From Sandaracinus amylolyticus (GTDB taxonomy: Bacteria > Myxococcota_A > Polyangia > Polyangiales > Sandaracinaceae), in the NCBI RefSeq assembly GCF_021631985.1, contig NZ_CP070225.1:9362001-9426000 (forward strand): a stretch of 64,000 nucleotides of DNA. The letters are read 5' to 3'. The position numbers and the translations under genes were made by a program. Below, in pieces: positions 1 through 64,000 of this stretch. The notes below the pieces were generated by a model. It was not told where the DNA came from. It searched no databases and saw only the letters and a program-made list of their open reading frames with translations. How positions within the stretch are numbered: position 1 is the first letter of the stretch; each line of letters begins with the position of its first letter.

Positions 1-428
1 ACGAAGTGGTGATGCGCTTCCTGCGCGAGCAGGGCCGCCAGGCGAAGTACGTCACCTCGGTGTGCACCGGCTCGCTGCTGCTCGGCGCCGCGGGGCTGCT
101 CGAGGGCTACGAGGCCGCGACGCACTGGGCGTACATGGACCTGCTCCCGATGTTCGGCGCGCGCCCGGTCTCGAAGCGCGTGGTGATCGATCGCAACCGC
201 ATCACCGCGGGCGGCGTGACCGCGGGCATCGACTTCGGCCTCCGTGTGATCGCCGAGCTCGCGGGCGAACGCATCGCCAAGCGGGTGCAGCTCGGGCTCG
301 AGTACGACCCCGAGCCGCCCTTCCGCTGTGGCCATCCCAGCGTCGCCGACCCCGACGTGGTCGCCGATCTCCGCCACCAGATGGCCGCGCTGCTCACCGA
401 GCGCGCCGAGCGCTTCGCCCGCGCGTGA
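1..428 (+). CDS. DJ-1/PfpI-family protein (5' end outside window)
   Basis: The reading frame is already open at the left edge, so only the last 142 or so codons are seen and the true start lies upstream. The motif SVCTGSLLLGAAGLL carries the nucleophile-elbow cysteine of the DJ-1/PfpI superfamily and is followed by a T-H-W stretch. This cysteine neighbourhood is typical of the isonitrile-hydratase and AraC-sensor branch of the family. The end (GVTAGIDFGLRVIAELAGE) also matches that branch, which uses the Cys for hydration or amidase-like chemistry. No DNA-binding domain follows, so this is a stand-alone enzyme-like protein rather than a GATase1-AraC regulator. Its stop codon abuts the stop of the opposing gene within a TGATCA palindrome, so the two genes converge with no spacer. 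The substrate cannot be told. Confidence 0.85.
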   Translation, partial: EVVMRFLREQGRQAKYVTSVCTGSLLLGAAGLLEGYEAATHWAYMDLLPMFGARPVSKRVVIDRNRITAGGVTAGIDFGLRVIAELAGERIAKRVQLGLEYDPEPPFRCGHPSVADPDVVADLRHQMAALLTERAERFARA

Positions 429-827
429 TCACGACGCGAGCAGCGCGCGACAGGCACGCTCGCAGCGCCGGCACGTCTCCGCGCAGAGCCGGCAGTGCTC
501 GTGCACGTCCGCGTGCTGCTCGCACTCGCGCGCGCACTCCGCGCATGCGATCGCGCACGCCTCGACCATCATCCGCGCCATGCGCGTGCCGTGCGGCCCG
601 ACGCGCGCGAGCACGCGCCCGGTCGCGTCGCACACGTCGGCGCAGTCGAGGTCCAGCCGGATGCACTGCCGCAGCATCGCGACCGTGCGCTCCTGCAGGC
701 ACGCGTTCGCGCAGAGCGTGCAGACCTGCGCGCACTCGAAGCACGCGTCGATGCACGCGAGGAGGGTGCGGTCGCTGCGCGCGCGCACCCCGGGCGTCAT
801 CTCGAGCATCCGGGCCGTCGTCTCCAT
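429..827 (-). CDS. Cys-rich four-helix-bundle copper-storage-type protein (DUF326/Csp-like)
   Basis: A 132-residue protein with 18 cysteines, almost all in CxxxC spacing along predicted helices (CIDACFECAQVC, CAIACAECAREC, CRLCAETCRRCERAC), plus several Met and His. This is the pattern of four-helix-bundle copper-storage proteins (Csp, DUF326), which hold many Cu(I) ions on Cys thiolates inside the bundle. No signal peptide is visible, so a cytosolic Csp3-type role is more likely than a periplasmic one. The start at 827 was chosen because GAGGAGGG sits about 8 nt upstream; the same frame stays open far upstream without protein-like composition. It is transcribed divergently from the lectin gene at 963, with about 135 nt between them. 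The metal is inferred from the family. Confidence 0.85.
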   Translation of the reverse strand: METTARMLEMTPGVRARSDRTLLACIDACFECAQVCTLCANACLQERTVAMLRQCIRLDLDCADVCDATGRVLARVGPHGTRMARMMVEACAIACAECARECEQHADVHEHCRLCAETCRRCERACRALLAS

Positions 828-962
828 GTCTCGTTCCCTCCTCGGAACGAGCGAGCTAGGAACGCGCACGTGCGGCTCAAGTGGCCGAGGTGGGACCGTC
901 GCGACGCTTGCCTTTCCTGCGGGCGAGTGCGATGCAGAGAAACACCCGGAGGGCCTTCTCAG

Positions 963-1967
963 ATGACGCGTGAGATCTCCAGCGAGAAGCGGATCGCGAT
1001 CGGCAGGAACCGTGACGGACGGCTCGAGGTCTTCGTCGTCGGCAAGGACGGCGTGCTGCGGCACAACTGGCAGAGCCGGCCCAACGGTCTGTGGGAGGGC
1101 GAGAGCTCGCTGAAGCAGAACGCGATCGAGGTCGGCTGCGGCGTGAACGCCGATGGTCGCCTCGAGGTCTTCTGGGTCTCGCCCGAAGGCACGCTGATGC
1201 ACGACTGGCAGCTCTCGCCGGGCGGCAAGTGGGCGGGCGCCGAGGACCTGAAGGCGAAGGCGAAGGCGCTCGCGGTGGCGAGCAACGCCGATGGTCGCCT
1301 CGAGGTCTTCTACGTCGGCGCGGACGGCGCGCTGCACCACGACTGGCAGCTCGAGCCGAACGGCGACTGGAACGGACCGGAGAAGCTCGCGAAGATCGCG
1401 AGCGCGGTCGCGGTGGGTCGCAACCAGGACGGCCGCCTCGAGGTCTTCTACGTCGGCGAGAACGGCGCCGTCATGCACGACTGGCAGAAGGAGCCGAACG
1501 GCGATTGGTTCGGCGCCGAGGCGCTGCAGGGCAAGGCGCGCGAGATCGTCGTCGGCAGCAACGCCGATGGTCGCCTCGAGGTGTTCTGGCGCGACGATCT
1601 CGACATCGTCTGGCACGACTGGCAGCTCGCCCCGAACGGCGACTGGCACGGCCAGGAGAGCCTCGGCGTAAAGGCCAAGCGCATCGACGTCGCGGAGAAC
1701 CGCGATGGTCGCCTCGAGGTCTTCTACATCGACGGCGACAAGAAGATCCGGAACCTCTGGCAGGTCCACGCGAACGGCGACTGGGGCACCGATCAGGAAG
1801 TGCTCGGCGAGGAGGCGACGGACCTCGCGATCGGCCAGAACCAGGACGGCCGCCTCGAGCTCTTCTACTTCGGTCGCGGCTCCGAGATCTGGCACAACTG
1901 GCAGCCCCGCCCGAACGCGGGCCCGTGGAACCCGATCGTCCGCTACGACGAGCCCACGGTGGGTTGA
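963..1967 (+). CDS. Seven-bladed beta-propeller lectin-like protein (PLL/DUF346-type repeats)
   Basis: A 334-residue protein made almost entirely of seven repeats of about 46-47 residues. Each carries N-x-DGRLEVF, then a hydrophobic strand and a HDWQ/HNWQ motif, often followed by PNGxW. Seven such blades match the PLL-type (Photorhabdus lectin) and DUF346 propellers that bind fucose or other sugars between blades. The DGRLEVF and HxWQ signatures are present in all seven blades, although blade 6 has NLWQ instead of HxWQ. There is no signal peptide, as in several bacterial propeller lectins that still reach the surface. The ATG at 963 was chosen because it starts directly before blade 1 and follows GGAGGG. 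Blade-to-blade DNA identity is high, so the array probably arose by recent internal duplication. Sugar specificity is unknown. Confidence 0.85.
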   Translation: MTREISSEKRIAIGRNRDGRLEVFVVGKDGVLRHNWQSRPNGLWEGESSLKQNAIEVGCGVNADGRLEVFWVSPEGTLMHDWQLSPGGKWAGAEDLKAKAKALAVASNADGRLEVFYVGADGALHHDWQLEPNGDWNGPEKLAKIASAVAVGRNQDGRLEVFYVGENGAVMHDWQKEPNGDWFGAEALQGKAREIVVGSNADGRLEVFWRDDLDIVWHDWQLAPNGDWHGQESLGVKAKRIDVAENRDGRLEVFYIDGDKKIRNLWQVHANGDWGTDQEVLGEEATDLAIGQNQDGRLELFYFGRGSEIWHNWQPRPNAGPWNPIVRYDEPTVG

Positions 1968-2122
1968 ACGACGTCGCGCGCCGCCCGGGGCTTCGTGCTC
2001 CCGTGCGGCGCGTGCTCGAGTCCGGCCGCGAGATCGTCCGTTTCGCCCACACGGTCGCGTGATCACCGTCACCGAACCCCCCGTGGCGTCGGCCGGCGGC
2101 CCGCGGTACCGTCGCGCGCAGA

Positions 2123-2809
2123 ATGGGGGACACCGTTGAGCTGCCGAGCGGTCGCCTCGAGGTCGAGCAACGACCCGGGTACCTGTTCATCGTCGAGCAC
2201 GGCACGCTCCGCAACGTCGACGAGGTCGGGCAGTACGCAGCGGCGCTCGAGCTGCTGGTCGATCGCACCCGCGTTCGTCGCGCGTTGATCGACTCGCGCG
2301 CCGCGGACGCGGTCGAGCTCCCCCCCGACGTGCGCGACGCGCTGTGGCGCTGGCTGCTCACCGCGCGCGCCTTCGATCAGATCGCGTTCGTGCTGGCGAG
2401 CGAGATGGCGGTGGTGCGCGTGAACATGGTCGCGCGCTCGCATCGCGCCGGCATCTGCGCGTTCGGCGCGGTGCACGAGGCGCATCGCTGGCTCAGCGGA
2501 CGGCAGCGCACGCTCTCGCAGACCTTCAGCGCGCCGCTCGGCGGCGCGTCGCAGACGCCGGTGCCGCCGCCCCGCGCCGAGACCGCGGCGCGATCGAGCG
2601 TTCCTCCGCCGCCGCCGCGGACGAAGAGCGACACCTACCCCGCGCGCGACGCGAGCGGCGCGCCCGTGTCGCCGCGACCCTCGTCGTCGAGCACGGGCCG
2701 CTTCACGGCGCAGCGACCGACTCGCCCATCGCAGCCCGACCTCGAGCAGGTCCGTCCGACGCGCGATGCCAGCGAGCCCCCGCCGCGCAAGAAGGTCGAA
2801 GAGACCTGA
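2123..2809 (+). CDS. STAS/SpoIIAA-like domain protein with Pro-rich tail
   Basis: A 228-residue protein. Residues 1 to about 130 form an alternating strand-helix domain: a short strand pair, a helix around VGQYAAALELL, a strand RRALIDSR, a helix before LLTARAFDQIAFVLASE, then a final helix. This layout resembles STAS/SpoIIAA-like domains, but no phosphorylatable Ser motif can be assigned. Residues from about 135 on are Pro/Ser/Arg/Ala-rich and look disordered (APLGG, PVPPP, SSVPPPPP). No signal peptide or membrane helix is seen. The ATG at 2123 is the first in frame and gives a compact N-terminus. It lies upstream of and in the same direction as the MarR gene, 84 nt away. The function is unknown; STAS-like is a fold-level guess. 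Confidence 0.7.
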   Translation: MGDTVELPSGRLEVEQRPGYLFIVEHGTLRNVDEVGQYAAALELLVDRTRVRRALIDSRAADAVELPPDVRDALWRWLLTARAFDQIAFVLASEMAVVRVNMVARSHRAGICAFGAVHEAHRWLSGRQRTLSQTFSAPLGGASQTPVPPPRAETAARSSVPPPPPRTKSDTYPARDASGAPVSPRPSSSSTGRFTAQRPTRPSQPDLEQVRPTRDASEPPPRKKVEET

Positions 2810-2893
2810 CGCCGCGGCGCCGGGGAAAAGCTCCCCGATCGCGCCCTCGTGATTGCGCGTCGCGCGATGCGCGGTACACGAGCGCGCGAATCC

Positions 2894-3418
2894 ATGGTGT
2901 CCCAAGCATCTCCCCGCGCGCGCACCGGCGACGACGCGGCCCGTGTGCTCGCATCGATCCGGCGCCTCGTCCGCTTCCTCCGTCTCGCCGCGAGCGATGC
3001 CGAGGCGCGCACCGGCATCAGCGCGGCGCAGCTCTTCGTGCTCGAGCGCCTCGTCGACGCGCCCGCGTCGTCGATGAGCGAGCTTGCCGCGCGCACCCTC
3101 ACCGATCCCAGCTCGGTCTCGACGGTCGTGTCGCGCTTGGTCGAGCGAGGCCTCGTCGCGCGCACCCGCGCCGCGACCGACGCGCGTCGCTTCGAGATCG
3201 CGATCACCGCGCGCGGCCGCGCGATCGTGCGGCGCTCTCCGCCCCTCGCGCAGGTGCGTCTGATCCGCGCGATCGAGTCGCTCCCCGCGCGCACCCGCAA
3301 GGACTTCGCGAGCTCGCTCGAGCACCTCGTCACCGCGACCGGGGGCGACAGCCTCGCGCCGCGCATGTTCTTCGAAGACGAGGACGCACCGAAGAAGAGG
3401 TCCCGTGGACGCGCGTGA
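2894..3418 (+). CDS. MarR-family transcriptional regulator
   Basis: A 174-residue protein from the ATG at 2894; the frame stays open upstream to 2849 but that extension is Arg-rich and unlike the family. A helical dimerisation segment is followed by a winged helix-turn-helix: SMSELAARTLTDPSSVSTVVSRLVERGLVARTR is the HTH, and DARRFEIAITARGRAIV is the wing and following helix. This is the canonical MarR arrangement. Its last 14 nt overlap the ClC gene, so the regulator and channel are co-transcribed and likely translationally coupled. That suggests it controls its own operon and a halide or acid response, which is an inference. The C-terminal 30 residues are acidic then basic (EDEDAPKKRSRGR). 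Confidence 0.9.
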   Translation: MVSQASPRARTGDDAARVLASIRRLVRFLRLAASDAEARTGISAAQLFVLERLVDAPASSMSELAARTLTDPSSVSTVVSRLVERGLVARTRAATDARRFEIAITARGRAIVRRSPPLAQVRLIRAIESLPARTRKDFASSLEHLVTATGGDSLAPRMFFEDEDAPKKRSRGRA

Positions 3419-5246
3419 GCCGAGCCACGAAGCCGCGGTCCCGATCGCGCCCTCGCTCTCGCCCACCATCCGCCGGATGGCGCTGCCGCGCCCGACCGCG
3501 CTCGTCGATCGGCGCGTCGCGGCGATCACCGCGCTCTCGGTCGTGCTCGCGCTCGTGGCCGCGGTGATCGCGCAGGCGCTGCAGGCGTTGATCGCGCTGA
3601 TCACGAACCTCGCGTTCCACCAGCGGGTCTCGCTCGATCCCTCGTCGCCCGCCGACCACGCGCTCGGCGCATGGGTGATCGTCGTGCCGATCGTCGGCGG
3701 CGTGATCGTCGGGCTCATGGCGCGCTACGGCTCGCGTGCGATCCGCGGCCACGGCATCCCCGAGGCGATGGAGCAGGTGCTCGCGAACGAGAGCCGCATC
3801 CCGCTCCGCATGACCTTCCTCAAGCCGCTCTCCGCGGCGATCGCGATCGGCACCGGCGGGCCCTTCGGCGCGGAAGGACCGATCATCGCCACCGGCGGCG
3901 CGCTCGGCTCGGTGCTCGGGCAGCTCGTCCGCGTCACGCCCGACGAGCGCAAGACCCTGCTCGCCGCGGGCGCCGCCGCCGGCATGACCGCGACCTTCGG
4001 CACGCCGGTGTCCGCCGTGCTCCTCGCGATCGAGCTGCTCCTCTTCGAGTACCGCGCGCGCTCGGTGATCCCGGTCGCGATCGCGACGTCGACCGCCGCG
4101 GCCGCGCGCATCGCGCTGGTGGGCGCAGCGCCGGTGTTCGCGATGCACGACGTCGCGGCGCCGGGCGCGGAGGCGCTCTGCGCGTACGTGCTGCTCGGCG
4201 CGCTGCTCGGTCTCGCCTCGGTCGCGATCACCCGCGCGCTCTACGCCATCGAGGACGGCTTCGAGCGGCTCCCGGTGCACTGGATGTGGTGGCCGGCGAT
4301 CGGTGCCGTCGCGGTGGGCGCGATCGGGTGGCTCGCGCCGCGCACGCTCGGCGTCGGCTACGAGAACATCGAGCAGATGCTCGACGGCGAGCTCGCGGGG
4401 CGCGCGCTCGTCGTGTTGTGCATCGCGAAGCTGGTGTCGTGGTCGATCTCGCTGGGCAGCGGGACCTCGGGCGGCACGCTCGCGCCGCTCTTCACGATCG
4501 GCGGTGCGATGGGCGCCCTCCTCGCATCGATCGCGTCGTCGGCGCTCCCCGGCGCGGCGATCGATCCGCGCGTCGGCGCGCTCGTCGGCATGGCCGCGAT
4601 GTTCGCGGGAGCCTCGCGCGCGCTGCTCGCGTCGGCCGTGTTCGCGTTCGAGACGACGCAGCAGCCGATGGTCCTCCTGCCGCTGATCGGAGGATGCGCC
4701 GCGGCGTACTTCGTCTCGTGCCTCGCGATGCCGAACTCGATCATGACCGAGAAGCTCGCGCGTCGCGGTCTGCGCGTGCCCGCCGAGTACGCGGCCGACG
4801 TGCTCGCGCGCGTGCTGGTGCGCGAGCGCATGAGCACCTCCGTCGTCACCCTCGCCGCCGAGCGCGCGCTCGCCGACGTGCGCGCGTGGCTCGCGACCGG
4901 GAGCGCCGACGCGCAGCACCAGGGCTTCCCGGTGATCGACGCGGGCGGCGAGCTGATCGGCGTGGTCACCCGGCGCGATCTCGTCGGCGGCGAATGCTCC
5001 GAGGACGCGACGATCGGATCGCTCGTGCACCGCACGCCGATCGTGGTCACGCCCGATCGCACGCTGCGCGACGTCGCGGACGACATGATCGAGCACGACG
5101 TCGGGCGCGTCGTCGTCGTCGAGCGCGCCCGACCGCGCCACGTCGTCGGCATCCTCACGCGCGGCGATCTGCTCCGCGCGTACGAGCTGCGGATCGCGGC
5201 CGAGCGACACGCGCACGTCGCGCGCCCGCTGCGGGCGCGTTCCTGA
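3405..5246 (+). CDS. ClC-type chloride channel/antiporter with two C-terminal CBS domains
   Basis: A 613-residue membrane protein. Residues about 40-460 hold the many hydrophobic helices of a ClC core. The anion-pathway motifs are recognisable: GHGIPEAM in place of GSGIP, PFGAEGP with the gating glutamate at about residue 156, and GGTLAPLFTIG in place of GxFxP. Residues about 470-595 form a CBS pair (MSTSVVTL to VVTRRDLVGG, then HRTPIVVTP to VVGILTRGDLLRAYEL), which usually binds adenine nucleotides and gates the channel. Ser in GSGIP is replaced by His, as in a known subgroup, so whether this is a channel or a proton-coupled exchanger is open. The GTG start at 3405 overlaps the MarR gene by 14 nt. 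An inner-membrane location is expected. Confidence 0.95.
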   Translation: MDAREPSHEAAVPIAPSLSPTIRRMALPRPTALVDRRVAAITALSVVLALVAAVIAQALQALIALITNLAFHQRVSLDPSSPADHALGAWVIVVPIVGGVIVGLMARYGSRAIRGHGIPEAMEQVLANESRIPLRMTFLKPLSAAIAIGTGGPFGAEGPIIATGGALGSVLGQLVRVTPDERKTLLAAGAAAGMTATFGTPVSAVLLAIELLLFEYRARSVIPVAIATSTAAAARIALVGAAPVFAMHDVAAPGAEALCAYVLLGALLGLASVAITRALYAIEDGFERLPVHWMWWPAIGAVAVGAIGWLAPRTLGVGYENIEQMLDGELAGRALVVLCIAKLVSWSISLGSGTSGGTLAPLFTIGGAMGALLASIASSALPGAAIDPRVGALVGMAAMFAGASRALLASAVFAFETTQQPMVLLPLIGGCAAAYFVSCLAMPNSIMTEKLARRGLRVPAEYAADVLARVLVRERMSTSVVTLAAERALADVRAWLATGSADAQHQGFPVIDAGGELIGVVTRRDLVGGECSEDATIGSLVHRTPIVVTPDRTLRDVADDMIEHDVGRVVVVERARPRHVVGILTRGDLLRAYELRIAAERHAHVARPLRARS

Positions 5247-5247
5247 A

Positions 5248-5718
5248 TCAGATCTTCGTCTTCGCGCCCGCCATCTTCAGCACGCGCGCGAAGTGCTTCT
5301 TCTCGACGGGCTGCACCGAGAGCCGCTGCCCCTTCCGGATCACCAGCATCCCGTCGAGCGCCTTGTCGCCCTTGAGCCGCTCGAGCGACACCACCTCGTC
5401 GAACGCCTCGACGAACTCGACGTCGACCATGAGCCAGCGGGGATCGTCCTTCGGCGAGCCCTCGTCGTAGTACTCGTTCTTCGGATCGAACTGCGTGGGA
5501 TCCGGGTACGCCTCCTTCACCACGCGCGCCACGCCCGCGACGCCCGATGGGCTCGCGTTCGAGTGGTAGTAGAGGACGAGGTCGCCGATCTTCATGTCGT
5601 CGCGCATCGAGTTGCGCGCCTGGTAGTTCCGGACGCCCTCCCACGTGGTCGTGCGATCACGCGCGAGATCCTGGATCGAGAAGACGTCGGGCTCGCTCTT
5701 CATCAGCCACAGCTTCAT
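5248..5718 (-). CDS. EVE domain-containing protein
   Basis: A 156-residue single-domain protein opening with MKLWLMKSEPDVFSI and containing TTWEGVRNYQARN, MKIGDLVLYYHS, GVAGVARVV and DDPRWLMVDVEF. These are hallmark EVE (PUA-like) motifs, and the length is that of a full family member. EVE domains bind modified bases in DNA or RNA and are linked to restriction and RNA modification, but no restriction genes lie nearby. It converges with the ClC gene with a single base between the two genes. The ATG start is unambiguous at the conserved N-terminus. Its exact substrate here is unknown. Confidence 0.95.
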   Translation of the reverse strand: MKLWLMKSEPDVFSIQDLARDRTTTWEGVRNYQARNSMRDDMKIGDLVLYYHSNASPSGVAGVARVVKEAYPDPTQFDPKNEYYDEGSPKDDPRWLMVDVEFVEAFDEVVSLERLKGDKALDGMLVIRKGQRLSVQPVEKKHFARVLKMAGAKTKI

Positions 5719-5766
5719 CGCGGCCGACCATATTGCGCGCGCGCGGACAAGTCGATCGCGCCCGCG

Positions 5767-6753
5767 CTACTCCTCGCGCGCCGGCCCGTAGCCGAGGAAC
5801 GGAAGCAACGCGTGCTGCAGCTCGCTCACGTGACGCGCCGGGCGCGGCGGGTTGTACCAGCGGAACGGCACGACCCAGCTCGAGGGATCGAAGAGCGAGA
5901 GCCCTCCGCGCGAGCACTCGACCAGCAGCGGCGACATCCCCTCGTGCAGCAGGTGATCGACCTCCATGCCGTTCGCGAAGAAGCCGGGCACCCACCGCGC
6001 GACGCTACGAATTCTGTAGCGCTTGCGCAGCGCGCGCCGCACCTCGCGCGCCATCGCGTGGAGGCGCGGATGCTCGGGCGGCAGCGCCCATCGTCCGCCG
6101 TAGGGCAGCAGCAACATCGCGCCGAACGAGTGCAGCGAGAGCGCGCGCTCGAGCCGGGTGTGGCCCGCCTCCTTCACCTCGAGGATCGCGCCGAGCACCG
6201 CGCGGATCTCGGGCTCCGACGCGGGATGCGAGCCCGCGCTCCCGAGCAGCGGGATCATGCGCGGGAGGATCCCGGTTGGCGCCCAGTGCGTGGGCCAGTT
6301 GCGGTTCAGATCGACGCCGCGCGCGTTCGCGCGGCAGTAGCGCATCTTCTTGCCCGAGCGCAGATCGCGCTCCGCGCGTCGATATCCGTCGGGGTTCAGC
6401 ACCGGGAACGCGACGATGCGGCGATCGCCCGGCTCGCTCGCGATCGCATCGAGGATCGCGAGCGCGACCTCGACGCCGATCCACTCCATCGCGTGCGTGC
6501 CCGCGATCATGAGCGAGCCACTGCTGGCGCGAGGATCGCCGATCTCCACGCGCAGCACCGGAGCGCCCTCGTGCGAGCGTCCCGCGACGGTCACTCGCGC
6601 GCCGCGATCACGCAGCGCGGCGATCGCGGTGACGATCTCGCCGAAGCCGCGATAGCGCCCGATCAGCGCGAGATCGACGTCGTCGCGCAGCGGTGGATCG
6701 TCGAGGAACGGCGCGATCGCGTCGGCGAGCGCAGCGAGATCGTCGGCGCTCAT
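5767..6753 (-). CDS. M14-family zinc carboxypeptidase-like protein
   Basis: A 328-residue protein from the ATG at 6753. The metallocarboxypeptidase zinc ligands are visible: HxxE in GTHAMEWIG (H87, E90) and a downstream His in LSLHSFGAM (H208). The candidate general-base Glu lies in LLVECSRGG (E279). FPVLNPDGYRRAERDLRSG and RGVDLNRNWPTHW are classic M14 substrate-pocket motifs. No signal peptide is seen in this version. Alternative upstream starts in frame (ATG 6816, TTG 6828) would add about 21-25 low-complexity residues. I prefer 6753 because a short ORF with a strong SD ends in an ATGA overlap exactly there. Expected activity is removal of C-terminal residues or cleavage of peptidoglycan-type amide bonds; the substrate is unknown. 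Confidence 0.9.
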   Translation of the reverse strand: MSADDLAALADAIAPFLDDPPLRDDVDLALIGRYRGFGEIVTAIAALRDRGARVTVAGRSHEGAPVLRVEIGDPRASSGSLMIAGTHAMEWIGVEVALAILDAIASEPGDRRIVAFPVLNPDGYRRAERDLRSGKKMRYCRANARGVDLNRNWPTHWAPTGILPRMIPLLGSAGSHPASEPEIRAVLGAILEVKEAGHTRLERALSLHSFGAMLLLPYGGRWALPPEHPRLHAMAREVRRALRKRYRIRSVARWVPGFFANGMEVDHLLHEGMSPLLVECSRGGLSLFDPSSWVVPFRWYNPPRPARHVSELQHALLPFLGYGPAREE

Positions 6754-6797
6754 CGACCCGCGTGCGCTCGGGTCCCGAGTTCGATCGTCGTGCTCAT
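6750..6797 (-). CDS. Possible 15-codon leader ORF coupled to the M14 peptidase
   Basis: A tiny frame (MSTTIELGTRAHAGR) starts at ATG 6797 with GGAGGA about 7 nt upstream, a far better SD than the peptidase start has. Its TGA overlaps the peptidase ATG in an ATGA configuration. This would let ribosomes that finish the short peptide reinitiate on the peptidase gene. It is equally possible that the peptide has no function of its own, or that a frameshift separates it from the enzyme. Evidence is positional only. Confidence 0.35.
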   Translation of the reverse strand: MSTTIELGTRAHAGR

Positions 6798-6834
6798 CGC
6801 GCGTTCCTCCGAGCATGCGTGCTAGCAAGCCACG

Positions 6835-7188
6835 GTGCCGAAAGCATTCGAGGAGTGGAAGGTCCTACCGCATGGGCCGATCGAGCCCCTCGCCGACAAC
6901 CTCTGGCGAGTGTGGGGGTCGCTGCCCGGGATGTCTCTCAAGCGAACGATGACAATCGTGCGCCTCGGCGGTGGACGGCTCGTCGTGCACGACGCGATCG
7001 CGCTGGGCCCGCGCGAGATGGAGCGCATCGATGCGTGGGGCACGCCGGCGTTCCTCGTCGTGCCCAACGCGGGACATCGGCTCGACGCGAAGGCCTACGT
7101 CGCGCGGTATCCGTCCGCGACGCACGAGGAGGTCGAGCACGGCGCCGATGCACGAAGAGCCCTCGAGCGCGCCGCGACCTATCTGTGA
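6835..7188 (+). CDS. DUF4336-like (metallo-beta-lactamase-related) short protein
   Basis: A 117-residue protein from GTG 6835. The sequence IEPLADNLWRVWGSL, then TIVRLGGGRLVVHDAIAL, then TPAFLVVPNAGHRLDAKAYVARYP follows the N-terminal half of DUF4336-type, MBL-like proteins: strand, helix, strand, and an N-x-x-HR-D loop. Those relatives, as I recall them, run to about 200-250 residues, whereas this gene stops after the first half. The next gene begins 9 nt later on the other strand. It may therefore be a naturally short member or a 3'-truncated copy. No signal peptide. It is divergent from the M14 peptidase and its leader, with about 37 nt between them, so the two may share a control region. 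Confidence 0.65.
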   Translation: MPKAFEEWKVLPHGPIEPLADNLWRVWGSLPGMSLKRTMTIVRLGGGRLVVHDAIALGPREMERIDAWGTPAFLVVPNAGHRLDAKAYVARYPSATHEEVEHGADARRALERAATYL

Positions 7189-7197
7189 GATGTGTGC

Positions 7198-7938
7198 TCA
7201 GAGCACATAAGCGAGCCCGAGCGAGAGCCGGAAGATCTCCTGCTGCGGATAGAGCGGCACCGCGCGCCCCGAACCATCCGCGACCCCCGCGCCTCCCGAC
7301 ACTTCCGCGAAGAGCATCGTCTGCAGGGTCATCAGCGCCTCGATCCCGAGCGTCGCGCTGAACGTCCCGATCGCGCGCACCTCTTCGCCATCGGTCCACG
7401 AGACCCCGGCGCCCGCATCGACGCCCGCCAGCAACGTCACGCGCTCGACGACGCGCCATCCGATGCGCGGCCCGACCTCGACCCGCGACGACACCCCGAG
7501 ATCGTTCGCGCGCACGCCCTCGGCCTCGCCGAACAGACGCCCTTCGCCGAGCGCGACCTGGGGCGCGACGCGCAGCGCGAGATCGACGTCGCCCTCGCCG
7601 AAGAGATGGATGCGCATCGGCACGATCAGCTCGCCGCCCGCGCCGGTGACGAGCCCCATCACCGGCGAGCCGTACACCACCGCGACCCGCGCGCCGATGT
7701 TGAACGTCGAGTCCGGCGCGAGCTCGACCTGGGCCCAGAGCCCCGGCCATCCGAGCGCCGCCGCCATCAGCACCTGGCCGATGCCGAGCGTGCGCCCGCT
7801 GAGGAACGAGGCCTCGCCCGAGGTCGGTCGCGCCTCGGCGGTCGGTGGAGCCCAGTCGTCCGCAGCGCTCTGCGCGCGCGCGCCCGATGCGACGCCGAGC
7901 GCGAGCACGAGCGCGCACGCGGCGAGATGGAAACGCAT
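7198..7938 (-). CDS. Secreted outer-membrane beta-barrel-like protein
   Basis: A 246-residue protein with a clear signal peptide (MRFHLAACALVLALGVASGARAQ, cleavage after ARA) and then many short amphipathic strands rich in Gly, Val and Ala. The end is LSLGLAYVL, with an aromatic two residues before the C-terminus. That pattern suggests a small outer-membrane barrel of eight to ten strands. I recognise no named family. Its 3' end faces the DUF4336-like gene. The ATG at 7938 is directly followed by the signal peptide, so the start is secure. Barrel topology is an inference from strand periodicity. Confidence 0.75.
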   Translation of the reverse strand: MRFHLAACALVLALGVASGARAQSAADDWAPPTAEARPTSGEASFLSGRTLGIGQVLMAAALGWPGLWAQVELAPDSTFNIGARVAVVYGSPVMGLVTGAGGELIVPMRIHLFGEGDVDLALRVAPQVALGEGRLFGEAEGVRANDLGVSSRVEVGPRIGWRVVERVTLLAGVDAGAGVSWTDGEEVRAIGTFSATLGIEALMTLQTMLFAEVSGGAGVADGSGRAVPLYPQQEIFRLSLGLAYVL

Positions 7939-8031
7939 GGCGCGGCGCTATCACGAAGTCGCCGACTGCGGAAGTGGGAGGCGTCCCGAGTGGCACGCGC
8001 CCCAGCCGTCGGACCAGACTCGGATCGCAGC

Positions 8032-9042
8032 ATGTCGGCGACGGCGCTCTCCCGGATCACCGTCTCGCAGCTCGATCTCGCGGCGCGCGAGGTCGTGGGC
8101 ACCGCGCTCGCGGTGCGAGAGCGAGAGGTCGTCGCGCTCTTCGCCGACGCGACGTCGGTGCGCATGGGCGACGCGCTCGCGCGCGCGGTCGAGGCGCGCG
8201 GCGCCGAGCCGCGCATGGTGTGGCTCGACGATCTCGGTCCACGTCCGCTGCTCGATCTGCCGGGCGGCATCGAGGGCCTGCTGCAGGGCGCGACCGCGAG
8301 CGTGTTCGTCGCGAGCGCGCCCGGCCCCGAGATCACGATGCGCCGCGCGCTCCTCGCGATGCTCACCGCGCATCGACTGCGCCACGCGCACATGCCGGGC
8401 ATCAGCCACCTCGCGTTCGTGCGCGGCCTGCGCGTCGACTACGACGCGGTCGCGGGCCACGGCATGCGCCTGCTCTCGCGACTGATGTCGTCGACGCGCA
8501 TCACCGTCAGCTCCGCGAGCGGCACCCGACTGCGCCTCGCGACGTCGAGCGCGACGCGCTGGATGCCGCAGCTCGGACAGCTCGAGCCGGGGCGCTGGGG
8601 CAATCTCCCCGCGGGCGCGCTCTACGCGGTGCCCGACTCGATCGATGGCGTGTACGTCGCGAACGCGGCGGTCGGTCCGCACGCGACCGCGAGCACGCCG
8701 GTGACGCTCTACATCGCCGACGGGCGCGTGGTGCGGGTGAGCGCGGAGGACGATCCCGTGCTCGAGGAGATGCTGCGCGCGCGCATCGAGTCGGGCGCGA
8801 ACCGCGATCGCGTCGGGCTCGTCGCGATCGGCTGCAACTACGGGATCATCGAGGCCACCGGCGAGGCGATCGTCGATCAGAACTTGCCGGGGCTGCATCT
8901 CGCGCTCGGCGACGCGGCGGCGGACGTGACCGGGATCGGCTGGAGCGCGGCGGGCTCGATCCCCTGCTGCGCGGCGGGCACCTCGGTGGTGGTCGACGGC
9001 GAGGCGGTGGTCCGGAGCGGCGTGCTGGTCGACCCGAGCTGA
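8032..9042 (+). CDS. M29-like aminopeptidase family protein
   Basis: A 336-residue protein from ATG 8032. The N-terminal part (EVVALFADATSVRMGDALARAVEARGAEPRMVW) looks like the Rossmann-like N-domain of M29/thermophilic-metalloprotease relatives (COG2309). The C-terminal part has GANRDRVGLVAIGCNYGI and LPGLHLALGD, matching the metal-binding C-domain segment where Glu/His/Asp ligands sit. Members cleave N-terminal residues or, in the NicX branch, open aromatic rings, so the activity here is not certain. Its TGA overlaps the next ATG by one base, making a two-gene operon with the glycosyltransferase. Confidence 0.75.
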   Translation: MSATALSRITVSQLDLAAREVVGTALAVREREVVALFADATSVRMGDALARAVEARGAEPRMVWLDDLGPRPLLDLPGGIEGLLQGATASVFVASAPGPEITMRRALLAMLTAHRLRHAHMPGISHLAFVRGLRVDYDAVAGHGMRLLSRLMSSTRITVSSASGTRLRLATSSATRWMPQLGQLEPGRWGNLPAGALYAVPDSIDGVYVANAAVGPHATASTPVTLYIADGRVVRVSAEDDPVLEEMLRARIESGANRDRVGLVAIGCNYGIIEATGEAIVDQNLPGLHLALGDAAADVTGIGWSAAGSIPCCAAGTSVVVDGEAVVRSGVLVDPS

Positions 9043-9698
9043 TGCGGGTCGCGATCTTCACGCGACCTCCGATCCCCGGTCGCTGCAAGACGCGCCTCGC
9101 GCGTGCGATCGGCGATGCGCGCGCCGCCGAGCTCCACGCCGCGTTCGTGATCGACACGATCACCCACGTGCGCGCGCGCGACGGCCTGCGCCCCGAGCTG
9201 CACGTCACCGAGGATCACCCGTTCTTCGCGCCGCTCTGCACACGCTTCGACCTGCCCCCGCCGATCGTGCAGGTCGAGGGTGATCTCGGCGCGCGCATGA
9301 GCCACGCGCTCGATCTCGCGCCCGGCCCGGCGTGTGTGATCGGCACCGACGCGCCCACGCTGCCGCACGCGCTGATCGGCGCTGCGAGCATCGCCCTCGG
9401 CGAGCGCGACTTCGTGTGCACGCCCGCGAGCGACGGCGGCTACGTGCTGATCGGCAGCGCATCGCGCGCGCCCTCGACGTTCCTCGCCGATCCGCGCATC
9501 CGCTGGTCCTCGCGCCACGCGCTCGCCGACACGATGCGCGCCGCGCCTTCACCGTTCGCGCTCACCGCGCCCTGGTACGACGTCGACGAGCCCGCCGATC
9601 TCGCGCTGCTCACGACCCACCTCACCCTCGATCCGCGCGCAGCGCCCGCCACCGCCGACCTGCTCCTCGGCCAGAGACGGCGAACATCCACGTTTTGA
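9042..9698 (+). CDS. TIGR04282/DUF2064-family glycosyltransferase
   Basis: A 218-residue protein beginning RVAIFTRPPIPGRCKTRLARAIG, the nucleotide-binding start of GT-A-like DUF2064 (CofC-related) enzymes. GPACVIGTDAPTLP contains the D-x-P metal-site loop, and DFVCTPASDGGYVLIG matches the following conserved block. These proteins are thought to transfer a nucleotide-activated sugar, and they often sit near exosortase or lipid-sugar genes. No such neighbour is present here. The start at 9042 shares one base with the upstream stop codon (TGATG), implying coupled translation. It is full length for the family. Confidence 0.9.
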   Translation: MRVAIFTRPPIPGRCKTRLARAIGDARAAELHAAFVIDTITHVRARDGLRPELHVTEDHPFFAPLCTRFDLPPPIVQVEGDLGARMSHALDLAPGPACVIGTDAPTLPHALIGAASIALGERDFVCTPASDGGYVLIGSASRAPSTFLADPRIRWSSRHALADTMRAAPSPFALTAPWYDVDEPADLALLTTHLTLDPRAAPATADLLLGQRRRTSTF

Positions 9699-9733
9699 CC
9701 ACACCTCGCGCACCCGTTACGCTCACAGGCCAT

Positions 9734-10390
9734 ATGGGCGAGGGCGACGCGCTCTTCGCGCGGTTCGGCCGCACCTTCGAGCCGGGAGAGGTGCTGTTCC
9801 GCGAGGACGAGCCCGGCAACACGATGTTCGTGATCCAGCAGGGTCAGGTCCGGATCACCAAGGCCACCCGCGACGGCACGAAGACGCTCGCGATCCTCGG
9901 GCCCGGAGAGTTCTTCGGCGAGATGGCGATCCTCAACTCGAAGCCGCGCAACGCCACCGCAGAGGCGCTCTCGCCGCTGCGCTGCCTGGTGATCGACGCG
10001 CGCACCTTCGGGCAGATGGTCGTCAGCAACGCCGAGATCGCGGTCCGGATGATCACGAAGCTCGCGCGGCGGCTCGACTCGGCGAACGCGCTGATCGAGG
10101 TGCTGATGCACCGCGACCCGAAGGCGCGCGTGATCCTCGGTCTCTCGCGCCAGGCGGAGATGATCGGCGAGGAGCGCGACGACGGGTCGGTCTGGGTGCC
10201 GATCACCCGCACCGATCTCGCGGCCGAGATCGGGCTCAGCGAAGAAGAGACGGAGGACGTTCTGGTGCGCTTGCGTCGTCTGCGGATCGTCGAAGGCGGA
10301 GACGACGGCTTCGCCGTCGGCGACGTCCAGCGCCTGCAGGAGTTCCTCGAGTTCCTCGAGATGCGCGAGCGCTTCGGGGACGGCGCCTGA
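9734..10390 (+). CDS. Crp/Fnr-type cyclic-nucleotide-binding transcription regulator
   Basis: A 218-residue protein. Residues about 5-120 are a cNMP-binding fold: FEPGEVLFREDEPGNTMFVIQQGQVRI, then GPGEFFGEMAILNSKPRNATAEA, which is the phosphate-binding cassette with the conserved FGE and R-N-A-T/A pattern. A long helix follows, then a C-terminal helix-turn-helix (ITRTDLAAEIGLSEEETEDVLVRLRRLRIVE). This is the full Crp architecture. The gene overlaps the next one (class II cAMP phosphodiesterase) by one base, so receptor and ligand-destroying enzyme are made together. ATG 9734 is preceded by a short spacer after the glycosyltransferase gene. Confidence 0.92.
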   Translation: MGEGDALFARFGRTFEPGEVLFREDEPGNTMFVIQQGQVRITKATRDGTKTLAILGPGEFFGEMAILNSKPRNATAEALSPLRCLVIDARTFGQMVVSNAEIAVRMITKLARRLDSANALIEVLMHRDPKARVILGLSRQAEMIGEERDDGSVWVPITRTDLAAEIGLSEEETEDVLVRLRRLRIVEGGDDGFAVGDVQRLQEFLEFLEMRERFGDGA

Positions 10391-11160
10391 TGGAACTGCG
10401 AGTCCTCGGCTGCCACGGCGGCGAGACGCCGAAGCACAAGACGTCGAGCTTCCTCCTCGACGGGAAGGTCGCGATCGACGCCGGCGCGGTGACCTCGATG
10501 CTCACGCTCGAGGAGCAGCACGCGATCGAGACGGTGCTCGTCAGCCACGCGCACCTCGATCACGTGCGCGACCTCGCGACGCTCGCCGACAACCGCTGCC
10601 AGCAGGGCGGACCGCCGCTGGTGATCGCGGGGATCCCCGAGACGCTCGAGGTGCTGAAGAAGCACTTCTTCAACGACCTCCTGTGGCCCGACTTCTCGAA
10701 GATCCCCGCGGGGAATTCGGGGATGACGATCGAGCTGCGCCCGCTCGTGCCCGAGGAGACCACCGAGCTCAGCGGGATGCGCATCACGCCGGTGCTGGTG
10801 CACCACACGATCGACGCGTCGGGCTTCGTCGTGGAGACGCCGAGCGGCGCGCTCGGCTACAGCGGCGACACCGGGCCGACCACGCGGTTCTGGGAGAAGC
10901 TCAACGAGACGCGCGACCTACGCGCGCTCTTGATGGAGATCTCGTTCCCCGACGAGCACCACAAGCTCGCGAAGGTGAGCGGGCACCACACGCCCGAGAC
11001 GCTCGAGGCCGAGCTGCGCAAGCTGCACGATCACCGCGAGCTGCCGGTGCTGCTCTATCACATCAAGCCGGTCTTCGAGCAGCGCGTCGAGAAAGAGCTC
11101 GCGCGCATCCACGACCGCAACCTCGACATCTGCCGCCTCGGCGATCAGTTCGTCCTGTAG
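10390..11160 (+). CDS. Class II 3',5'-cyclic-nucleotide phosphodiesterase (MBL fold)
   Basis: A 256-residue metallo-beta-lactamase-fold protein. The metal motif is SHAHLDH (H53, H55, D57, H58), the HxHLDH signature of class II cyclic-nucleotide phosphodiesterases such as PDE1 and CpdP. Further ligands are in ITPVLVHH and LGYSGDTGPT. Late conserved elements are LLMEISFPDEHHKLAKVSGHHTPE and LLYHIKP, also seen in class II PDEs. It lacks a signal peptide, so a cytoplasmic role is likely. Its ATG overlaps the Crp-like gene stop (TGATG). The context makes cAMP or a related cNMP the likely substrate, but ligand identity is inferred. Confidence 0.88.
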   Translation: MELRVLGCHGGETPKHKTSSFLLDGKVAIDAGAVTSMLTLEEQHAIETVLVSHAHLDHVRDLATLADNRCQQGGPPLVIAGIPETLEVLKKHFFNDLLWPDFSKIPAGNSGMTIELRPLVPEETTELSGMRITPVLVHHTIDASGFVVETPSGALGYSGDTGPTTRFWEKLNETRDLRALLMEISFPDEHHKLAKVSGHHTPETLEAELRKLHDHRELPVLLYHIKPVFEQRVEKELARIHDRNLDICRLGDQFVL

Positions 11161-11178
11161 GGCTTCGGCGTGAGGCGC

Positions 11179-11355
11179 GGGGTGGAGGGTCCGACGCCCT
11201 GGGTGCTCGCGGGCTGCTCGACGATCGCGGCGTGAGCGTCGGGAATCGGTGGTCGCATCGCGGCGCGCGCTTCGCGCTCTGCCGCGATGCTTCGATCAGT
11301 CTGTGGTCGGCCTCTGCGAGCCCCCGTCGCACGGGGGCGTCGGACCCTCCACCCC
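11179..11355. repeat. 21-bp perfect inverted repeat, arms 11179-11199 and 11335-11355
   Basis: Bases 11179-11199 are the exact reverse complement of 11335-11355, and four more pairs continue on the outer side after one mismatch. The arms are 135 nt apart, so this is more like a pair of oppositely oriented repeats than a simple hairpin. Confidence 0.8.
11320..11338. terminator. GC hairpin (8-bp stem, 3-nt loop)
   Basis: GCCCCCGT, loop CGC, ACGGGGGC. The 3' arm runs into the second 21-bp inverted-repeat arm. There is no T-tract, so function as a terminator is only possible. Confidence 0.45.
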
Positions 11356-11506
11356 ACGCCCGGTACCGCGGTTCTGCCGCCTCACTGGGTTTCGCTGGGG
11401 AGGGCTCGTGACCGATCCGCGCTGCTCGCGCGGCTCGGACGCTCGCGAGTAGCACCGCGCTTCGCGCGTGTGCGCGCTGCGCGCGGGAGTTCGGAGGGAG
11501 AGCACG

Positions 11507-11541
11507 GCGCTACGAAGATCGTAGCGCTACGGATTCCGTAG
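11507..11541. terminator. Two adjacent perfect hairpins
   Basis: The first is GCGCTACGA, loop AGA, TCGTAGCGC (11507-11527). The second is CTACGGA, T, TCCGTAG (11527-11541). They share base 11527. Their sequence similarity suggests one arose from the other, and they may act as a terminator pair or as a regulator site upstream of the peroxiredoxin gene. Confidence 0.45.
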
Positions 11542-11638
11542 CGACGAGGCCGTGGTCTGCGGCGAGCGGATGGGAGCGAGATTCTTGCCGAGGCGCGGAC
11601 GGAGGCGCATGTCCGTGGCCTCGACAGGAGAGGTCGGA

Positions 11639-12199
11639 ATGCGGCTGCGGATGATCGAGATCGTGGTGATCGCGGCGATGCTCGCGGCGTGTGGTGGGTC
11701 GCAGCAAGCGAGCGGCGGGGGCGGGAGCACCGCCGAGGCCGCGCCGCGCGAGACGCCGGTGCCGGTCGGTGAGGCCGCGCCCGCGTTCATGCTGCAGGAC
11801 CAGACGGGGCGGGTGCGGCAGCTCTCGGAGTACCGCGGCAACCCGGTGGTGCTCTACTTCTATCCGCGCGATGCGACGCCGGGCTGCACCGCGGAGGCGT
11901 GCGCGTTCCGCGATGCGTGGGATCGCCTGCAGGGCACCGGCGCGGTCGTGCTGGGCGTCTCGACCGACGACGTCGAGTCGCATCGTCGCTTCCACGACGA
12001 GCACCAGCTGCCCTTCGAGCTGCTCGCCGATCTCGATGGTCGCGTCGCGCAGCAGTACGGCGTGCCGGTGCAGATGGGCATGACCGCGCGGATGACGTTC
12101 CTGATCGACGACGAGGGCGTCGTCCGGCACGTGTGGGAGGACGTCGATCCGGGCGTGCACGTCGATCAAGTGATCGCGGAGATCGACGAGCTGCCGTGA
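11639..12199 (+). CDS. Lipoprotein peroxiredoxin (PrxQ/BCP type)
   Basis: A 186-residue protein. A lipoprotein signal (MLAAC, lipid Cys 18) and a Gly/Ser linker precede a thioredoxin-fold domain. YPRDATPGCTAEAC holds the peroxidatic Cys83 and, five residues on, the resolving Cys88, the PrxQ/BCP spacing. VVLGVSTDDVESH and MTARMTFLIDDEGVV are the later family blocks. It should reduce peroxides in the periplasm or at a membrane face, using a thiol donor. ATG 11639 was chosen because AGGAG precedes it and it gives a proper lipoprotein leader; upstream in-frame ATGs would add an Arg-rich stretch. Confidence 0.92.
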   Translation: MRLRMIEIVVIAAMLAACGGSQQASGGGGSTAEAAPRETPVPVGEAAPAFMLQDQTGRVRQLSEYRGNPVVLYFYPRDATPGCTAEACAFRDAWDRLQGTGAVVLGVSTDDVESHRRFHDEHQLPFELLADLDGRVAQQYGVPVQMGMTARMTFLIDDEGVVRHVWEDVDPGVHVDQVIAEIDELP

Positions 12200-12416
12200 A
12201 GGCGATGTACGGCGCACGGAGCGCGCCGGGGACGCAATGTCAGCGCAACGATGCGACGTGGATGTCGCGTCGCGTTCACGCGTGAAATCGGCGCTCCGTC
12301 CTCGCGTGTGGAGGCGCGATCGCGAAAGCGCTGTCGTTTCGTGTCGCGTCTCCGATCTGCGCGGTGGTGGATCGACGATTGCTGAGGATCGTGGCGTCGC
12401 ACGAAGGAGCTTCGCC

Positions 12417-12734
12417 ATGACCACCCTCTCGACCGAGCCTGCCGACGTCCTCAAGCGCCGCGCGCAGCGCTTCGCCTCGAAGGGCGAGCTCCGCAAGGCC
12501 GCGCTCGCGCTGCGTGAGCGCGCTGCGATCCTCGGCGACGCTGCGTCGTGGGTGATGGCGGGCGCGATGCTGCGCCGCGCGCGTCGCGACGACGAAGCGA
12601 TCGAAGCGCTGCGCCAGGGCCTCTGGCTCCACGAGCGCGCGGGTGCGGCAGGGCGCGCACGGTCTGTGGCGAACGTGTTGCGCGAGCTCGCGCCCGACGA
12701 TCGCCTCGCGCGTCGCTACGCGAAGGCGAGCTGA
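12417..12734 (+). CDS. Small TPR-like helical protein
   Basis: A 105-residue protein of Ala-, Arg- and Leu-rich helices. The helix pairs around KGELRKAALALRERAAILGDAASWVMAGAML and DDEAIEALRQGLWLHERAG have TPR spacing. There is no signal peptide and no catalytic motif. GAAGGAG lies 8 nt before the ATG, which supports the start. It converges with the gene at 12741 with 6 nt between stops. The function is unknown; a protein-interaction role is typical of such repeats. Confidence 0.7.
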   Translation: MTTLSTEPADVLKRRAQRFASKGELRKAALALRERAAILGDAASWVMAGAMLRRARRDDEAIEALRQGLWLHERAGAAGRARSVANVLRELAPDDRLARRYAKAS

Positions 12735-12740
12735 TCCCGT

Positions 12741-13487
12741 TCACATGACCCGGAGCGCGGTCGGCTCGAGCTGCAGCGTGAGCTCGAAGAGCGCGCGCCC
12801 TTCGCGATCGGCGTCCCGCACCGTGACGGTTCCGCGCGCGAGGTCGAACGCGATCGCGGGATCACCATCGGTGACCGAGGGCATCTGATCGGCGGCGGCG
12901 CTCGGGCCGCCCGCGCCGAGATCACACGCGACGTAGCCCGCCGTCTGCGCGCGGTTCGGGTACACGACGGTGTCGCCGCACATGACGCGGACCAGGCAGT
13001 CGTATCCGGAGTCGGCCGTCGGCAGCACGCGCACCTCGCAGGGCTGCGCCGAGTCGAGGTCGAGCCCGCTCGACGAGAGCACACGACCGCGACGTCCGAT
13101 CGGCGGGAACGGCGGCGGGCGCTCGTCGGTGAAGAGCGCGCGATAGCGGCTCATCTGTGGATCGACGATCGCTTCGACCATCGGCGGCAGCGGCTCGTGC
13201 TGATCGGGGAACGCCTGGGCCCAGACCTCGCGCGCGGAGCCCTCGGCGCCGGGATCGTCGGCCGCGCGCGACCAGCCGCGGTCGTCGGGATCGAGCTCGT
13301 CGTCGGTCGCGGGCTCGAGCACGAAGGTGCGGCCGCCGCGATCTTCGTCTTCGTCGTCGCTCGTCGGCGCGAACGGGCCGCGCTCCGTGATCACGCTGCC
13401 GACCCCGAGCGCGAGCAGCGCGACGAAGACCGCGCTCGTGACGAGGAGCCCGGGACGAATCGACCGAGGGTCGCGTGGTGACTGCAT
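12741..13487 (-). CDS. Membrane-anchored secreted protein of unknown function
   Basis: A 248-residue protein from ATG 13487, which GAGAAGGA precedes. Residues about 12-32 are one hydrophobic helix (PGLLVTSAVFVALLALGVGSVI), with no clear cleavage site, so the rest is probably anchored and extracytoplasmic. An acidic low-complexity stretch follows (SDDEDEDRGG). The C-terminal half has a four-Cys pattern (C-EVRVLPTADSGYD-C-LVRVM-C-GD, VAC) and ends in strands (ALFELTLQLEPTAL). I recognise no family. The upstream in-frame extension to 13550 is basic and unlikely to be translated. Confidence 0.7.
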   Translation of the reverse strand: MQSPRDPRSIRPGLLVTSAVFVALLALGVGSVITERGPFAPTSDDEDEDRGGRTFVLEPATDDELDPDDRGWSRAADDPGAEGSAREVWAQAFPDQHEPLPPMVEAIVDPQMSRYRALFTDERPPPFPPIGRRGRVLSSSGLDLDSAQPCEVRVLPTADSGYDCLVRVMCGDTVVYPNRAQTAGYVACDLGAGGPSAAADQMPSVTDGDPAIAFDLARGTVTVRDADREGRALFELTLQLEPTALRVM

Positions 13488-13555
13488 CCGCGTCCTTCTC
13501 CGCGAGAGTACGCGAGCGATAGACGCGTCGTGCCGCCTTCCGGTTCCCACGCGAC

Positions 13556-13590
13556 GGAAAAAGAACCGGCCCGGGTGGGACCGGGCCGGT
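13556..13590 (-). terminator. Intrinsic terminator of the Kazal-domain gene
   Basis: Reading the minus strand, ACCGGCCCGG, loop TCCCAC, CCGGGCCGGT form a perfect 10-bp stem, followed at once by TTCTTTTTCC. Hairpin plus U-tract is a textbook rho-independent terminator, placed about 35 nt after the stop at 13627. Confidence 0.85.
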
Positions 13591-13626
13591 GAGGAACGTG
13601 GAGGAAAGGAAGGAAGTCAGCGCGGC

Positions 13627-14613
13627 TCAGCGCGCCGGGACGCAGGTGCCCTCGTCGGGGCACGGCGCGCTCGGGTCGTCCCAGATGCAGACCGGGATCA
13701 CGCAGACCTCGCCCGCGGCGCAGTCGGAGTCCGCGCCGCACGAGGGCGGTGCGGTCGGGCGGCACTCGCCGTAGCAGACCGCGGGGCACGCGCGATCGTC
13801 GGGAAGCCCGTCGCACGGCGAGTGGCACACGGTGGTGTCGCAGTACGAGCCCTCGCCGCACTCGTCGTCGCTGAAGCAGAGCGGGCCGGGCGCCGGGTTG
13901 CACGCGCACGTCTCGCAGCCGCGCTCGTCGAGGACGTGGCCGTGCTCGCAGTAGACGTCACACGCGACCGGCTCGCACATCGGCGGCGGGTTGCACGCGC
14001 AGATCGCGCAGCCGCGCTCGTCGATCACGTGGCCGTACTCGCAGTAGATCTCGCAGGTCACCGGCTCGCAGGTCGGCGGCGGCAGGCACTCGGGCGTGGG
14101 ACAGCCGTTCTGATCGACGACGTAGCCCCACTCGCAGTAGATCGGCGGGACCGCGGGGCACTCGCACGGGCCCTCGTGACCGACCATCACGCCCGCGCAG
14201 TTGGCCTCGCACGAGTTGCCGTAGGTGCGACCGTCCTGGCCGCAGACCGGCGCGTAGACGTCGGGGCACGCGCAGCTCGTCTCGCACTCGCCGTCGCGGA
14301 CGACCATCACGCCGGCGCACGCGGCTTCGCACGTGTTGCCGTAGGTCTTGCCGTCGTCGCCGCAGACCGGCGCGTAGACCGCGGGGCAGACGCAGCCCGC
14401 GTCGCACTCGCCTTCGTGCGCGACCATCGCGCCCGCGCAGTCGGCCTCGCAGGAGTTGCCGTAGGTGCGGCCGTCGGCGCCGCAGACCGGCGCGTAGATG
14501 TCGGGGCAGAAGCAGCTGCCGGGATCACCGGGCTCGTCGCAGCCGCGTGGGGCGAGCAGGAGCGGGATGCCGAGCAGGAGCAAGCGGAAGGAGAAGATGC
14601 GTCGCTGGTGCAT
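13627..14613 (-). CDS. Secreted Kazal/antistasin-type protease-inhibitor-like protein
   Basis: A 328-residue Cys-rich secreted protein. The N-terminus ([22 protein letters not shown]) is a signal, possibly lipidated at the Cys although the lipobox is poor. Three Kazal-type modules follow in tandem (C-x-C-P-x-x-YAPVCG-x-DG-x-TYGN-x-C-E-A), then three antistasin-like modules ([25 protein letters not shown]-x-x-C-A-C; [11 protein letters not shown]). After these come Cys clusters such as [11 protein letters not shown]. Kazal and antistasin domains in known proteins block serine proteases. The three copies within each module type are nearly identical, pointing to recent tandem duplication. A strong terminator follows. 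The target protease is unknown. Confidence 0.85.
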
Positions 14614-14855
14614 GGGTGCCTCGTGATTTGCAGGGGATGTGCCGCGGAATTCGTGCCTGCGTGTGCCAGTCAAACGACGTAATCAAACGCAGTAGATCGT
14701 CCCCGCGCAGGGCGCGGACGATCGTGGTGCGTGCACCGAACGTCGACGCGCGGAGGACCCCCGGGGCGCGGTGCGCCTCGACCTCTCGCGCGTTCGTGGT
14801 GCTCGCGAGGTTGGTGGGCGCGCCCATGGGCGTCCGTCACGAAAAGATCGCGGGT

Positions 14856-16034
14856 ATGCTCGGCGCGCGGAATGTGCGGACGAACGTCGTCGCGTGGGGA
14901 TGGTGCTTGTGCGTGGCGCTCGCGGCGTGTGGCGCGCCGCGGGTGCGCGAGGAGCGCGTGGTGCCGGTGACGCTGCGCGAGGAGGGCTGGCTCCCCGAGA
15001 ACCGCGCGCGCATCGAGCGCGTGATCGCGACGCTCGGCGCGCGCGAGGGACGGCGCGTCGCGGTGTTCGACTGGGACAACACGATGATGCGCGGGGACAT
15101 CGGCGACCTGGTGCTCGCGCATCTGATCGAGCGCGGTGCGATCGCGGAGGGCGCGATCCCGCGAGACGACGCGATGCTCGGCGAGGCAGCGCACGCGGCG
15201 CTCGCGGGCGCGCGCGATGCGACGGAGCGCGGGCGCGTGGTGGCGCACCTCGCGTGGCGCGGCACGACGCCCGAGGGAGAGCCCGCGTTCACGGTGCCGA
15301 TGGCGCCGTTCTACCGATCGACGTACGGCGTGATCGCGCAGGTGCTCGCGGCGGGGCGCACCGACGACGCGCTGCGCGCGATCGCGCGCGAGGCGTTCGC
15401 GGCGGCGAGCGCTGCGCCGGTCGGCACGCGCGAGGTGATCGGCGGGGTCGAGGTCGAGCGCTTCGCGCGGCTGCACGTGCCGATGATCGAGCTCGCGCGC
15501 GCGCTCGAGTCGGTCGGCGTCGAGGTGTGGATCGTCAGCGCGTCGCCCGAGCCGATCGTCCAGGCGCTCGCGGAGATCGCGGGGCTCGCTCCGGCGCGCG
15601 TGATCGGCGTGCGGATGCAGCACGACGGATCGGGGCGCGGCACCGCGCGCTTCGAGGCGTGCGGTGAGGGCGCGCTCGCGACGCCGGTGATGACGTGGCT
15701 CGAGGGCAAGCGCTGCTGGATCAACCGCGCGATCTTCGACGTGCCCGCGGCGCGGCAGCGCATGCGGCAGGAGGACCCGGCGCTGCGTCCGGTCCTCGTC
15801 GCGGGTGACAGCGACGGAGACCTCGCGATGCTGCAGGACGCGACCGAGCTGCGCATCGTGCTCGATCGACAGAACGTGCGCTTGATGTGCAACGCGCTCG
15901 CGTCGGGCTGGCTGGTGCAGCCGCTCTTCGTCGATCCTCCGCCGCCGCGCGAGACGCCCTATCCGTGCAGCACCCACGAGGACGCGCTGGGGCGCGTGGT
16001 GGACGCGGACGGGCGCGCGATCGGCGATCGTTAG
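14856..16034 (+). CDS. Lipoprotein HAD-superfamily phosphatase (phosphoserine-phosphatase-like)
   Basis: A 392-residue protein. A lipoprotein signal ends in ALAAC. The HAD core is clear: motif I is VFDWDNT (DxDxT-type nucleophile), motif II is WIVSAS, and motif IV is AGDSDGDLAML. The large cap insertion between motifs I and II matches the phosphoserine-phosphatase-like branch. It should hydrolyse a phosphomonoester at the cell envelope; the substrate is unknown. Start choice is soft: ATG 14826, ATG 14856 and GTG 14874 are all in frame. I prefer 14856, which gives a normal-length signal. Its stop TAG overlaps the stop of the convergent gene at 16031. Confidence 0.9.
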   Translation: MLGARNVRTNVVAWGWCLCVALAACGAPRVREERVVPVTLREEGWLPENRARIERVIATLGAREGRRVAVFDWDNTMMRGDIGDLVLAHLIERGAIAEGAIPRDDAMLGEAAHAALAGARDATERGRVVAHLAWRGTTPEGEPAFTVPMAPFYRSTYGVIAQVLAAGRTDDALRAIAREAFAAASAAPVGTREVIGGVEVERFARLHVPMIELARALESVGVEVWIVSASPEPIVQALAEIAGLAPARVIGVRMQHDGSGRGTARFEACGEGALATPVMTWLEGKRCWINRAIFDVPAARQRMRQEDPALRPVLVAGDSDGDLAMLQDATELRIVLDRQNVRLMCNALASGWLVQPLFVDPPPPRETPYPCSTHEDALGRVVDADGRAIGDR

Positions 16035-16822
16035 AAGCGACCTTCGATCGCGATCCCGTTCGGGCGGATCGCGACGTGGGTCTCGCTGCTGCTGCTCGAG
16101 GTGAGATCGATGATCACGAGCGTCGCGGCGCCGGCCGCGAGCACGCCCGCGGTCACGTAGAGCGCGGTCGCCACGGTGGCCTCGGTGCGCGCCTGCTCGA
16201 GCCGATCGTGCTCGGGGCTCCCGCGCACGATCACCGGCTGATCGCGCAGGTCGTCGACGGTGGACTGCGCGTCGAGCGCGAGCACGACGCCCGCGATGGT
16301 CGCGCCGGCCGCGAGCCCTGCGGCACCCACGCCGATCCAGAGCAGCGTGTGATCGGGCTCGGCCGCCGGCGGCGGCGCGACCGGCGGAGGATCGCTCGGC
16401 GGCGGCGTGATCTCGGGCTCGGGCTCGGGCGCCTCGGGCTCGGGCGCCGGCTCGGGCTGGGGCGCGTCGCCTTCGCTCAGCACGAGCTCGCGCTCGATCT
16501 CCGCGACGCGCTGCTCGGCGAACGCGCGGAAGCGACCGGTGTCGTCGTCGCGCGCGCAGGTGCGGTAGGCGCGCGCGGCCTGCGCGCGGTGCTCGGGGCC
16601 CCAGCGATCGTAGGTGAGCGCGAGGTTGCACATCGTCGTGACGCGCGGCGCGAGGCGATACGACTCGCGGAACGCAGCGGCGGCGGCCTCGTGATCGCCC
16701 TCGCGCAGGCGCTCGACGCCGCGATCGAAGAGCGAGGTGGAGGGATCGCTCGGAGCGTCCTGCGCACGGGCGAGCGCTGGAATCGCGAGGAGGACGAGCG
16801 CGACGAGGGCGTGGATGCGCAT
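16031..16822 (-). CDS. Secreted TPR protein with C-terminal two-helix membrane module
   Basis: A 263-residue protein. Signal peptide 1-20 (ALARA cleavage); TPR-like helices about 28-110 (LFDRGVERLREGDHEAAAAAFRESYRLAP); Pro/Glu-rich linker 120-155; two membrane helices at about 159-183 and 216-240. Between the helices sits HDRLEQARTEATVAT, and the protein ends in a strand ...IEGRF. The same C-terminal module occurs in the protein at 59718. The ATG shares one base with the stop of the upstream kinase gene (TGATG), so kinase and envelope protein are coupled. It is probably anchored in the membrane with the TPR part outside the cytoplasm. The exact role is unknown; a kinase partner or substrate is a reasonable guess. 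Confidence 0.8.
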   Translation of the reverse strand: MRIHALVALVLLAIPALARAQDAPSDPSTSLFDRGVERLREGDHEAAAAAFRESYRLAPRVTTMCNLALTYDRWGPEHRAQAARAYRTCARDDDTGRFRAFAEQRVAEIERELVLSEGDAPQPEPAPEPEAPEPEPEITPPPSDPPPVAPPPAAEPDHTLLWIGVGAAGLAAGATIAGVVLALDAQSTVDDLRDQPVIVRGSPEHDRLEQARTEATVATALYVTAGVLAAGAATLVIIDLTSSSSSETHVAIRPNGIAIEGRF

Positions 16823-18171
16823 CACGGTGCGTGCTGCTCGATGATGTTGCCGTCCCACGACGCCGGCTCGCCCGTCGCGGGCTCGGTCGTGGGAGTGGTC
16901 TCGCGCGGAGCGCGGCCTCGCGCGCGCGGCGCTCGCTCGCGCGGCTCCTCGGGCGTCGCGATCGCCGCCGGCGGCGGCTCGGGCGTCGGCTCGATCACCG
17001 GCTCGGGCGTCGGCTCGATCACCGGCGGCGGCGCCGGCGCGATCACCGGCTCGGGCGTGGCCACCGGCGCGGCTTGCTCGATCGTGCTCGGCGGCTCGCG
17101 TCGCATCAGCCACACGCTCGCGGCCCACGCGAGCACGCCTGCGAGCGCGAGCGCGATCCCGATCGCGATGATGCGCGCCTCGCGGTCGCGCGACGGCTTC
17201 ACCACCGTGCCCGAGGCCGGCGCGCTGCGGCTGTGGAGCTCGGGCGACGAGTCGACGCTCGGCGCGGTCTCGCGCGTCGCGAGCGACGAGCGAGACGCGC
17301 CCGAGGAGCGCCGCGCCAGTGCGCTCTCGAGCAGCTCGATCGCCTCGACCGCGCTCGCCGGACGCTCCTCGGGATCCTTCGCGAGCAGCTTCGCGAGCAC
17401 GCTGCTCGTGCTCCGCGGCGCGTCGTGGGTCGAGGGCACCGGCGCGTAGAGGATCTGGTGCATCAACGCCGCGGTCGACGGCGCCTCGAAGGGCAGCGCG
17501 CCCGCGAGCATCTCGTAGAGGATCACGCCGAGCGCCCAGAGGTCGACGCGCACCGTCGGGCGCTCGCCGTGGAACTGCTCGGGCGCCATGTAGGGCAGCG
17601 ATCCCACGATGCTGCGGCTCTCGGTGATCTTCGATCCGAAGCGCTCGTCGACGCCGGTCGCGAGCCCGAAGTCGAGCAACCGCACGCTCACCGGACCGCT
17701 CCGGCACACGCCGAGGTTGCTCGGCTTCACGTCGCGATGGACGATGCCGGCCGCGTGCACGTCCACCAGCGCCTCTGCGATCCCGATCGCCAGCTCGAGC
17801 GCGCGCTCGCGCGGCAGCGGCCCTTCGCGCGAGAGCAGCACGTCGAGCGGGGTGCCGTCGACGAGCTCCATCACGTAGAACGGACCGCGCCCGGGATCGA
17901 CACCGAAGTCGGTGATCTGCGGCACCCGCGGCGTGGTCACCTTCGCGAGGGCGCGCGCCTCGCGGCGGAAGCGCGCGTCGAGGGTCGCGTCCCAGCGGTC
18001 GGGGCGCACCAGCTTCAGCGCGAAGCGCTTCTCGAGCTCGACGTGCTCGACCTCGAGCACCTGGCCCATACCGCCCGCGCCGATCTCGCGCGTGACGCGA
18101 TAGCGCGCTGCGACGACGTCGCCGACGCGCACCGGGGCGAAGACGCTGTTCTCGAGCGCGTCCGACGACAT
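16822..18171 (-). CDS. Transmembrane Hanks-type Ser/Thr protein kinase
   Basis: A 449-residue protein. Kinase domain about 24-290: Gly-loop GAGGMGQV (31-38), Lys53 in FALKLV, catalytic loop HRDVKPSN with D147, DFGLA with D167, APEQ at 196-199, and a WALGVILYEML block. One membrane helix lies at about 334-356. Outside it is a Pro/Glu-rich tail with PEPVI repeats and no recognisable sensor fold. All residues needed for catalysis are present, so it should be active. It is the first gene of a two-gene unit with the TPR protein at 16031. A lipoprotein gene starts divergently within about 20-40 nt, so the promoter region is very short. Confidence 0.93.
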   Translation of the reverse strand: MSSDALENSVFAPVRVGDVVAARYRVTREIGAGGMGQVLEVEHVELEKRFALKLVRPDRWDATLDARFRREARALAKVTTPRVPQITDFGVDPGRGPFYVMELVDGTPLDVLLSREGPLPRERALELAIGIAEALVDVHAAGIVHRDVKPSNLGVCRSGPVSVRLLDFGLATGVDERFGSKITESRSIVGSLPYMAPEQFHGERPTVRVDLWALGVILYEMLAGALPFEAPSTAALMHQILYAPVPSTHDAPRSTSSVLAKLLAKDPEERPASAVEAIELLESALARRSSGASRSSLATRETAPSVDSSPELHSRSAPASGTVVKPSRDREARIIAIGIALALAGVLAWAASVWLMRREPPSTIEQAAPVATPEPVIAPAPPPVIEPTPEPVIEPTPEPPPAAIATPEEPRERAPRARGRAPRETTPTTEPATGEPASWDGNIIEQHAP

Positions 18172-18210
18172 CCGACTGCGCCGCGCAGGATAGCAGCGGT
18201 CGCTGTCGCG

Positions 18211-19572
18211 GTGCTGGCGACGATCGTGCTGGCGGGGTGCATCCCTGATTTTTCCGGGTTCACCATCGTCGACGACGAGGGCTCGGTCGACGCCGGGATG
18301 GACGCCGCCGCCGAGCTGGAGGACGGCGGCGAAGTCGACGCCGCGCCGGTCGACGGCGGCCCCGTCGACGCCAACGACCCTCCGCCGTCCGTGCTCGACA
18401 CCGCGTGTGTGACGCCGTGGGACGAGCTCGAGCCCCCGTTCCCCGAGGTGTGCACCCGACGCGTGAGCGAGCGGATCGGCGCGCCGTTCGAGATCGACGA
18501 CGTCGCGATCACCCGCGGCAGCGACGGTGTCGTCGTGATCGCGTACGACGCGTACGACGGGCCGGACCTGGCCGAGCTGCGCACCGTGCGCTTCCACGAG
18601 GACGCGCCCGAGACCGCCGCCGACGGCCCGGTGATCCGCCCGGTCGCGTCGATGGGCGAGTGGGTCGGCACGTCCGTCGCGCTCGCGACCCAGGGCGCCG
18701 ACATCCACCACTTCGCGTACTGGGTCCGCTCCGACCTGGGCCACGAGATCCAGCACCGCACGCTGCGCGGGAACATCCTCTCCGAACCGGATCACGTCGC
18801 GATCTCGGTCGGCGCGCGCGGCGCGGTCGACATCGAGATCGACGGCGCGGGGCTCCCGGTCGTCGCGTGGCACGACGACGACACCGGCCGCAACGCGGTG
18901 CGACGCGCGACCGGCGACGGCACGTGGGCGGTCGACGTGAACGTGCGGAGCGACGGCGATCCGCGGCTCGAGGGGGTCGGCGCGGTCGCGCTCGCGGCGG
19001 GCGCGGGCACGACCATGCACTACGCGTTTCAGTGGTGCGCCACGCTCGCGGTCTCCGCGCCCTCGTACTCGGTGTCGACGTCTGCCGCCTCGTGGGCCGT
19101 CGCGCGCACGCTCGACAACCCCGCGATCGACGAGCGCGCGTCGGGCGTGGGGGTCGACCTCGCGCTGCTCGGCGACGAGACGATCGTGGGCTACCTCGAC
19201 TGGGCCGCGCAGCGCGGCGAGGTGCGGCTCGCGCGCTTCACGGGCAGCGGCCCGATCGAGATCACCACGCTGATCGACGACCTCACGATCCTCGATCGCC
19301 CGGGCCGACATCCGATGGTCGTCGAGACCGACGCGTACGGCCTCCTGCACCTGCTCACTGCGGGCGTCGAAGGGCCCGAGACGCGGCTCGAGTACTGGCG
19401 GCAGGTGCGCCGCGGCGGCGAGCTCGAGTGGGTCGTCGACGTGCTCTCGCTGATCGGCGCGGTGCCCGAGCGCGTCCACGCCGACATGGTGATCGGCCCC
19501 GATCGACGGCCGCACGTCGTGTACTGGGATCCCTTCGTCGGCGCGGTCGTGTACGCGACGATCCAGCTCTGA
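18211..19572 (+). CDS. Lipoprotein, predicted beta-propeller-like surface protein
   Basis: A roughly 450-residue protein with a lipobox VLAGC, an Asp/Gly/Ala-rich linker (DDEGSVDAGMDAAAELEDGG), then strand repeats such as VVIAYDAYDG, PVVAWHDDDTG, TIVGYLDWAAQ and PHVVYWDPF. These resemble the WD-like strand repeats of secreted propellers. The start is unresolved: GTG 18211 is the only conventional codon near the signal but leaves just nine residues before the lipid Cys. The frame extends upstream as RRIAAVAVA, with ATA at 18190 as the next candidate. Function unknown; a surface-exposed binding protein is likely. It is divergent from the kinase gene at 18171. Confidence 0.75.
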   Translation: MLATIVLAGCIPDFSGFTIVDDEGSVDAGMDAAAELEDGGEVDAAPVDGGPVDANDPPPSVLDTACVTPWDELEPPFPEVCTRRVSERIGAPFEIDDVAITRGSDGVVVIAYDAYDGPDLAELRTVRFHEDAPETAADGPVIRPVASMGEWVGTSVALATQGADIHHFAYWVRSDLGHEIQHRTLRGNILSEPDHVAISVGARGAVDIEIDGAGLPVVAWHDDDTGRNAVRRATGDGTWAVDVNVRSDGDPRLEGVGAVALAAGAGTTMHYAFQWCATLAVSAPSYSVSTSAASWAVARTLDNPAIDERASGVGVDLALLGDETIVGYLDWAAQRGEVRLARFTGSGPIEITTLIDDLTILDRPGRHPMVVETDAYGLLHLLTAGVEGPETRLEYWRQVRRGGELEWVVDVLSLIGAVPERVHADMVIGPDRRPHVVYWDPFVGAVVYATIQL

Positions 19573-19625
19573 TCGTGCGGCGTGGTCCTTGACCAGCGCG
19601 CGCGCGCACACGAGGCTCGCGCGCG

Positions 19626-20783
19626 ATGGCAGCGGACGCGAAGACGAAATTCTCGATGCCGATCTGGGGCTGGATCCTGATCGCGGGCCTCGTGCTCGCG
19701 GGGATCCTCAAGGTCGTGCACGTGCCAGGGCTCGCGGGCGGCGCGCTCGAAGCGCTCGCGGGGCTCTGCTTGATCGCAGGCTCGTGCGAAGCGCTGATCA
19801 TGAGCGTCGAGGGCATGAGCGCCCTGCTCGGATGGAACCAGTTCGTCGGCGGCACGATCGCGGCGGTCGTCTCGAACGTGCCCGAGATCGCGCTGCTCGG
19901 GTTCTTCGTGGTCGACGACCCGACGATGGCGTTCGTGATCGGCCTGATGAGCGTCTACACGAACTCGATGGCGTTCGCGCTCTACGCGGTGATCATGCCG
20001 AAGGATCGCGGCACCGCGTCGATCCCGATGCCGATCGTGCGCGCGGGCACCGACCTCCTGAGCTTCGGCGGCGGCCTCTGCCTCGCGCTCGCGATCACGA
20101 TGATCGTGCTGCGCGAGTTCGGCTCGCCGATCGATCGCATCGGGGTGCCCGAGCTCTACTTCGTCGGCTTCGCGCTGATGGCGGTGTTCGGGACCTTCCT
20201 CGTCAGCCTGGTGCGCTACTTCGGTGCCGAGGAGAAGAAGGAAGGCGAGGCGCCGCCCAAGAAGGAACCGGAAGAGGCGCACCACGGCGTGCCCAAGACC
20301 TACGGCGGTGTCGCGGGCCTGCTCGTGCTCGGCGTGTTCGGATCGTTCCTCGGCGGCGAGTCGATGAGCGAGGTCGGCGACGCGATCGTCGCCGCGTTCC
20401 CCGATCTGTCGCGCATGGCGGTCGCGCTGATCCTCGCGATCATCGCGGGCGTCCCGACCTACGTCATCGTGCTCAACGCGCACTACAAGAAGCAGCCGCT
20501 GATCGCGCTCTCGAACACGTTCGGCGGGCTCACGCAGAACCTCTTCAACGTGATGGCGTTCTGCTGCTTGATGATCGCGTTCTTCAACACGATCGGCGTG
20601 CTCCACGACGAGACCGTGCCGATCACGATCCCGACGACGCTCGCGCTCGCGCTGATCTATCCGACCTACGCGATCCTCTCGCGTGCGATCGAGGACGACG
20701 GCAAGTTCAACTGGATCGAGATCGTGTCGTTGGTCGCGCTCTTCGGGCTCTTGATGTTCGTGCTCGTGCGCGACGGAGGGTGA
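19626..20783 (+). CDS. CaCA-superfamily cation exchanger-like membrane protein
   Basis: A 385-residue integral membrane protein with about ten helices in two halves. The first alpha-repeat-like segment is EALIMSVEGMSALLG then GGTIAAVVSNVPEIALLG, with the P-E pair of the ion-binding region. The second is SNTFGGLTQNLFNVMAF. A charged cytosolic loop (EEKKEGEAPPKKEPEEAHH) separates the halves. This is the CaCA (Na+/Ca2+ or H+/cation exchanger) layout. The motif wording differs from canonical ChaA or YrbG, so the ion is not assignable. A 5-nt gap separates it from the GST gene. Confidence 0.82.
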   Translation: MAADAKTKFSMPIWGWILIAGLVLAGILKVVHVPGLAGGALEALAGLCLIAGSCEALIMSVEGMSALLGWNQFVGGTIAAVVSNVPEIALLGFFVVDDPTMAFVIGLMSVYTNSMAFALYAVIMPKDRGTASIPMPIVRAGTDLLSFGGGLCLALAITMIVLREFGSPIDRIGVPELYFVGFALMAVFGTFLVSLVRYFGAEEKKEGEAPPKKEPEEAHHGVPKTYGGVAGLLVLGVFGSFLGGESMSEVGDAIVAAFPDLSRMAVALILAIIAGVPTYVIVLNAHYKKQPLIALSNTFGGLTQNLFNVMAFCCLMIAFFNTIGVLHDETVPITIPTTLALALIYPTYAILSRAIEDDGKFNWIEIVSLVALFGLLMFVLVRDGG

Positions 20784-20788
20784 GCGAG

Positions 20789-21400
20789 ATGCGGACGCTG
20801 GTGATCGGAGACAAGCGCTGGTCGTCGTGGAGCATGCGGCCCTGGCTCGCGCTGCGGCACGCGGGCATCGAGTTCGACGAGCACCTGATCCGGCTGCGCC
20901 GTCCCGACAGCAAGGAACGGATCGCCGCGGTCTCGCCGAGCGGGAAGGTGCCGCTCCTGATCGACGGCGATCTGACGATCTCGGACTCGCTCGCGATCTG
21001 CGAGTGGGCCGCGGAGCGTGTGCCCTCGCTGTGGCCGAGCGATGCGAGCGCGCGCGCGATCGCGCGGAGCGTGAGCGCGGAGATGCACTCGAGCTTCGTC
21101 GCGATGCGCACCGAGATGTCGATGGACGTCGAGCTGCGCACGAAGAAGGAGCTCTCGCGTGACGCGCGCGCCGACGTGGATCGTGTGATGACGATCTGGC
21201 GCGAGGCCCGCGTGAAATGGGGACAGGACGGTGACTTCCTGTTCGGCGCGTTCTCGATCGCCGACTGCTTCTACGCGCCGGTGGTCACGCGCTTCCGCAG
21301 CTACGGCGTCACGCTCGACGACACCGCGTCGCGTTACTCCGAGGCGATCTTCGCGCACCCCGAGGTGCGCGCGTGGTGTGACGGTGTCGAGCGCGACTGA
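20789..21400 (+). CDS. Glutathione S-transferase family protein
   Basis: A 203-residue protein. The N-terminal thioredoxin-like domain starts TLVIGDKRWSSWSMRPWLAL, where the S-x-W-S region supplies the thiol-activating Ser. SPSGKVPLLIDGDLTISDSLAICEWAAE is the cis-Pro and gamma-Glu-binding segment. The C-terminal helical domain has GAFSIADCFYAPVVTRF, the N-capping S/T-x-x-D motif. Length is normal for the family. It likely conjugates glutathione to electrophiles or isomerises small molecules. Its 3' end overlaps the SnoaL-like gene by 17 nt. Confidence 0.92.
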   Translation: MRTLVIGDKRWSSWSMRPWLALRHAGIEFDEHLIRLRRPDSKERIAAVSPSGKVPLLIDGDLTISDSLAICEWAAERVPSLWPSDASARAIARSVSAEMHSSFVAMRTEMSMDVELRTKKELSRDARADVDRVMTIWREARVKWGQDGDFLFGAFSIADCFYAPVVTRFRSYGVTLDDTASRYSEAIFAHPEVRAWCDGVERD

Positions 21401-21725
21401 GCAGCTCGCGCGTCGCTGGCTCGACGCGTTCAACGCGCGCGACGTCGACGCGATGGCCGCGCTCTACGCGGACGATGCGACCCACACGTCGCCGAAGATC
21501 CGCGAGGGGCGCATCGTGGGACGCGACGCGCTGCGCGCGTGGTGGCGCGGCGCGCTCGAGCGCACACCGAGCCTGCGCTACGAGCTCGTCGGGATCGCCG
21601 CGAGCGAGGACCGCGTCGCGCTCGAGTACGTGCGCCACGTCGACGGCGAGCCCGCGATGTCGGTGTGCAACGTGTTCGACGTGGCGGATGGACGCTTCGT
21701 CGCGTCGCGCGTCTATCACGGCTGA
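21384..21725 (+). CDS. SnoaL/NTF2-like protein
   Basis: A 113-residue protein from GTG 21384, the start that best fits the fold. A first helix LARRWLDAFNARDVDAMAALYADDATHTSP leads into strands RIVGRDALRAWWRG, LRYELVGIAASEDRVALEYVRHV and ARVYHG-like end strands. This is the cone-shaped NTF2-like fold of SnoaL proteins, which can be small cyclases, hydrolases or binding proteins. No catalytic dyad can be set from sequence alone. It overlaps the GST stop region by 17 nt, so the two are co-expressed. Confidence 0.8.
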   Translation: MSSATEQLARRWLDAFNARDVDAMAALYADDATHTSPKIREGRIVGRDALRAWWRGALERTPSLRYELVGIAASEDRVALEYVRHVDGEPAMSVCNVFDVADGRFVASRVYHG

Positions 21726-21745
21726 GAAGCAGCGGGGCGGAGCGC

Positions 21746-22600
21746 ATGGACGTGATCATCGCAGTCACGCTCGCGCTCGTTTCGTTCGGATGGGGCGCGT
21801 GGACTGGCAGCGAGCTCGGGCGTGCGCTCGCACATTCGCTCGTGCATCACCGTCCCGTTCCCTCTCGCGCGTGGAAGGGCGCGCTCGTGCGGCTGGTGCC
21901 GATCGTGGTCGCCTTCCTGGCGGGACCGGTGTGGCTCCTCGCGTTGTCGTTCCTCGGCGTCTTGGCGATCGTGCTCGCGTGCGCCGTCTCGTACCGCCAG
22001 ACGACGAGGCGCGAGCGCGTCGTACGCGCGCTCGACGACGGGCTCGACGCGGCGATCTGGATCATCGACAGCTACGATCCCCGCACGAGGCGCACGAGGG
22101 CGGGGTGGTGGATCGAGCTCGCGGCGCGCTTCGTGCGCGAAGGTCGCTCGGACGAGATCGACGAGCGGCTGCAGCAGAGCGCGACATCCATCCGGCCGCG
22201 TCGGCTCCGCGCGGCGCTCACCGCCACCCGAGCTCGCATCGCGCTGCACGAAGCTCGCATCGCCCAGGCACGCGTCCTGATCGCCGATGCGCGGGCGCTC
22301 CATCGCGAAGCCGCGTTCCGCGAGCACTGCGACCAGCTCGAGGTCCGCGCGCGGCTCGTCGAGGGCGACGCCGAAGGTGCGCTCGCGGCCTGCGTGTCGC
22401 GCCTCGGGATCGGGTGGCGGATCCTCGAGCTTCACGCCCGGGCAGCTCAGGGAGCACACGGCGACGTCCGCGCTGCACTGCGCGCGGGCGTCACCGAGCA
22501 CGGGCAGGAATTCCTCGACCAGATCGCGGACGACGATCTTGCGGGCTCGCCCATCGCTCGTGCGATGCTCCGTGAGCGGGGGAGCGCATACCGGGATTGA
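21746..22600 (+). CDS. Membrane-anchored protein with TPR-like C-terminal region
   Basis: A 284-residue protein. Residues about 3-20 and 50-85 are hydrophobic (IIAVTLALVSFGWGAW; IVVAFLAGPVWLLALSFLGVLAIVLACAV), giving two or three membrane helices. The rest is cytoplasm-like, rich in Arg/Ala helices whose ARIAQARVLIADARALHREAAFREH spacing resembles TPR or Sel1-type pairs. I recognise no named family. Its TGA overlaps the TTG start of the NUDIX gene (TTGA), so translation is coupled. The ATG at 21746 follows a G-rich SD-like stretch (GCGGGGCGGAG). Confidence 0.7.
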   Translation: MDVIIAVTLALVSFGWGAWTGSELGRALAHSLVHHRPVPSRAWKGALVRLVPIVVAFLAGPVWLLALSFLGVLAIVLACAVSYRQTTRRERVVRALDDGLDAAIWIIDSYDPRTRRTRAGWWIELAARFVREGRSDEIDERLQQSATSIRPRRLRAALTATRARIALHEARIAQARVLIADARALHREAAFREHCDQLEVRARLVEGDAEGALAACVSRLGIGWRILELHARAAQGAHGDVRAALRAGVTEHGQEFLDQIADDDLAGSPIARAMLRERGSAYRD

Positions 22601-23112
22601 ACCGAGATCGGCGACGTCGGACGAGCCGCGAGGTGAGCGCGGGGATGGTGCTGCTGCGCCGGAGCGCGCGAGGCGTCGAGATGCTCGTCGTGCATCCAGG
22701 TGGACCCTTCTTCGCGAAGAAGCACGAAGGCGCGTGGTCGATCCCCAAGGGCATGATCGAAGAGGGCGAGGACGCGCTCGCCGCCGCGCAGCGCGAGGTC
22801 GTCGAGGAGCTCGGGGTCACACCGCCGTCGCCGCCCTACGTCGCGCTGGGCGACGTGCGCCTCAAGAGCGGCAAGCGCGTGCACGCGTGGGCGGCGCGCG
22901 CGGACTTCGATCCTACGCACATCGTGAGCAACGAGTTCGAGCTCGAGTGGCCACCGCGCTCGGGTCGCCTCCAGCGCTTCCCCGAGGTCGATCGTGCGTC
23001 GTGGGTCGACCTCGAGACCGCGAAGCGCTTGACGAGCCCGGCGCTGGCGCCGCTGTTCGAGCGCGCGGTGTCGAAGGAGACACTCGATATCGTGTTCGGC
23101 GATCGCCCGTGA
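22597..23112 (+). CDS. NUDIX hydrolase
   Basis: A 171-residue protein. The NUDIX box is complete: GMIEEGEDALAAAQREVVEELGV, with the Gly-x5-Glu-x7-Arg-Glu-x-x-Glu-Glu-x-Gly spacing. SAGMVLLRR and WSIPKG are the adjoining strands of the fold. The GxVHAW and FPEVDRASWVDLETA segments are typical of the MutT-like group that hydrolyses nucleoside diphosphates linked to another moiety. TTG at 22597 was chosen because it overlaps the upstream stop (TTGA); GTG further in is an alternative. It also overlaps the next gene (GTGA). Confidence 0.93.
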   Translation: MNRDRRRRTSREVSAGMVLLRRSARGVEMLVVHPGGPFFAKKHEGAWSIPKGMIEEGEDALAAAQREVVEELGVTPPSPPYVALGDVRLKSGKRVHAWAARADFDPTHIVSNEFELEWPPRSGRLQRFPEVDRASWVDLETAKRLTSPALAPLFERAVSKETLDIVFGDRP

Positions 23113-23912
23113 CCCGCCGGTTCGCCGCGCTCGTCATCGCGCTCAGCACGTGCGGCCCCAGCGCGCCGACCCCGCACGAGCCCGACGTCGTCACCACCGC
23201 CGGCGAAGAGCAGCTCGCCGAGGTCCCCGACACCGACGTCCCCGACGCGATCGAGCCGCCGCCCCCCACGCCCTGCGACGCCCATCCCCCGTCGACCGCG
23301 ACCCTCGAGCCGCTCGCGCAGCGCGGCCTGATCGTCGTCGACGCGAGCGCGCCCCGCGAGCTCGGCACCTGCGTCTCACCTGCGCTCGTCCCGCGGGAAG
23401 GGACCATCGCGTGTGAGCCCGGCAGCATGCGATGCCGGGTCGGCGACCGCGTGATCCTCCTGGCGCGCGAGCACGACACGGCGTGCGAGCCCTACGCGCT
23501 CATCCGCTACCCCGACACCGCACCCACGACCGATCCCGACGACGTCCTCGCCGCGCTCGCCCATCGCGACGAAGCGTGCGCGGTCCACGATCGCGTCGCG
23601 CTCCAGGATCCGTCGTTCTACGAGCCCACGCTCCGCGCCCGCCGCATCCAGTCCGGCCCGCGCGGGCCGGCGATCGAGTGCCTCCGCGACGCCGACGCGC
23701 AGGCCTTCACGACCGAGGCACGCGCCCGCTTCGCCCAGGTCCCCTTGCGTTGCGCCGGCCTCCGCTGCGAGAGCGCGGCCGAGTCACCGTCTCCCGCAGG
23801 GATCCTCTTCGCGAACCGCCTCTCCGGCCCCCTCCGCTTCGACGCGGTCGCGTGGGTCACCCCCGAGGATCAGCCGCGTGTGCTCGAGCTGCTCCGAGAG
23901 CGCTGCCGCTGA
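23109..23912 (+). CDS. Putative lipoprotein with Cys-rich domain
   Basis: A 267-residue protein from GTG 23109 (GTGA overlap with the NUDIX stop). The leader RRFAALVIALSTC gives a short lipobox (LSTC) followed by Gly-Pro-Ser, so lipidation is likely. A Pro/Asp-rich linker follows, then a domain with ten or so Cys spaced through the sequence (GTCVS, IACEPGSMRCRVGD, DTACEP, IECLRDA, LRCAGLRCES). I recognise no family. Its last 56 nt run into the opposing hydrolase gene, an unusually long convergent overlap. The function is unknown. Confidence 0.7.
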   Translation: MTRRFAALVIALSTCGPSAPTPHEPDVVTTAGEEQLAEVPDTDVPDAIEPPPPTPCDAHPPSTATLEPLAQRGLIVVDASAPRELGTCVSPALVPREGTIACEPGSMRCRVGDRVILLAREHDTACEPYALIRYPDTAPTTDPDDVLAALAHRDEACAVHDRVALQDPSFYEPTLRARRIQSGPRGPAIECLRDADAQAFTTEARARFAQVPLRCAGLRCESAAESPSPAGILFANRLSGPLRFDAVAWVTPEDQPRVLELLRERCR

Positions 23913-24750
23913 TCGCTGCCTCCACGATCCGTCGCGCGACCAGCCCCGGCCGATCGAGGTGCGGGCAGTGCCCCACGCCCTCCGGCTCCTCCACCCGCGC
24001 GTGCGCCGGCAGGTGCGCCCGGAAGTACGCGAGCCCGCTCGCGGGCAGCACGCGCTCCGAGCGCCCCCACATCAGCGTCACCGGCATCGCGAGCCCTCGC
24101 AGCGCCTCGGGATCGAACCCGTGATCGCTGCGCGCGTTCGCGAGCAGGTCGCGCACCACCGCGCGTCCCATGTGCCGCCGGACGTCGCCCGCGACCCACG
24201 ACGTGCCCGGCGGTGCCCGGTGATACACCCGCTCCACGAACGCGATCGCATCCGCGGTCGAGCGCAGCCGGAACACCCGCCGCACCTCCTCGAGCTCCTC
24301 CTCGCTCATCCGCGCGCCCGCGGGCGAGAGCAGCACGAGGGCCCGCACCTTCTCGGGCCGGCTCCGCGCGTAGTGCAGCGCGACCGCGCCGCCCAGCGAG
24401 TTCCCGACCACCACCGCGGGCTCGTCGATCAGCCGATCGATCACCTCGCCCATCACCTCGAACAGCGTGTCGGGCGCGAGACGCGCCCGCGGCGGCGCGC
24501 TCCATCCGTGCCCCGGCAGCTCGGGCGCGATGACGCCTCGCACGTGCTCCTGCACCCGCGCGATCACCGGCGCGAAGGGCGCCGCCGCCGAGCCGATCCC
24601 GTGCACCATCACGACCGGCGGGAGCGCGCCGTGCCCACGCCCCACGTACGCGTGCACGCGCCCGAGCCGCGTGTCGATCATGCGACCACGGAGCCCCCGC
24701 GCGCGCAGCGCGACGTGGGAGATCCCCTCGACCACCGAGAGCAGGCCCAT
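23857..24750 (-). CDS. Alpha/beta-hydrolase family enzyme
   Basis: A 297-residue protein. The oxyanion region VVMVHGIGSAAAPF, the nucleophile elbow VVGNSLGGAVALHYA (Ser of G-N-S-L-G-G) and a late GVGHCPHLDRP supplying the catalytic His give a full triad layout. The acid is probably the Asp in the strand before the His block. Substrate class cannot be read. It lies just after the ferritin-like hydrolase, with 4 nt between stop and start, so the two form an operon. Its 3' end overlaps the convergent lipoprotein gene by 56 nt. Confidence 0.92.
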   Translation of the reverse strand: MGLLSVVEGISHVALRARGLRGRMIDTRLGRVHAYVGRGHGALPPVVMVHGIGSAAAPFAPVIARVQEHVRGVIAPELPGHGWSAPPRARLAPDTLFEVMGEVIDRLIDEPAVVVGNSLGGAVALHYARSRPEKVRALVLLSPAGARMSEEELEEVRRVFRLRSTADAIAFVERVYHRAPPGTSWVAGDVRRHMGRAVVRDLLANARSDHGFDPEALRGLAMPVTLMWGRSERVLPASGLAYFRAHLPAHARVEEPEGVGHCPHLDRPGLVARRIVEAAISGSALGAARAHAADPRG

Positions 24751-24754
24751 CGCG

Positions 24755-25564
24755 TCAGGCTCCCGCGCTCGCCTGCCACGCCGCGATCGCGCCCTCGGAG
24801 TCGATGTCGTTCGGATGGAACCCCGGACGGAACCAGTCCGCCCAGAGCCGCCACACGTCCTGCATCCCGCCCGGCTCGACGAACAGGAAGCGCACCAGGC
24901 GCGCCCACTCGCGCGCCGAGAGCGCGTCGCCGTCCTCCGCCATCATCCGTGCCTGGAACTCGAGCACCTTCGCCCAGAACACGGCGGTCGCGGCGAGCAT
25001 GATCACGCTCCGCTCCGCGTAGTTGCCGCCCGCCTTGAGATAGACGTCGAACGCGACCGCCTTGTGCTCGTTCTCCTCCGCGGCGTGCCAGCGCCACAGC
25101 GCGGCCATCTCGGGGTGCGCCCCCTCGAGCAGCGCGGGCTTGGCCAGGATCAGGTGCCCCATCAGCGCGGTGAAGTGCTCGAGCGCCGCGGTCACCGCGA
25201 GCTGGGTGCGCAGCGGCAGCCCACGCCGCGCGCGCTTCAGGATCCACACCACCGAGCGCTCCATCTCGTCGACCGGCAGACCCTGCTCGCGGAGCATCTC
25301 GTTGTATCGACGGTGCTCCCGCCCGTGGATGCCCTCCTGGCCGCAGAAGTCGCGCACGAGCTTCTTCAGCACCGGGTCGTTCTCCACCAGGTGGCGATGC
25401 GCCTGGACGCTCATCACGAAGAAGCGCTCGCCCTCCGGGAAGAAGATCGAGAGGTTGTCGAGGAAGCGCGTCACCGAGCGCCGTCCTCCGTGCCAGTGCC
25501 GCGGGACGTTCGCGCCGGTTGCGAAGGTGAGGTTGCGGACCTCGAGCGTCTGCGTGCCGTTCAT
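24755..25564 (-). CDS. Ferritin-like metal-dependent hydrolase (PF10118-type)
   Basis: A 269-residue helical protein. Metal-ligand motifs sit on helices: CGQEGIHGREHRRYNE gives E-x-x-H-x-x-x-H, and WHAAEENEHKAVAFDVY gives E-x-x-H. VMSVQAHRHLVENDPVLKKL is the conserved helix before the first pair. The pattern fits the PF10118 family of predicted metal-dependent hydrolases with a ferritin-like fold. ATG 25564 was chosen for the GGAGGAGG about 10 nt upstream. It is divergent from the AraC-type gene across a 132-nt region, and is followed by the alpha/beta-hydrolase gene, so this is probably one regulated pathway. Confidence 0.88.
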   Translation of the reverse strand: MNGTQTLEVRNLTFATGANVPRHWHGGRRSVTRFLDNLSIFFPEGERFFVMSVQAHRHLVENDPVLKKLVRDFCGQEGIHGREHRRYNEMLREQGLPVDEMERSVVWILKRARRGLPLRTQLAVTAALEHFTALMGHLILAKPALLEGAHPEMAALWRWHAAEENEHKAVAFDVYLKAGGNYAERSVIMLAATAVFWAKVLEFQARMMAEDGDALSAREWARLVRFLFVEPGGMQDVWRLWADWFRPGFHPNDIDSEGAIAAWQASAGA

Positions 25565-25696
25565 GCTGCTGCAGGCCTCCTCCACGACACTCTCCGCGCG
25601 ATGCGACCAGCCCGCGAAGTCAGGCGGTGCCAAGCTCTTGTCATTTCGGGCCAGCTAGCCAAGATCGTGTGTTTTCGCGAGACTCTCGGCCCCTCG

Positions 25697-26704
25697 ATGC
25701 AAGCGCCCGACGCGCACTCGATCCCCGCGATCCACGCGCTCCACCTCGCCGACGTGGTGGAGCGCTGGGGGATCGGCGCGGACGCGCTGCTCGCGGGCTC
25801 GGGGTGGACCCCCGACGCCCTGGCGCAGCCCGACGCGCGGCTCGGGCTCGCCGACGTCGAGGCGCTGGTCGAGCGCGCGCGCAAGCTCACCGGCGAGCCC
25901 GGCATCGGGTTCCACGTCGGCCTGCAGATGCGCATCGCGTCCCACGGCTTCCTCGGCCTCGCGGCGATGGCGGCGCCGACGCTCGGGGAAGCGGCCCAGG
26001 TCGCGGTGCGGTTCGCCCCGACGCGCACGACCGCGCTCTCGCTTCGGCTCGAGACCGGCGCGGAAGGCGCCGCGCTGGTCATCCTCGAGCACGCCGATCT
26101 CGGCAAGGCGCGCGACGCGGTCGTGATCGCGCTGACGGTCGGCATCGTGCAGCTCGCGCGTGCGCTCACCGGCGGCGATGCGGCGTACCAGGTCGAGCTC
26201 GCGTTCGACGAGCCGAGCTACTTCCGGCGCTTCGCGCACCTCTTGCGTTCGGCGCGCTTCGGGAGCCCCGTGCACCGCATCACGTTCCCCGCGACCGCGC
26301 TCTCGGCGCGCCTCGTCACCGCGGATCCCGCGGCGCTGCGCCTCACGCTCGAGCAGTGCGAGCGCGAGCTCGCCGCGCTGCGCGCCGACGATCCCTTCTC
26401 GGGCCGGGTCGCGCGGGTGCTGCCGCGCGCCAACGGCGGGTTCCTCACGATCGAAGAAGTCGCCAAGGCGCTGCACGTCTCGACGCGCACGCTCAAGCGT
26501 CGTCTCGCCGAGGAGGAGACGAGCTTCCGCGATCTGCTCGAGGATGCGCGCCGAGCCCGAGCGTTCGTCCTCCTGCGCGACGAGCTCGGCCTCGACGAGA
26601 TCGCCGCGCGCCTCGGCTACTCCGATGCCGCGAACTTCAGCCGCGCGTTCCGCCGCTGGACGGGCATCACCCCCGGGGCCTGGCGCACGCGCGAGCCGAA
26701 GTAG
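25697..26704 (+). CDS. AraC-family transcriptional regulator (OruR/arabinose-binding-domain type)
   Basis: A 335-residue protein. The N-terminal about 200 residues look like the Arabinose_bd-type effector domain (HALHLADVVERWGIGADALLAGSG, GFHVGLQMRIASHGFLGLAAM). Two HTH motifs lie at the C-terminus: LTIEEVAKALHVSTRTLKRRLAEEETSFRDLLEDAR and LGLDEIAARLGYSDAANFSRAFRRWTG. This is the OruR/GadX-like layout. The gene is divergent from the ferritin-like/alpha-beta-hydrolase pair, the usual placement for a pathway-specific AraC activator. The effector is unknown, though those two enzymes hint at a lipid or ester substrate. Confidence 0.93.
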   Translation: MQAPDAHSIPAIHALHLADVVERWGIGADALLAGSGWTPDALAQPDARLGLADVEALVERARKLTGEPGIGFHVGLQMRIASHGFLGLAAMAAPTLGEAAQVAVRFAPTRTTALSLRLETGAEGAALVILEHADLGKARDAVVIALTVGIVQLARALTGGDAAYQVELAFDEPSYFRRFAHLLRSARFGSPVHRITFPATALSARLVTADPAALRLTLEQCERELAALRADDPFSGRVARVLPRANGGFLTIEEVAKALHVSTRTLKRRLAEEETSFRDLLEDARRARAFVLLRDELGLDEIAARLGYSDAANFSRAFRRWTGITPGAWRTREPK

Positions 26705-26711
26705 CTCAGCT

Positions 26712-26740
26712 GGAGTGCTCGTCGGCGGGAACGGGAGCGT
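26712..26740 (+). repeat. Possible decayed copy of the glgC/clpB hairpin repeat
   Basis: GGAGTGCTCGTC and ACGGGAGCG appear in the same order and near spacing as at 29973-30005, just after the AraC-type stop codon. Without the rest of the element it may be chance. Confidence 0.3.
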
Positions 26741-26753
26741 GATGGTCGGCTCC

Positions 26754-27098
26754 TCAGCGCACCTCGACCTCGATCTGCGCGCGGCATGACGGGGGGAGCG
26801 TGCCCGCCGAGAGATCCGCGCACGCCACCGTCTCGAGCGCGGGCAGGCACTCCTCGCGAAGCTCCGCTTCGTCGCGGATGCTCACCACGCGCTCGCAGCC
26901 CTGCGTCATCGTCACGGTCGACTCGATCTGCCGCTCGAGGTCGTCGCGCGATGCGCCTTCGTCCAGCCCGCAGCGGACGATCGCATCACCGAACACCTGC
27001 ACCGTGTCGTTGCACGCTGCTTCTTCCGCGCTCTGCCCACAGCCCACGAGCATCAGCACAACGAGCGCGATTCCTGGAGCGACCGTTCGTCGGATCAT
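26754..27098 (-). CDS. Small lipoprotein
   Basis: A 114-residue protein with a clean lipobox (VVLMLVGC, lipid Cys 20) followed by a short helical domain with four more Cys (ACNDTV, RCGLDEG, GCERVV, ECLPAL, VACADL, SCRAQ; six in all). The Cys pairs probably form disulfides outside the cytoplasm. No named family is recognised. It is divergent from glgA, 106 nt apart, and faces the AraC-type gene. Confidence 0.82.
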   Translation of the reverse strand: MIRRTVAPGIALVVLMLVGCGQSAEEAACNDTVQVFGDAIVRCGLDEGASRDDLERQIESTVTMTQGCERVVSIRDEAELREECLPALETVACADLSAGTLPPSCRAQIEVEVR

Positions 27099-27204
27099 CG
27101 AGCCCTCCGGGGCGCGAGCCTAGCTCGCGGCGCCTTGGCGAGCCCTGGTCCGGTGCGCAAGTAGGCGCCGCCCAAGTCGTTCTCCGGTATCGTCCGCACG
27201 CTCG

Positions 27205-28689
27205 ATGAAGATCCTCTTCCTGACCGCCGAGGCCGCTCCATTCACCAAGGTCGGTGGGCTCGGAGACGTCGCCGGTGCGCTCCCCTCCGCGCTGCGTTCG
27301 ATTCCAGGCGCCGGGCTCGACGTCCGCGTCGTCACCCCGCTCCACGGCGCCGCGCGGGCGCGCATCACCACGCCGCTCGAGCGCGTCGCGAAGGTCTCGG
27401 TTCCGCATCCCTCGGGACCGCTCGGTGCAGAGATCCTCGCGACCACATACGACGGCGTGCCGTTCTACTTCGTGCACGCGCCCGCGCTCTTCGAGGACTC
27501 GATCTCCGTCTACCACCAGGACACCGGCTGGGACGGGCATCGCTACGCGTTCTTCTGCCTCGCCGCGCTCGAGCTCGCGCGCGCGATCGACTTCGTGCCC
27601 GACGTGCTCCACGCGAACGACTGGCACACCGCGCCCTCGATCCCCGCGCTGCATCGCGCGCGCTTCTCGAACCCCCAGCTCGGTCGCGCGCGCACGATGC
27701 TCACGGTGCACAACCTGCCCTACGTCGGCTGGGGCGCGGGGCCCGCGATGCGCGCGTTCGGGCTCGTCCCCGGAGAGCTCCCGCGCGTCGCGCCCGAGGG
27801 CCGCGAGATGCCGCTCCCGATCGGCCTCTCGCTCGCCGATCGCATCACCACCGTCTCGCCCGGCTACGCGCGCGAGATCCTCGAGCCCGAATTCGGCGCC
27901 GGCCTCGACGCGCTCCTCCGTGCCCGCAAGGACGTGCTCGTCGGGATCCTCAACGGCATCGACACCGAGCTCTACGATCCGTCCACCGACGCCGCGCTCC
28001 CCCAGCGCTACGACATCCGCAACGCGCTCCCCGCGCGCGCCGCGAACAAACGCGCGCTCCGCCGCGAGCTCGGCTTGGTCGACGAGCCGCTCCCGCTGCT
28101 CGCGGTGGTCTCGCGCCTGACCGGCCAGAAGGGCATCGATCTCGTGCCCGACGCGATCCGCTCGCTCGCGCGCGATCACGCGTTCCAGTGCGTGATCCTC
28201 GGCACCGGCGATCGCGCGCTCGAGGAGCAGCTCCTCCGTCTCGCCGGGGAGCTCGGTGATCGCGTTCGGGTGCGCATCGCGTTCGACGAAGCGCTGTCAC
28301 GCCGAATCTACGCGGGCGCCGACATGCTGATGCTGCCCTCGCGCTACGAGCCCTGCGGGCTCGCCCAGATGATCGCGATGCGATACGGCTGCGTGCCGGT
28401 CGCGCGCGACACCGGAGGCCTCTCGGACACCGTGCGCGATCTCGATCTGCACGATGCGCCGACGGGCTTCCTCTTCCCGGTCGCGTCGTCGCGCTCGCTC
28501 GCCTTCGGGCTGCGTCGCGCGCTCGCGACGTTCGCGGCCGTGGGTCCGCGAACCAGCGAACACTGTGCCCGAGATGGACGCTTCGCCATGCTGCAGCAGA
28601 ACGGCATGCGCGAGGACTTCTCGTGGTCGCGCGCCGCGCTGGCGTACGCGCACACCTACCGAGAGCTCGTGACCGGAGAGACGCGCTGA
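27205..28689 (+). CDS. glgA: Glycogen synthase, ADP-glucose type
   Basis: A 494-residue GT5 enzyme that extends alpha-1,4-glucan from ADP-glucose. The N-terminal MKILFLTAEAAPFTKVGGLGDVAGALP includes the K-x-G-G-L ADP-binding motif. Central markers are LHANDWHTA and ITTVSPGYAREIL, and the C-terminal GT-B half has LAVVSRLTGQKGIDL and the donor-binding YEPCGLAQMIAMRYG, with GGLSDTV next to it. Length is normal. The stop overlaps the start of glgC (TGATG), so substrate supply and polymerisation are made as one unit. Confidence 0.97.
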   Translation: MKILFLTAEAAPFTKVGGLGDVAGALPSALRSIPGAGLDVRVVTPLHGAARARITTPLERVAKVSVPHPSGPLGAEILATTYDGVPFYFVHAPALFEDSISVYHQDTGWDGHRYAFFCLAALELARAIDFVPDVLHANDWHTAPSIPALHRARFSNPQLGRARTMLTVHNLPYVGWGAGPAMRAFGLVPGELPRVAPEGREMPLPIGLSLADRITTVSPGYAREILEPEFGAGLDALLRARKDVLVGILNGIDTELYDPSTDAALPQRYDIRNALPARAANKRALRRELGLVDEPLPLLAVVSRLTGQKGIDLVPDAIRSLARDHAFQCVILGTGDRALEEQLLRLAGELGDRVRVRIAFDEALSRRIYAGADMLMLPSRYEPCGLAQMIAMRYGCVPVARDTGGLSDTVRDLDLHDAPTGFLFPVASSRSLAFGLRRALATFAAVGPRTSEHCARDGRFAMLQQNGMREDFSWSRAALAYAHTYRELVTGETR

Positions 28690-29963
28690 TGAAGACCGTG
28701 GCCGTGATCCTGGCGGGCGGCGAGGGCTCTCGCCTCGGCGTCCTGACCGCCAAGCGAACCAAGCCCGCCGTGCCCTTCGGCGGCAAGTTCCGCATCATCG
28801 ACTTCGCGCTCTCGAACTGCGTGAACAGCGGCTTGTTCGACGTGATGATCGTCGCGCAGTACCGCCCGCACTCGCTGATCGAGCACATCGGCGCGGGCGG
28901 CCCCTGGGAGCTCGATCGCGAGCGCACCGGCGGCGTGCGCATCTACTCGCCGTACAAGTCGCGCGAGGCGGGCTCGTGGTTCGTCGGCACCGCCGACGCC
29001 GTGCAGCAGAACTTCCTCTTCGTGAAGGATCGCCGCCCCGATCTCGTGGTGATCCTGAGCGGCGATCACATCTACCGGATGAACTACAACGACCTGATCG
29101 CGAAGCACCTCGAGCGCCGCGCCGACGTGACGCTCGCCACGATGGAGGTGCCCGATCACGAGAAGTCGCGCTTCGGGATCGTGCAGCTCGATCAGGACGA
29201 GCGCGTCACGTCGTTCGTCGAGAAGCCGAAGGACCCGATCCCCGGCCTCGGGTCGATGGGCATCTACGTGTTCAACTACGGCGTGCTCGACCGCGTGCTG
29301 CTCGAGGACTCGCGGATGCCCGAGTCGAACCACGACTTCGGCAAGGACATCCTGCCGCGCATGATCGCGCGTGGTGAGCGCGTGTTCTCGTGGAAGTACG
29401 CGGGCTACTGGCGCGACGTCGGCACGATCGAGAGCTACTGGGAGGCCCACATGGACCTCATCGGCGAGCCGCCGCTCTACGATCTCAACGACCTCGGCTG
29501 GCTGATCCACACCCGCTCCGAGAACCGCCCGCCCGCGCGCCTCTCGAAGGGCGCGCAGGTGAGCGACTCGCTGATCACCCACGGCTGCACCATCGCCCAG
29601 GACGCGCTGATCGAGCGCTCGATCCTCTCGGCCGGCGTGCGCGTCGAGCCGGGCGCGGTGGTGCGCGAGTCGGTGCTGCTGACCGACTGCGTGATCGAGC
29701 GCGGCGCGGTCGTGGAGCGCGCGATCCTCGACAAGCGCGCGCGGGTCGGGCAGGGCGCGCGCGTCGGCGCGATGCCGCAGGGCGACGACGAGCCGGGCTC
29801 GCGCCGCTTCACGGTGCTCGGGAAGAACGCGGTGATCCCCGCCGGCTTCGTGGTCGGCGCGGGCGCCGAGGTGGGACCGGACGTGATCCCGAGCGACCTC
29901 GGCGGGAGCCCGCTCCCCGAGGGCGCGGCGGTGTTCACGAAGCGGCGTCCTCACGAGGTTTGA
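28689..29963 (+). CDS. glgC: Glucose-1-phosphate adenylyltransferase
   Basis: A 424-residue enzyme making ADP-glucose from ATP and glucose-1-phosphate. The nucleotide-binding start reads ILAGGEGSRLGVLTAKRTKPAVPFGGKFRIIDFALSN. GTADAVQQN, ILSGDHIYRMNY, and GYWRDVGTIESYWEAHMDL match family signatures, including the site of glucose-1-phosphate binding. The C-terminal part has left-handed beta-helix hexapeptides (VIERGAVVERAIL), typical of GlgC. It overlaps glgA by one base. A long hairpin repeat begins at its stop codon. Confidence 0.97.
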   Translation: MKTVAVILAGGEGSRLGVLTAKRTKPAVPFGGKFRIIDFALSNCVNSGLFDVMIVAQYRPHSLIEHIGAGGPWELDRERTGGVRIYSPYKSREAGSWFVGTADAVQQNFLFVKDRRPDLVVILSGDHIYRMNYNDLIAKHLERRADVTLATMEVPDHEKSRFGIVQLDQDERVTSFVEKPKDPIPGLGSMGIYVFNYGVLDRVLLEDSRMPESNHDFGKDILPRMIARGERVFSWKYAGYWRDVGTIESYWEAHMDLIGEPPLYDLNDLGWLIHTRSENRPPARLSKGAQVSDSLITHGCTIAQDALIERSILSAGVRVEPGAVVRESVLLTDCVIERGAVVERAILDKRARVGQGARVGAMPQGDDEPGSRRFTVLGKNAVIPAGFVVGAGAEVGPDVIPSDLGGSPLPEGAAVFTKRRPHEV

Positions 29964-30054
29964 TCCCTCACCGGAGTGCTCGTCCCGCCGGTCCCGGACG
30001 GGAGCGCGCGAAGCGCGCGGACGGTAGGGACCAGCGGGCGAGCCGATGTTTCGA
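29961..30054 (+). repeat. Stop-anchored hairpin repeat, copy 1 (after glgC)
   Basis: A stretch of about 94 bp that starts with the glgC TGA. An outer stem pairs GCTCGTCCCGC (29978-29988) with GCGGGCGAGC (30034-30043) across one bulge. Inside, GGTCCC pairs with GGGACC and GCGCG/CGCGC closes a GAA-centred loop. The clpB copy (46969-47062, minus strand) matches it at nearly every position. Confidence 0.85.
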
Positions 30055-30505
30055 CTGTCGCGGCACCGCGTCGAGACGAGGGATCTCCATGACCGCCCCG
30101 AGGGGCGTCGGGGATCGACCGGGGTCGTCCGCCCGCGGGACGCCAGAACGCGTGTGATCTCCACGCTCTAGCCGCGGTGCCGGGTGCGCGCCCCACTCGC
30201 GATCCGGGGCCCGAAGGTCGGCGGTCTGCGCGGGGCGACGCCTCCGCGTGGTCTGCCGCGCTGCGAATTTTTCGTGCACTCTCGATCACGGCTCGGGGGA
30301 GTCGTCGGGTTGGTGGGGGCGTCGCGAGTTGTCCTATTCCGTCGTGATCTCGATGGGATAGTCGCCGCGGGCAGGGGAGAGTCGTTTTCCGTTCTTCCAA
30401 GCTCGTGAAAAAAGTACGCTCAGCGCGAAGGGGAACCACCTTCGCGGCCATCGAGCCGCGCATCCCTTCTTTTCACCTCGGCGGGGGGCCGAGCGGGAGA
30501 ACTCG
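30055..30505 (+). other. Non-coding region upstream of the giant MopE-repeat gene (about 450 nt)
   Basis: I see no gene in this stretch. It should carry the promoter for the gene at 30506, but no consensus element is convincing. A perfect 8-bp hairpin (CGCGAAGG, 7-nt loop, CCTTCGCG, 30424-30446) is followed on the minus strand by a T-rich run, so it could stop leftward transcription. A GGGAG SD lies directly before the ATG. Confidence 0.55.
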
Positions 30506-33500
30506 ATGGGCGGACGGAACGAGAGCGGAGCGAGATTCCGGGGATGGGCCCGAGGGGCCGCAGCGCTCGCGACCTTCAGCATCTGCTTGATGCACGTCGG
30601 GCATGCCTACGGCGAGGGCATCGCTGCGCTGATGGTCTCCAAATCGATTCCCGAATCGACGGTCGCGGTGATCGACCCCGAGTCGGGCACATCGAGCGGC
30701 GGCAGCACCGGGACCGACGTCCGGATCGCGCCGGGCGACGTGATCCTGTTCCGCATCAACTACTTCGGGATGCCGGACCGCGTCGCGCGCGGCATCAACG
30801 CGTACGTCACCGAGTTCGTCCCGCCCAACACCGAGGTGGTCGGCGTCCGCCTGATCGATCCGACCACGCTGACGGCCTATCCCGGCGGGCGCACGATCAT
30901 CCCGAACCAGCCAGGCCTCGCGCTCGACCGCTGCACCAGCGGCGGCACCTGCGGCACGTACTCGCTCCCATGCACGGCGGGCGCGGGATGCAGCGGTGGC
31001 ACGCGCAGCGTGCCCGAAGGCGCGATCTCGCAGCTCTACGGAGACACCGGCTTCTTCTATTCGACCGACGCGCGCACCCAGCGCACGCCGGCGAACGCGT
31101 TCCTCACCTACTTCAACGGCCAGTCGATGGCGGGCCGCTCGCCGACGTTCGCCGCGAGCATCGCGCCGATCCTCGGGCTCGACGGCGTGACGACGTTCTT
31201 CGGCCACACCACGTGGGACGTCGACCAGATCTACGCGTACGGCATCGCGAACAGCGACGGCAACCGCAGCGGCAACCAGGGCAACGGCGACACGCCCTTC
31301 CAGTACGGCTCGCCGGTCGCCGGCCCCCAGACGCTCTACCTCTACGAGGCCACCGACCTCAGCGTGGGCGGCGCCGATCCGCCGAGCGACGTCGTGTTCA
31401 ACAACGTCGTCGGCCCCTGGCAGCGCATCCGTTACACGGGTGCGCGCATCGGCATCGGCACGACGGCGACGTACTCGAGCGCCGACGCGCGTCGCAGCGC
31501 GGACGCGTCGACGGTCGGCTTCGACGTGCGCCCCGCGAACCCGCTGCCCGCCGCGACGAACGCGGTGCGCGCCGCGATCGGCGAGCTGCGCGCGGGTGAG
31601 GCCGGCATCCTCGAGATCGCGCTCCGCGTGATCGACACGCCGCTCGACCCGGTGATGATGCGCGACGCGAACTGCGCCGAGAGCTTCGGCGGCGGTCCCT
31701 CGAGCAGCAACGCGGGCCAGGACAACCCGTGGGGCTTCGTGATCCCGTCGCCGGGCTGCGTGTTCCTCAACAACCAGTTCGACCTCACGCCGGACCGCAC
31801 GCTCACCGACAACGGCGAGCGCATCACCTACACGCTGCACGGCATGAACCTGTCGACGTTGCCGCAGACGAACGTCGTGGTGACCGCCGACTACGATCCG
31901 AGCCGCGGCGCGCTGGTGCCCGGCAGCGCGACCGGCGCGCCGACGTCGGCGATGTGCGGCACCCGCCCGTGCCTGCGCTGGGTCCTCGGCACGCTCGACC
32001 CCGGCGAGGAGTACACGTTCACGTTCCAGTACGACGTGTCCGGCACCGGCCAGATCTCGCTGGTCTCGTACGGCAACTACACGTCGACCCAGCTCCCCGC
32101 GCCGGGCTTCACCACGCAGGCGGTGACGCTCAGCCGCCCGACGCCGGTGCTGCGCGCGACGTTCACCCAGCCCCAGACCGCGCAGGCCGCGGGCAGCAAC
32201 ATCGTGCTCAGCGGCACGCTGCAGAACTGGGGCACGCAGTCGGCGTCGCTCGATCCCGCGACCGTGACCCTGCCCTCGGGCTGGACCGTGATCGCCGGCC
32301 CGACGCTCGGCACCACGTCGCTCGGGCCGCGCGCGAGCATCACCACGCCGACGAGCACGCCGGTCTCGGTCACGGTGCGCGCGCCCGCGGGCACGGCGGC
32401 CGGGCTCTACGACGTCGATCTCAAGCTCTTCTGGTCGGCGAGCAACTACGGCGGCTCGTTCGAGGCGTTCTTCCCGGCCGTGGTGCAGGTGCCGATCGCT
32501 CAGCCGCGCAGCGATCGCCCGGTGATCGACTGCTCGCGCGTGCTCTCGAGCGCGACGACGATCGTCGGCACGCACACCGAGAGCAACTCGAGCACGGTGG
32601 TGCGCGTCTACTTCAACGGCATCGAGCGCGGCAGCGACGGCTCGACCGCCGGTGGCACCTGGGACGTCGGCACGTTCGGCCCCGGCACCACGTTCGGCTC
32701 GCTCTACGGCGGCCTCGAGGTCACGGCGACCGCGCAGGCGCCCGGTGAGCTCGTCTCGCCGGTCAGCGAGCCCTGCTTCGTCACGCACGTGCCGGGCTGC
32801 AGCGACGGCATCGACAACGACGCCGACGGCGACGTCGACTTCCCGAACGACCCCGGCTGCGCCGGCCCCGCCGACAACGACGAGCGCGACGTGCAGTGCT
32901 CGGACGGCGTGGACAACGACGGCGACGGCCGCGTCGACTTCCCGAACGACCCCGAGTGCAGCAGCCCCGACGACGGCACCGAGGGCGGCTCGCCCGCGTG
33001 CAGCAACGGCGTCGACGACGACGGCGACGGGCGCATCGACTACCCGAACGATCCCGACTGCGCGAGCTCGAGCGATCGCGACGAGGCGACGCGCCGCGCG
33101 TGCAGCGACGGCCTCGACAACGACGGCGACGGCCGCATCGACTTCGGCCTCGGCGCGACCAACGACGAGGGCTGCCACTCGGCGAACGACACCAGCGAGG
33201 CCGCGTTCGTCTACGCGCCCGGCGACGTGCGCCCGCGCATCCTGCTCGTGTTCGACACGTCGGGCTCGATGAACTGGCACACCTGCGAGGACGAGTTCAC
33301 CGGCGGCGACGGCTCCGGTGAGTGCCTCGGCGGCGACGTGGCGTGCGCGACCTGCGGCGCGTCGGGCTGCGGCAACGGCATCGCCGACGACTCGCGCATC
33401 GCGCGTGCCCGCGCCGGCGTCAGCGACGTCGTCGCGGCGTTCGGCGACGTCGAGATGGGCCTCATGCGCTTCCGCCAGCGCGCGACGAGCTTCGCGTGCC

Positions 33501-36500
33501 CGACGGCGAACGCGACCGCGGCGTCCGGCGGCTGGGCGGGCTCGGGCGCGGTGTGCGGCGCGTACGCGGCGGGCGATCTGCTCGTCGGGTTCTCGCCGGA
33601 GAACGAGTACTCGATCCTCGAGTGGCTCGACGGCGCCGACAACTACGGCGGCACCGCGCCCGCGGGGCTCGACCTCGAGCTGCGCGGCTCGGGCACCACG
33701 CCGCTCGCGGGCTCGCTCGCGTCGGCGCAGGCCTACCTCGCCGACGTGCGCACCGACGATCCGCGCGCGTCGTGCCGGCCCTACGAGGTCATCCTGCTCA
33801 CCGACGGCGCCGAGACCTGCGGCGGCGACCCGATCGACGCGGCGGGTGATCTCCGCACCGCGGGCTTCCCGGTGAACGTCATCGGCTTCGCCAACAGCCC
33901 CGACGCGAGCACGCAGCTCAACGCGATCGCGAGCCAGGGCGGCACCGGCAGCGCGATCTTCGTGGACGACTCGGCGGCGCTCAGCGCCGCGATCGCCGAC
34001 ATCGTCAACGGCTCGATCCGCACCGAGATCTGCAACGGCGGCGACGACGACTGCGACACGCTGGTCGACGAGGGCTTCGTCCTCTACTGCAACCGGCCGG
34101 GCGGCGTGGCGTCGCCGACGCTGTGCACCGATCCCGGCGAGACGGTGTGCAACGGCGTCGACGACAACTGCGACGGCCGCATCGACGAGGGCCTGCGCAA
34201 TCGCTGTGGCGCGTGTGGCGCGGAGCCCCCCGAGGTCTGCAACGGCGTCGACGACGACTGCGACGGCGTCGCCGACGAGAACAACGTCTGCGCCGGCTGC
34301 CGCCCCGAGGCGGAGCTCTGCGACAACATCGACAACGACTGCGACGGGCGCACCGACGAGGATCTCGCGCGCGTCTGCGGCACCGACGTCGGCGCGTGCA
34401 CCATGGGCCAGGAGGTCTGCACCGCCGGCAGCTGGGGCACGTGCAGCGGCACCGGCCCGGCCACCGAGACCTGCGACAACGTCGACAACGACTGCGACGG
34501 CGTGATCGACGGCCTCACCCGTCCGTGCGGCACCAGCGTCGGCGTGTGCCGCCCCGGCACCGAGACCTGCACCGCGTCGGTGTGGGGCGCATGCGTGGGC
34601 GCGGTCAGCGGCGGCTCCGAGATCTGCAACACGCTCGACGACGACTGCGACGGCGTGGTCGACGACGGCAACCCCGGCGGCGGCGGCGCGTGCGGCTCGG
34701 CGCTCGGCGAGTGCGATCCCGGCGTGCTCAACTGCGTCGCGGGCGGGCTCGTCTGCAGCGGCGGCACCGGGCCGACGCCCGAGGCCTGCGACAACCAGGA
34801 CGACGACTGCGACGGCCGCGTCGACGAAGAAGTGGCGACCGGCGCGTCGTGCGGCCAGTGCGGCGCGGGCCTCATGCGCTGCGTCGGCGGCACGATGACG
34901 TGCACCGGCGATCGCGCGCCGGGCACCGAGATCTGCAACGGCGCGGACGACGACTGCGACGGCGTGATCGACGACGGCAACCCCGGCGGCGGCGTGACGT
35001 GCGGCGAGTCGACCGGCGCGTGCGAGCCCGGCACCACGCAGTGCACCGGCGGCTCGATCGTGTGCACCGGCGGCACCGGTCCGGCGACCGAGAGCTGCAA
35101 CACGATCGACGACGACTGCGACGCTCTCGTCGACGAGGGCAATCCCGAAGGCGGCGCGGCGTGCGGCGGCAGCGAGGCCGGCGAGTGCGAGCGCGGCACC
35201 GAGGTCTGCGTCGGCGGCGACCTGGTGTGCGTCGGCGAGAGCGGCCCGCAGCCCGAGCGCTGCGACGGCCTCGACAACGACTGCAACGGCAGCGTCGACG
35301 AGGGCAACCCCGGCGGCGGCGAGGCGTGCGGCGACGACACCGGAGAGTGCGTCGCGGGCACCACGATCTGCCAGGGCGGGACGCTGGTCTGCCAGGGCGC
35401 CATCGAGCCCGTCGAAGAGGAGTGCAACGACCTCGACGACGACTGCGACGGCGTGGTCGACGACGGCCTCTCGGTCGGCGCGCCGTGCGGCGAGGCGACC
35501 GGCGAGTGCTCGCCCGGCCGGCTCACCTGCGTGGGCGGCGAGATCGTCTGCGAGGGCGGAAACGGCCCGGTCAACGAGCAGTGCAACAACCTCGACGACG
35601 ACTGCGACACCCGCATCGACGAGGAGACGCCCTCCGCGGTGTGCGGTGAGACCGAGGGCGTCTGCGAGCCGGGCACGCTGACGTGCATCGGTGGTCGTCA
35701 GGTCTGCACCGGCGGCACGCCGCGCGGTCGCGAGACCTGCGACTGCGAGGACAACGACTGCGACATGGAAGTGGACGAGGACCCCGACGGCACGCTGTGC
35801 CCGGCGGGCAGCGCCTGCGTCAGCTGCATGTGCGCGCTGCCCTGCGCGGACAGCGAGTTCGGACGCTGCCCCGCGGGCCGCGTGCCCGAGACGAACGAAG
35901 AGGGCCAGTGCTACTGCGTCGCGCCGGCCTGCGACGACACGGCGTGCGGTGGCGAGACCATCATGAACGGCGCGGCCATCGGGTGCGCGCCGGGCATGGA
36001 GGACGAGGGCATCCCGCCCTGCCAGTGCGAGAACAACCGCTGCACCTACGCGTGCGAGGACGTGAGCTGCATCGAGGACGGGCTCGACTGCGAGCCGTTC
36101 ACCGGCACCTGCGTCCCCGACGACTGCCGCTACTTCCCGTCGATGTGCGAGGACGGGGAGATCTGCGATCGCACCGCGCCCGATCCGACCTGCGTGCCGG
36201 ACCCCTGCGCGACCGCGGGCTGCACCGCCGAGCAGGCGTGCCGCGCGGGCGTCTGCGAGACGAGCTGCGCCGAGGTCAGCTGCGACGGCGGCGAGAGCTG
36301 CACGAGCGGCGAGTGCCTCGTGAACCTGTGCGCCGACGTCACGTGCGGCGGCGAGCAGGTCTGCGATCCCACCACCGGTGACTGCATCGCGAGCCTCTGT
36401 GGCGGTGTGGTCTGCTCGAGCGGCGACCTCTGCGATCCGCTGACGGGCCTGTGCCGTCGCGATCGCTGCCTCGACCTGCAGTGCCCCGACGGTCAGCGCT

Positions 36501-36751
36501 GCAGCGCCGGCGAGTGCGAGCTCGTGGTCGTGCCGCGGCCCGATGCCGGTCCGCCGCTCGACGACGGAGGCACGCGCGTCGACGCGGGCATGGGCGACGC
36601 GGGCGACGGCACCGTGCGCGTGCTCGCGGCCGGCGGCGGCGGATGCCTCTGCACCGCGGCGGGCACCGGTGAGGGCTCGCGTGCTCCGTGGGCGATGGCG
36701 ATGCTCGCCGCGCTCGGTCTCGTCCTCGTCGCGCGTCGGAGGGTCCGATGA
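30506..36751 (+). CDS. Giant secreted MopE-repeat protein with vWA domain and MYXO-CTERM tail
   Basis: A 2081-residue exported protein. Signal peptide about 1-36. Residues to about 760 are strand-rich, Cys-poor domains. Four related CSDGIDNDADGDVDFPNDPGC-like repeats lie at 766-900. A von Willebrand A domain follows at about 910-1170, with the MIDAS motif DTSGS (D917) and a later TDG. Thirteen MopE-type repeats (C-N/D-x-x-D-D/N-D-C-D-x-x-x-D-E/D) run from about 1174 to 1755, then a Cys-rich EGF-like region. The end is GGGGCLC, a hydrophobic helix and ARRRVR, the MYXO-CTERM sorting pattern. MopE-type repeats are annotated as putative metal, often copper, binding. It overlaps the next gene by 4 nt (ATGA). 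A surface anchor role is inferred. Confidence 0.93.
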   Translation: MGGRNESGARFRGWARGAAALATFSICLMHVGHAYGEGIAALMVSKSIPESTVAVIDPESGTSSGGSTGTDVRIAPGDVILFRINYFGMPDRVARGINAYVTEFVPPNTEVVGVRLIDPTTLTAYPGGRTIIPNQPGLALDRCTSGGTCGTYSLPCTAGAGCSGGTRSVPEGAISQLYGDTGFFYSTDARTQRTPANAFLTYFNGQSMAGRSPTFAASIAPILGLDGVTTFFGHTTWDVDQIYAYGIANSDGNRSGNQGNGDTPFQYGSPVAGPQTLYLYEATDLSVGGADPPSDVVFNNVVGPWQRIRYTGARIGIGTTATYSSADARRSADASTVGFDVRPANPLPAATNAVRAAIGELRAGEAGILEIALRVIDTPLDPVMMRDANCAESFGGGPSSSNAGQDNPWGFVIPSPGCVFLNNQFDLTPDRTLTDNGERITYTLHGMNLSTLPQTNVVVTADYDPSRGALVPGSATGAPTSAMCGTRPCLRWVLGTLDPGEEYTFTFQYDVSGTGQISLVSYGNYTSTQLPAPGFTTQAVTLSRPTPVLRATFTQPQTAQAAGSNIVLSGTLQNWGTQSASLDPATVTLPSGWTVIAGPTLGTTSLGPRASITTPTSTPVSVTVRAPAGTAAGLYDVDLKLFWSASNYGGSFEAFFPAVVQVPIAQPRSDRPVIDCSRVLSSATTIVGTHTESNSSTVVRVYFNGIERGSDGSTAGGTWDVGTFGPGTTFGSLYGGLEVTATAQAPGELVSPVSEPCFVTHVPGCSDGIDNDADGDVDFPNDPGCAGPADNDERDVQCSDGVDNDGDGRVDFPNDPECSSPDDGTEGGSPACSNGVDDDGDGRIDYPNDPDCASSSDRDEATRRACSDGLDNDGDGRIDFGLGATNDEGCHSANDTSEAAFVYAPGDVRPRILLVFDTSGSMNWHTCEDEFTGGDGSGECLGGDVACATCGASGCGNGIADDSRIARARAGVSDVVAAFGDVEMGLMRFRQRATSFACPTANATAASGGWAGSGAVCGAYAAGDLLVGFSPENEYSILEWLDGADNYGGTAPAGLDLELRGSGTTPLAGSLASAQAYLADVRTDDPRASCRPYEVILLTDGAETCGGDPIDAAGDLRTAGFPVNVIGFANSPDASTQLNAIASQGGTGSAIFVDDSAALSAAIADIVNGSIRTEICNGGDDDCDTLVDEGFVLYCNRPGGVASPTLCTDPGETVCNGVDDNCDGRIDEGLRNRCGACGAEPPEVCNGVDDDCDGVADENNVCAGCRPEAELCDNIDNDCDGRTDEDLARVCGTDVGACTMGQEVCTAGSWGTCSGTGPATETCDNVDNDCDGVIDGLTRPCGTSVGVCRPGTETCTASVWGACVGAVSGGSEICNTLDDDCDGVVDDGNPGGGGACGSALGECDPGVLNCVAGGLVCSGGTGPTPEACDNQDDDCDGRVDEEVATGASCGQCGAGLMRCVGGTMTCTGDRAPGTEICNGADDDCDGVIDDGNPGGGVTCGESTGACEPGTTQCTGGSIVCTGGTGPATESCNTIDDDCDALVDEGNPEGGAACGGSEAGECERGTEVCVGGDLVCVGESGPQPERCDGLDNDCNGSVDEGNPGGGEACGDDTGECVAGTTICQGGTLVCQGAIEPVEEECNDLDDDCDGVVDDGLSVGAPCGEATGECSPGRLTCVGGEIVCEGGNGPVNEQCNNLDDDCDTRIDEETPSAVCGETEGVCEPGTLTCIGGRQVCTGGTPRGRETCDCEDNDCDMEVDEDPDGTLCPAGSACVSCMCALPCADSEFGRCPAGRVPETNEEGQCYCVAPACDDTACGGETIMNGAAIGCAPGMEDEGIPPCQCENNRCTYACEDVSCIEDGLDCEPFTGTCVPDDCRYFPSMCEDGEICDRTAPDPTCVPDPCATAGCTAEQACRAGVCETSCAEVSCDGGESCTSGECLVNLCADVTCGGEQVCDPTTGDCIASLCGGVVCSSGDLCDPLTGLCRRDRCLDLQCPDGQRCSAGECELVVVPRPDAGPPLDDGGTRVDAGMGDAGDGTVRVLAAGGGGCLCTAAGTGEGSRAPWAMAMLAALGLVLVARRRVR

Positions 36752-39588
36752 GCCGCTTCGTCTCCAGCGCGCAGCTGTTGGCGCTCGTGGTCGTCCTCTC
36801 GTCGTGCACGGTCGAGCCGTACTGCCTCGTCTGTCCCGACGTCGACGGTGGTGAGCCGGTCGACGGGGGGACCGACGCGGGCAGCGACGCGCGGGTCACG
36901 CCGCGCGACGCATCGGCCGACGTGATCGTCGTGCCCGACGGCGGGTGCCTCGAGTTCGAGCTCTGCAACGAGCGCGACGACGACTGCGACGAGCTCGTCG
37001 ACGAGGGGATCGACACCCAGTCGAACCCCGATCACTGCGGCGGCTGCGACATGCCGTGCCCGGTCTACCCGCACGCGTTCGCGGTGTGCGAGGCCGGCGA
37101 GTGCAGCATCGGCGCGTGCGACGTCGGCTACCTCGACCTCGATCCCGCGCAGCCGGGCTGCGAGTACTTCTGCATCCCGAGGGTCACCGACGGGACCGAC
37201 GAGATCTGCGACTTCGAGGACGACGACTGCGACGGCCGCGTCGACGAGGACATCGACTTCGACAACGACCCCGAGAACTGCGGGCACGACGCCGAGACCG
37301 GGCTCGGTCGCTGCGGCAACTTCTGCCGCTCGCCGCGCGCGGCCGGCTCGTGCACCGCGGGCGCGTGCATGCTCGGCGCCTGCGAGCCCGGCTACTACGA
37401 CATCGACAGCAGCGCGACGAACGGCTGCGAGTACCAGTGCACGCCCGCGACCCCGCCGGTCGAGATCTGCAACCTCGTCGACGACGACTGCGACGGCGTG
37501 GTCGACGACGGCGAGCCGGGCGCGGGCGTCGAGTGCGGCAGCGACCTCGGCGCGTGCGGCGCGGTCGACGGCGTGACCATCTGCCGCGCCGGCGAGATCG
37601 TCTGCATGGGCGAGCCCGCGCCGACGGCCGAGACCTGCAACACGGTCGACGACGACTGCGACGGCAACGTCGACGAGCACAACCCCCAGGGCGGACGCGT
37701 CTGCGGCATGAGCACCGGCGCGTGCGAGGTCGGCTACCAGCAGTGCGTGAGCGGCGCCCTGGTGTGCATGGGCCAGGTCGAGCCCACCACCGAGAGCTGC
37801 AACAATCTCGACGACGACTGCGACGGCCGCGTCGACGAGATGAACCCCGAGGGCGGCGCGGCGTGCGGTCCGACGACCGGCGCGTGCGAAGCGGGCGTCG
37901 TGACCTGCACGCGCGGCGCGCTCGTGTGCACCGGCGGCGTCGGCCCGAGCCCCGAGCTCTGCAACAACGCCGACGACGACTGCGACGGCACCGTCGACGA
38001 CGGCGATCCCCAGGGCGGCCAGCTCTGCGGCAGCGACGTCGGTCGCTGCGCGCCCGGCGTGCAGCACTGCCGCAGCGGCGCGCTGGTGTGCGAGGGCGCG
38101 ATCACCTCGACGGCCGAGACCTGCGACGGCGTCGATCAGGACTGCGACTCGAACGTCGACGAGGGCAACCCCGGCGGCGGCGCGACGTGCGGCGAGACCG
38201 CGGGCGCGTGCGAGGCGGGCACCATGCAGTGCCGCGGCGGCACGCTCACCTGCGAGGGCGCGCTCGGTCCCACCGTCGAGCGCTGCAACGGCATCAACGA
38301 CGACTGCGACGCGATGACGGACGAGGGCTTCTCCCTCATGACCGACATCAACAACTGCGGGATGTGCAACCGCGTGTGCTCGTTCCCGAACGCGATTCCG
38401 CGCTGCACCGCGGGCAGCTGCGCGATCGCGACGTGCCGTCCGGGCTTCGTCGATCTCGATCCCGCGCAGCCCGGCTGCGAGTACGCGTGCTCGTACGCCG
38501 GCAACGAGGCGTGCAACGGCCGCGACGACGACTGCGACGGCCGCACCGACGAAGGCCTCACGCCGCCCTCGGCGTTCTGCAACCCCAACGGCGTGTGCAA
38601 CGGCACCGCGGCGACCTGCGGCGGCACGCGCGGCTGGGAGTGCGTCTATCCGGCGACCTACCAGCAGACCGAGCAGCGCTGCGACTCGCTCGACAACGAC
38701 TGCGACGGCAGCATCGACGAGGCGTTCCCGCTGGTCGGTGACCAGTGCAGCAACGGCAGCGGCACCTGCCGCCGGGTGGGCACCTACGTCTGCGCGTCGT
38801 CGGGCACCGCGGTGCAGTGCAACGCGGCGGCGGCGGGCACGCCCGGTGACGAGGCGTGCAACGGCGCCGACGACGACTGCGACGGCGAGGTCGACGAGAC
38901 CGGCGTGAACGATCCCGGCACGCCGTGGCGCGACGCGATCGACGCCAGCGCGATCCCGACCGTCACCTACACCAGCGGCGGCCGCACGATCCGCGTGATG
39001 CGCTACGAGGCCTCGCGCCCCGACGCGACGACGACGAGCGCGGGCTCGCTGAGCACGCTCGCGTGCTCCGCGCCCAACGTGCGCCCGTGGACGAGCGTGA
39101 CGTGGCAGGAGGCCGAGGCCGCGTGCTGCGCGCTCAACGCGAGCGGCACGTGCACCTCGGCGACCAGCGGCTGGCACCTCTGCGGCGCCGAGGACTGGGA
39201 GACGGCGTGCGAGGGCCCGACCGGCAGCTGCGACTGGTCGTACGCCGCGACCTGCAGCGCGTCGCAGCCCGTCGCGTGCAACGGGATGGAGTACGACAGC
39301 GACTCGAGCCTTGCGGGCGATCAGGACGCGCTCGCGACGACCGGCTCGCCGACCTTCTCGTCCTGCTACACCGACTGGGCCGCGGCGGGCCGCGTCTACG
39401 ACATGAGCGGCAACGTTCGCGAGTGGACCTCGACGTCGGCGGGCACCTCGGGCGGCGTGCCGCTCTACCAGGTGCGCGGCGGCTCGTACCAGAGCATCGA
39501 AGAGGGACGCACCTGCGACTTCGACTTCACCGTCGCGCAGCGCACGTTCCGCGCGCCCACCACGGGCTTCCGCTGCTGCATGTACTGA
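36748..39588 (+). CDS. MopE-repeat lipoprotein with C-terminal SUMF1/FGE-like domain
   Basis: A 946-residue lipoprotein (LSSC lipobox, Cys 20). Residues about 70-745 contain eleven MopE-type D-D-D-C-D-G repeats mixed with Cys-rich modules (NCGMCNRVCSFPN). Residues about 751-946 look like a SUMF1/formylglycine-generating-enzyme domain: SVTWQEAEAACCAL, WHLCGAEDWETAC, VYDMSGNVREWTS, RGGSYQS and a final GFRCCMY. Such domains are often non-catalytic or redox-coupled in bacteria. The start overlaps the stop of the giant gene in ATGA, so the two are produced together and probably work together on the surface. Copper dependence is suggested by the family but unproven. Confidence 0.9.
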   Translation: MSRFVSSAQLLALVVVLSSCTVEPYCLVCPDVDGGEPVDGGTDAGSDARVTPRDASADVIVVPDGGCLEFELCNERDDDCDELVDEGIDTQSNPDHCGGCDMPCPVYPHAFAVCEAGECSIGACDVGYLDLDPAQPGCEYFCIPRVTDGTDEICDFEDDDCDGRVDEDIDFDNDPENCGHDAETGLGRCGNFCRSPRAAGSCTAGACMLGACEPGYYDIDSSATNGCEYQCTPATPPVEICNLVDDDCDGVVDDGEPGAGVECGSDLGACGAVDGVTICRAGEIVCMGEPAPTAETCNTVDDDCDGNVDEHNPQGGRVCGMSTGACEVGYQQCVSGALVCMGQVEPTTESCNNLDDDCDGRVDEMNPEGGAACGPTTGACEAGVVTCTRGALVCTGGVGPSPELCNNADDDCDGTVDDGDPQGGQLCGSDVGRCAPGVQHCRSGALVCEGAITSTAETCDGVDQDCDSNVDEGNPGGGATCGETAGACEAGTMQCRGGTLTCEGALGPTVERCNGINDDCDAMTDEGFSLMTDINNCGMCNRVCSFPNAIPRCTAGSCAIATCRPGFVDLDPAQPGCEYACSYAGNEACNGRDDDCDGRTDEGLTPPSAFCNPNGVCNGTAATCGGTRGWECVYPATYQQTEQRCDSLDNDCDGSIDEAFPLVGDQCSNGSGTCRRVGTYVCASSGTAVQCNAAAAGTPGDEACNGADDDCDGEVDETGVNDPGTPWRDAIDASAIPTVTYTSGGRTIRVMRYEASRPDATTTSAGSLSTLACSAPNVRPWTSVTWQEAEAACCALNASGTCTSATSGWHLCGAEDWETACEGPTGSCDWSYAATCSASQPVACNGMEYDSDSSLAGDQDALATTGSPTFSSCYTDWAAAGRVYDMSGNVREWTSTSAGTSGGVPLYQVRGGSYQSIEEGRTCDFDFTVAQRTFRAPTTGFRCCMY

Positions 39589-39914
39589 GCTGATCCGAGA
39601 CGACGAGCGCGGCGCGCATCTGCGTGCCGCGCTCGTTCGCGTTTCACCGCGACCGCGCGCTGATTCTGGAAACGACCCGCCGTGTCCGCGACGCGCGCGG
39701 GTCGATTCTGGAATCGACTGCGCCGTCTCCGAGACTCGCTCGTCGATTTTGAAATCGATCTCTGGGGTCGTTGAGACCCAACGATCGATTCCAAAATCGA
39801 TCTCGGGGTCGCTGAGACCCAACGATCGATTCTGAAATCGATCTCGGGGTCGCTGACACCCAGCTCGCGCGCTCCACGACGGCACGCCCGAGCTCCCGCC
39901 GATCACGACGAGAT
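39589..39914. other. Convergent intergenic region holding the 41-bp repeat array
   Basis: This 326-nt gap between two convergent genes has no gene of its own. About 205 nt of it is the 41-bp tandem repeat array described next. The flanks are plain GC-rich sequence with no clear terminator. Confidence 0.7.
39660..39864. repeat. Tandem 41-bp palindromic repeats (five units, three well conserved)
   Basis: Units begin at 39660, 39701, 39742, 39783 and 39824, each exactly 41 nt. Every full unit carries a dyad of the CGATT-NNNN-AATCG kind and, in the last three, a second GGGTC-N5-GACCC stem. The last two units are nearly identical; the first is degenerate. There are no unique spacers, so this is not CRISPR. 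A related copy lies at 41113-41153 and a similar core sits inside the giant gene near 30644. Confidence 0.9.
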
Positions 39915-41057
39915 TCAGAGGCGGCAGGCGCGGCCGCAGTACCGATTCACCTCGACGAGCGGGTCGTCGTCGCTCGCGGCCGAGCCCCAGTTGGCGAGGC
40001 AGGTCCAGCAGCCGCCGGTGAAGATCGGGCAGGTGGCCCGCCTGTCGGCGAGCGCGCCCGTGCAGCGCGGATCGGTGAAGCGCTGGCAGCACATCGCGAC
40101 GAGGTCGCGGTCCGTGCCCTCCGGGATCGGCTCCGGCGGCGGCTGCGGCGCGGCGGGCGGCTCCGGGGGCGCCGTCGTGGGCGCGGCGATCGCTGCGATC
40201 GGTTCCGGCGCCTCGACCGCGGCGGGCTCGGCCGGGGGTGGCGGCGCGGGCGGCGCGATCACGCGCCACTCGCCGACCGGCGCGGCGAGATCCCCCAGCG
40301 TGTGCTCGCGGATCTCGAGCGCGCCGTCGTGGAGTCGGATCGAGACCACCGCGCCGCCGCGCTCGCACGCGACGAGCCGGCGCCACTCGGTTCCGTCGTT
40401 CGTCGCGCCGATGACGTTCACGGCCGGCGAGCAGCCGGTCGACTGCGCTTCGGCGAGGTGCCGCACGTAGCGCACGCCGCCGTCGGTCGGCTCGAAGATC
40501 CCGAGGCCGAGGCCGCCGTTCCCACCGAGCAGGCGATAGGGCACGACGAGGAGCGTCGTTCCCTCGACGGGCCGCCACCACGCCGGACGGCTCCGCTGCC
40601 CGGTGCCGTCGGCCGAATAGAGCTCGGGGATCCACCTCGCGGCCCCTTCGTCGAGCGCGCTGTCCGTGAGCGCGCGGTAGCCGCTGCGCGTCCCGCGCGA
40701 GATCGGCGTGGTCGCCGCGAGCAGGAGCCGGAAGGTGTCCCACTCCACGCCCTCGATCGGCTCGATCGCCGGACCCGTCGCGGGTGGCGCCGGTGCGAAC
40801 GCGAGCACGTCTCCGACGCCCAGCGGTGCCGACGGTGCCGACGCGATCGCGGGCGGCGGCGCGGCCGGCAGCTCGACCGCGGGCGGCGGCTCGACCGCCG
40901 GCGCCGGAGCGGGCGCTGCGACCGGAGCGGGGGCAGCGACCGGAGCCGGCGGAGCGACCGGTGGAGCGGGAGCCGCGGCGGGCGCGGGCGCCACCGCCTC
41001 CGAGCCACAGCCGACGACGACGAGCGCGAGAGCGACGAGCGCGAGGCGTTCCCCCAT
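39915..41057 (-). CDS. Secreted lipoprotein with Pro/Ala-rich linkers
   Basis: A 380-residue lipoprotein from ATG 41057. Its leader ends VALALVVVGC. Long Pro-Ala linkers (residues about 20-100 and 290-330) flank a folded middle containing WDTFRLLLAATTPISRGTRSGYRAL, LLVVPYRLLGGNGGLGLGIFEPT and a CSPAVNVIGATND block. The C-terminus has a Cys cluster (MCCQRFTDPRCTG, TCPIFTGGCWTCLAN, YCGRACRL) that probably makes disulfides. I recognise no family. GGAAGGAGA precedes the start. The gene is bounded by the palindromic repeats on both sides. Confidence 0.75.
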   Translation of the reverse strand: MGERLALVALALVVVGCGSEAVAPAPAAAPAPPVAPPAPVAAPAPVAAPAPAPAVEPPPAVELPAAPPPAIASAPSAPLGVGDVLAFAPAPPATGPAIEPIEGVEWDTFRLLLAATTPISRGTRSGYRALTDSALDEGAARWIPELYSADGTGQRSRPAWWRPVEGTTLLVVPYRLLGGNGGLGLGIFEPTDGGVRYVRHLAEAQSTGCSPAVNVIGATNDGTEWRRLVACERGGAVVSIRLHDGALEIREHTLGDLAAPVGEWRVIAPPAPPPPAEPAAVEAPEPIAAIAAPTTAPPEPPAAPQPPPEPIPEGTDRDLVAMCCQRFTDPRCTGALADRRATCPIFTGGCWTCLANWGSAASDDDPLVEVNRYCGRACRL

Positions 41058-41099
41058 GCGCGGAGTCTCCTTCCACTGACGGTCGAGAGACAACCCCAC

Positions 41100-41143
41100 C
41101 GAGATTCGCGCCGACCGATTCTAGAATCGCCGACCGAATCTCG
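41100..41143. repeat. Nested palindrome related to the 41-bp repeats
   Basis: Outer arms CGAGATTCG (41100-41108) and CGAATCTCG (41135-41143) enclose a perfect 14-bp palindrome CGATTCTAGAATCG (41116-41129). The sequence reads much like a unit of the 39660 array. It lies between two divergent genes, so it is well placed to be an operator. Confidence 0.8.
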
Positions 41144-41172
41144 GAGACTCGCCGAGAGCCAGGAGGTGAGGC

Positions 41173-41526
41173 GTGAGAATCCCGGTTTCGCGCATCGAGG
41201 CCGCTCTCCGTACGATCGCAGCCCTGTTGGTCCAGAAGGACTACTCGGGTGTCGAGGCGCTGACCGGTGGTGTCCGACTGAAAGAACCGGAGATCGCGCG
41301 CGCCATCGCGGAGTACGGGCGAACCCTCGTGTCGCCTCCGAGCGAAGCGTTCGGCGTTCTCGACGTCGTTCCCATCCGGGCCTCGAAGCCGCCGGCGTTC
41401 TCGGTTCGGTTTCGCCTCTATACGCTCGAGGAGGGTGAGTCGGACTTAGAACTGCAACTGACCCTCATCGAAGAATCGGGGCGCGAGGGCATGAGGGTGG
41501 AGCTCGACGACATCATCGTTCCATGA
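41173..41526 (+). CDS. Small protein of unknown function with a consensus SD
   Basis: A 117-residue protein, GTG start at 41173, preceded by a perfect AGGAGGTG four bases upstream. The sequence alternates an N-terminal helix (RIEAALRTIAALLVQKDYSGVEAL), strands and a final VELDDIIVP. Immunity-type and SMI1-like small proteins have similar length and acidic ends, but no motif supports that. Codon use looks slightly less extreme in GC than its neighbours. It is divergent from the lipoprotein at 39915 and lies next to the nested palindrome. Function unknown. Confidence 0.6.
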   Translation: MRIPVSRIEAALRTIAALLVQKDYSGVEALTGGVRLKEPEIARAIAEYGRTLVSPPSEAFGVLDVVPIRASKPPAFSVRFRLYTLEEGESDLELQLTLIEESGREGMRVELDDIIVP

Positions 41527-41550
41527 CGTGCGGGAGCGCCCGAGGTCGCG

Positions 41551-41576
41551 CGCGCCCTCGTCACTACGAGGGCGCG
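41551..41576. terminator. Bidirectional-type hairpin between converging genes
   Basis: CGCGCCCTCGT, loop CACT, ACGAGGGCGCG form a perfect 11-bp stem between the convergent stops at 41526 and 41598. No T-tract, but the position fits a terminator in both directions. Confidence 0.6.
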
Positions 41577-41597
41577 GTCGCGGGGCCCGATCACGTC

Positions 41598-43229
41598 TCA
41601 CGAGGGCGCGCTCGCGACGTCCGACGGCCGCCCGATCACCCGCGCGATCTCCCGCGCGAGCTCGATCGGATCGAGCGGCTTGCCCACGTGGCGATCGAAG
41701 CCCGCTTCGGTCGACGCGCGCGCGTCCTCCTCGCGCACGAACCCGCTGATCGCGATCGCCGGGATCGCGCTGTACTCCGCGCGCGCGCGGCGGACCTCGC
41801 GCATGAGCCACCACCCGTCGTGCCCCGGCATCCCGATGTCGCTGACGAGCACGTCGTAGCGCTCGCGATCGAGCAGCTCGAGCGCGGGCTCCGCCGCGTC
41901 CGCTGCGTCCACCACCGCGCCGATCGAGCGCAGCCCCTCGCCCACCACCTCGCGCGAGTCCGGGTCGTCCTCCACGAGCAGCACGCGCGCTCCCGCGAGC
42001 AGACCGGGCGACATCGGCGTCGGCGTGACCGCGCCCGGCCACGCCGGCGTCGGCTCCTCGGCGTGCGGTTGCGTCGCGAGCTCCGCGATCGGCAGCGCGA
42101 CCTCGAAGCGCGCACCGCGCCCTCGACCCGCGCTCTCCGCGCGCACCTGCCCGCCGTGCAGCTCGACCAGCTGTCGCGTGATCGCGAGCCCGATGCCCAT
42201 CCCGCCGTGCACCCGCGTGCTCGACGCGTCCTGCTGGCGGAATCGATCGAACACGTGCGGCAGGAACGCGGGATCGATCCCCTCGCCGGTGTCGACCACC
42301 TCGAGCAGCGCGCGCTCCCCCTCGCGCCGCAACGCGATCCGCACGCGACCCCCGCTCGGCGTGAACTTCAGCGCGTTCGAGAGCAGGTTCCACGCGACCT
42401 GCTGGAGGCGTCCCGCGTCGCCCATCACCGGGACCGGCTCGTCACCGAGCTCGACCTCGAGCGTGAGGTGCTTCGCGCGCGCCGACATCCGCACCGACTC
42501 GAGCGCGTCGCGGATCGGCACGCGCAGATCGAGGCGCTCCGGGACCAGCGCCATCTTGCCCCCGAGGATGCGACCGAGGTCGAGCATGTCGTCGATCAAG
42601 CGCGCCTGCGCGCGCGCGTTGCGCTCGATCACGTCGAGCCCGTGCGCGACCTTCGGGTCTCCGGTCACGCGCTGCTTCAGCAGCACCGCGAACCCGAGGA
42701 TCGCGTTCACCGGTGTGCGCAGCTCGTGCGAGACCGTGCCCACGAACTCGTCGCGCAGCCGCGCCAGCGACTCGGCGTTGGCCCGCGCGTCGCGCTCTCG
42801 CATGAGCAGCTTCTCGCGCTCCGCGAGCGCGTCGCTGCGCGCGTCCACCTCGCGCTGCAGGCGGCGCCGCGTGCGCAGCAGCATCTCGCTCGTCCCCGAC
42901 ATCGCGAGCGCCACGAGCAGGAAGAACACGATGCGCACCCGATCGCCGCTCTCGAACGGCCCGAGCGCGCCGCGCTCGCCGATGAAGAAGAACGAGCCCA
43001 CGACCACACCGAGCACCGCCGCGATCGCGCCCCCGAGCATGCCCGTCCACGACGCGCTCACGTACACCGCGAGCAGGAACATCATCAGCGACGCCGTCGA
43101 GCCCAGCCACGGGCTCAGGCACGCGTGCAGCAGCGCCACGACCAGCGTCGAGATCGACGCGATCGCGAGCGCGCGTAAGGCACGTCGGGCGCGATCGGTG
43201 GTGCGCACCGTGCGACGCGCAGCAAGCAC
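41598..43229 (-). CDS. Hybrid sensor histidine kinase/response regulator
   Basis: A 543-residue membrane protein. Four N-terminal membrane helices (about 15-110) have the look of a DUF4118-like module. A coiled coil (RRRLQREVDARSDALAEREKLLMRERDARAN) leads to the H-box VSHELRTPVNAILGF with H168. N, D/F and G boxes follow: QQVAWNLLSNALKFTPSGG, VVDTGEGIDPAFLPHVFDRF and HGGMGIGLAITRQL. A C-terminal receiver has LLVEDDPDS, VLVSDIGMPGHDG and a later VGKPLDP, so phosphate can pass within the protein. GTG 43229 was chosen; TTG 43247 is possible. It is divergent from the GH15 gene with about 39 nt between. The signal sensed is unknown. Confidence 0.93.
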   Translation of the reverse strand: MLAARRTVRTTDRARRALRALAIASISTLVVALLHACLSPWLGSTASLMMFLLAVYVSASWTGMLGGAIAAVLGVVVGSFFFIGERGALGPFESGDRVRIVFFLLVALAMSGTSEMLLRTRRRLQREVDARSDALAEREKLLMRERDARANAESLARLRDEFVGTVSHELRTPVNAILGFAVLLKQRVTGDPKVAHGLDVIERNARAQARLIDDMLDLGRILGGKMALVPERLDLRVPIRDALESVRMSARAKHLTLEVELGDEPVPVMGDAGRLQQVAWNLLSNALKFTPSGGRVRIALRREGERALLEVVDTGEGIDPAFLPHVFDRFRQQDASSTRVHGGMGIGLAITRQLVELHGGQVRAESAGRGRGARFEVALPIAELATQPHAEEPTPAWPGAVTPTPMSPGLLAGARVLLVEDDPDSREVVGEGLRSIGAVVDAADAAEPALELLDRERYDVLVSDIGMPGHDGWWLMREVRRARAEYSAIPAIAISGFVREEDARASTEAGFDRHVGKPLDPIELAREIARVIGRPSDVASAPS

Positions 43230-43268
43230 GGTACCGAGCCCCGACAAAACGCTACCCTCGACTCCGCG

Positions 43269-45182
43269 ATGGACCTCTACAGTGCCGCCTCGCGCCTCTC
43301 GCGCCCTTTCGTCATCACCGAGGACGACCGCGATCCGATCCGCGTGGCACGACGCCTCGGCATCGCGGCACGTGGGATCATCGGCGACGGCCTCACCTGC
43401 GCGCTGGTGCGCGTCGACGGCGTGATCGACTGGTGCTGCATGCCGCGCTTCGACAGCCCGAGCTGCTTCGGCGCGGTGCTCGATCCCGAGCGCGGCGGGA
43501 GCACGTCGATCCAGCCGGTGCGCCGTCCGTTCGAGTCGCTGCAGCGCTACGACCCCGACACCAACGTCCTCGAGACGCTGTTCCGCGTGCCCGGCGAGGG
43601 CGTGGTCCGCATCACCGACTACATGCCGTGGACCGACGATCCGCGCGCCGCGATCCACGAGATCCATCGCCGCGTGGAGTGCGTCGAGGGCCGCGTCGAG
43701 CTCGAGATCGTCTTCGATCCGCGCTTCGACTACGGCGCGACCGAGACCACGCTCGAGCACGGCGAGCGCGGCGTGCTGGCGCGCGGCGCGAGCGGCGATC
43801 GCATGGTCGCGGTGGTGCGCGACGCGAGGTGGAGCGCGCGCGAGCGAGGCTCGGGGCTCGCGACGCGGGTGACGCTCAAGAAGGGCGAGCGCAGGTGGAT
43901 GGTGCTCTCGTACGCGGGTCGCTCGCCCGAGCCGATCGAGGCGTACCGTCCGTTCGATCACCTGCGCGCGACGCGCCGCGCGTGGCGCCAGTGGACCGGC
44001 CACGTGACCTACGACGGCCCGTGGCGGCACCACGTCGTGCGCTCCGCGCTGCTGATGAAGCTGCTCACGTACGCGCCCACCGGCGCGATCGTCGCGGCGC
44101 CGACGACCTCGCTGCCCGAGTGGATCGGCAACACGCGCAACTGGGACTACCGCTACACCTGGACGCGCGACGCCGCGATGGCGGTGCACGCGCTCAACCT
44201 CGTCGGCTGTCAGCGCGAGGCACGCGAGTTCTTCTACTTCGTGCGCGACTGCATGGAGCGCGAGGGCGGCCTCCAGGTGATGTACGCGATCGACGGGCTC
44301 GCGGTGCCCGACGAGAAGGTGCTCGATCACCTGCGCGGGTTCGCCGACAGCCGCCCGGTGCGCATCGGCAACGGCGCGAAGACGCAGCTGCAGCTCGACG
44401 CGACGGGCCCGCTCGTCGACGCCGCGTCGATGTTCGAGCGCATGGGCGGCTCGCTCACGCTGCGCACCTGGCGCCACCTGCGCGACGTGGTCGAGACCGT
44501 GCGCTGTCGCTGGCACGAGCCGGATCACGGCATCTGGGAGCCGCGCAGCGGCGAGAAGCACAACGTCGACAGCAAGGCGATGTGCTGGGTCGCGCTCGAT
44601 CGCGGCGCGCGCATCGCGCGGCTCTTCGGCGACCTCGCGCAGGAGCACGCGTGGAGCGACGCCGCGCGCGAGGTGCAGGCCGACGTGCTGCGCTCCGCGC
44701 TCGACCCCACCGGCAAGCGGCTGACCGCGGCGTACGGCGTCGACGTGCCCGACGCGGCGCTGCTGCGCCTGCCGCTGCACGGCTTCCTCGAGCCGCGCCA
44801 TCCCTACGTCGTCGAGACCACCGAGTGGGTGCGCAAGGAGCTCTCGGTCGGCTCGTTCCTCTACCGATATCGACTCGACACCGACGACGGAGTGGGCGGC
44901 GACGAGGGCGCGTTCCTGCTCTGCGGCTTCTGGCTCGCCGAGAACCTCGCGCTGCAGGGCCGGCTCGACGAGGCGCTCGAGATCTTCGTCGCGCACGCCG
45001 AGGCCTCGAACCACGTCGGCCTGCTCGCGGAGGAGATCGACCCGTCGAACGGCATGCTCCTGGGCAACTTCCCCCAGGCGTTCAGCCACCTCGGCCTGGT
45101 CAACGCGGCGCTCCGGATCGACCTCGGGATGCGCCTCCGCGACGAGGGCTCGCACGCCGCGCCGCACCTCATGACCTTCTGA
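43269..45182 (+). CDS. Glycoside hydrolase family 15 protein (glucoamylase/trehalase-like)
   Basis: A 637-residue protein with no signal peptide. The N-terminal part IIGDGLTCALVRVDGVIDWCCMPRFDSPSCFGAVLD is the typical start of bacterial GH15 enzymes. The catalytic (alpha/alpha)6 barrel shows NWDYRYTWTRDAAMAVHAL, YAIDGLAVPDEKVLDHLRGF and HGIWEPRSGEKHNVDSKAMCWVALDRG with the general acid Glu, and LLAEEIDPSNGMLLGNFPQAFSHLGLVNAA with the base. GH15 enzymes release glucose from starch, glycogen-type glucans or trehalose. glgA-glgC about 13 kb away in the same direction suggest glucan turnover. The first hairpin of a terminator begins in its stop codon. Confidence 0.95.
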   Translation: MDLYSAASRLSRPFVITEDDRDPIRVARRLGIAARGIIGDGLTCALVRVDGVIDWCCMPRFDSPSCFGAVLDPERGGSTSIQPVRRPFESLQRYDPDTNVLETLFRVPGEGVVRITDYMPWTDDPRAAIHEIHRRVECVEGRVELEIVFDPRFDYGATETTLEHGERGVLARGASGDRMVAVVRDARWSARERGSGLATRVTLKKGERRWMVLSYAGRSPEPIEAYRPFDHLRATRRAWRQWTGHVTYDGPWRHHVVRSALLMKLLTYAPTGAIVAAPTTSLPEWIGNTRNWDYRYTWTRDAAMAVHALNLVGCQREAREFFYFVRDCMEREGGLQVMYAIDGLAVPDEKVLDHLRGFADSRPVRIGNGAKTQLQLDATGPLVDAASMFERMGGSLTLRTWRHLRDVVETVRCRWHEPDHGIWEPRSGEKHNVDSKAMCWVALDRGARIARLFGDLAQEHAWSDAAREVQADVLRSALDPTGKRLTAAYGVDVPDAALLRLPLHGFLEPRHPYVVETTEWVRKELSVGSFLYRYRLDTDDGVGGDEGAFLLCGFWLAENLALQGRLDEALEIFVAHAEASNHVGLLAEEIDPSNGMLLGNFPQAFSHLGLVNAALRIDLGMRLRDEGSHAAPHLMTF

Positions 45183-45236
45183 TTGCGACGCGCGCTTGCG
45201 CTGACGCGCGAGCGCGCTGCAATCAGACCTTCTTTT
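45181..45236 (+). terminator. Intrinsic terminator after the GH15 gene
   Basis: GATTGC (45181-45186) pairs with GCAATC (45219-45224), and GCGCGCT (45190-45196) with AGCGCGC (45211-45217). The stem is followed by AGACCTTCTTTTCT. It starts inside the GH15 stop codon. Confidence 0.75.
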
Positions 45237-45238
45237 CT

Positions 45239-45263
45239 GGAGGGTTCGTGCGGCGAACCCTCC
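45239..45263. other. Perfect 10-bp hairpin (GGAGGGTTCG / CGAACCCTCC)
   Basis: It sits between the GH15 terminator and the rpsU leader. No T-tract follows on the plus strand. Could be part of the same terminator region. Confidence 0.6.
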
Positions 45264-45312
45264 CCCGACCGGCGGAGCCGGATCGGGTCCCCCTCCCGCC
45301 CGAAGCGCTCCC

Positions 45313-45347
45313 GAGCAGGCGCGTCGGTGCGCGCGACGCGCCTGCTC
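45313..45347 (+). promoter_or_regulatory. 14-bp perfect hairpin in the rpsU upstream region
   Basis: Arms 45313-45326 and 45334-45347 are perfect complements with a 7-nt loop, about 100 nt before the rpsU start. No U-run follows. If transcribed it would form a very stable 5'-leader structure that could act in ribosomal-protein feedback or attenuation; no consensus motif proves that. Confidence 0.5.
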
Positions 45348-45447
45348 TTCGCTATGAGCGTGCGGGCGGAGCCGAGATGATCCCTCGGCGCTTGCACGTT
45401 CCAGGACCCCGTGCCATTCTCGGCGCCCTTTTCGAGAGGAGCCCTTC

Positions 45448-45732
45448 GTGAGCGAGGAGACGCAGCAGCGCCCGGACGGCGCCCCGGCGCAGAACGGGGA
45501 AGCGATCCAGGTCGGCGACGCGGTGCAGTGCAAGCCCGTCGAGGTCGTGGTCGGTGAGAAGGGCGTCGAGCGCGCGATCAAGCACCTCAAGCGCAAGATG
45601 GCCGCCGAGGGCATCCTCCGTGAGCTCAAGCGCCGCCGGCACTACATGAAGCCGTCGGTGAAGCGCCGGAAGAAGGAGTCCGAGGCCGCGCGTCGCCGCC
45701 GCAAGCGCGAGAAGCAGCTCCAGGCGCGCTGA
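45448..45732 (+). CDS. rpsU: Ribosomal protein bS21 with N-terminal extension
   Basis: A 94-residue, strongly basic protein. The core PVEVVVGEKGVERAIKHLKRKMAAEGILRELKRRRHYMKPSVKRRKKESEAARRRRKREKQ is diagnostic for bS21, which helps the 30S subunit bind mRNA. Typical bS21 is about 65-71 residues; the extra N-terminal 25 or so (QQRPDGAPAQNG) look disordered. GAGAGGAG precedes the GTG start at 45448. It is a single gene facing a convergent small secreted protein. Confidence 0.97.
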   Translation: MSEETQQRPDGAPAQNGEAIQVGDAVQCKPVEVVVGEKGVERAIKHLKRKMAAEGILRELKRRRHYMKPSVKRRKKESEAARRRRKREKQLQAR

Positions 45733-45813
45733 GCGCGTCGCGAGAGCGCAGAAGAAAGCCTGGCCGCTCGTGAGAGCGCGCCGGGCATTCGCGTTCCGTC
45801 CGGTCGATGACGC

Positions 45814-46275
45814 TCAGCGCGCGAACACGGCGCGACGGTCGGTGACCTCCGCGATCGCGTCGGTCGGCACGTCGGGGTCGATCAGCACCGTCACTCGGGT
45901 GCGGTTCGCTTCGAGGGCGTCGGGGTCGACGCACAGCTGGGCCTCGCGCTCGAGCTCGTGGCCGCGCGCCGCCAGGCGCGTGATCAGCGCGCGCTCTCGC
46001 TCGGCCATCCCGCGGTCGCCGCGATCTTCGTAGCGGTTCGCGCGCTGCTGGCGCTCCAGTGCGAGCCGCAGCGTGGCGGTGAGCTGCGAGAGCTGCTGGT
46101 CGACACAGCTCGCGCGCCGCACGTCACCGACCCGTCGCGTCTCGCCGAGCAGGTGCTGGATGCGTGTCGCGCTGCGCTCGAGCGTGCGAACGACCTCCGA
46201 GGGCCGCTCCTGCGCCGCGGCCGGGAGCGTCACGAGCGAGAGGAACACCACGAGCGCGAACGAGCGGTGCTGCAT
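45814..46275 (-). CDS. Small secreted helical protein, paralogue 1
   Basis: A 153-residue protein. The signal peptide ends AAAQ. The mature part is one long Arg/Glu-rich helical region with SEVVRTLERSATRIQHLLGETRRVG, a SCVDQQLSQLTATLRLALER block and RALITRLAARGHELEREAQLCVDPDALEANRTRVTVLID. Two conserved Cys (SCVD and LCVD) could form a disulfide. The protein at 46308 has the same pattern, so the two are tandem duplicates. Likely periplasmic. No family is recognised. Confidence 0.8.
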   Translation of the reverse strand: MQHRSFALVVFLSLVTLPAAAQERPSEVVRTLERSATRIQHLLGETRRVGDVRRASCVDQQLSQLTATLRLALERQQRANRYEDRGDRGMAERERALITRLAARGHELEREAQLCVDPDALEANRTRVTVLIDPDVPTDAIAEVTDRRAVFAR

Positions 46276-46307
46276 GGCGCGATCGTGGCGCGCGCCGACG
46301 CCGGCGT

Positions 46308-46823
46308 TCACTCGTGGACCGCGCCCTCGCGACGGCGGGGCTCCCGGACTGCGTCGCGCGGCACGTTCGCGTCGATGATCGTCGTCACGCGGGTGCGGCC
46401 GCTCTCGAGGTCCGCGTCGGGATCGACGCAGCGCCGCGCTTCGCGCTCGAGCTCGCGCGCACGGGGCAGCAGGCGCGCGACCAGCGCCCGCTCGCGCTCC
46501 GCCATCTCCACGTTGCGCTCGCGCTCGTAGCGCTGGCTCCGCTGGGTGCGCTCGAGCGCCAGCCGCAGCGTCGCGGTGATCTGCGAGAGCTGCTCGTCCA
46601 CGCAGCTCGCATGCTGGGTCCGACCGGCGCGCCGCGTCTCGTCGAGCGTCCGCTGGACGCGCGTCGCGGTGAGCTCGATCTCGCGAACCACCTCGCTCGG
46701 TCGTGGCTGCTCGGCGGGCGCGGAGCTGGTGTCCGCCGCGCGATCGGCCTGCTGGGCCGTCGCCCCGAGCGGCGCGAGGAAAGTGAGCGCGAGCGAAGCG
46801 AAGAGCGGGAGACGACGCGGCAC
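46308..46823 (-). CDS. Small secreted helical protein, paralogue 2
   Basis: A 171-residue protein from GTG 46823, with a signal peptide ending ATAQQ. The mature part shares SEVVREIELTATRVQRTLDETRRAG, SCVDEQLSQITATLRLALERTQR and RCVDPDADLESGRTRVTTIIDANVP with the protein at 45814. The two genes are 32 nt apart and likely co-transcribed. Duplication followed by divergence at both ends is clear. No known domain; a long coiled-coil-like helix is expected, with the two Cys conserved in both. Confidence 0.8.
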   Translation of the reverse strand: MPRRLPLFASLALTFLAPLGATAQQADRAADTSSAPAEQPRPSEVVREIELTATRVQRTLDETRRAGRTQHASCVDEQLSQITATLRLALERTQRSQRYERERNVEMAERERALVARLLPRARELEREARRCVDPDADLESGRTRVTTIIDANVPRDAVREPRRREGAVHE

Positions 46824-47059
46824 GAGAGCCTCCGGCGCGGGGCGGCACAACGACCCCACTCCGTCGCAAGAGAGCACCGGACGTTCCAATCGTCGAATCA
46901 CGATGAGACGGAACGACAAGGCCCGCGTCCGGAGACGCAGGCCCGTCGTCTTTCTCTTCTCTCGCTGCTCGAAAGATCGGCTCGCCCGCCGGTCCCTACC
47001 GTCCCCGCGCTTCGCGCGCTCCCGTCCGGGACCTGCGGGACGAGCACTCCCGGGAGGGA
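46824..47059. other. Intergenic region with repeat copy 2 and a second hairpin
   Basis: Most of this gap is the stop-anchored hairpin repeat (46969-47062). Further on (minus strand), GGCCTGCGTC, loop TCCG, GACGCGGGCC (46920-46943) form another stem, followed by TTGTCGTTCC, a plausible clpB terminator. No gene is seen. Confidence 0.65.

Positions 47060-47062
<3 letters not shown>
46969..47062 (-). repeat. Stop-anchored hairpin repeat, copy 2 (after clpB)
   Basis: On the minus strand this begins TGATCCCTC, where TGA is the clpB stop. It then follows the glgC copy closely, including the outer GCTCG stem (46980-47045), the GGTCCC/GGGACC stem and the GCGCGCGAAGCGCG loop. Differences are scattered single bases. 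Confidence 0.85.
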
Positions 47063-49678
<2,616 letters not shown>

Positions 49679-49789
49679 GGCCTGACGTGCCTCTCGGTGG
49701 AAGCAGGCGCGCAACATCCGCGCCAGCGAGCGCCCAAGCTAAACACGCGATCCGAGCGGTCAACGGTGTGCTCGCGCGCGACGGAACGA

Positions 49790-49826
49790 CGAGGCCCCGC
49801 GACGCGGGCTGCGACGCGGGGCCTCG
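49790..49826 (-). terminator. 12-bp hairpin after the MYXO-CTERM lipoprotein gene
   Basis: CGAGGCCCCGCG, 13-nt loop, CGCGGGGCCTCG form a perfect stem 16 nt past the stop codon at 49842. A weak T-rich stretch follows on the minus strand. Confidence 0.55.
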
Positions 49827-49841
49827 GTCGTGAACGATCGC

Positions 49842-52800
49842 TCAGCGACGACGACGGCGCGTGATCATCGCCGCGAGGGCGAGCCCCGCGAGCGCGAGCG
49901 GGGCGAGCGGCGAACGTCCCGGATGCGCGCCGGGCACGCTGCAGCTGCAGCCGTCGTCGCCGTCTCCGGGCGTCGTCGTGGTGCCGGCGTCCTGCCGCGG
50001 ACCGGCGTCGTTCCCGGCGCTCGCGTCGGTGCCGATGGTGCCCGAATCGACGGCGCTGCCTGCGTCGACCTCGGCGCCCGCATCGCTGTCGCTGCCCGCG
50101 TCGTCGTCGGTGCCGGCGTCGACGTCGGTGCCCGCGTCGACGTCGGAGCCTGCATCGACGTCGGAGCCTGCATCGACGTCGGAGCCTGCGTCGGTGCCTG
50201 CATCGACCATCACCACCACGCCGGCGTCCTCGGTCGTCGTGCCCGCATCGATCGGCAGTGCGGTGCACGTACCGTCGCTCGTGCCGCCCGCGGCGACGCT
50301 GCACACCTCGCCGGCGCCGCACGCGCGCTCGCAGCACACGCCGTCGATGCAGAGCCCGGTGGCGCAGTCCGCGGCCGCGCCGCACTCGGTGCCGTTGGGG
50401 TCGCGCCCGATGGTGCGGGTGCGCACCCGATCGACTCCGTCGACCGCGGTGTACACCGCGAGCCACGGGCCGCCGGTCGCGCCCGCGACCGTGACGTTGC
50501 CCTGTCGCAGCGCGCCGGTCGCGATGCCGAGCGCCGGCGCGTCGAGCACCGTGCCGTCGGTCGCGACGCGCGCGCCGAGCACGTCGGCATCGCTCGCAGT
50601 GCGGCGCGTCCACACCACGAGGTAGCGCGCGCCGTCGTACGCGACCGAGGGCCCACTCTCGGAGTCGGTGCTGGTCGCGACCCCGAAGCCGGTGCCGTCG
50701 AGCGACGCGCCGGCCGCCGAGACGCGCGCCGCGAACACGTCGTCGGGCGTCGCGCCGCCGCTCCGCAGGTCCTGCCACACCACGAGGAAGTCGGTGCCGT
50801 CGGACGCGACGTCGGGCAGGCCCTGGAGGGCAGGACCACCCGCGAGCAACGTCCCGCCCGCGGGCGTCGGGGACGTGGTGAAGCGCGCGAAGCGCACGTC
50901 GAGATCGTCGGTGGTGCGCCCGTCGGCCCACGCGATCAGGAACGCGCTCGAGCTCGCGGCGACCGACACCGAGCCCTGGTCGCCGGCCTCGGTGACGATC
51001 GGCATGGGGTCCTGCGGAACGCCGGTGGCGGGGTTGAAGCGACGCGCATAGACGTCGAGCTCCGACTCCGCGTCGGGCGCCTGCTCCCACGCCGCGAGAC
51101 AGCCCATGCCGGTGCGGCACGCGACCGCGGCCGCGCCTTCGATGCGCGTCGGATCGTTGGCGAGCGCGAGCGGGGTGCCGGTGAGACCGCTCGTCGTCAC
51201 CGTGACCGCGTACACGTCGCTCGCCTGCGAGAACACGACGACGTAGGTGGTGCCGGTGAACGCTGCGTCGGACACGAGCTGACGATCCGGGCCGTCGGCG
51301 ATGGGGAACGCGGAGCCGACGAGCGCGCCGCCCGCGCCGACGCGCGCGCCGTACACGTCGACCACGCCGCCCGCGGTCTCGACCCACGCCACGAGGAACG
51401 CGGTGCCGCTCGATGCGACGGTGCTCGTGAGCTGTCGCGACGGGCCGGTCGTGAGCACGCGCGCGGTGGCGTCGGTGATCGCGCCCGCGCTGGTCACGCG
51501 GCGCCCGACGACGTCGGTCTGATCGGTGCCGAGCTCGGTCCACGCGACGAGGAACGTCGTGCCGAGCGTCGCGACGCACGGCTGGGCCTCGTTGCCGCCC
51601 GCGCCGAGCGCGAGCGAGCCCGCGGTGCCGAGCACCGCGCCCGCGGCCGACACCCGCGTCGCGCGCACGTCGGTGAGCTCGAACGTGTCGTCCTCCGAGT
51701 CGAGGTACGCGACGAGGAACGTCGCGCCGTTGTACGCGACCGCAGGGTTGCGGTACTCGCGCGCCATGTTGGGGCTCAGCTGCACCGGCAACGGCGTGCC
51801 CACCGCGCCCGCGCTCGGGATCGATGCGCCGAGGATCGCCCAGTGCGTGCCGGTCGCGTCGGTGCCCGAGTAGGTCACGAGCCAGTTGCTCGCGCCGCCC
51901 GCGACCGCCACGTCGACGCCGAACGGATCGATGGCGAAGCTCGCGGCGTCGGTGAAGAACGAGCCCGACGCCGCGATGCGCCGGGCCTGCAGCTCGAGGG
52001 TGTCGGGCGCGGGCCACGCGACGAGGAACGCGGGGCCCCCGCCCACCGAGGCGCTCTGCGCGGTGATCGCGATCGTCGTCGCCGTCGCGTCGAGGCGCGA
52101 TCCGTCGCCGATCAAGCGCAGGCCGAGCACGTCGAAGGGCGCCGCATCGCCGCTGCGCCACACGACGAGCGTGGTCTCGCCCGACGACGCGAGGCGCGGC
52201 GCGGTCTCGTTCGCGGCGCTGCCCGCGAGCGCGCTGCCGCCGAGCGTCGCGACCGCGCCCGCGCTGTCGATGGTCGTGGTGTACACGTCCCAGTCGACGC
52301 CGCTGCGGCCGTCCTGCCACGCGACGACGTAGCGCGTGCCGTTCCACGCGACGCTCGGCCCGCGCTGATCGCCCGCGACCGGCGCGAGCTCGACGATCGA
52401 GCCGACCGGCGTGCCCGTCGAGCCGAGGCGCAACGCGCGCAGGTCCCAGTCGCCGAAGACCGAGTCGGCGAACACGACGAGCCAGTTGGTCCCGTCGCTC
52501 GCGATCGCCGAATCGATCTGGTCGTAGGCGAGAGGGCCGTTCACCGGCGCGCCGACCGCGACCTCGGGCCCGATCACGGGATCGAGCACCGCGGGGTAGG
52601 GCGACGACTCGACGAGCGCGCTCGGAACCACGAGCACGAGCTCTCCGTCGCGCCAGCGCACCGGCACGTGGGTGCGCGCGCCCCGGGCGTCGACCCAGGT
52701 GCCGTGCCCGTAGCGCACGCCGAGCCCGCTCGCGGCCTCGTGGAAGTGCGCGCCCTCGTGATCCGAGGCGACGTGGGACCAGCCCTCGCTCGCGAGCGCG

Positions 52801-53336
52801 ACGTGCACCTCGAGATCGCCCGCGCCCGACGGGCGCTGATCGAAGCGCCAGCTCTGCTCGACGCCCGACGACGAGTCGCGCACCTGCTCGATCACCGCGC
52901 CGCGCGCGAGCTCGACCGTGCCCTCGCGCAGCGTGCGCGACGGCTGCTCGGCGTCGATGCGGTTGTCGCCGCGGGCGACGCGCGCGGTGCGCACCACGAA
53001 GGGCGTGCGCGCGCGGATCGCTTCGTCGTGCGAGGGCGGCATCACGCGCGGCGAGATCTCGACGACCTGGTGCGCGTCGGGCCAGTGCGCGGGCGTGAGC
53101 GCGATCGCGTCGCCCTGCACTTCGGCGAGGTGGGTGTCGACGCCTGCGACCAACCGCCCGTCGTGCTCGCGGAAGCGGGTGCGCGCCTGGAGCACGATCG
53201 CGTCGACGTCGAACCGGGGCGACGGCGCCTCGGCTGGAATCGGTGGCGTCGCGGTCGTGCCGCCGTCGGGTGTGCACCCCGCGAGCACGCATGCGGTCCA
53301 GAGCGCGCCGAGCCGCGCTCTCTCGAGCTTCCTCAT
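49842..53336 (-). CDS. Large repeat lipoprotein with MYXO-CTERM tail
   Basis: A 1164-residue protein. The N-terminus has a lipobox (VLAGC, Cys 21). Residues about 265-970 form about a dozen repeats of roughly 55 residues, each with a strand like FLVAWxDGR or YVVAWQD and a V-A-S/Y-x-G-T block, as in secreted beta-propellers. A Cys-rich segment follows (CATGLCIDGVCCERACGAGEVC), then an Asp/Ala-rich linker built of DAGSDV hexapeptides from an 18-bp DNA repeat. The tail GDDGCSCSVPG, a hydrophobic helix and ITRRRRR fit MYXO-CTERM. Having both a lipobox and this tail is unusual. Expected site: cell surface. No enzymatic motif. Confidence 0.9.
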   Translation of the reverse strand: MRKLERARLGALWTACVLAGCTPDGGTTATPPIPAEAPSPRFDVDAIVLQARTRFREHDGRLVAGVDTHLAEVQGDAIALTPAHWPDAHQVVEISPRVMPPSHDEAIRARTPFVVRTARVARGDNRIDAEQPSRTLREGTVELARGAVIEQVRDSSSGVEQSWRFDQRPSGAGDLEVHVALASEGWSHVASDHEGAHFHEAASGLGVRYGHGTWVDARGARTHVPVRWRDGELVLVVPSALVESSPYPAVLDPVIGPEVAVGAPVNGPLAYDQIDSAIASDGTNWLVVFADSVFGDWDLRALRLGSTGTPVGSIVELAPVAGDQRGPSVAWNGTRYVVAWQDGRSGVDWDVYTTTIDSAGAVATLGGSALAGSAANETAPRLASSGETTLVVWRSGDAAPFDVLGLRLIGDGSRLDATATTIAITAQSASVGGGPAFLVAWPAPDTLELQARRIAASGSFFTDAASFAIDPFGVDVAVAGGASNWLVTYSGTDATGTHWAILGASIPSAGAVGTPLPVQLSPNMAREYRNPAVAYNGATFLVAYLDSEDDTFELTDVRATRVSAAGAVLGTAGSLALGAGGNEAQPCVATLGTTFLVAWTELGTDQTDVVGRRVTSAGAITDATARVLTTGPSRQLTSTVASSGTAFLVAWVETAGGVVDVYGARVGAGGALVGSAFPIADGPDRQLVSDAAFTGTTYVVVFSQASDVYAVTVTTSGLTGTPLALANDPTRIEGAAAVACRTGMGCLAAWEQAPDAESELDVYARRFNPATGVPQDPMPIVTEAGDQGSVSVAASSSAFLIAWADGRTTDDLDVRFARFTTSPTPAGGTLLAGGPALQGLPDVASDGTDFLVVWQDLRSGGATPDDVFAARVSAAGASLDGTGFGVATSTDSESGPSVAYDGARYLVVWTRRTASDADVLGARVATDGTVLDAPALGIATGALRQGNVTVAGATGGPWLAVYTAVDGVDRVRTRTIGRDPNGTECGAAADCATGLCIDGVCCERACGAGEVCSVAAGGTSDGTCTALPIDAGTTTEDAGVVVMVDAGTDAGSDVDAGSDVDAGSDVDAGTDVDAGTDDDAGSDSDAGAEVDAGSAVDSGTIGTDASAGNDAGPRQDAGTTTTPGDGDDGCSCSVPGAHPGRSPLAPLALAGLALAAMITRRRRR
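50113..50190 (-). repeat. 18-bp tandem repeat coding for the DAGSDV linker
   Basis: Units read (plus strand) TGCATCGACGTCGGAGCC and variants. It lies inside the gene at 49842 and makes its DAGSDV hexapeptide linker. Likely a slippage-prone spacer, not a regulatory repeat. Confidence 0.75.
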
Positions 53337-53458
53337 CGAACCCTCCTCGCGCCTGCCCGTCCCCGGCGGCGGCTCGGGGAGGTTACGAGCGATCGCCGGG
53401 AGCGATCCCCTTTCGCGACGAACTGGACGCGCGGGATCGCAGGGAGTACGCGAGGGCG

Positions 53459-53956
53459 ATGCGTTCGGAGCTGGTCGCGATCGCGCTCGGTGTGCTGGGG
53501 ATCGTCGGGTGCGACGCGCCGCGCGGGGTCGACGCGCGCTACTCGACGCCCGAGCACACGATCGAGACGCTGCTCGCGAGCCACGGCCTCGAGGACGCGA
53601 CCCAGGAGGACATCCGCGCGCGCATGAGCGCGCACCAGCGCTTCGAGCTGCGCGATCGCGCGTCGTTCGAGGCGTGCTTCGCCGATCTCCAGCCGGGCCC
53701 GGTGGGCGAGGGGCTCGCAGGCTGGACGCTCGGTGCGATCGCGGCAGGGCGCGACGAGCTGCGCGTCGAGATCATCGGCGATCGCGCGACGGTCGCGCCG
53801 CGCGAGGGAGTGCGCATCGCGATGGCGCGCGACGAGGGCGGACGCTGGCGCATCGTGCTCGCGGAGAGCGTGCCGATCGAAGTGCGGAGAGCGCTCGGCG
53901 CGGTCGCGGAGAGGCACGATCGGAGAGCGAGAGAGCAGGGCCTGCCGACGGAGTGA
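53459..53956 (+). CDS. Putative lipoprotein
   Basis: A 165-residue protein with lipobox VLGIVGC (Cys 18). The mature part has helix-strand elements (HTIETLLASHGLEDATQEDIRARMSAHQRFELRD; LRVEIIGDRATVAPREGVRIAMARDEGGRWRIVLAESVP). The last part looks like a SnoaL/NTF2-like or DUF4878-type strand set, but the match is weak. It is divergent from the MYXO-CTERM lipoprotein gene and convergent with the SDR gene. Confidence 0.75.
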   Translation: MRSELVAIALGVLGIVGCDAPRGVDARYSTPEHTIETLLASHGLEDATQEDIRARMSAHQRFELRDRASFEACFADLQPGPVGEGLAGWTLGAIAAGRDELRVEIIGDRATVAPREGVRIAMARDEGGRWRIVLAESVPIEVRRALGAVAERHDRRAREQGLPTE

Positions 53957-53976
53957 GCTCCGAAGGCCGGGCGAAT

Positions 53977-54028
53977 GCGAGCGTCGGGGCCGCGGCGAAG
54001 CGTGCGCCCACCGCTTCCCGACGCTCGC
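53977..54028. terminator. 12-bp inverted repeat between converging genes
   Basis: GCGAGCGTCGGG (53977-53988) is complementary to CCCGACGCTCGC (54017-54028), between the convergent genes ending at 53956 and 54045. A bidirectional terminator is the simplest reading. Confidence 0.6.
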
Positions 54029-54044
54029 GCCCTGTCGTGTCTCT

Positions 54045-54815
54045 CTAGAGAGTCCAGCCCCCGTCCACCACGACCGTCTCGCCCGTGAAGTACGACCCGG
54101 CGTCGCTCGCGAGCAGCAGCGCGATGCCGCTGATCTCGTGCGGCTGCGCCACGCGCTTCAGCGCGGTCCGACCGAGCACCATGTTCATGATCTCGTCGTT
54201 CGTCGTCAGCGCCGACGCGAACTTCGTGTCCACCAGGCCCGGCGCGATCGCGTTCACGCGGATGCCCGCGGAGCCGAGCTCCATCGCGAGCGTCTTGGTC
54301 ATCGAGATCACCGACGCCTTCGTCATCGCGTACACGCCCTGGAGCGGCATCGCCATGAGCCCCGCGACGCTCGCGACGTTCACGATCGAGCCCGGCGCCT
54401 TGCGCGCCATGCACTGCTGCGCGACCGCGCGCGTCGCGTAGAAGTAGCCCTTCACGTTGACCTCGAAGGTCTTGTCCCAGGCCGCTTCCTCGATGTTCGT
54501 CATCGGGCCGAAGTACGGGTTCGTCGCCGCGTTGTTCACGAGCACGTCGACCTTGCCGAACCGCTCGACCGCTGCCGCGACCAGGCCCTCGACCTGCTCG
54601 CGCGAGCCGGTGTGGCACGCGTGCGCGAACGCCTCGCCGCCGTCCGCCTCGATGCCCGCCTGCACCGCCTTCAGCGCATCGATCTTGCGCGACGCGAGCA
54701 CGACCTTCGCGCCGGCCTTCGCGAATGTGCGCGCGATGTTCTCGCCGATGCCCCGGCTCGCGCCGGTGACGATCGCGACCTTGTCTCGGAGTTGGATGAC
54801 GGGCTCCACGCTCAT
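54045..54815 (-). CDS. SDR-family NAD(P)-dependent oxidoreductase
   Basis: A 256-residue Rossmann enzyme. Cofactor loop TGASRGIGENIART near residue 17; the NNAATNP motif; the catalytic Ser in IVNVASVAGL and the Tyr and Lys in GVYAMTKASVISMTK; and a C-terminal GETVVVDGGW. This is the classical FabG/acetoin-dehydrogenase-type SDR layout, about the usual 250 residues. It should oxidise or reduce a hydroxyl or keto group with NAD(P)H. The substrate is not clear and no pathway gene is adjacent. It is divergent from the gene at 54988. Confidence 0.95.
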   Translation of the reverse strand: MSVEPVIQLRDKVAIVTGASRGIGENIARTFAKAGAKVVLASRKIDALKAVQAGIEADGGEAFAHACHTGSREQVEGLVAAAVERFGKVDVLVNNAATNPYFGPMTNIEEAAWDKTFEVNVKGYFYATRAVAQQCMARKAPGSIVNVASVAGLMAMPLQGVYAMTKASVISMTKTLAMELGSAGIRVNAIAPGLVDTKFASALTTNDEIMNMVLGRTALKRVAQPHEISGIALLLASDAGSYFTGETVVVDGGWTL

Positions 54816-54987
54816 GTCCTCCGTGAGAACGGTTTGTCTCGGGGACGCGCATGATAGCGGCGGATCGCATCACGTGTATCTTTCGCCCCGTGACCGCGTT
54901 CCTCCGTGACCTGCCCGGGCAGCCGCCCCACGACGCTCCGCACGTGCGCGGTCACGGCATCTGCGGGAAGGTGTCGAGGCTCTCGTC

Positions 54988-56796
54988 GTGACCGCGCTCC
55001 CTCGTGACCTGGCCGAGTGGCTCCCGGGCGACCTGCCCGCGGGTGCGGTCGAGGACTGGGCGCTGATCGGGCGCTCCTTCGATCGCAAGCACGGCGAAGC
55101 GCTCGTGCTGCGCCTCGCCTCCGGCGCGCCGCGCCTGCTCACGCGGCCCGAGCGCTTCGAGGTCTTCCGCGCGCTGCCGCTCTCCGGAGATCTCCCGATG
55201 AGCCTCGCTTGGCGCGGCGGCGAGCTGCAGCTCGAGGTGCGCACCGTCGACGGACGCGTGCTCGTGCTACCCTTGCTCGAGATCGAGCGCGACGCGGTGC
55301 GGCGGGTGCTCGATCTCGACGAGATCGTCGACGTGCGTCGCTCGTCCTCGAGCCGGCCTCCGCCGCGCTCCCGCGGCTCGGGCTCGGATCGACCCTCCAC
55401 GATGCGCGCGCCCGCGAGCGCGGAGATGGAGGTCGTGCGCATCCCGAAGACGGTGCGCCCCGCGGTGCGCTCGCCCGGCGCGACGCCTCCGCGCGAGGCG
55501 CCCTCGTCGCGTCCCGTCCCGCGCCTGCCCGCGCCCGCGCAGCCGAAGCCCGGCGCGACGCCCGCGCCGCCGCCGAGCCCCGCGCCTTCGCCCAAGAAGC
55601 CCGCGGCCGAGCCCAAGCCCGCGCCCCTCGCGCGTCGCGATCAGACGCCGGGCTCGGTGTCGATCGGCAAGACGGGCGCCCGCGATCCCTCACCGCCGCC
55701 CGCGCGCGAGCCGGCCTCGGAGTCGTCGAGCGGAAGCGTGCATCCGCCCGCCTTCGCGCCCGAGCCCGCGCCGATCGTCCGCACCGCGCGCGATCTCGAC
55801 TCGCTGCGCGCGAGCTTCCGACACCACTGGGAGCAGGGCGCGCTCGACGAGGCGAGCCAGGTCGCGCGCGCGCTCGCCCACATGAACGTCGCCGACGCGA
55901 TGGAGCTGCGCCTCTCGCGCATCCAGCCCGAGTCGCCGCCGGGCTTCCCGAACCCGCTCTCGCCCTATCTCTTCCGCGCGTTCCTCGCCCACGACGACGA
56001 GGACGCCGACATCGGTCGCCTGCTCGCCGCGCTCTGGCCGGCGTACCTCCAGATGCGCGCGCGCTCCGATCGCGAGCTCGGCCTTCGCCCCCGCGACGAG
56101 ATCGATCTCGGGCACGTGAGCGGCGGCGTCGGTCGCCTCTTCGCGCACGGCGCGCGCGCGTTCTCGCTCGACCGCCCGCGCTTCTTCCTGCGCACCGACG
56201 TGCCCGGCGGCATGGCGCACCTGCACGCGTGGCCGGTGGCGAGCCTGTGCGGCGGCACGCTCGCGACCGGGTTCGACGAGGTCTCGATGCTGCACGTGCT
56301 CGGGCATCACCTCTCGCTCTACCGGCACGAGGCGTACTTGATCGCGCTCGCGCCCGCGCAGCTCGAGCTCGAGGCGATCGTGCTCGCGACGCTGCACCTC
56401 GACGGACGAGTGCCCTCGAACGACGCGCGCATCGTCGGGCTCGCGGACGCGCTCGCGCGGCACATGGTCCCGCCGGTGCGCGAGGCCCTGCAGAACGCGA
56501 CCGCCGATCTGCGCCTCGCCGGCCCCGATCCGCGCGGCGAGGTCGCGCAGGCGGTGCGCCGTCATCGACGCGCGGTGCACCACACCGCGGTGCGCGCGGG
56601 CTTCGCGCTCTGCGGCGGCCTCGCGGTGTCGGATCGCATGCAGCGCATGATGCCGGCGGTGCCGGGGATCGCGACCGACGATCTGATCGACGATCTGATC
56701 ACGTACTCGGTCTCGCCCTCGTGGATGGCGCTGCGCAAGGAGCTCGGCGTCGCGATGGAGCCCTCGGGCGCGAACCCGCCGATCGGTCGCGGCTGA
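54988..56796 (+). CDS. Large protein of unknown function coupled to moaD
   Basis: A 602-residue protein from GTG 54988. Residues 1-105 look like a small folded domain (EDWALIGRSFDRKHGEALVLRL), 110-265 are Pro/Ala/Arg-rich and disordered, and about 270-602 are a large helical region (TARDLDSLRASFRHHWEQGALDEASQVARAL; PYLFRAFLAHDDED; DLIDDLITYSVSPSWMALRKELG). The central MLHVLGHHLSLYRHEAYLIAL resembles a zinc-protease helix, but Gly replaces the catalytic Glu. The TGA overlaps the moaD ATG. No family is recognised, so any link to molybdopterin is by position only. Confidence 0.7.
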   Translation: MTALPRDLAEWLPGDLPAGAVEDWALIGRSFDRKHGEALVLRLASGAPRLLTRPERFEVFRALPLSGDLPMSLAWRGGELQLEVRTVDGRVLVLPLLEIERDAVRRVLDLDEIVDVRRSSSSRPPPRSRGSGSDRPSTMRAPASAEMEVVRIPKTVRPAVRSPGATPPREAPSSRPVPRLPAPAQPKPGATPAPPPSPAPSPKKPAAEPKPAPLARRDQTPGSVSIGKTGARDPSPPPAREPASESSSGSVHPPAFAPEPAPIVRTARDLDSLRASFRHHWEQGALDEASQVARALAHMNVADAMELRLSRIQPESPPGFPNPLSPYLFRAFLAHDDEDADIGRLLAALWPAYLQMRARSDRELGLRPRDEIDLGHVSGGVGRLFAHGARAFSLDRPRFFLRTDVPGGMAHLHAWPVASLCGGTLATGFDEVSMLHVLGHHLSLYRHEAYLIALAPAQLELEAIVLATLHLDGRVPSNDARIVGLADALARHMVPPVREALQNATADLRLAGPDPRGEVAQAVRRHRRAVHHTAVRAGFALCGGLAVSDRMQRMMPAVPGIATDDLIDDLITYSVSPSWMALRKELGVAMEPSGANPPIGRG

Positions 56797-57050
56797 TGCG
56801 CGTGACGGTGCTCTACTTCGCGGGCGCGCGGGATCTCGCAGGACGTGGCGAAGAGCGCGTCGACGTGCCCGACGACGTGCGCACCGTGGGCGCGCTCGCC
56901 GCGTGGATCGAGCAGCGCGTGCCCGCGCTCGCCGGGCGCGGCGCGTCGCTGCGATGGGCGCGCAACGAGGCGTTCGCCTCGATGCACGACGCGATCGAGG
57001 AGGACGACGTGATCGCGATCATCCCGCCGGTCGCAGGAGGCTGCGCGTGA
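56796..57050 (+). CDS. moaD: Molybdopterin synthase small subunit-like protein, atypical C-terminus
   Basis: An 84-residue ubiquitin-fold protein: VTVLYFAGARDLAGRGEERVDVP, a middle ARNEAFAS segment and DDVIAIIPPVAGG, the MoaD thiocarboxylate tail. MoaD normally ends exactly at Gly-Gly, where MoeB adenylates it so that it can carry sulfur for molybdopterin. Here Cys-Ala follow the Gly-Gly, so the protein cannot be thiocarboxylated as it stands without removal of the last two residues. It shares one base with the upstream gene (TGATG) and overlaps moaE (GTGA), which secures its place in the pathway. Confidence 0.88.
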   Translation: MRVTVLYFAGARDLAGRGEERVDVPDDVRTVGALAAWIEQRVPALAGRGASLRWARNEAFASMHDAIEEDDVIAIIPPVAGGCA

Positions 57051-57505
57051 GCCGGGTGTCGATCGAGCGCGTCGCGCTGAGCACCGAGCGCGTCGCCGCG
57101 GAGGTGCGCCGGCCGGGCGCGGGCGCGATCGTCGTGTTCGAGGGCACGGTGCGCGACGTCAACGACGGGCGCGCGGTGACGTTGCTCGAGTACGAAGCGT
57201 ACGAGGCGATGGCGCTCGCCGAGATGCAGCGCATCGTCGAGGAGCTCGAGCGCGAGATCCCCGACGCGCGCCTCGCCGCGGCCCACCGCATCGGTTCGCT
57301 GCACGTCGGCGACGTCGCGGTCGTGTGCGCGGCGAGCGCGCCTCATCGCGGCGAAGCCTTCCACGCGTGCCGCGCGCTGATCGATCGCATCAAGGAACGC
57401 GTGCCGATCTGGAAGCGCGAGCACGGCCCCGACGGTGCGTACTGGGTCGGCTGGGAAGACGCGCGCTGCTCGCCCGATCACGGCCACGGACACCACCACG
57501 ACTGA
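57047..57505 (+). CDS. moaE: Molybdopterin synthase catalytic subunit
   Basis: A 152-residue MoaE protein. GAIVVFEGTVRDVNDGRAVTLLEYEAYEAMALAEMQRI is the family core, and the active-site Lys is in ERVPIWKREH. It pairs with MoaD to turn precursor Z into molybdopterin. The C-terminus is His-rich (SPDHGHGHHHD), a natural metal-binding-like tail absent from most MoaE. The GTG start overlaps the moaD stop in GTGA. Confidence 0.95.
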   Translation: MSRVSIERVALSTERVAAEVRRPGAGAIVVFEGTVRDVNDGRAVTLLEYEAYEAMALAEMQRIVEELEREIPDARLAAAHRIGSLHVGDVAVVCAASAPHRGEAFHACRALIDRIKERVPIWKREHGPDGAYWVGWEDARCSPDHGHGHHHD

Positions 57506-57565
57506 TTGCGCCTGGGGCGGATTCATCGGCCGTCGCTGCAAACTCGCTTGCGCCCCCACCTGCGG

Positions 57566-58081
57566 ATGGTGTACGACCAGACGACCGGAATGGAGCCGAT
57601 CGTCGCCTCGCGTGCCGCCGTCGACAACCGCCTGATCGACGACGTGTTTCCAGTCCTCGTGAGCGTCGCGCCGATGCGCTACGACGACCGCACCGTCGAT
57701 CGCATGGCCGAGCTCTTCGAGCGCTACTTCCAGCGCGGTCAGCGCTACGCGGTCGTCAGCGTCACGCCCAAGGACGCCGAGGGCCCCGACGCGCGGCAGC
57801 GCAAGCGCATCGCCGACTGGGCGAGCTCGCCGCGCGTGCGCGACAAGTCGCGCGAGCTCTGCGTCGGCTCGGCGACGCTCGTGAAGGATGCGATCGCGCG
57901 CGGCGCGCTCACCGCGATCCTCTGGGTCTGGAAGCCCGCGAACCCGCACCACGTCACGACGTCGGTCGACGACGCGCTCGACTGGTGCCTCGCGAAGCTC
58001 GTCGCCGAGAAGATCGAGATGCCGCTCGGCCTCGAGACCACGCGCAGCCGCACGCTCTCGATCATCCGCAAGCACCTCTGA
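57566..58081 (+). CDS. Protein of unknown function, STAS-like fold possible
   Basis: A 171-residue protein from ATG 57566 (ATG 57590 is an alternative). The body alternates strands and helices: VFPVLVSVAPMRYDDRTVDRMAELFERYF, RYAVVSVTPKD, a DARQRKRIADWASSPRVRD helix, CVGSATLVKDAIARGALTAILWVWKP and a DDALDWCLAKLVAEK end. The pattern suggests a small alpha/beta domain like STAS or SEC14-type modules, reminiscent of the protein at 2123. No catalytic motif is seen. It lies between moaE and a Ser/Thr kinase gene in the same direction. Confidence 0.65.
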   Translation: MVYDQTTGMEPIVASRAAVDNRLIDDVFPVLVSVAPMRYDDRTVDRMAELFERYFQRGQRYAVVSVTPKDAEGPDARQRKRIADWASSPRVRDKSRELCVGSATLVKDAIARGALTAILWVWKPANPHHVTTSVDDALDWCLAKLVAEKIEMPLGLETTRSRTLSIIRKHL

Positions 58082-58134
58082 TCGTTCCCGCGCGCGGTCT
58101 TGCGGCCGCGGCGCGGAACCTATGTGCGCGTTCC

Positions 58135-59556
58135 ATGCGTGTGCTGCCGGTCGTGCCTCAGCTGCCGACACGCATCGGCGATCTGCGGGTGATCGCCCGT
58201 CTCGGGTGCGGTGGGATGGCCGAGGTCTTCCTCGCGCGGCGGACGGGGATCGAGGGCTTCGACCGACGCGTCGTGGTGAAGCGCATGCTGCCGCACCTCG
58301 CGCACGACCACGGGCTCTCGCTCGCGATGCTCGACGAGGGCCGCGTCCTCGCGCGGCTGAGCCATCCGAACGTCGTCGCGGTCGAGGAGATCGGCCACGA
58401 CGAGAGCGCCTACTTCCTCGTGATGGAGTACCTCCGCGGCGCGGCGCTCTCGGCGATCGAGCGCGAGCTGCGGGCCCACGGGCGTCGCGTCGACCCCGCG
58501 ATCGCCGCCCACGTCGTCGCCGAGGTCGCGGCCGGTCTCCACGCCGCGCACGAGCTCACCGACGCCAGCGGTCGCGCGCTCGAGCTCGTCCATCGCGACG
58601 TCACGCCGCACAACGTGTTCCTCACGCTCCACGGCGAGGTGAAGCTGCTCGACTTCGGCATCGCACACTTCGCCGATCGCTCCTCGCGCACCAACACCGG
58701 CGTCGCGAAGGGCAAGTTCGCGTACATGGCGCCCGAGCAGTTCGAGGGCGCGCCGCCCGATCGCCGCGTCGACGTGTTCGCGCTCGGCGTGGTGCTGCAC
58801 GAGATGCTGACCGGACAGCGTCTCTTCGCGCGATCGACCGAGGCCGAGATCGTTCGCGCGGTCGTCGACGAGGAGGTGCCGCGACCCTCCGAGATCGCCC
58901 CCGACGCGCGCATCCCGCGCGCGCTCGAGGACGTGTGCATGCGGGCCCTCGCGCGCGATCCCGACGAGCGCTTCGAGACCGCGGCCGCGATCCGCGCGGT
59001 GCTGCGCGCCGAGCTGCGCTCGCTCGATCCCTCGCAGGACGTGCGCGACCGCATCGCCGAGCTCGCGCGCACCTACGCCGCCGAGGCCGGCGATCGGCAG
59101 GCGATGGTGCGCGAGACCGCGACGCTGCCCGAGGTTCCGTGGACCGTGCGCGGCGGGGACGATCCGCCGCCATCGACACCACCGAAGAGCGATCCCGAGA
59201 CGACGCGCGCGCCCTTGCGGCCGACCCGTGCGCTGCAGCGCGTGCCGTGGATCCTCACGGGCGGGCTGGTGATCACGATGGCCGCGATGCTCGCGAATTC
59301 CGCGCCCCTCGTGCCGATCCCGACGGTCTCGAGCGGGCCCCCGCGCGTGCCGATCACGATCGAGAGCGTGCCGAGCGGCGCGCAGGTGCGGATCGGCGGA
59401 TTCGTGCGCGGAGCGACGCCGCTCAGGTTCGACGCGTCGCGCGAGACGGTGGCCATCTCGGTGACGCTCTCGCGCGACGGGTACGTGACGAGCGAGGCCG
59501 AGGTCGTGCCCGATCACGCCGTCTCGCTGCGGGTCCATCTCTCGCGCGCGCCGTGA
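58135..59556 (+). CDS. Membrane Ser/Thr kinase with C-terminal PEGA domain and HRDVT catalytic loop
   Basis: A 473-residue protein. Kinase domain about 14-280: Gly-loop GCGGMAEVF, Lys49 (VVVKRM), catalytic loop HRDVTPHN with D155, DFGIAHF with D173, and a MAPEQ block. The usual Lys two places after the catalytic Asp is Thr157; HRDVT/S-P-x-N loops recur in myxobacterial kinases and the other key residues are intact, so activity is plausible. A membrane helix at about 371-390 and then a PEGA-like domain ([28 protein letters not shown]) lie outside, where PEGA may bind wall or surface ligands. It opens a run of four genes to 63543. Confidence 0.9.
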
Positions 59557-59717
59557 TCGGTCGACGACATCCACCCACGTCTTTCGCATCCGTTCGATGT
59601 GATACTTTCGAGCGTGAACGTCGGGCGTCGGGAGCCGCTCGTCGGAACACGAGGGACTCGCGCGATCCGACCGCGACCCTCGCTCGGATGGTGCACGTAC
59701 CGACGAGGCTTGCCTGG

Positions 59718-60617
59718 ATGAAATGGGTCGTCTTTTCGCTCGTGATCGCGTTGCTCTCGCTCGCTCGACCTGCGCACGCGCAGGAGCTGCCGCGTGCGTC
59801 GCTGCTCCAGACGGGGCGCTCGGGTGGGATCGAGGAGGGCACGGCGCGCGCGATGGATCGCATGCTGCGCGAGCGCATCGACGCGCTGCACGTCGTCGAG
59901 GTGAGCGGCGCGGTGGTGCTCGATCTCGAGCAGGTGCAGCTGGCGTTCGGGTGCATGGGCGAGAGCGTTCCGTGCCTCGAGCAGGTGGCGCGCGAGCTCG
60001 ACGTGCAGGTGCTGGTGGTGCCCTCGCTCGATCGCGCGGGTGACGAGATCGTCGCGACGTTTCTGCGCTTCGACGTACGTGACGGCGCGCAGCAGCGCGT
60101 GGTGCGTCGCGTGGAGAGCGACGCCGCGCTGCTCCAGGAGGTCGAGCCGATGCTGCGCGAGCTCTTCGGTCTGCCGCCGCGCGCCGAGGGAGAGGGCACG
60201 CTCGTGGGCACGCCGGAGGGCGAGGTCGAGACCACGCCGATCGCGCCGGCGCGCGAGCCGGCGGGGATCTCGCCGTGGCCGATCGTCGTGATGAGCGTGG
60301 GCGCGCTCGCGCTGGTCGGCGGAGGCATCGCGGGCGCGATGTCGTCGGACGATGCGAGCGCGTTCCGTGGCGCCGATCCCAGCTCGCAGGAAGAAGCGGA
60401 CGAGGCGCACGATCGCCTGTCGCGCGCGGAGACCGAGGCGACCGCGGCGAACGTGCTCTTCGTGAGCGGCGGCGTGCTGCTCGCGGGCGGGCTCGCGTGG
60501 TTGCTCGCGGCGGGCCGCGAGGACGGGAGCTCGGTGTTCGTGCTCGCGCCGTACGCGGGACCGGAAGGTGGAGGCGTGGTGATGGCGGGTCGGTTCGCGC
60601 TCGGAGGAGGTCTCTGA
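59718..60617 (+). CDS. Secreted envelope protein with C-terminal two-helix membrane module
   Basis: A 299-residue protein from ATG 59718, chosen for the ideal signal peptide MKWVVFSLVIALLSLARPAHA. Residues 25-150 form a folded domain with LRERIDALHVVEVSGAVVLDL and QVLVVPSLDRAGDEIVATFLRFDV. These look like the N-terminal nucleotide-binding-like modules of TolB-type or CsgG-type envelope proteins, but no firm match. Two membrane helices follow at about 186-208 and 243-266. Between them HDRLSRAETEATAANVLFVSGGVL copies the module of the protein at 16031. The ATG of the next gene overlaps its stop (TGATG). Confidence 0.8.
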   Translation: MKWVVFSLVIALLSLARPAHAQELPRASLLQTGRSGGIEEGTARAMDRMLRERIDALHVVEVSGAVVLDLEQVQLAFGCMGESVPCLEQVARELDVQVLVVPSLDRAGDEIVATFLRFDVRDGAQQRVVRRVESDAALLQEVEPMLRELFGLPPRAEGEGTLVGTPEGEVETTPIAPAREPAGISPWPIVVMSVGALALVGGGIAGAMSSDDASAFRGADPSSQEEADEAHDRLSRAETEATAANVLFVSGGVLLAGGLAWLLAAGREDGSSVFVLAPYAGPEGGGVVMAGRFALGGGL

Positions 60618-61891
60618 TGCGCGCGCTGTGGATCGTGATGGCCGTGCTCGCGGTGGGATGCAGCGTCGATCGCGGCCAGCCCGAGTGCGCGTCGGAGAGC
60701 GACTGCGCGGCGGACGAGGAGTGCTACCGCGGGTTCTGCGTCGAGGCCCAAGCGGGGCTCGATGCGGGTGTCGATGCCGAGGTGGACTCCGGACCGCCGC
60801 CGGTGGTCTGCGAGACCGTGACCCAGGAGCCGTGCACCGTGTCGGGCGCGCAGGGGATCTGCGAGCCCGGCGTGTACGTCGAGTGCGAGGACGCGACGCG
60901 CGTGTGCCGCGCGCTCCTCGAGTCGATGGACGAGCTCTGCAACGGTGAGGACGACGACTGCGACGGCACCGTCGACGACGGGTTCGCGCCGTACGACAGC
61001 GTGCGGCACTGCGGCGGGTGCGGCGCGGAGTGCGCGGAAGGGTTCAACTGCTGTCCGGCACGCGGCGGCGCACCGGGCGAGCGCGTCTGCGTGAACCTCC
61101 GCGGCGGCAACGACGACTACTGCGGCGGCTGCAACACGGCGTGCGACGTCGCCGCCGGGCGGCGCTGCTGCGGCGATGCGGGCTGCATCGACGTGCTCTC
61201 GGACTCCGCGAACTGCGGTGTCTGCGGGCGCATCTGTGACGCGGGCACGGCCTGCTGCAACGGCGAGTGCGTCGCGCGCGAGTCCGACCCTGATCACTGC
61301 GGCGCGTGCGGGAACGAGTGCGCGACGGGCGATCAGTGCTGTCGCGGTGAGTGCGCGGATCCCGAGTCGTCGATCTGTGGCTCGTGCACCGAGGACTGCG
61401 CGGCGAGCGGTCGTGCGTGCTGCAGCGGGAGCTGCGTCGACACGCAGACCGATCGCAACGCGTGCGGCGCGTGCGGCGTGGTGTGCGGCGACGGCGAGCT
61501 CTGTTGCGGCGGCGACTGCGTGCCCGAGAACGCGCCGACGAGCTGCGGCGCGTGCGGCGTGGTGTGCGGCGACGACCAGCTCTGCTGCGGCAATCGCTGC
61601 GTCGACGAGAACACCGCGAATTGCGGCGCGTGCGGCACGACGTGCGCGCCGGGCCAGGTGTGCTGCGGCGCCGGCGGCTGCGCGAGCCTCCAGACCGATC
61701 CCGCGAACTGCGGTGATTGCGGCAACTCGTGCCCGGTCGCGACGCCGGAGTGCAGCGCGGGGCACTGCTGTCCGACGGGGTTCACCTGGTGCGGCAGCGA
61801 GTGCGTCAACCTGATGACGAATCGGCGCAACTGCGGTGAGTGCGGGCGCGGATGCCTGCTCACCGCGTGCAACGACGGAGCGTGCCTGTGA
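60617..61891 (+). CDS. Cys-rich secreted lipoprotein with one MopE motif
   Basis: A 424-residue lipoprotein (AVGC lipobox). One MopE-type motif (CNGEDDDCDGTVDDG) precedes a long run of Cys modules of about 35-45 residues: C-CxG-C-V, CGACGNEC, CCRGEC, CGACGVVCGDGELCC and others. Many units hold a CC pair and C-x-x-C. The set looks like serial small disulfide domains. It sits between a PEGA kinase/envelope protein pair and a second kinase, all with short overlaps, so it may be the outside partner of that unit. Metal binding is likely from the Asp/Cys pattern but is not proven. Confidence 0.85.
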   Translation: MRALWIVMAVLAVGCSVDRGQPECASESDCAADEECYRGFCVEAQAGLDAGVDAEVDSGPPPVVCETVTQEPCTVSGAQGICEPGVYVECEDATRVCRALLESMDELCNGEDDDCDGTVDDGFAPYDSVRHCGGCGAECAEGFNCCPARGGAPGERVCVNLRGGNDDYCGGCNTACDVAAGRRCCGDAGCIDVLSDSANCGVCGRICDAGTACCNGECVARESDPDHCGACGNECATGDQCCRGECADPESSICGSCTEDCAASGRACCSGSCVDTQTDRNACGACGVVCGDGELCCGGDCVPENAPTSCGACGVVCGDDQLCCGNRCVDENTANCGACGTTCAPGQVCCGAGGCASLQTDPANCGDCGNSCPVATPECSAGHCCPTGFTWCGSECVNLMTNRRNCGECGRGCLLTACNDGACL

Positions 61892-63543
61892 GAGACGCCG
61901 CCGCGGAAGAGCACGAGGAGGACGACGAGGAGGATCTCGGCGAGAACGATCCCGCGATCGCGCTGATCGGGCGCACCGTCGCGGGGCGTTATCGCATCAC
62001 GAGCGTGCTCGGCCGCGGCGGCATGGGCGTGGTCTACGCGGGCGTGCACCTCGAGCTCGAGCGCGACGTCGCGATCAAGGTGCTCCCCGGCGTCTACGCG
62101 CGCAGCGCGGAGGCGATGAAGCGCTTCGAGCGCGAGGCGCGCACGGCGAGCCGTATCTCGCACCCGAACGTCGTCACGATCTTCGACTTCGGTCGCCTCG
62201 ACAGCGGCGAGCCCTACCTCGTGATGGAGCGCCTCACCGGGCGCGACCTCGACATGGTGCTCATCGAGAAGCGGCGCCTCGATCCGCGCGAGCTCGTGAA
62301 GCTGCTCGCGCAGATCGGTCAGGCGCTCGACGCGATGCACGCGCAGGACGTGGTGCACCGCGACCTCAAGCCGTCGAACGTGTTCTATGCGGCCGACGGT
62401 ACGGTGAAGCTCGGCGACTTCGGGCTCGCCGCGCTCGCGACGAGCAAGGGCGAGCGTCTCACCGAGCACGGCACCGTCGTCGGGACCGCGGAGTACATGG
62501 CGCCCGAGGCGGCGCGCGGCGCGCTCGTCGATGCGCGCGGCGACGTGTACTCGCTCGCGGCGATGGCGTACGAGCTCTTGTGCGGCGCGCTGCCGTTCCA
62601 CGGACAGCCGGTGCAGGTGCTCGTCGACAAGGTGAGCCAGCCCGCGCCCTCGATGCTCAAGGCGTCGGGCCTGCGCTTCTCGGAAGAGATCGAGCGCGTG
62701 ATCGCGCGCTCGCTCGATCGACGTCCCGCCGCGCGACACACGAGCGCGGGCGAGTTCGTGCGCGAGCTGACGGCCGCCGTCGAAGCGGCGCCCGCTGCGG
62801 TGCAGGAGCGCGCGGTGCCGGCGTCCGAGCCGCGCGTGCGCGGTGAGTCCACCGAGGTCGTCCCCCCGCCGCAGCGACGCCGTGGTGCGTGGGTCGTCGC
62901 GGCGCTGCTCGTCGTGCTGATCGGCCTCGGCTTCGGCGTGTGGAGCGTCGCCGGTGGAGGCGCGGAGACGGCCGCCGCGAGCACCACCGTCGTCGTCGTT
63001 CCGCCGGTCGCGCCGCTGGTGCCGGGGCCCGAGGTCGCGGTGGTCGCGCCGACTCCGGTCGCCGCGCCGCCCGCGGAGCCGAGCGAGCCGGTGATCGAGG
63101 CACCCGCGCCGAGCGTGCCCGCCGCGCGCCCGACCACGCGTCGCACCACGACCACGGCCACGACGAGCGCGCCCGAGGCGGTCGCCGCGACCACGAGCGC
63201 GCCCGAGCGCATCGCGCCGGTCGAGACCGCGCCGCCGGTTCGTGTTGCCCCTCCGCCCGAGGCGCCGCCTCGCGAGGACGGGGCCGCGCGCGCCGCCGAG
63301 CTCGTGCGCGAGGCACAACGCGCGCTGCTGCGCGGTGAGGTCCCGCGCGCGCGAGATCTCTATCGCGAGGCCACCGGCGCGGCGCCGCGGGATGGTGCCG
63401 CGTGGCGCGGGCTCGGCCTGGCGAGCGAGCGCATGGGCCTCACGCCGGAGGCGATCCAGGCCTACGAGCGCTACCTCCGCATCGCGCCCAGCGCGGGCGA
63501 TGCCGACGCGATCCGCGAGCGCATCGCCCGCCTCCGAGGCTGA
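61888..63543 (+). CDS. Membrane Ser/Thr kinase with Pro-rich and TPR-like extracytoplasmic region
   Basis: A 551-residue protein from GTG 61888 (GTGA overlap). An acidic N-terminus (EEHEEDDEED) leads into the kinase domain about 30-300: GRGGMGVVY, Lys64, HRDLKPSN with D159, GDFGLAA with D177 and a MAPEAA block. The membrane helix at about 334-353 (GAWVVAALLVVLIGLGFGVW) is followed by long Thr/Pro/Ala linkers and a C-terminal TPR pair (LVREAQRALLRGEVPRARDLYREATG; LGLASERMGLTPEAIQAYERYLRIAP). All catalytic residues are present. It closes the run that begins with the PEGA kinase at 58135. Confidence 0.92.
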   Translation: MRDAAAEEHEEDDEEDLGENDPAIALIGRTVAGRYRITSVLGRGGMGVVYAGVHLELERDVAIKVLPGVYARSAEAMKRFEREARTASRISHPNVVTIFDFGRLDSGEPYLVMERLTGRDLDMVLIEKRRLDPRELVKLLAQIGQALDAMHAQDVVHRDLKPSNVFYAADGTVKLGDFGLAALATSKGERLTEHGTVVGTAEYMAPEAARGALVDARGDVYSLAAMAYELLCGALPFHGQPVQVLVDKVSQPAPSMLKASGLRFSEEIERVIARSLDRRPAARHTSAGEFVRELTAAVEAAPAAVQERAVPASEPRVRGESTEVVPPPQRRRGAWVVAALLVVLIGLGFGVWSVAGGGAETAAASTTVVVVPPVAPLVPGPEVAVVAPTPVAAPPAEPSEPVIEAPAPSVPAARPTTRRTTTTATTSAPEAVAATTSAPERIAPVETAPPVRVAPPPEAPPREDGAARAAELVREAQRALLRGEVPRARDLYREATGAAPRDGAAWRGLGLASERMGLTPEAIQAYERYLRIAPSAGDADAIRERIARLRG

Positions 63544-63584
63544 TCCCGCTTGGGTGCGCGTCCCTGGGCGGCTAAGTAGCGCGG

Positions 63585-64000
63585 GTGCGTAGCGAAGCTC
63601 TCCGAGCCGCGCCCGCGGTCTCCCCGGCGCGTCGGTTCTCGTCTTGGACGAGCAGCGCGCTCGTGGCGCCGTTCCTCGTCGCGCTCGCGCTGCGGCTCGC
63701 GCTCGCGGTCGCGTTCCCGGTGAGGCCCGTCTGGGACGGCGTGATCTACGAGCGCGCCGCCGATGCGATCGCGCGCGGTGAGGGCTACACCCGCGGCTCG
63801 ATCGATCCCGACGCGTCCGACGCCGACGAGGCGACCGCGTTCTATCCGGTCGGCTTCTCCGCGATGATCGCGCCGCTGCGCTGGGTGCGCGCCGCGCCCG
63901 CGCTCGATCTCGTCGCGCAGTCGTGTGCCGGCGCGCTGATCGTGATCGGCGCGGGACTGCTCGGGCGACGTGCCGGTGGCGCGCGCACCGGACGCCGCGC
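63585..64000 (+). CDS. Membrane glycosyltransferase (GT39/ArnT-like), 3' end outside window
   Basis: A frame from GTG 63585 runs off the window without a stop. It encodes MRSEALRAAPAVSPARRFSSW, a first hydrophobic helix (ALVAPFLVALALRLALAVAFPV) and then WDGVIYERAADAIARGEGYT, and FYPVGFSAMIAPLRWV with further helix. The short acidic loop between the first two membrane helices (D-x-x-x-Y-x-x-A) followed by the YPVGF motif is typical of GT-C dolichol/polyprenyl-phosphate sugar transferases. Only about 138 residues are seen, so the acceptor is unknown. Confidence 0.8.
   Translation, partial: MRSEALRAAPAVSPARRFSSWTSSALVAPFLVALALRLALAVAFPVRPVWDGVIYERAADAIARGEGYTRGSIDPDASDADEATAFYPVGFSAMIAPLRWVRAAPALDLVAQSCAGALIVIGAGLLGRRAGGARTGRR

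What the first reader, a model, noticed from the sequence alone, without database searches (positions are those of the whole stretch)
16031..63543. Two Ser/Thr-kinase loci share an undescribed-looking two-helix membrane module
The envelope proteins at 16031-16822 and 59718-60617 differ completely at the N-terminus (TPR repeats versus a TolB/CsgG-like region). Both end in two membrane helices separated by a loop, and the end of that loop is nearly the same: HDRL-x-x-A-x-TEAT-x-A, then L-F/Y-V-x-x-GVL-x-AG, and a final GRF-like strand. Each sits directly beside a membrane Hanks kinase, 1 nt overlapping in one case and in the same gene run in the other. This looks like a conserved module that docks different sensory heads to kinases or to the same membrane partner. 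The sequence similarity is seen; the docking role is inference.
Basis: partly seen in the sequence, partly recalled or inferred. Interest (0 to 1): 0.7.

Follow-up and report, generated by a model that had tools for sequence, protein, structure and literature searches.

The report
Kinase–hairpin–lipoprotein cassettes in myxobacteria
Dozens of envelope proteins in this bacterium and its relatives share an unnamed two-helix membrane hairpin, and many of them sit between the gene for a signalling kinase and the gene for a lipoprotein whose first few residues appear matched to the hairpin, which suggests an undescribed way of linking the cell surface to signals inside.

Summary
Both proteins end in helix–loop–helix–β-hairpin (BLASTP E 3e-8); no Pfam, NCBIfam or credible PDB match covers that part. 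They belong to a large family: at least 34 places in this genome, found in 38 of 38 genomes (own plus 37 relatives) and 150 of 236 of the phylum.

The kinase link is real: kinase at gene −1 in 27 of 86 module clusters, against 1–4 of 55–76 at offsets 3–4.

Its residues after the lipidated Cys share a motif and co-vary with the hairpin, not with its own body, replicated in a fresh genome.

Topology is unexpected: signal peptides, loop Cys 0 or 2 in 170 of 171, no positive-inside bias although kinases show it, C-terminal Phe in 145 of 171. I favour an outer-membrane hairpin joining a lipoprotein, a periplasmic head and, at many loci, a kinase. Location and relay are inferred; the tail fails the canonical β-signal.

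The parts
16031..16822 (-). module protein 1: signal peptide, TPR head (helices 27-118 in the model), Pro/Glu linker, hairpin module (about residues 159-263)
   Evidence: ends ...AIEGRF
16031..16348 (-). hairpin module of protein 1 (residues 159-263 plus stop): TM helix, acidic Cys-less loop, TM helix, beta-hairpin ending in Phe
16822..18171 (-). Hanks-type Ser/Thr kinase directly upstream (one TM segment seen by eye), overlapping the module gene by 1 nt
   Evidence: Pkinase 3.4e-42; gene
18211..19572 (+). divergent lipoprotein beyond the kinase, post-Cys peptide CIPDFSGFTIVDD then an Asp-rich linker; only a candidate partner of locus 1: it did not pass the motif threshold
   Evidence: no Pfam match
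58135..59556 (+). Hanks-type kinase with a C-terminal PEGA domain
   Evidence: Pkinase 4e-38, PEGA 4.1e-07
59718..60617 (+). module protein 2: signal peptide, TolB-N/LpoB-like head, hairpin module
60276..60617 (+). hairpin module of protein 2 (residue 187 to stop); tail extended past GRF to ...ALGGGL
60617..61891 (+). Cys-rich lipoprotein (three Stig1 stretches) overlapping the module gene by 1 nt: the paired lipoprotein of locus 2
   Evidence: gap -1 and post-Cys CSVDRGQPECASESDC (L082); Stig1 4.4e-29
61888..63543 (+). second Hanks-type kinase of the run, with C-terminal TPR
   Evidence: Pkinase 4e-49, TPR_16 1.2e-08

Best explanation
The module is the membrane part of a large family of exported adaptor proteins. 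A Sec signal peptide sends the protein to the periplasm, where the head (TPR, less often PEGA or a TolB-N/LpoB-like fold) stays. The two Gly/Ala-rich helices most likely cross the outer membrane as a hairpin, with the short, mostly acidic, often two-Cys loop outside and the C-terminal beta-hairpin (usually ending in Phe) back in the periplasm. The partner gene just downstream, where present, encodes a lipoprotein with interchangeable body domains; its residues directly after the lipidated Cys are read by the hairpin. At many loci the gene just upstream is a Hanks kinase, whose extracytoplasmic part would meet the periplasmic head, so the set could carry a surface or lipoprotein-occupancy signal to the kinase. 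Shown by computation: the family, head variety, gene order, lipoprotein motif, co-variation, Cys pairing, charge pattern and C-terminal Phe. Inferred: outer-membrane location, physical contact, surface position of the lipoprotein, direction of signalling.
For: Family and spread. Gene order kinase(-1)-module-lipoprotein(+1); 27 of 56 downstream lipoproteins overlap by exactly 1 nt and 4 by 4 nt. Lipoprotein post-Cys motif: cross-validated AUC 0.844 against label-shuffle mean 0.495 and maximum 0.615; 0.81 on 21 against 48 lipoproteins from 2 genomes fetched later (p 2.3e-5). Co-variation of hairpin with lipoprotein residues 1-16: r 0.304 (p 0.002) over 44 pairs, and inside single paralogue sets 0.251 (p 0.008) and 0.397 (p 0.006), and 0.232 (p 0.006) in a fresh genome; hairpin against lipoprotein body, hairpin against lipoprotein signal peptide, and lipoprotein N-terminus against its own body were not significant in any set (p >= 0.18). 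Export: Ala20 and Gln21 at the putative signal cleavage site conserved in at least 90% of 59 proteins. Loop not cytosol-like: over 103 cluster representatives net charge -1.34 and -0.81 per 12 residues at the loop ends, against +2.06 on the cytosolic and -0.51 on the periplasmic side of 47 kinase TM helices; loop ends also below the cytosolic kinase flank in two further genomes (8 and 18 kinases). Cys per loop 0 or 2 in 170 of 171 modules and per tail 0 or 2 in 170 of 171, while head stretches have odd counts in 28 of 129. C-terminal Phe in 145 of 171 against 2.6% of 1125 other proteins; 4 of 6 Omp85-family matches of this genome also end in Phe.
Against: The helices are about as hydrophobic as the kinases' inner-membrane TM helices (mean KD 2.07 and 2.28 against 2.34), so a translocon might stop them in the inner membrane. 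The tails fail the canonical BAM beta-signal: 3 of 103 fit, background 2 of 343. In G022 the loops are near neutral (net +0.38, positive in 12 of 21). My hydropathy rule sees a signal-like start in only 49 of 75 gene calls and an A-x-A site in 64 of 80, partly because starts may be misplaced. Lipoprotein pairing is lineage-dependent: 46 of 77 in the own family, 16 of 41 in others, 5 of 20 in G022. At window locus 1 the direct downstream gene is on the other strand, and the candidate lipoprotein at 18211 is not among the 4 of 205 other lipoproteins that pass the motif threshold. By plain distance the kinase enrichment is milder: 22 of 61 loci within 2.5 kb against 12 of 61 at 2.5-5 kb. In the 44-pair set the TPR head also correlates with the lipoprotein N-terminus (0.222, p 0.006; 0.267, p 0.028 in other genera), though not in G005 (0.007); in the 14 pairs from other genera the hairpin correlation is weaker (0.181, p 0.084; 0.317, p 0.006 for residues 2-8). 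Co-variation could partly reflect joint duplication of gene pairs. No kinase contact was tested.
Confidence: 0.5

Rival explanations
1. Inner-membrane receptor subunit: the hairpin sits in the inner membrane, its loop is cytosolic and docks to or is phosphorylated by the neighbouring kinase; the lipoprotein is a periplasmic ligand-binding partner.
For: Kinase at gene -1 in 27 of 86 clusters, 20 of 41 in other families, 15 of 21 in G022; helices as hydrophobic as kinase TMs; near-neutral loops in G022.
Against: Loop flanks lack the K/R that the same genomes put on cytosolic flanks, also in the 49 Cys-less loops, 35 of them kinase-linked (whole-loop net -3.8, positive in 2 of 49); Cys pairing in the loop; hairpin co-varies with a lipoprotein peptide that cannot be cytosolic.
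Confidence: 0.25
2. Dedicated lipoprotein escort or surface-display factor: the hairpin protein moves its cognate lipoprotein to, or holds it at, the outer surface, and the kinase only regulates this at some loci. (Shares its topology with the best explanation, so the odds overlap.)
For: Tight downstream pairing with 1-nt overlaps; address-like post-Cys motif with exchangeable bodies (MopE 7, Stig1 6, Peripla_BP_6 4, chitinase, RCC1, kelch and Laminin-G types among 50 proteins scanned); in M. xanthus a residue at +7 after the Cys affects lipoprotein location, and in 2011 the targeting route of at least 11 matrix lipoproteins was called unknown (PMC3222651, passages).
Against: Half of the gene-called modules lack a same-strand +1 lipoprotein (56 of 112 have one) while kinase neighbours are strongly enriched; no transport domain was seen.
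Confidence: 0.3
3. The hairpin is a generic membrane anchor spread by duplication; kinase and lipoprotein neighbours reflect a general clustering of envelope genes, not function.
For: Very large paralogue numbers; lipoproteins are common near exported genes (14 of 80).
Against: Position-specific enrichment (kinase at -1, lipoprotein at +1), a lipoprotein motif tied to these neighbours and replicated co-variation.
Confidence: 0.08

Closest known systems
LpoB / LpoP outer-membrane activators of PBP1b (function recalled)
   Same: A periplasmic LpoB-like or TPR domain tethered to a membrane and acting on an inner-membrane enzyme; the LpoB C-terminal domain is the top Foldseek match for the P0002 head (4q6l, 1.5e-05), and LpoP (6w5q) is among the top TPR matches for P0003 (weak, E 0.026; no match of that model reached 0.001).
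   Different: Lpo proteins are lipid-anchored and partner a penicillin-binding protein (recalled); here the anchor is a helical hairpin and the neighbours are kinases and lipoproteins.
Slam-dependent surface lipoproteins; Bacteroidetes lipoprotein export signal
   Same: A membrane partner and/or a short signal after the lipidated Cys deals with a lipoprotein (LES at +2 to +6: PMC5080379, passages; Slam-dependent lipoproteins: PMC5449769, search listing).
   Different: Slam is an outer-membrane beta-barrel (recalled); here many small helical-hairpin proteins each lie beside a lipoprotein gene. The LES is K-(D/E)2 or Q-A-(D/E)2; the tendency here is C-[ST]-hydrophobic(3)-[DSGN]-....
MYXO-CTERM / myxosortase surface sorting
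   Same: A Myxococcota-wide surface-anchoring route with dozens of clients per genome (PMC11980579, abstract start and passages).
   Different: MYXO-CTERM is a Cys + TM + Arg-rich C-terminus that is cut off; these tails follow two TM helices, have no Arg cluster (K+R 9% in the first 12 tail residues) and mostly end in Phe.
Alpha-helical outer-membrane segments (Wza pore; VirB10/TraF antenna, the latter recalled)
   Same: Precedent for helices crossing the outer membrane (Wza: PMC9601211, abstract start in listing).
   Different: The PDB profile search with the module gave no such match; no evidence of a pore or secretion channel here.

Membership tests
Existing annotated domain family (Pfam / NCBIfam) | a curated model covers the hairpin module | tested here: not met
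   No Pfam or NCBIfam model reaches its cut-off on the two window proteins; 18 modules scanned alone in Pfam give only scattered weak hits, best 0.0029; PDB profile search best E 0.049, to an entry called sc-CC-6-95
BAM client with canonical beta-signal | C-terminal zxGxx[aromatic/hydrophobic]x[aromatic/hydrophobic] (PMC10945584, passages) | tested here: not met
   3 of 103 tails, background 2 of 343; the usual pattern h.h.G.[FWL] is in 65 of 103, background 3 of 343
BAM client with canonical beta-signal | C-terminal aromatic residue | tested here: met
   Phe in 109 of 129 and 36 of 42; 2.6% of 1125 other proteins
Inner-membrane hairpin with cytosolic loop | positive-inside charge bias at the loop | tested here: not met
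   near neutral rather than acidic in G022
LpoB/PelC/TolB-N-like head (protein 2) | fold match | tested here: met
   13 PDB matches at E <= 0.001, all LpoB, PelC/PelBC, GNA1162, CT253 or TolB, TM-scores by target 0.22-0.57; head pLDDT blocks 69-93
Lpo-type activator | activates an inner-membrane enzyme through the periplasm | not testable with these tools
   needs biochemistry
Slam / LES lipoprotein export | lipoprotein reaches the cell surface because of the partner | not testable with these tools
   needs surface assays
MYXO-CTERM | GC motif, one TM helix, Arg-rich end | tested here: not met
   two helices; last residue Phe in 109 of 129; K+R 9% after the second helix

The most novel reading that the evidence does not exclude
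A new class of alpha-helical outer-membrane adaptor: hairpin proteins, dozens per genome, each reading the lipid-proximal peptide of its own lipoprotein at the cell surface and passing its state through a TPR or LpoB-like periplasmic head to an inner-membrane eukaryote-like kinase, giving myxobacteria a large set of envelope-spanning three-part receptors with exchangeable outer domains.
Probability: 0.35. Interest if true: 0.92.

Novelty: new variant of a known kind. Interest (0 to 1): 0.72.

Why it matters
Myxobacteria carry exceptional numbers of eukaryote-like kinases (abstract start of PMC2887360), and a 2011 paper on M. xanthus called the route of at least 11 lipoproteins to the matrix unknown (PMC3222651, passages). 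This family sits between kinase and lipoprotein genes at many loci per genome. If right, it gives candidate outer partners for many kinases and a testable code, in the first residues after the lipidated Cys, for which adaptor handles which lipoprotein. It would also add a helical-hairpin class to outer-membrane proteins.

Tried and rejected
Canonical BAM beta-signal at the tail: tested and rejected. A Cys-less loop as the mark of kinase-linked modules: strong in the first set (35 of 49 against 16 of 63; cluster level 24 of 35 against 13 of 51) but not replicated in two further genomes (7 of 14 against 17 of 28, the latter including one single-Cys loop), so dropped as a rule. Other constant upstream partners: 33 of the 45 distinct non-kinase, same-strand -1 genes were scanned; no Pfam family occurs in more than 3 of them. 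PDB search for the module itself: nothing usable. Papers: searches listed nothing whose title or abstract start describes this module or gene set; the library is open-access papers only. Promoter and terminator scan of locus 2: none found.

Limits of the counts. Genes were called with a hexamer script of my own, not a standard caller. Lipoproteins were called by a lipobox rule, whose relaxed form gives 56 of 112 and whose stricter form gives 39 of 112 on the same strand. Of 130 profile hits 129 were kept; 17 of the 129 had no gene call, and 11 in the retrained, and are left out of neighbour counts; 86 of 103 clusters had one. In one search hits ending more than 90 residues before the C-terminus were dropped, number not printed. 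The own-genome kinase list is truncated (150 of 253 candidates scored) and its 147 kinases on C1 were used. The 20 random background loci include at least three that contain a module gene (L166, L169, L170), which makes the background conservative; the Fisher test does not match strands, the strand-matched background is 33 of 319. G000 and G001 are from one genus, so cluster-level counts are given beside raw ones. Genome counts are lower bounds: at most 19 candidates per genome were scored and 122. All loci were picked with the profile A1, which includes the tail; within them the Phe count was repeated with a profile cut before the tail (59 of 69 end in Phe or Trp; the same cut profile served). 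The lipoprotein scan took 49 of 86 distinct same-strand +1 genes plus the 18211 protein, some of which fail the lipobox rule. The 59 proteins of A2 are the two window proteins and 57 of the 63 listed (190-340 aa).
Full report
Observation. Both proteins exist as described, with the correction that the first is on the minus strand. Their only strong shared region is the C-terminal module. AlphaFold models, built on 59 and 8 family members, give the same order in both: head, helix, short loop, helix, beta-hairpin, with low confidence for the module of protein 2. No library named the module.

Family. A profile of 18 modules finds 34 places at E <= 4e-4 in this genome, matches at E <= 1e-6 in 38 of 38 genomes (own plus 37 of its genus, family and order) with up to 41 each, and in 150 of 236 genomes sampled across the phylum. 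Heads are mostly TPR (TPR_2 in 52 of 59, PEGA in 6). The head of window protein 2 has the TolB-N/LpoB/PelC fold; relatives of that protein occur in 8 of 38 genomes, own included.

Kinase link. In this genome 10 of 34 modules lie within 2.5 kb of a listed kinase, 2.2 expected (p 1e-4). In 73 gene-called neighbourhoods the kinase is at gene -1 in 17 of 73, while offsets 3 to 6 on both sides give 10 of 466 and random loci 15 of 343 genes. With one representative per module cluster it is 27 of 86 at -1. It is 17 of 77 in the own family and 20 of 41 in other families, and 15 of 21 in one further genome, G022. By plain distance in the 60 wider loci the contrast is milder, 22 of 61 within 2.5 kb against 12 of 61 at 2.5-5 kb, with 19 of the 22 upstream.

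Lipoprotein link. The gene directly downstream is a same-strand lipoprotein in 56 of 112 cases, against 50 lipoproteins among 343 background genes (Fisher 3e-13), 33 of 319 strand-matched, and 14 of 80 downstream of other exported genes. Of these 56, 27 overlap the module gene by 1 nt and 4 by 4 nt. In the window this is the Stig1-type lipoprotein 60617-61891. Locus 1 has no such neighbour: its +1 gene is convergent, and the divergent lipoprotein at 18211, beyond the kinase, is not among the lipoproteins that pass the motif threshold. The bodies differ widely (MopE, Stig1, periplasmic-binding-protein-like, RCC1, FG-GAP, chitinase, kelch), but the residues after the lipidated Cys tend to C-[ST]-[LAV]-[VDLI]-[LTVF]-[DSGN]-[FGD]-[DGS]-x-[FYH], while other lipoproteins most often begin C-G (34%). 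A position matrix separates the two with cross-validated AUC 0.844 (label shuffles mean 0.495, maximum 0.615); with all data used, 4 of 205 other lipoproteins pass its threshold, all in module loci, 0 of 45 in random loci. On two genomes fetched later the matrix gives 0.81 (21 against 48 lipoproteins, p 2.3e-5), 7 of 21 against 1 of 48 passing. Pairing was weak in one of those genomes (G022, 5 of 20; G005, 16 of 21).

Co-variation. Over 44 non-redundant pairs, similarity of the TM hairpin tracks similarity of the lipoprotein's first 16 residues (r 0.304, p 0.002, the smallest p 500 shuffles allow; 0.237 with a gapped score), best for residues 2-8 (0.320). It holds inside paralogue sets of one genus (19 pairs, 0.251, p 0.008) and one genome (11 pairs, 0.397, p 0.006), and is weaker in 14 pairs from other genera (0.181, p 0.084). 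A genome fetched afterwards gave 0.232 (16 pairs, p 0.006), and 0.291 (p 0.001) for residues 2-8. Hairpin against lipoprotein body, hairpin against lipoprotein signal peptide, and lipoprotein N-terminus against its own body are not significant in any set (p >= 0.18). The TPR head also correlates with the lipoprotein N-terminus in the first set (0.222, p 0.006) but not in the fresh genome (0.007). Joint duplication alone should have carried the lipoprotein body along, so I read this as a sign of recognition; contact is inferred.

Topology. The head is exported: the putative signal cleavage site is conserved, although simple rules see a signal-like start in 49 of 75 and an A-x-A site in 64 of 80 gene calls. 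Loop Cys counts are 0 or 2 in all 129 modules (103 clusters) and in 41 of 42 further ones; tail Cys likewise, again with one exception in the 42. Head stretches have odd counts in 28 of 129. Spacing between the two loop cysteines varies. The positive-inside rule works here: 47 kinases have 23% K+R on the cytosolic and 7.6% on the periplasmic flank. The loop ends look periplasm-like (net -1.34 and -0.81 per 12 residues, kinase cytosolic flank +2.06), also in the Cys-less loops that include both window proteins. In G022 loops are near neutral but still below that genome's cytosolic flank (p 2e-4 and 2e-5). So both ends and the loop look extracytoplasmic. A hairpin through the outer membrane satisfies that; an inner-membrane hairpin does not. 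Against it, the helices are as hydrophobic as inner-membrane ones. Phe ends 109 of 129 modules and 36 of 42, as in 4 of 6 Omp85-family matches here; but the canonical beta-signal is absent (3 of 103), so insertion by BAM is not shown, and the tail might instead bind a periplasmic PDZ-type or beta-rich partner (inference).

Mechanism. Most likely the protein is an adaptor between a lipoprotein and a periplasmic or inner-membrane target. LpoB and LpoP (function recalled) show that just these two head folds, an LpoB-like domain and TPR, can reach across the periplasm from the outer membrane to control an inner-membrane enzyme; here the neighbouring enzyme is often a Hanks kinase. Whether the set senses, displays or escorts the lipoprotein is open; the rivals are scored separately.

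Novelty. The parts (TPR, Hanks kinase, lipoprotein) are known; the hairpin family, its lipoprotein pairing and the matched post-Cys peptide were not found in the libraries or paper listings searched. I file it as a new variant of a known kind (membrane-spanning sensory or adaptor systems) because the outer-membrane relay, which would be categorically new, rests on inference.

Noticed in passing
window 13627-14613 (-): Secreted Cys-rich protein with Kazal-like repeats (several copies of CxCPxxYAPVCGxDGxTYGNxCEAxCAG) beside locus 1; the Kazal label is recalled, not searched.
   Followed up: no
window 14874-16034 (+): Lipoprotein with HAD-phosphatase-like motifs (FDWDNTMM...) convergent with module gene 1, ends overlapping by 4 nt; family name recalled.
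   Followed up: no
L033, L034, L042, L044 (own genome): TPR proteins with, by eye, only one C-terminal TM helix and no second helix; two of the four (L033, L034) still end in Phe. Possibly a shortened relative of the module.
   Followed up: partly
L243-L251 and window 59718-60617: Modules with the TolB-N-like head have tails extended past the usual Phe (GRFALGGGL, GTFPGGGL, SGSLPEIR, SGHWPAGSL); in the five cases where I saw the next gene (window, L118, L137, L146, L247) it is a Cys-rich lipoprotein with a similar start.
   Followed up: partly
L260 (G005:C27): Two module genes 2.8 kb apart with identical loop and tail: a recent-looking tandem duplication.
   Followed up: no
L007 (own genome, C1:6612465): TolB-N-like head followed by a PEGA-like stretch and a module with an unusually long, Cys-containing loop (read by eye).
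   Followed up: no
first helix of the module, 69 proteins: The first helix is 22.5% Gly, against 12% in kinase TM helices, which might favour tight helix packing or oligomers.
   Followed up: no

What the first reader, a model, noticed from the sequence alone, without database searches (positions are those of the whole stretch)
39660..41153. 41-bp palindromic repeat family around a lipoprotein gene, with a core inside the giant gene
Five 41-bp units in tandem hold a CGATT..AATCG dyad and, in three, a GGGTC..GACCC stem. A sixth related unit, part of a larger nested palindrome, lies on the other side of the gene 39915-41057. A perfect dyad of the same core occurs at 30644-30659, where it codes for SKSIPEST. 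The palindromes are long enough to bind a dimeric protein. Their presence both between convergent genes and in a coding region argues against a simple operator and for a dispersed repeat family.
Basis: partly seen in the sequence, partly recalled or inferred. Interest (0 to 1): 0.6.

Follow-up and report, generated by a model that had tools for sequence, protein, structure and literature searches.

The report
Orphan 42-bp array from defence loci
The repeats are a stray copy of a fixed-spacing DNA array that, across the myxobacterial phylum, sits next to an unnamed protein family and, in many loci, beside interchangeable anti-phage defence genes; this array-protein pairing matched nothing in the libraries and papers searched.

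Summary
The repeats are real, but the story lies outside the window. Window 39661-39866 holds five tandem units at 41/42-bp steps. Each unit pairs a CGATTYYRRAATCG palindrome with a second palindrome about 21 bp away. The genome holds at least nine such arrays; the sister species holds more. The 'core inside the giant gene' (30645) is a lone chance match.

Arrays at other loci of both genomes lie beside a protein family (called F here, about 285 aa) that has no Pfam, NCBIfam, PADLOC or PDB match. F occurs in 48 of 377 Myxococcota genomes. Of 46 F loci tested, 30 carry a tandem array of 41-43 bp pitch within 900 bp (27 upstream), against 2 of 154 control genes, both at an F locus my gene caller missed. 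The pitch is constant; the sequence is not. F is often followed by a HerA-like ATPase. Across the array stand diverse defence operons (Gabija, Hachiman, Septu-like, type I RM, Nsn, Mza-like), mostly divergent.

In the sister species, the window's site carries array + F + cargo; the window has lost F. Best reading: a bound control or anchor array of a modular defence locus, here an orphan. Binding and regulation are inferred, not shown.

The parts
39661..39866 (.). Type I array: five units at 42, 41, 42, 41 bp steps, between convergent genes
39661..39674 (.). B palindrome of unit 1, degenerate (TGATTCTGGAAACG)
   Evidence: 12 of 14 to CGATTYYRRAATCG
39681..39695 (.). A palindrome of unit 1 (CGTGTCCGCGACGCG)
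   Evidence: sequence
39703..39716 (.). B palindrome of unit 2
39723..39738 (.). A palindrome of unit 2 (CCGTCTCCGAGACTCG)
   Evidence: sequence
39744..39757 (.). B palindrome of unit 3
39765..39779 (.). A palindrome of unit 3 (GGGTCGTTGAGACCC), perfect 5-bp arms
   Evidence: sequence
39786..39799 (.). B palindrome of unit 4
39806..39820 (.). A palindrome of unit 4 (GGGTCGCTGAGACCC), perfect 5-bp arms
   Evidence: sequence
39827..39840 (.). B palindrome of unit 5
39847..39861 (.). A palindrome of unit 5 (GGGTCGCTGACACCC), imperfect
   Evidence: sequence
41105..41152 (.). Remnant of a type II array (core 41116-41129, second palindrome 41135-41151); nearly identical to a unit of the array at the allelic site of the sister species
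39643..41582 (.). Non-syntenic interval: in the sister species the same site holds a type II array, the F gene and low-GC cargo (about 9 kb)
   Evidence: synteny ends after the terminator of 36748-39588 and resumes at 41583
39603..39636 (+). Terminator-like hairpin of the upstream gene, kept in the sister species; both arrays start just after it
   Evidence: (I9)
39915..41099 (-).
36748..39588 (+). Conserved flanking gene (MopE copper-binding repeats, FGE-sulfatase domain); left edge of the locus in both species
30645..30658 (.). Lone CGATTCCCGAATCG in a coding region: chance match, NOT a member of the family

Best explanation
The array is an orphan copy of a cis element that belongs to a modular defence-associated locus of Myxococcota: [defence operon] - [tandem array, 41-43 bp pitch] - [F gene] - [HerA-like ATPase gene]. 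SHOWN: F genes carry such arrays far more often than control genes; the pitch is conserved while the sequence is private to a locus or a small set of loci; in the palindromic arrays dyads fall on a grid of about 21 bp (two helical turns); across the array lie different known defence systems, mostly transcribed away from it; at orthologous loci the cargo is present, absent or replaced beside a conserved array-F-HerA block; in the sister species the window's site carries array + F + cargo. INFERRED: the array is a double-stranded DNA platform bound on one face by a regularly repeating protein, most likely F or a partner of F. In the divergent gap it would act as a shared control or anchoring element for the F-HerA operon and the linked defence operon. 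The window array, now without F, is a relic of a lost module or a secondary site that F proteins encoded elsewhere in the genome still bind.
For: Association: 30 of 46 F loci have a best period of 41-43 (scan 25-70) with at least 58% identity, against 2 of 154 control genes, both at an F locus missed by the gene caller; Fisher P 1e-21. Further F loci from the phylum-wide search show the same. TRF consensus lengths are only 41, 42 or 43 within 39-45. Dyads: 1.46 peaks per 100 bp against 0.49 shuffled, spacings near 20-22, 41-43, 62-64 and 84. The centre of the B palindrome is YYRR at 22 of 23 array sites that match exactly, typical of indirect readout by a dimer (general knowledge). No G-U excess: 33 G-T against 51 A-C mismatches on the F sense strand, so nothing favours RNA hairpins. 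Gene order: HerA-like ATPase beside F in 10 loci (Pfam HerA_C/DUF87). Cargo across the array: GajA (5e-192), type I RM (twice), PtuA/PtuB-like, HamA+HamB, NsnA+B+C, Z1 helicase + MzaD-like; the first cargo gene is divergent, 69-317 bp from the array, in 8 of 9 loci. Cargo has lower GC than the F side in most of these loci. Allelic sites. Type II palindromes: 37 in the species with the type II F gene, 10 in the window genome, which has none.
Against: No binding, expression or structure data; F has no recognisable DNA-binding domain, and its fold could not be predicted here. Palindromes are clear in the window's family but not significant in many distant F arrays (12 of 32 at p<0.05), so dimer sites are not universal. 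Sixteen of 46 F loci show no array at this threshold. Orphan arrays lie mostly between convergent genes, where promoter control is unlikely. A and B palindromes change independently between orthologous F loci, which does not look like one protein recognising one sequence. The defence census covers hand-picked far-side ORFs, with only ten proteins as control.
Confidence: 0.5

Rival explanations
1. RNA system: the array is transcribed and processed into repeated small RNAs bound by F, with HerA as effector, on the pattern of TIGR-Tas or CRISPR.
For: A strict unit length, repeat sequences private to a locus, two alternating elements per unit, and a protein gene next to the array, all as in TIGR arrays (PMC12045711).
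Against: No variable spacers between repeats within an array; F has no Nop or other match; no G-U asymmetry in the dyads; several arrays sit in a divergent promoter gap of about 0.5 kb; no Rfam match in the window.
Confidence: 0.15
2. Recombination or cassette-exchange site: arrays are where defence cargo is swapped, by site-specific or homologous recombination between arrays that share sequence types.
For: Synteny between the two species stops at or inside the array in three loci, with cargo present, absent or replaced beyond it; shared array types at several places in one genome.
Against: No recombinase is linked; the array edge may simply be the edge of the conserved F-HerA block; the other end of the cargo was not found to be an array; orphan arrays mostly stay in place without cargo (the array in L047 is kept in L078).
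Confidence: 0.15
3. REP/BIME-like dispersed palindromic repeats with a structural or termination role between convergent genes; the link with F would be secondary.
For: Alternating palindromes, intergenic, orphans between convergent genes in 9 of 13 cases, scattered over the chromosome.
Against: No RAYT transposase in either genome; no GTAG or CGTC tag in the array consensus; low copy number; constant pitch with unrelated sequences next to one gene family across the phylum.
Confidence: 0.12
4. Ordinary tandem duplication drift: arrays are neutral satellites that happen to persist near F.
For: Arrays are homogenised within loci and differ between loci; copy number varies between orthologues (5 against 6 units in L047/L078).
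Against: Neutral satellites would not keep a 41-43 bp pitch across unrelated sequences, nor dyads on a two-turn grid, nor sit at F genes in distant families.
Confidence: 0.05

Closest known systems
TIGR-Tas (PMC12045711)
   Same: Tandem array of two alternating elements per unit, unit length fixed, repeat sequences constant within and different between loci, next to a dedicated protein gene.
   Different: TIGR arrays have variable spacers of about 9 nt between the repeats and a Nop-domain protein. Here no variable spacers are seen and F has no Nop match; the units are 41-43 bp instead of yielding 36-nt guides.
RptR operator repeats (PMC12255303)
   Same: Palindromic sites in series in the promoter region of a defence island, often beside type I restriction-modification.
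   Different: RptR is a small repressor with one conserved 6-bp site (TAGCTA) in 9-bp direct repeats; here the sequence differs from locus to locus and only the 42-bp pitch is kept.
REP/BIME elements with RAYT (PMC3733652)
   Same: Short palindromes in alternating, clustered arrangement in intergenic regions, often between convergent genes.
   Different: No GTAG/CGTC tag, no RAYT gene, few copies, and a link to a different gene family.
HerA two-component defence systems (HerA-DUF4297, PMC12198126, PMC11291478)
   Same: A HerA-like ATPase gene paired with a partner gene in a defence context.
   Different: The partner F is unrelated to anything in the libraries searched, no nuclease domain was recognised in it, and an array accompanies it.

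Membership tests
REP/BIME (RAYT-associated) | RAYT (Y1_Tnp, PF01797) gene in the genome | tested here: not met
   No match in G000 or G001; the control rings in 5 of 14 genomes
REP/BIME (RAYT-associated) | Conserved GTAG or CGTC tag at one end of the palindrome | tested here: not met
   The consensus unit of the window array has neither; the CGTC in unit 2 is not at a constant place
REP/BIME (RAYT-associated) | Intergenic palindromes, often between convergent genes | tested here: met
   9 of 13 orphan arrays between convergent genes
TIGR array | Variable spacers between two constant repeats | tested here: not met
   Linkers are as constant as the repeats within arrays
TIGR array | Adjacent Nop-domain (Tas) protein | tested here: not met
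   F gives no Nop match in Pfam, NCBIfam or PDB sequences; by sequence only
TIGR array | Array transcribed and processed to small RNAs | not testable with these tools
   No expression data
Operator array of a transcription factor (RptR-like) | Sites located at the promoter of the regulated operon | tested here: met
   F-linked arrays lie 58-208 bp from F starts and 69-317 bp from divergent cargo starts in the cargo loci; not met for orphans such as the window's
Operator array of a transcription factor (RptR-like) | Regulator with a DNA-binding domain that binds the sites | not testable with these tools
   No binding data; no HTH match in F
F-array family (proposed here) | Tandem units of 41-43 bp | tested here: met
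   Steps 42, 41, 42, 41
F-array family (proposed here) | F gene adjacent | tested here: not met
   None in the window; present at the allelic site of the sister species. Hence 'orphan'.

The most novel reading that the evidence does not exclude
F is the founding member of a new kind of DNA-organising protein: it coats arrays whose only fixed property is a 42-bp pitch, works with a HerA-like ATPase, and switches or guards exchangeable defence operons; dispersed orphan arrays give it further sites over the chromosome.
Probability: 0.3. Interest if true: 0.88.

Novelty: categorically new. Interest (0 to 1): 0.74.

Why it matters
If right, this is a previously undescribed pairing of a protein family with a fixed-pitch, sequence-free DNA array, spread through Myxococcota and serving as the constant part of loci where anti-phage systems are exchanged. 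It gives a handle for finding new defence systems in these genomes (look across the array), raises the testable question of how a constant pitch with changing sequence is recognised and maintained, and explains why a family of palindromes with a two-turn grid is scattered over the chromosome.

Tried and rejected
Coding-region member at 30645: rejected. Ligilactobacillus match in the named genome collection: the 42-bp unit lies in what looks like a coding repeat of an unrelated organism, taken as coincidence. RAYT/REP membership: rejected. Rfam: nothing in the window. F in viral contigs, phages, plasmids: none found with single-protein queries; the alignment query was unusable. G-T/A-C wobble test for RNA hairpins: no signal. 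Palindromes as the universal feature of all F arrays: not upheld; only the pitch is general. F remnants in the window: none. Literature searches gave no description of this array or protein, within an open-access library only.

Full report
OBSERVATION. The window array lies between two convergent genes, 36748-39588 (+) and 39915-41099 (-). Units begin at 39661, 39703, 39744, 39786 and 39827. Each has a 14-bp dyad, consensus CGATTYYRRAATCG (here 'B'), and a second dyad ('A') whose centre is about 20.5-21 bp away. The A sequence changes inside the array from CGTGTCCGCGACGCG and CCGTCTCCGAGACTCG to GGGTC-N5-GACCC. The core is not a chance product: four exact copies in 240 bp, none in 2000 shuffles, 26 in the genome against about 1.4 expected and 0 for the reversed pattern. 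Of the 26, 23 are in arrays and three are solitary with odd centres; the copy at 30645 is one of the three.

THE FAMILY IN THE GENOME. Arrays with the B core lie at about 2.236, 3.870, 5.520, 5.766, 6.733, 9.402 (window), 9.403 (window remnant), 10.097 and 10.455 Mb. A further one with the A palindrome GATGGGTCSGACCCATC lies at 1.709 Mb. Three A types recur: I (GGGTC-N5-GACCC and variants), II (CGAATCTCSGAGATTCG), III (GATGGGTCSGACCCATC). The sister species G001 (one contig of 10.33 Mb, the size published for Sandaracinus amylolyticus DSM 53668, PMC5010890; the identification is my inference) has the same types, and one other family member has a related array. Among 56 relatives the B-core pair pattern is limited to these three genomes.

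A GENE FAMILY WITH THE ARRAYS. Several arrays lie just upstream of paralogous genes of about 285 codons, which I call F. F has no match in Pfam, NCBIfam or PADLOC above noise, nor in PDB sequences. An alignment of 37 members shows a conserved helical-looking core ending in D-x-IAPSL-x-GR and, in many members, a proline-rich tail ending in a G/D-PF motif. F was found in 48 of 377 Myxococcota genomes. When loci of all F genes were examined, arrays appeared beside most of them although their sequences are unrelated to CGATTYYRRAATCG. With an open scan of periods 25-70, 30 of 46 F loci have a best period of 41-43 at 58% identity or more, 27 of them upstream; the control figure is 2 of 154, and both controls belong to an F locus that my gene caller missed. 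Among F loci above the identity threshold the best period is 42 (19), 43 (6), 41 (5), and only twice another value. Loci fetched later from the phylum search repeat the pattern. The constant is the pitch, not the sequence.

DYADS. In F arrays palindrome peaks are three times as dense as in shuffled sequence, with distances near 21, 42, 63 and 84 bp. By consensus, 12 of 32 F arrays and 7 of 12 orphan arrays have significant dyads. So the two-turn palindromic grid is a property of the window's branch and some others, not of all. Mismatches inside dyads show no G-U preference on the F strand (33 G-T, 51 A-C).

NEIGHBOURS. In 10 of the loci examined F is next to a HerA-like ATPase gene. On the other side of the array the DNA is often of lower GC and holds defence genes: Gabija GajA in L050; type I RM genes in L169 and L171; a PtuA-like ATPase with PtuB in L170; HamA and HamB in L172; NsnA, B and C in L175; a Z1 helicase with a DUF4420/MzaD-like protein in L166. 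In 8 of 9 cargo loci the first far-side gene reads away from the array. Ten genes beside orphan arrays gave no PADLOC match at 1e-10. Comparison of the two species shows cargo of 8.6 kb against 1.1 kb at one site and two unrelated cargoes at another, each ending at the array.

THE WINDOW LOCUS. Synteny with G001 runs to the terminator hairpin after gene 36748-39588, stops, and resumes at window 41583. In G001 this interval holds a type II array, an F gene and low-GC cargo that includes an RHS-repeat protein. In the window it holds the type I array, the lipoprotein-like gene, and a type II remnant that matches a unit of the G001 array nearly base for base. F is gone. The genome without a type II F has 10 type II palindromes against 37 in G001, in line with decay after loss, though one comparison proves little. 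Orphan arrays elsewhere can persist: the one in L047 has its orthologue in L078 with 5 against 6 units.

MECHANISM. Shown: pairing with F, constant pitch, defence context, allelic replacement. Inferred: binding by F or a partner on one face of the DNA, and control or anchoring of the divergent operons. I give about 0.5 to this whole reading. RNA, recombination-site and REP-like readings are set out as rivals; none explains the constant pitch with changing sequence better.

NOVELTY. Nothing in the libraries or the open-access papers searched describes the F family or the array. Nearest in form are TIGR arrays, nearest in place the RptR operator repeats; each fails a defining feature. I rate the pairing categorically new and the window copy itself a modest, orphan member of it. 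Main limits: no structure, no binding or expression data, no whole-genome array scan, and a defence census on chosen ORFs.

Noticed in passing
L049:5827-6674 (G000 C1:5765326-5766173): An F gene split over two frames beside an intact array; the sister species lacks array and F at the orthologous place.
   Followed up: partly
L117:1901-2263 and 2866-3080: Only the C-terminal end of an F gene remains, about 650 bp from a 42-bp array of unrelated sequence (TGACCATGCGTATGAGGTCA); looks like a decayed module.
   Followed up: no
L170:8182-11254: Three F genes in tandem behind one array, followed by the HerA-like gene.
   Followed up: no
F proteins, C-terminus (alignment A1): Many F proteins end in a disordered proline-rich tail with a G/D-PF motif near the end, reminiscent of the tail of single-stranded DNA-binding protein.
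   Followed up: no
window near 47060: A 36-bp tandem repeat (about 84% identity) within 900 bp of the gene predicted at 47060, unrelated to the 42-bp arrays.
   Followed up: no
L199:6086-6864 (G001 C1:2052585-2053363): An orphan array of about 17 type III units, the longest seen.
   Followed up: no
L198:11667-12331 (G000 C1:1714666-1715330): Further sequence periodic at 41-43 bp, 5 kb from the type III array at 1.709 Mb; not checked whether coding.
   Followed up: no
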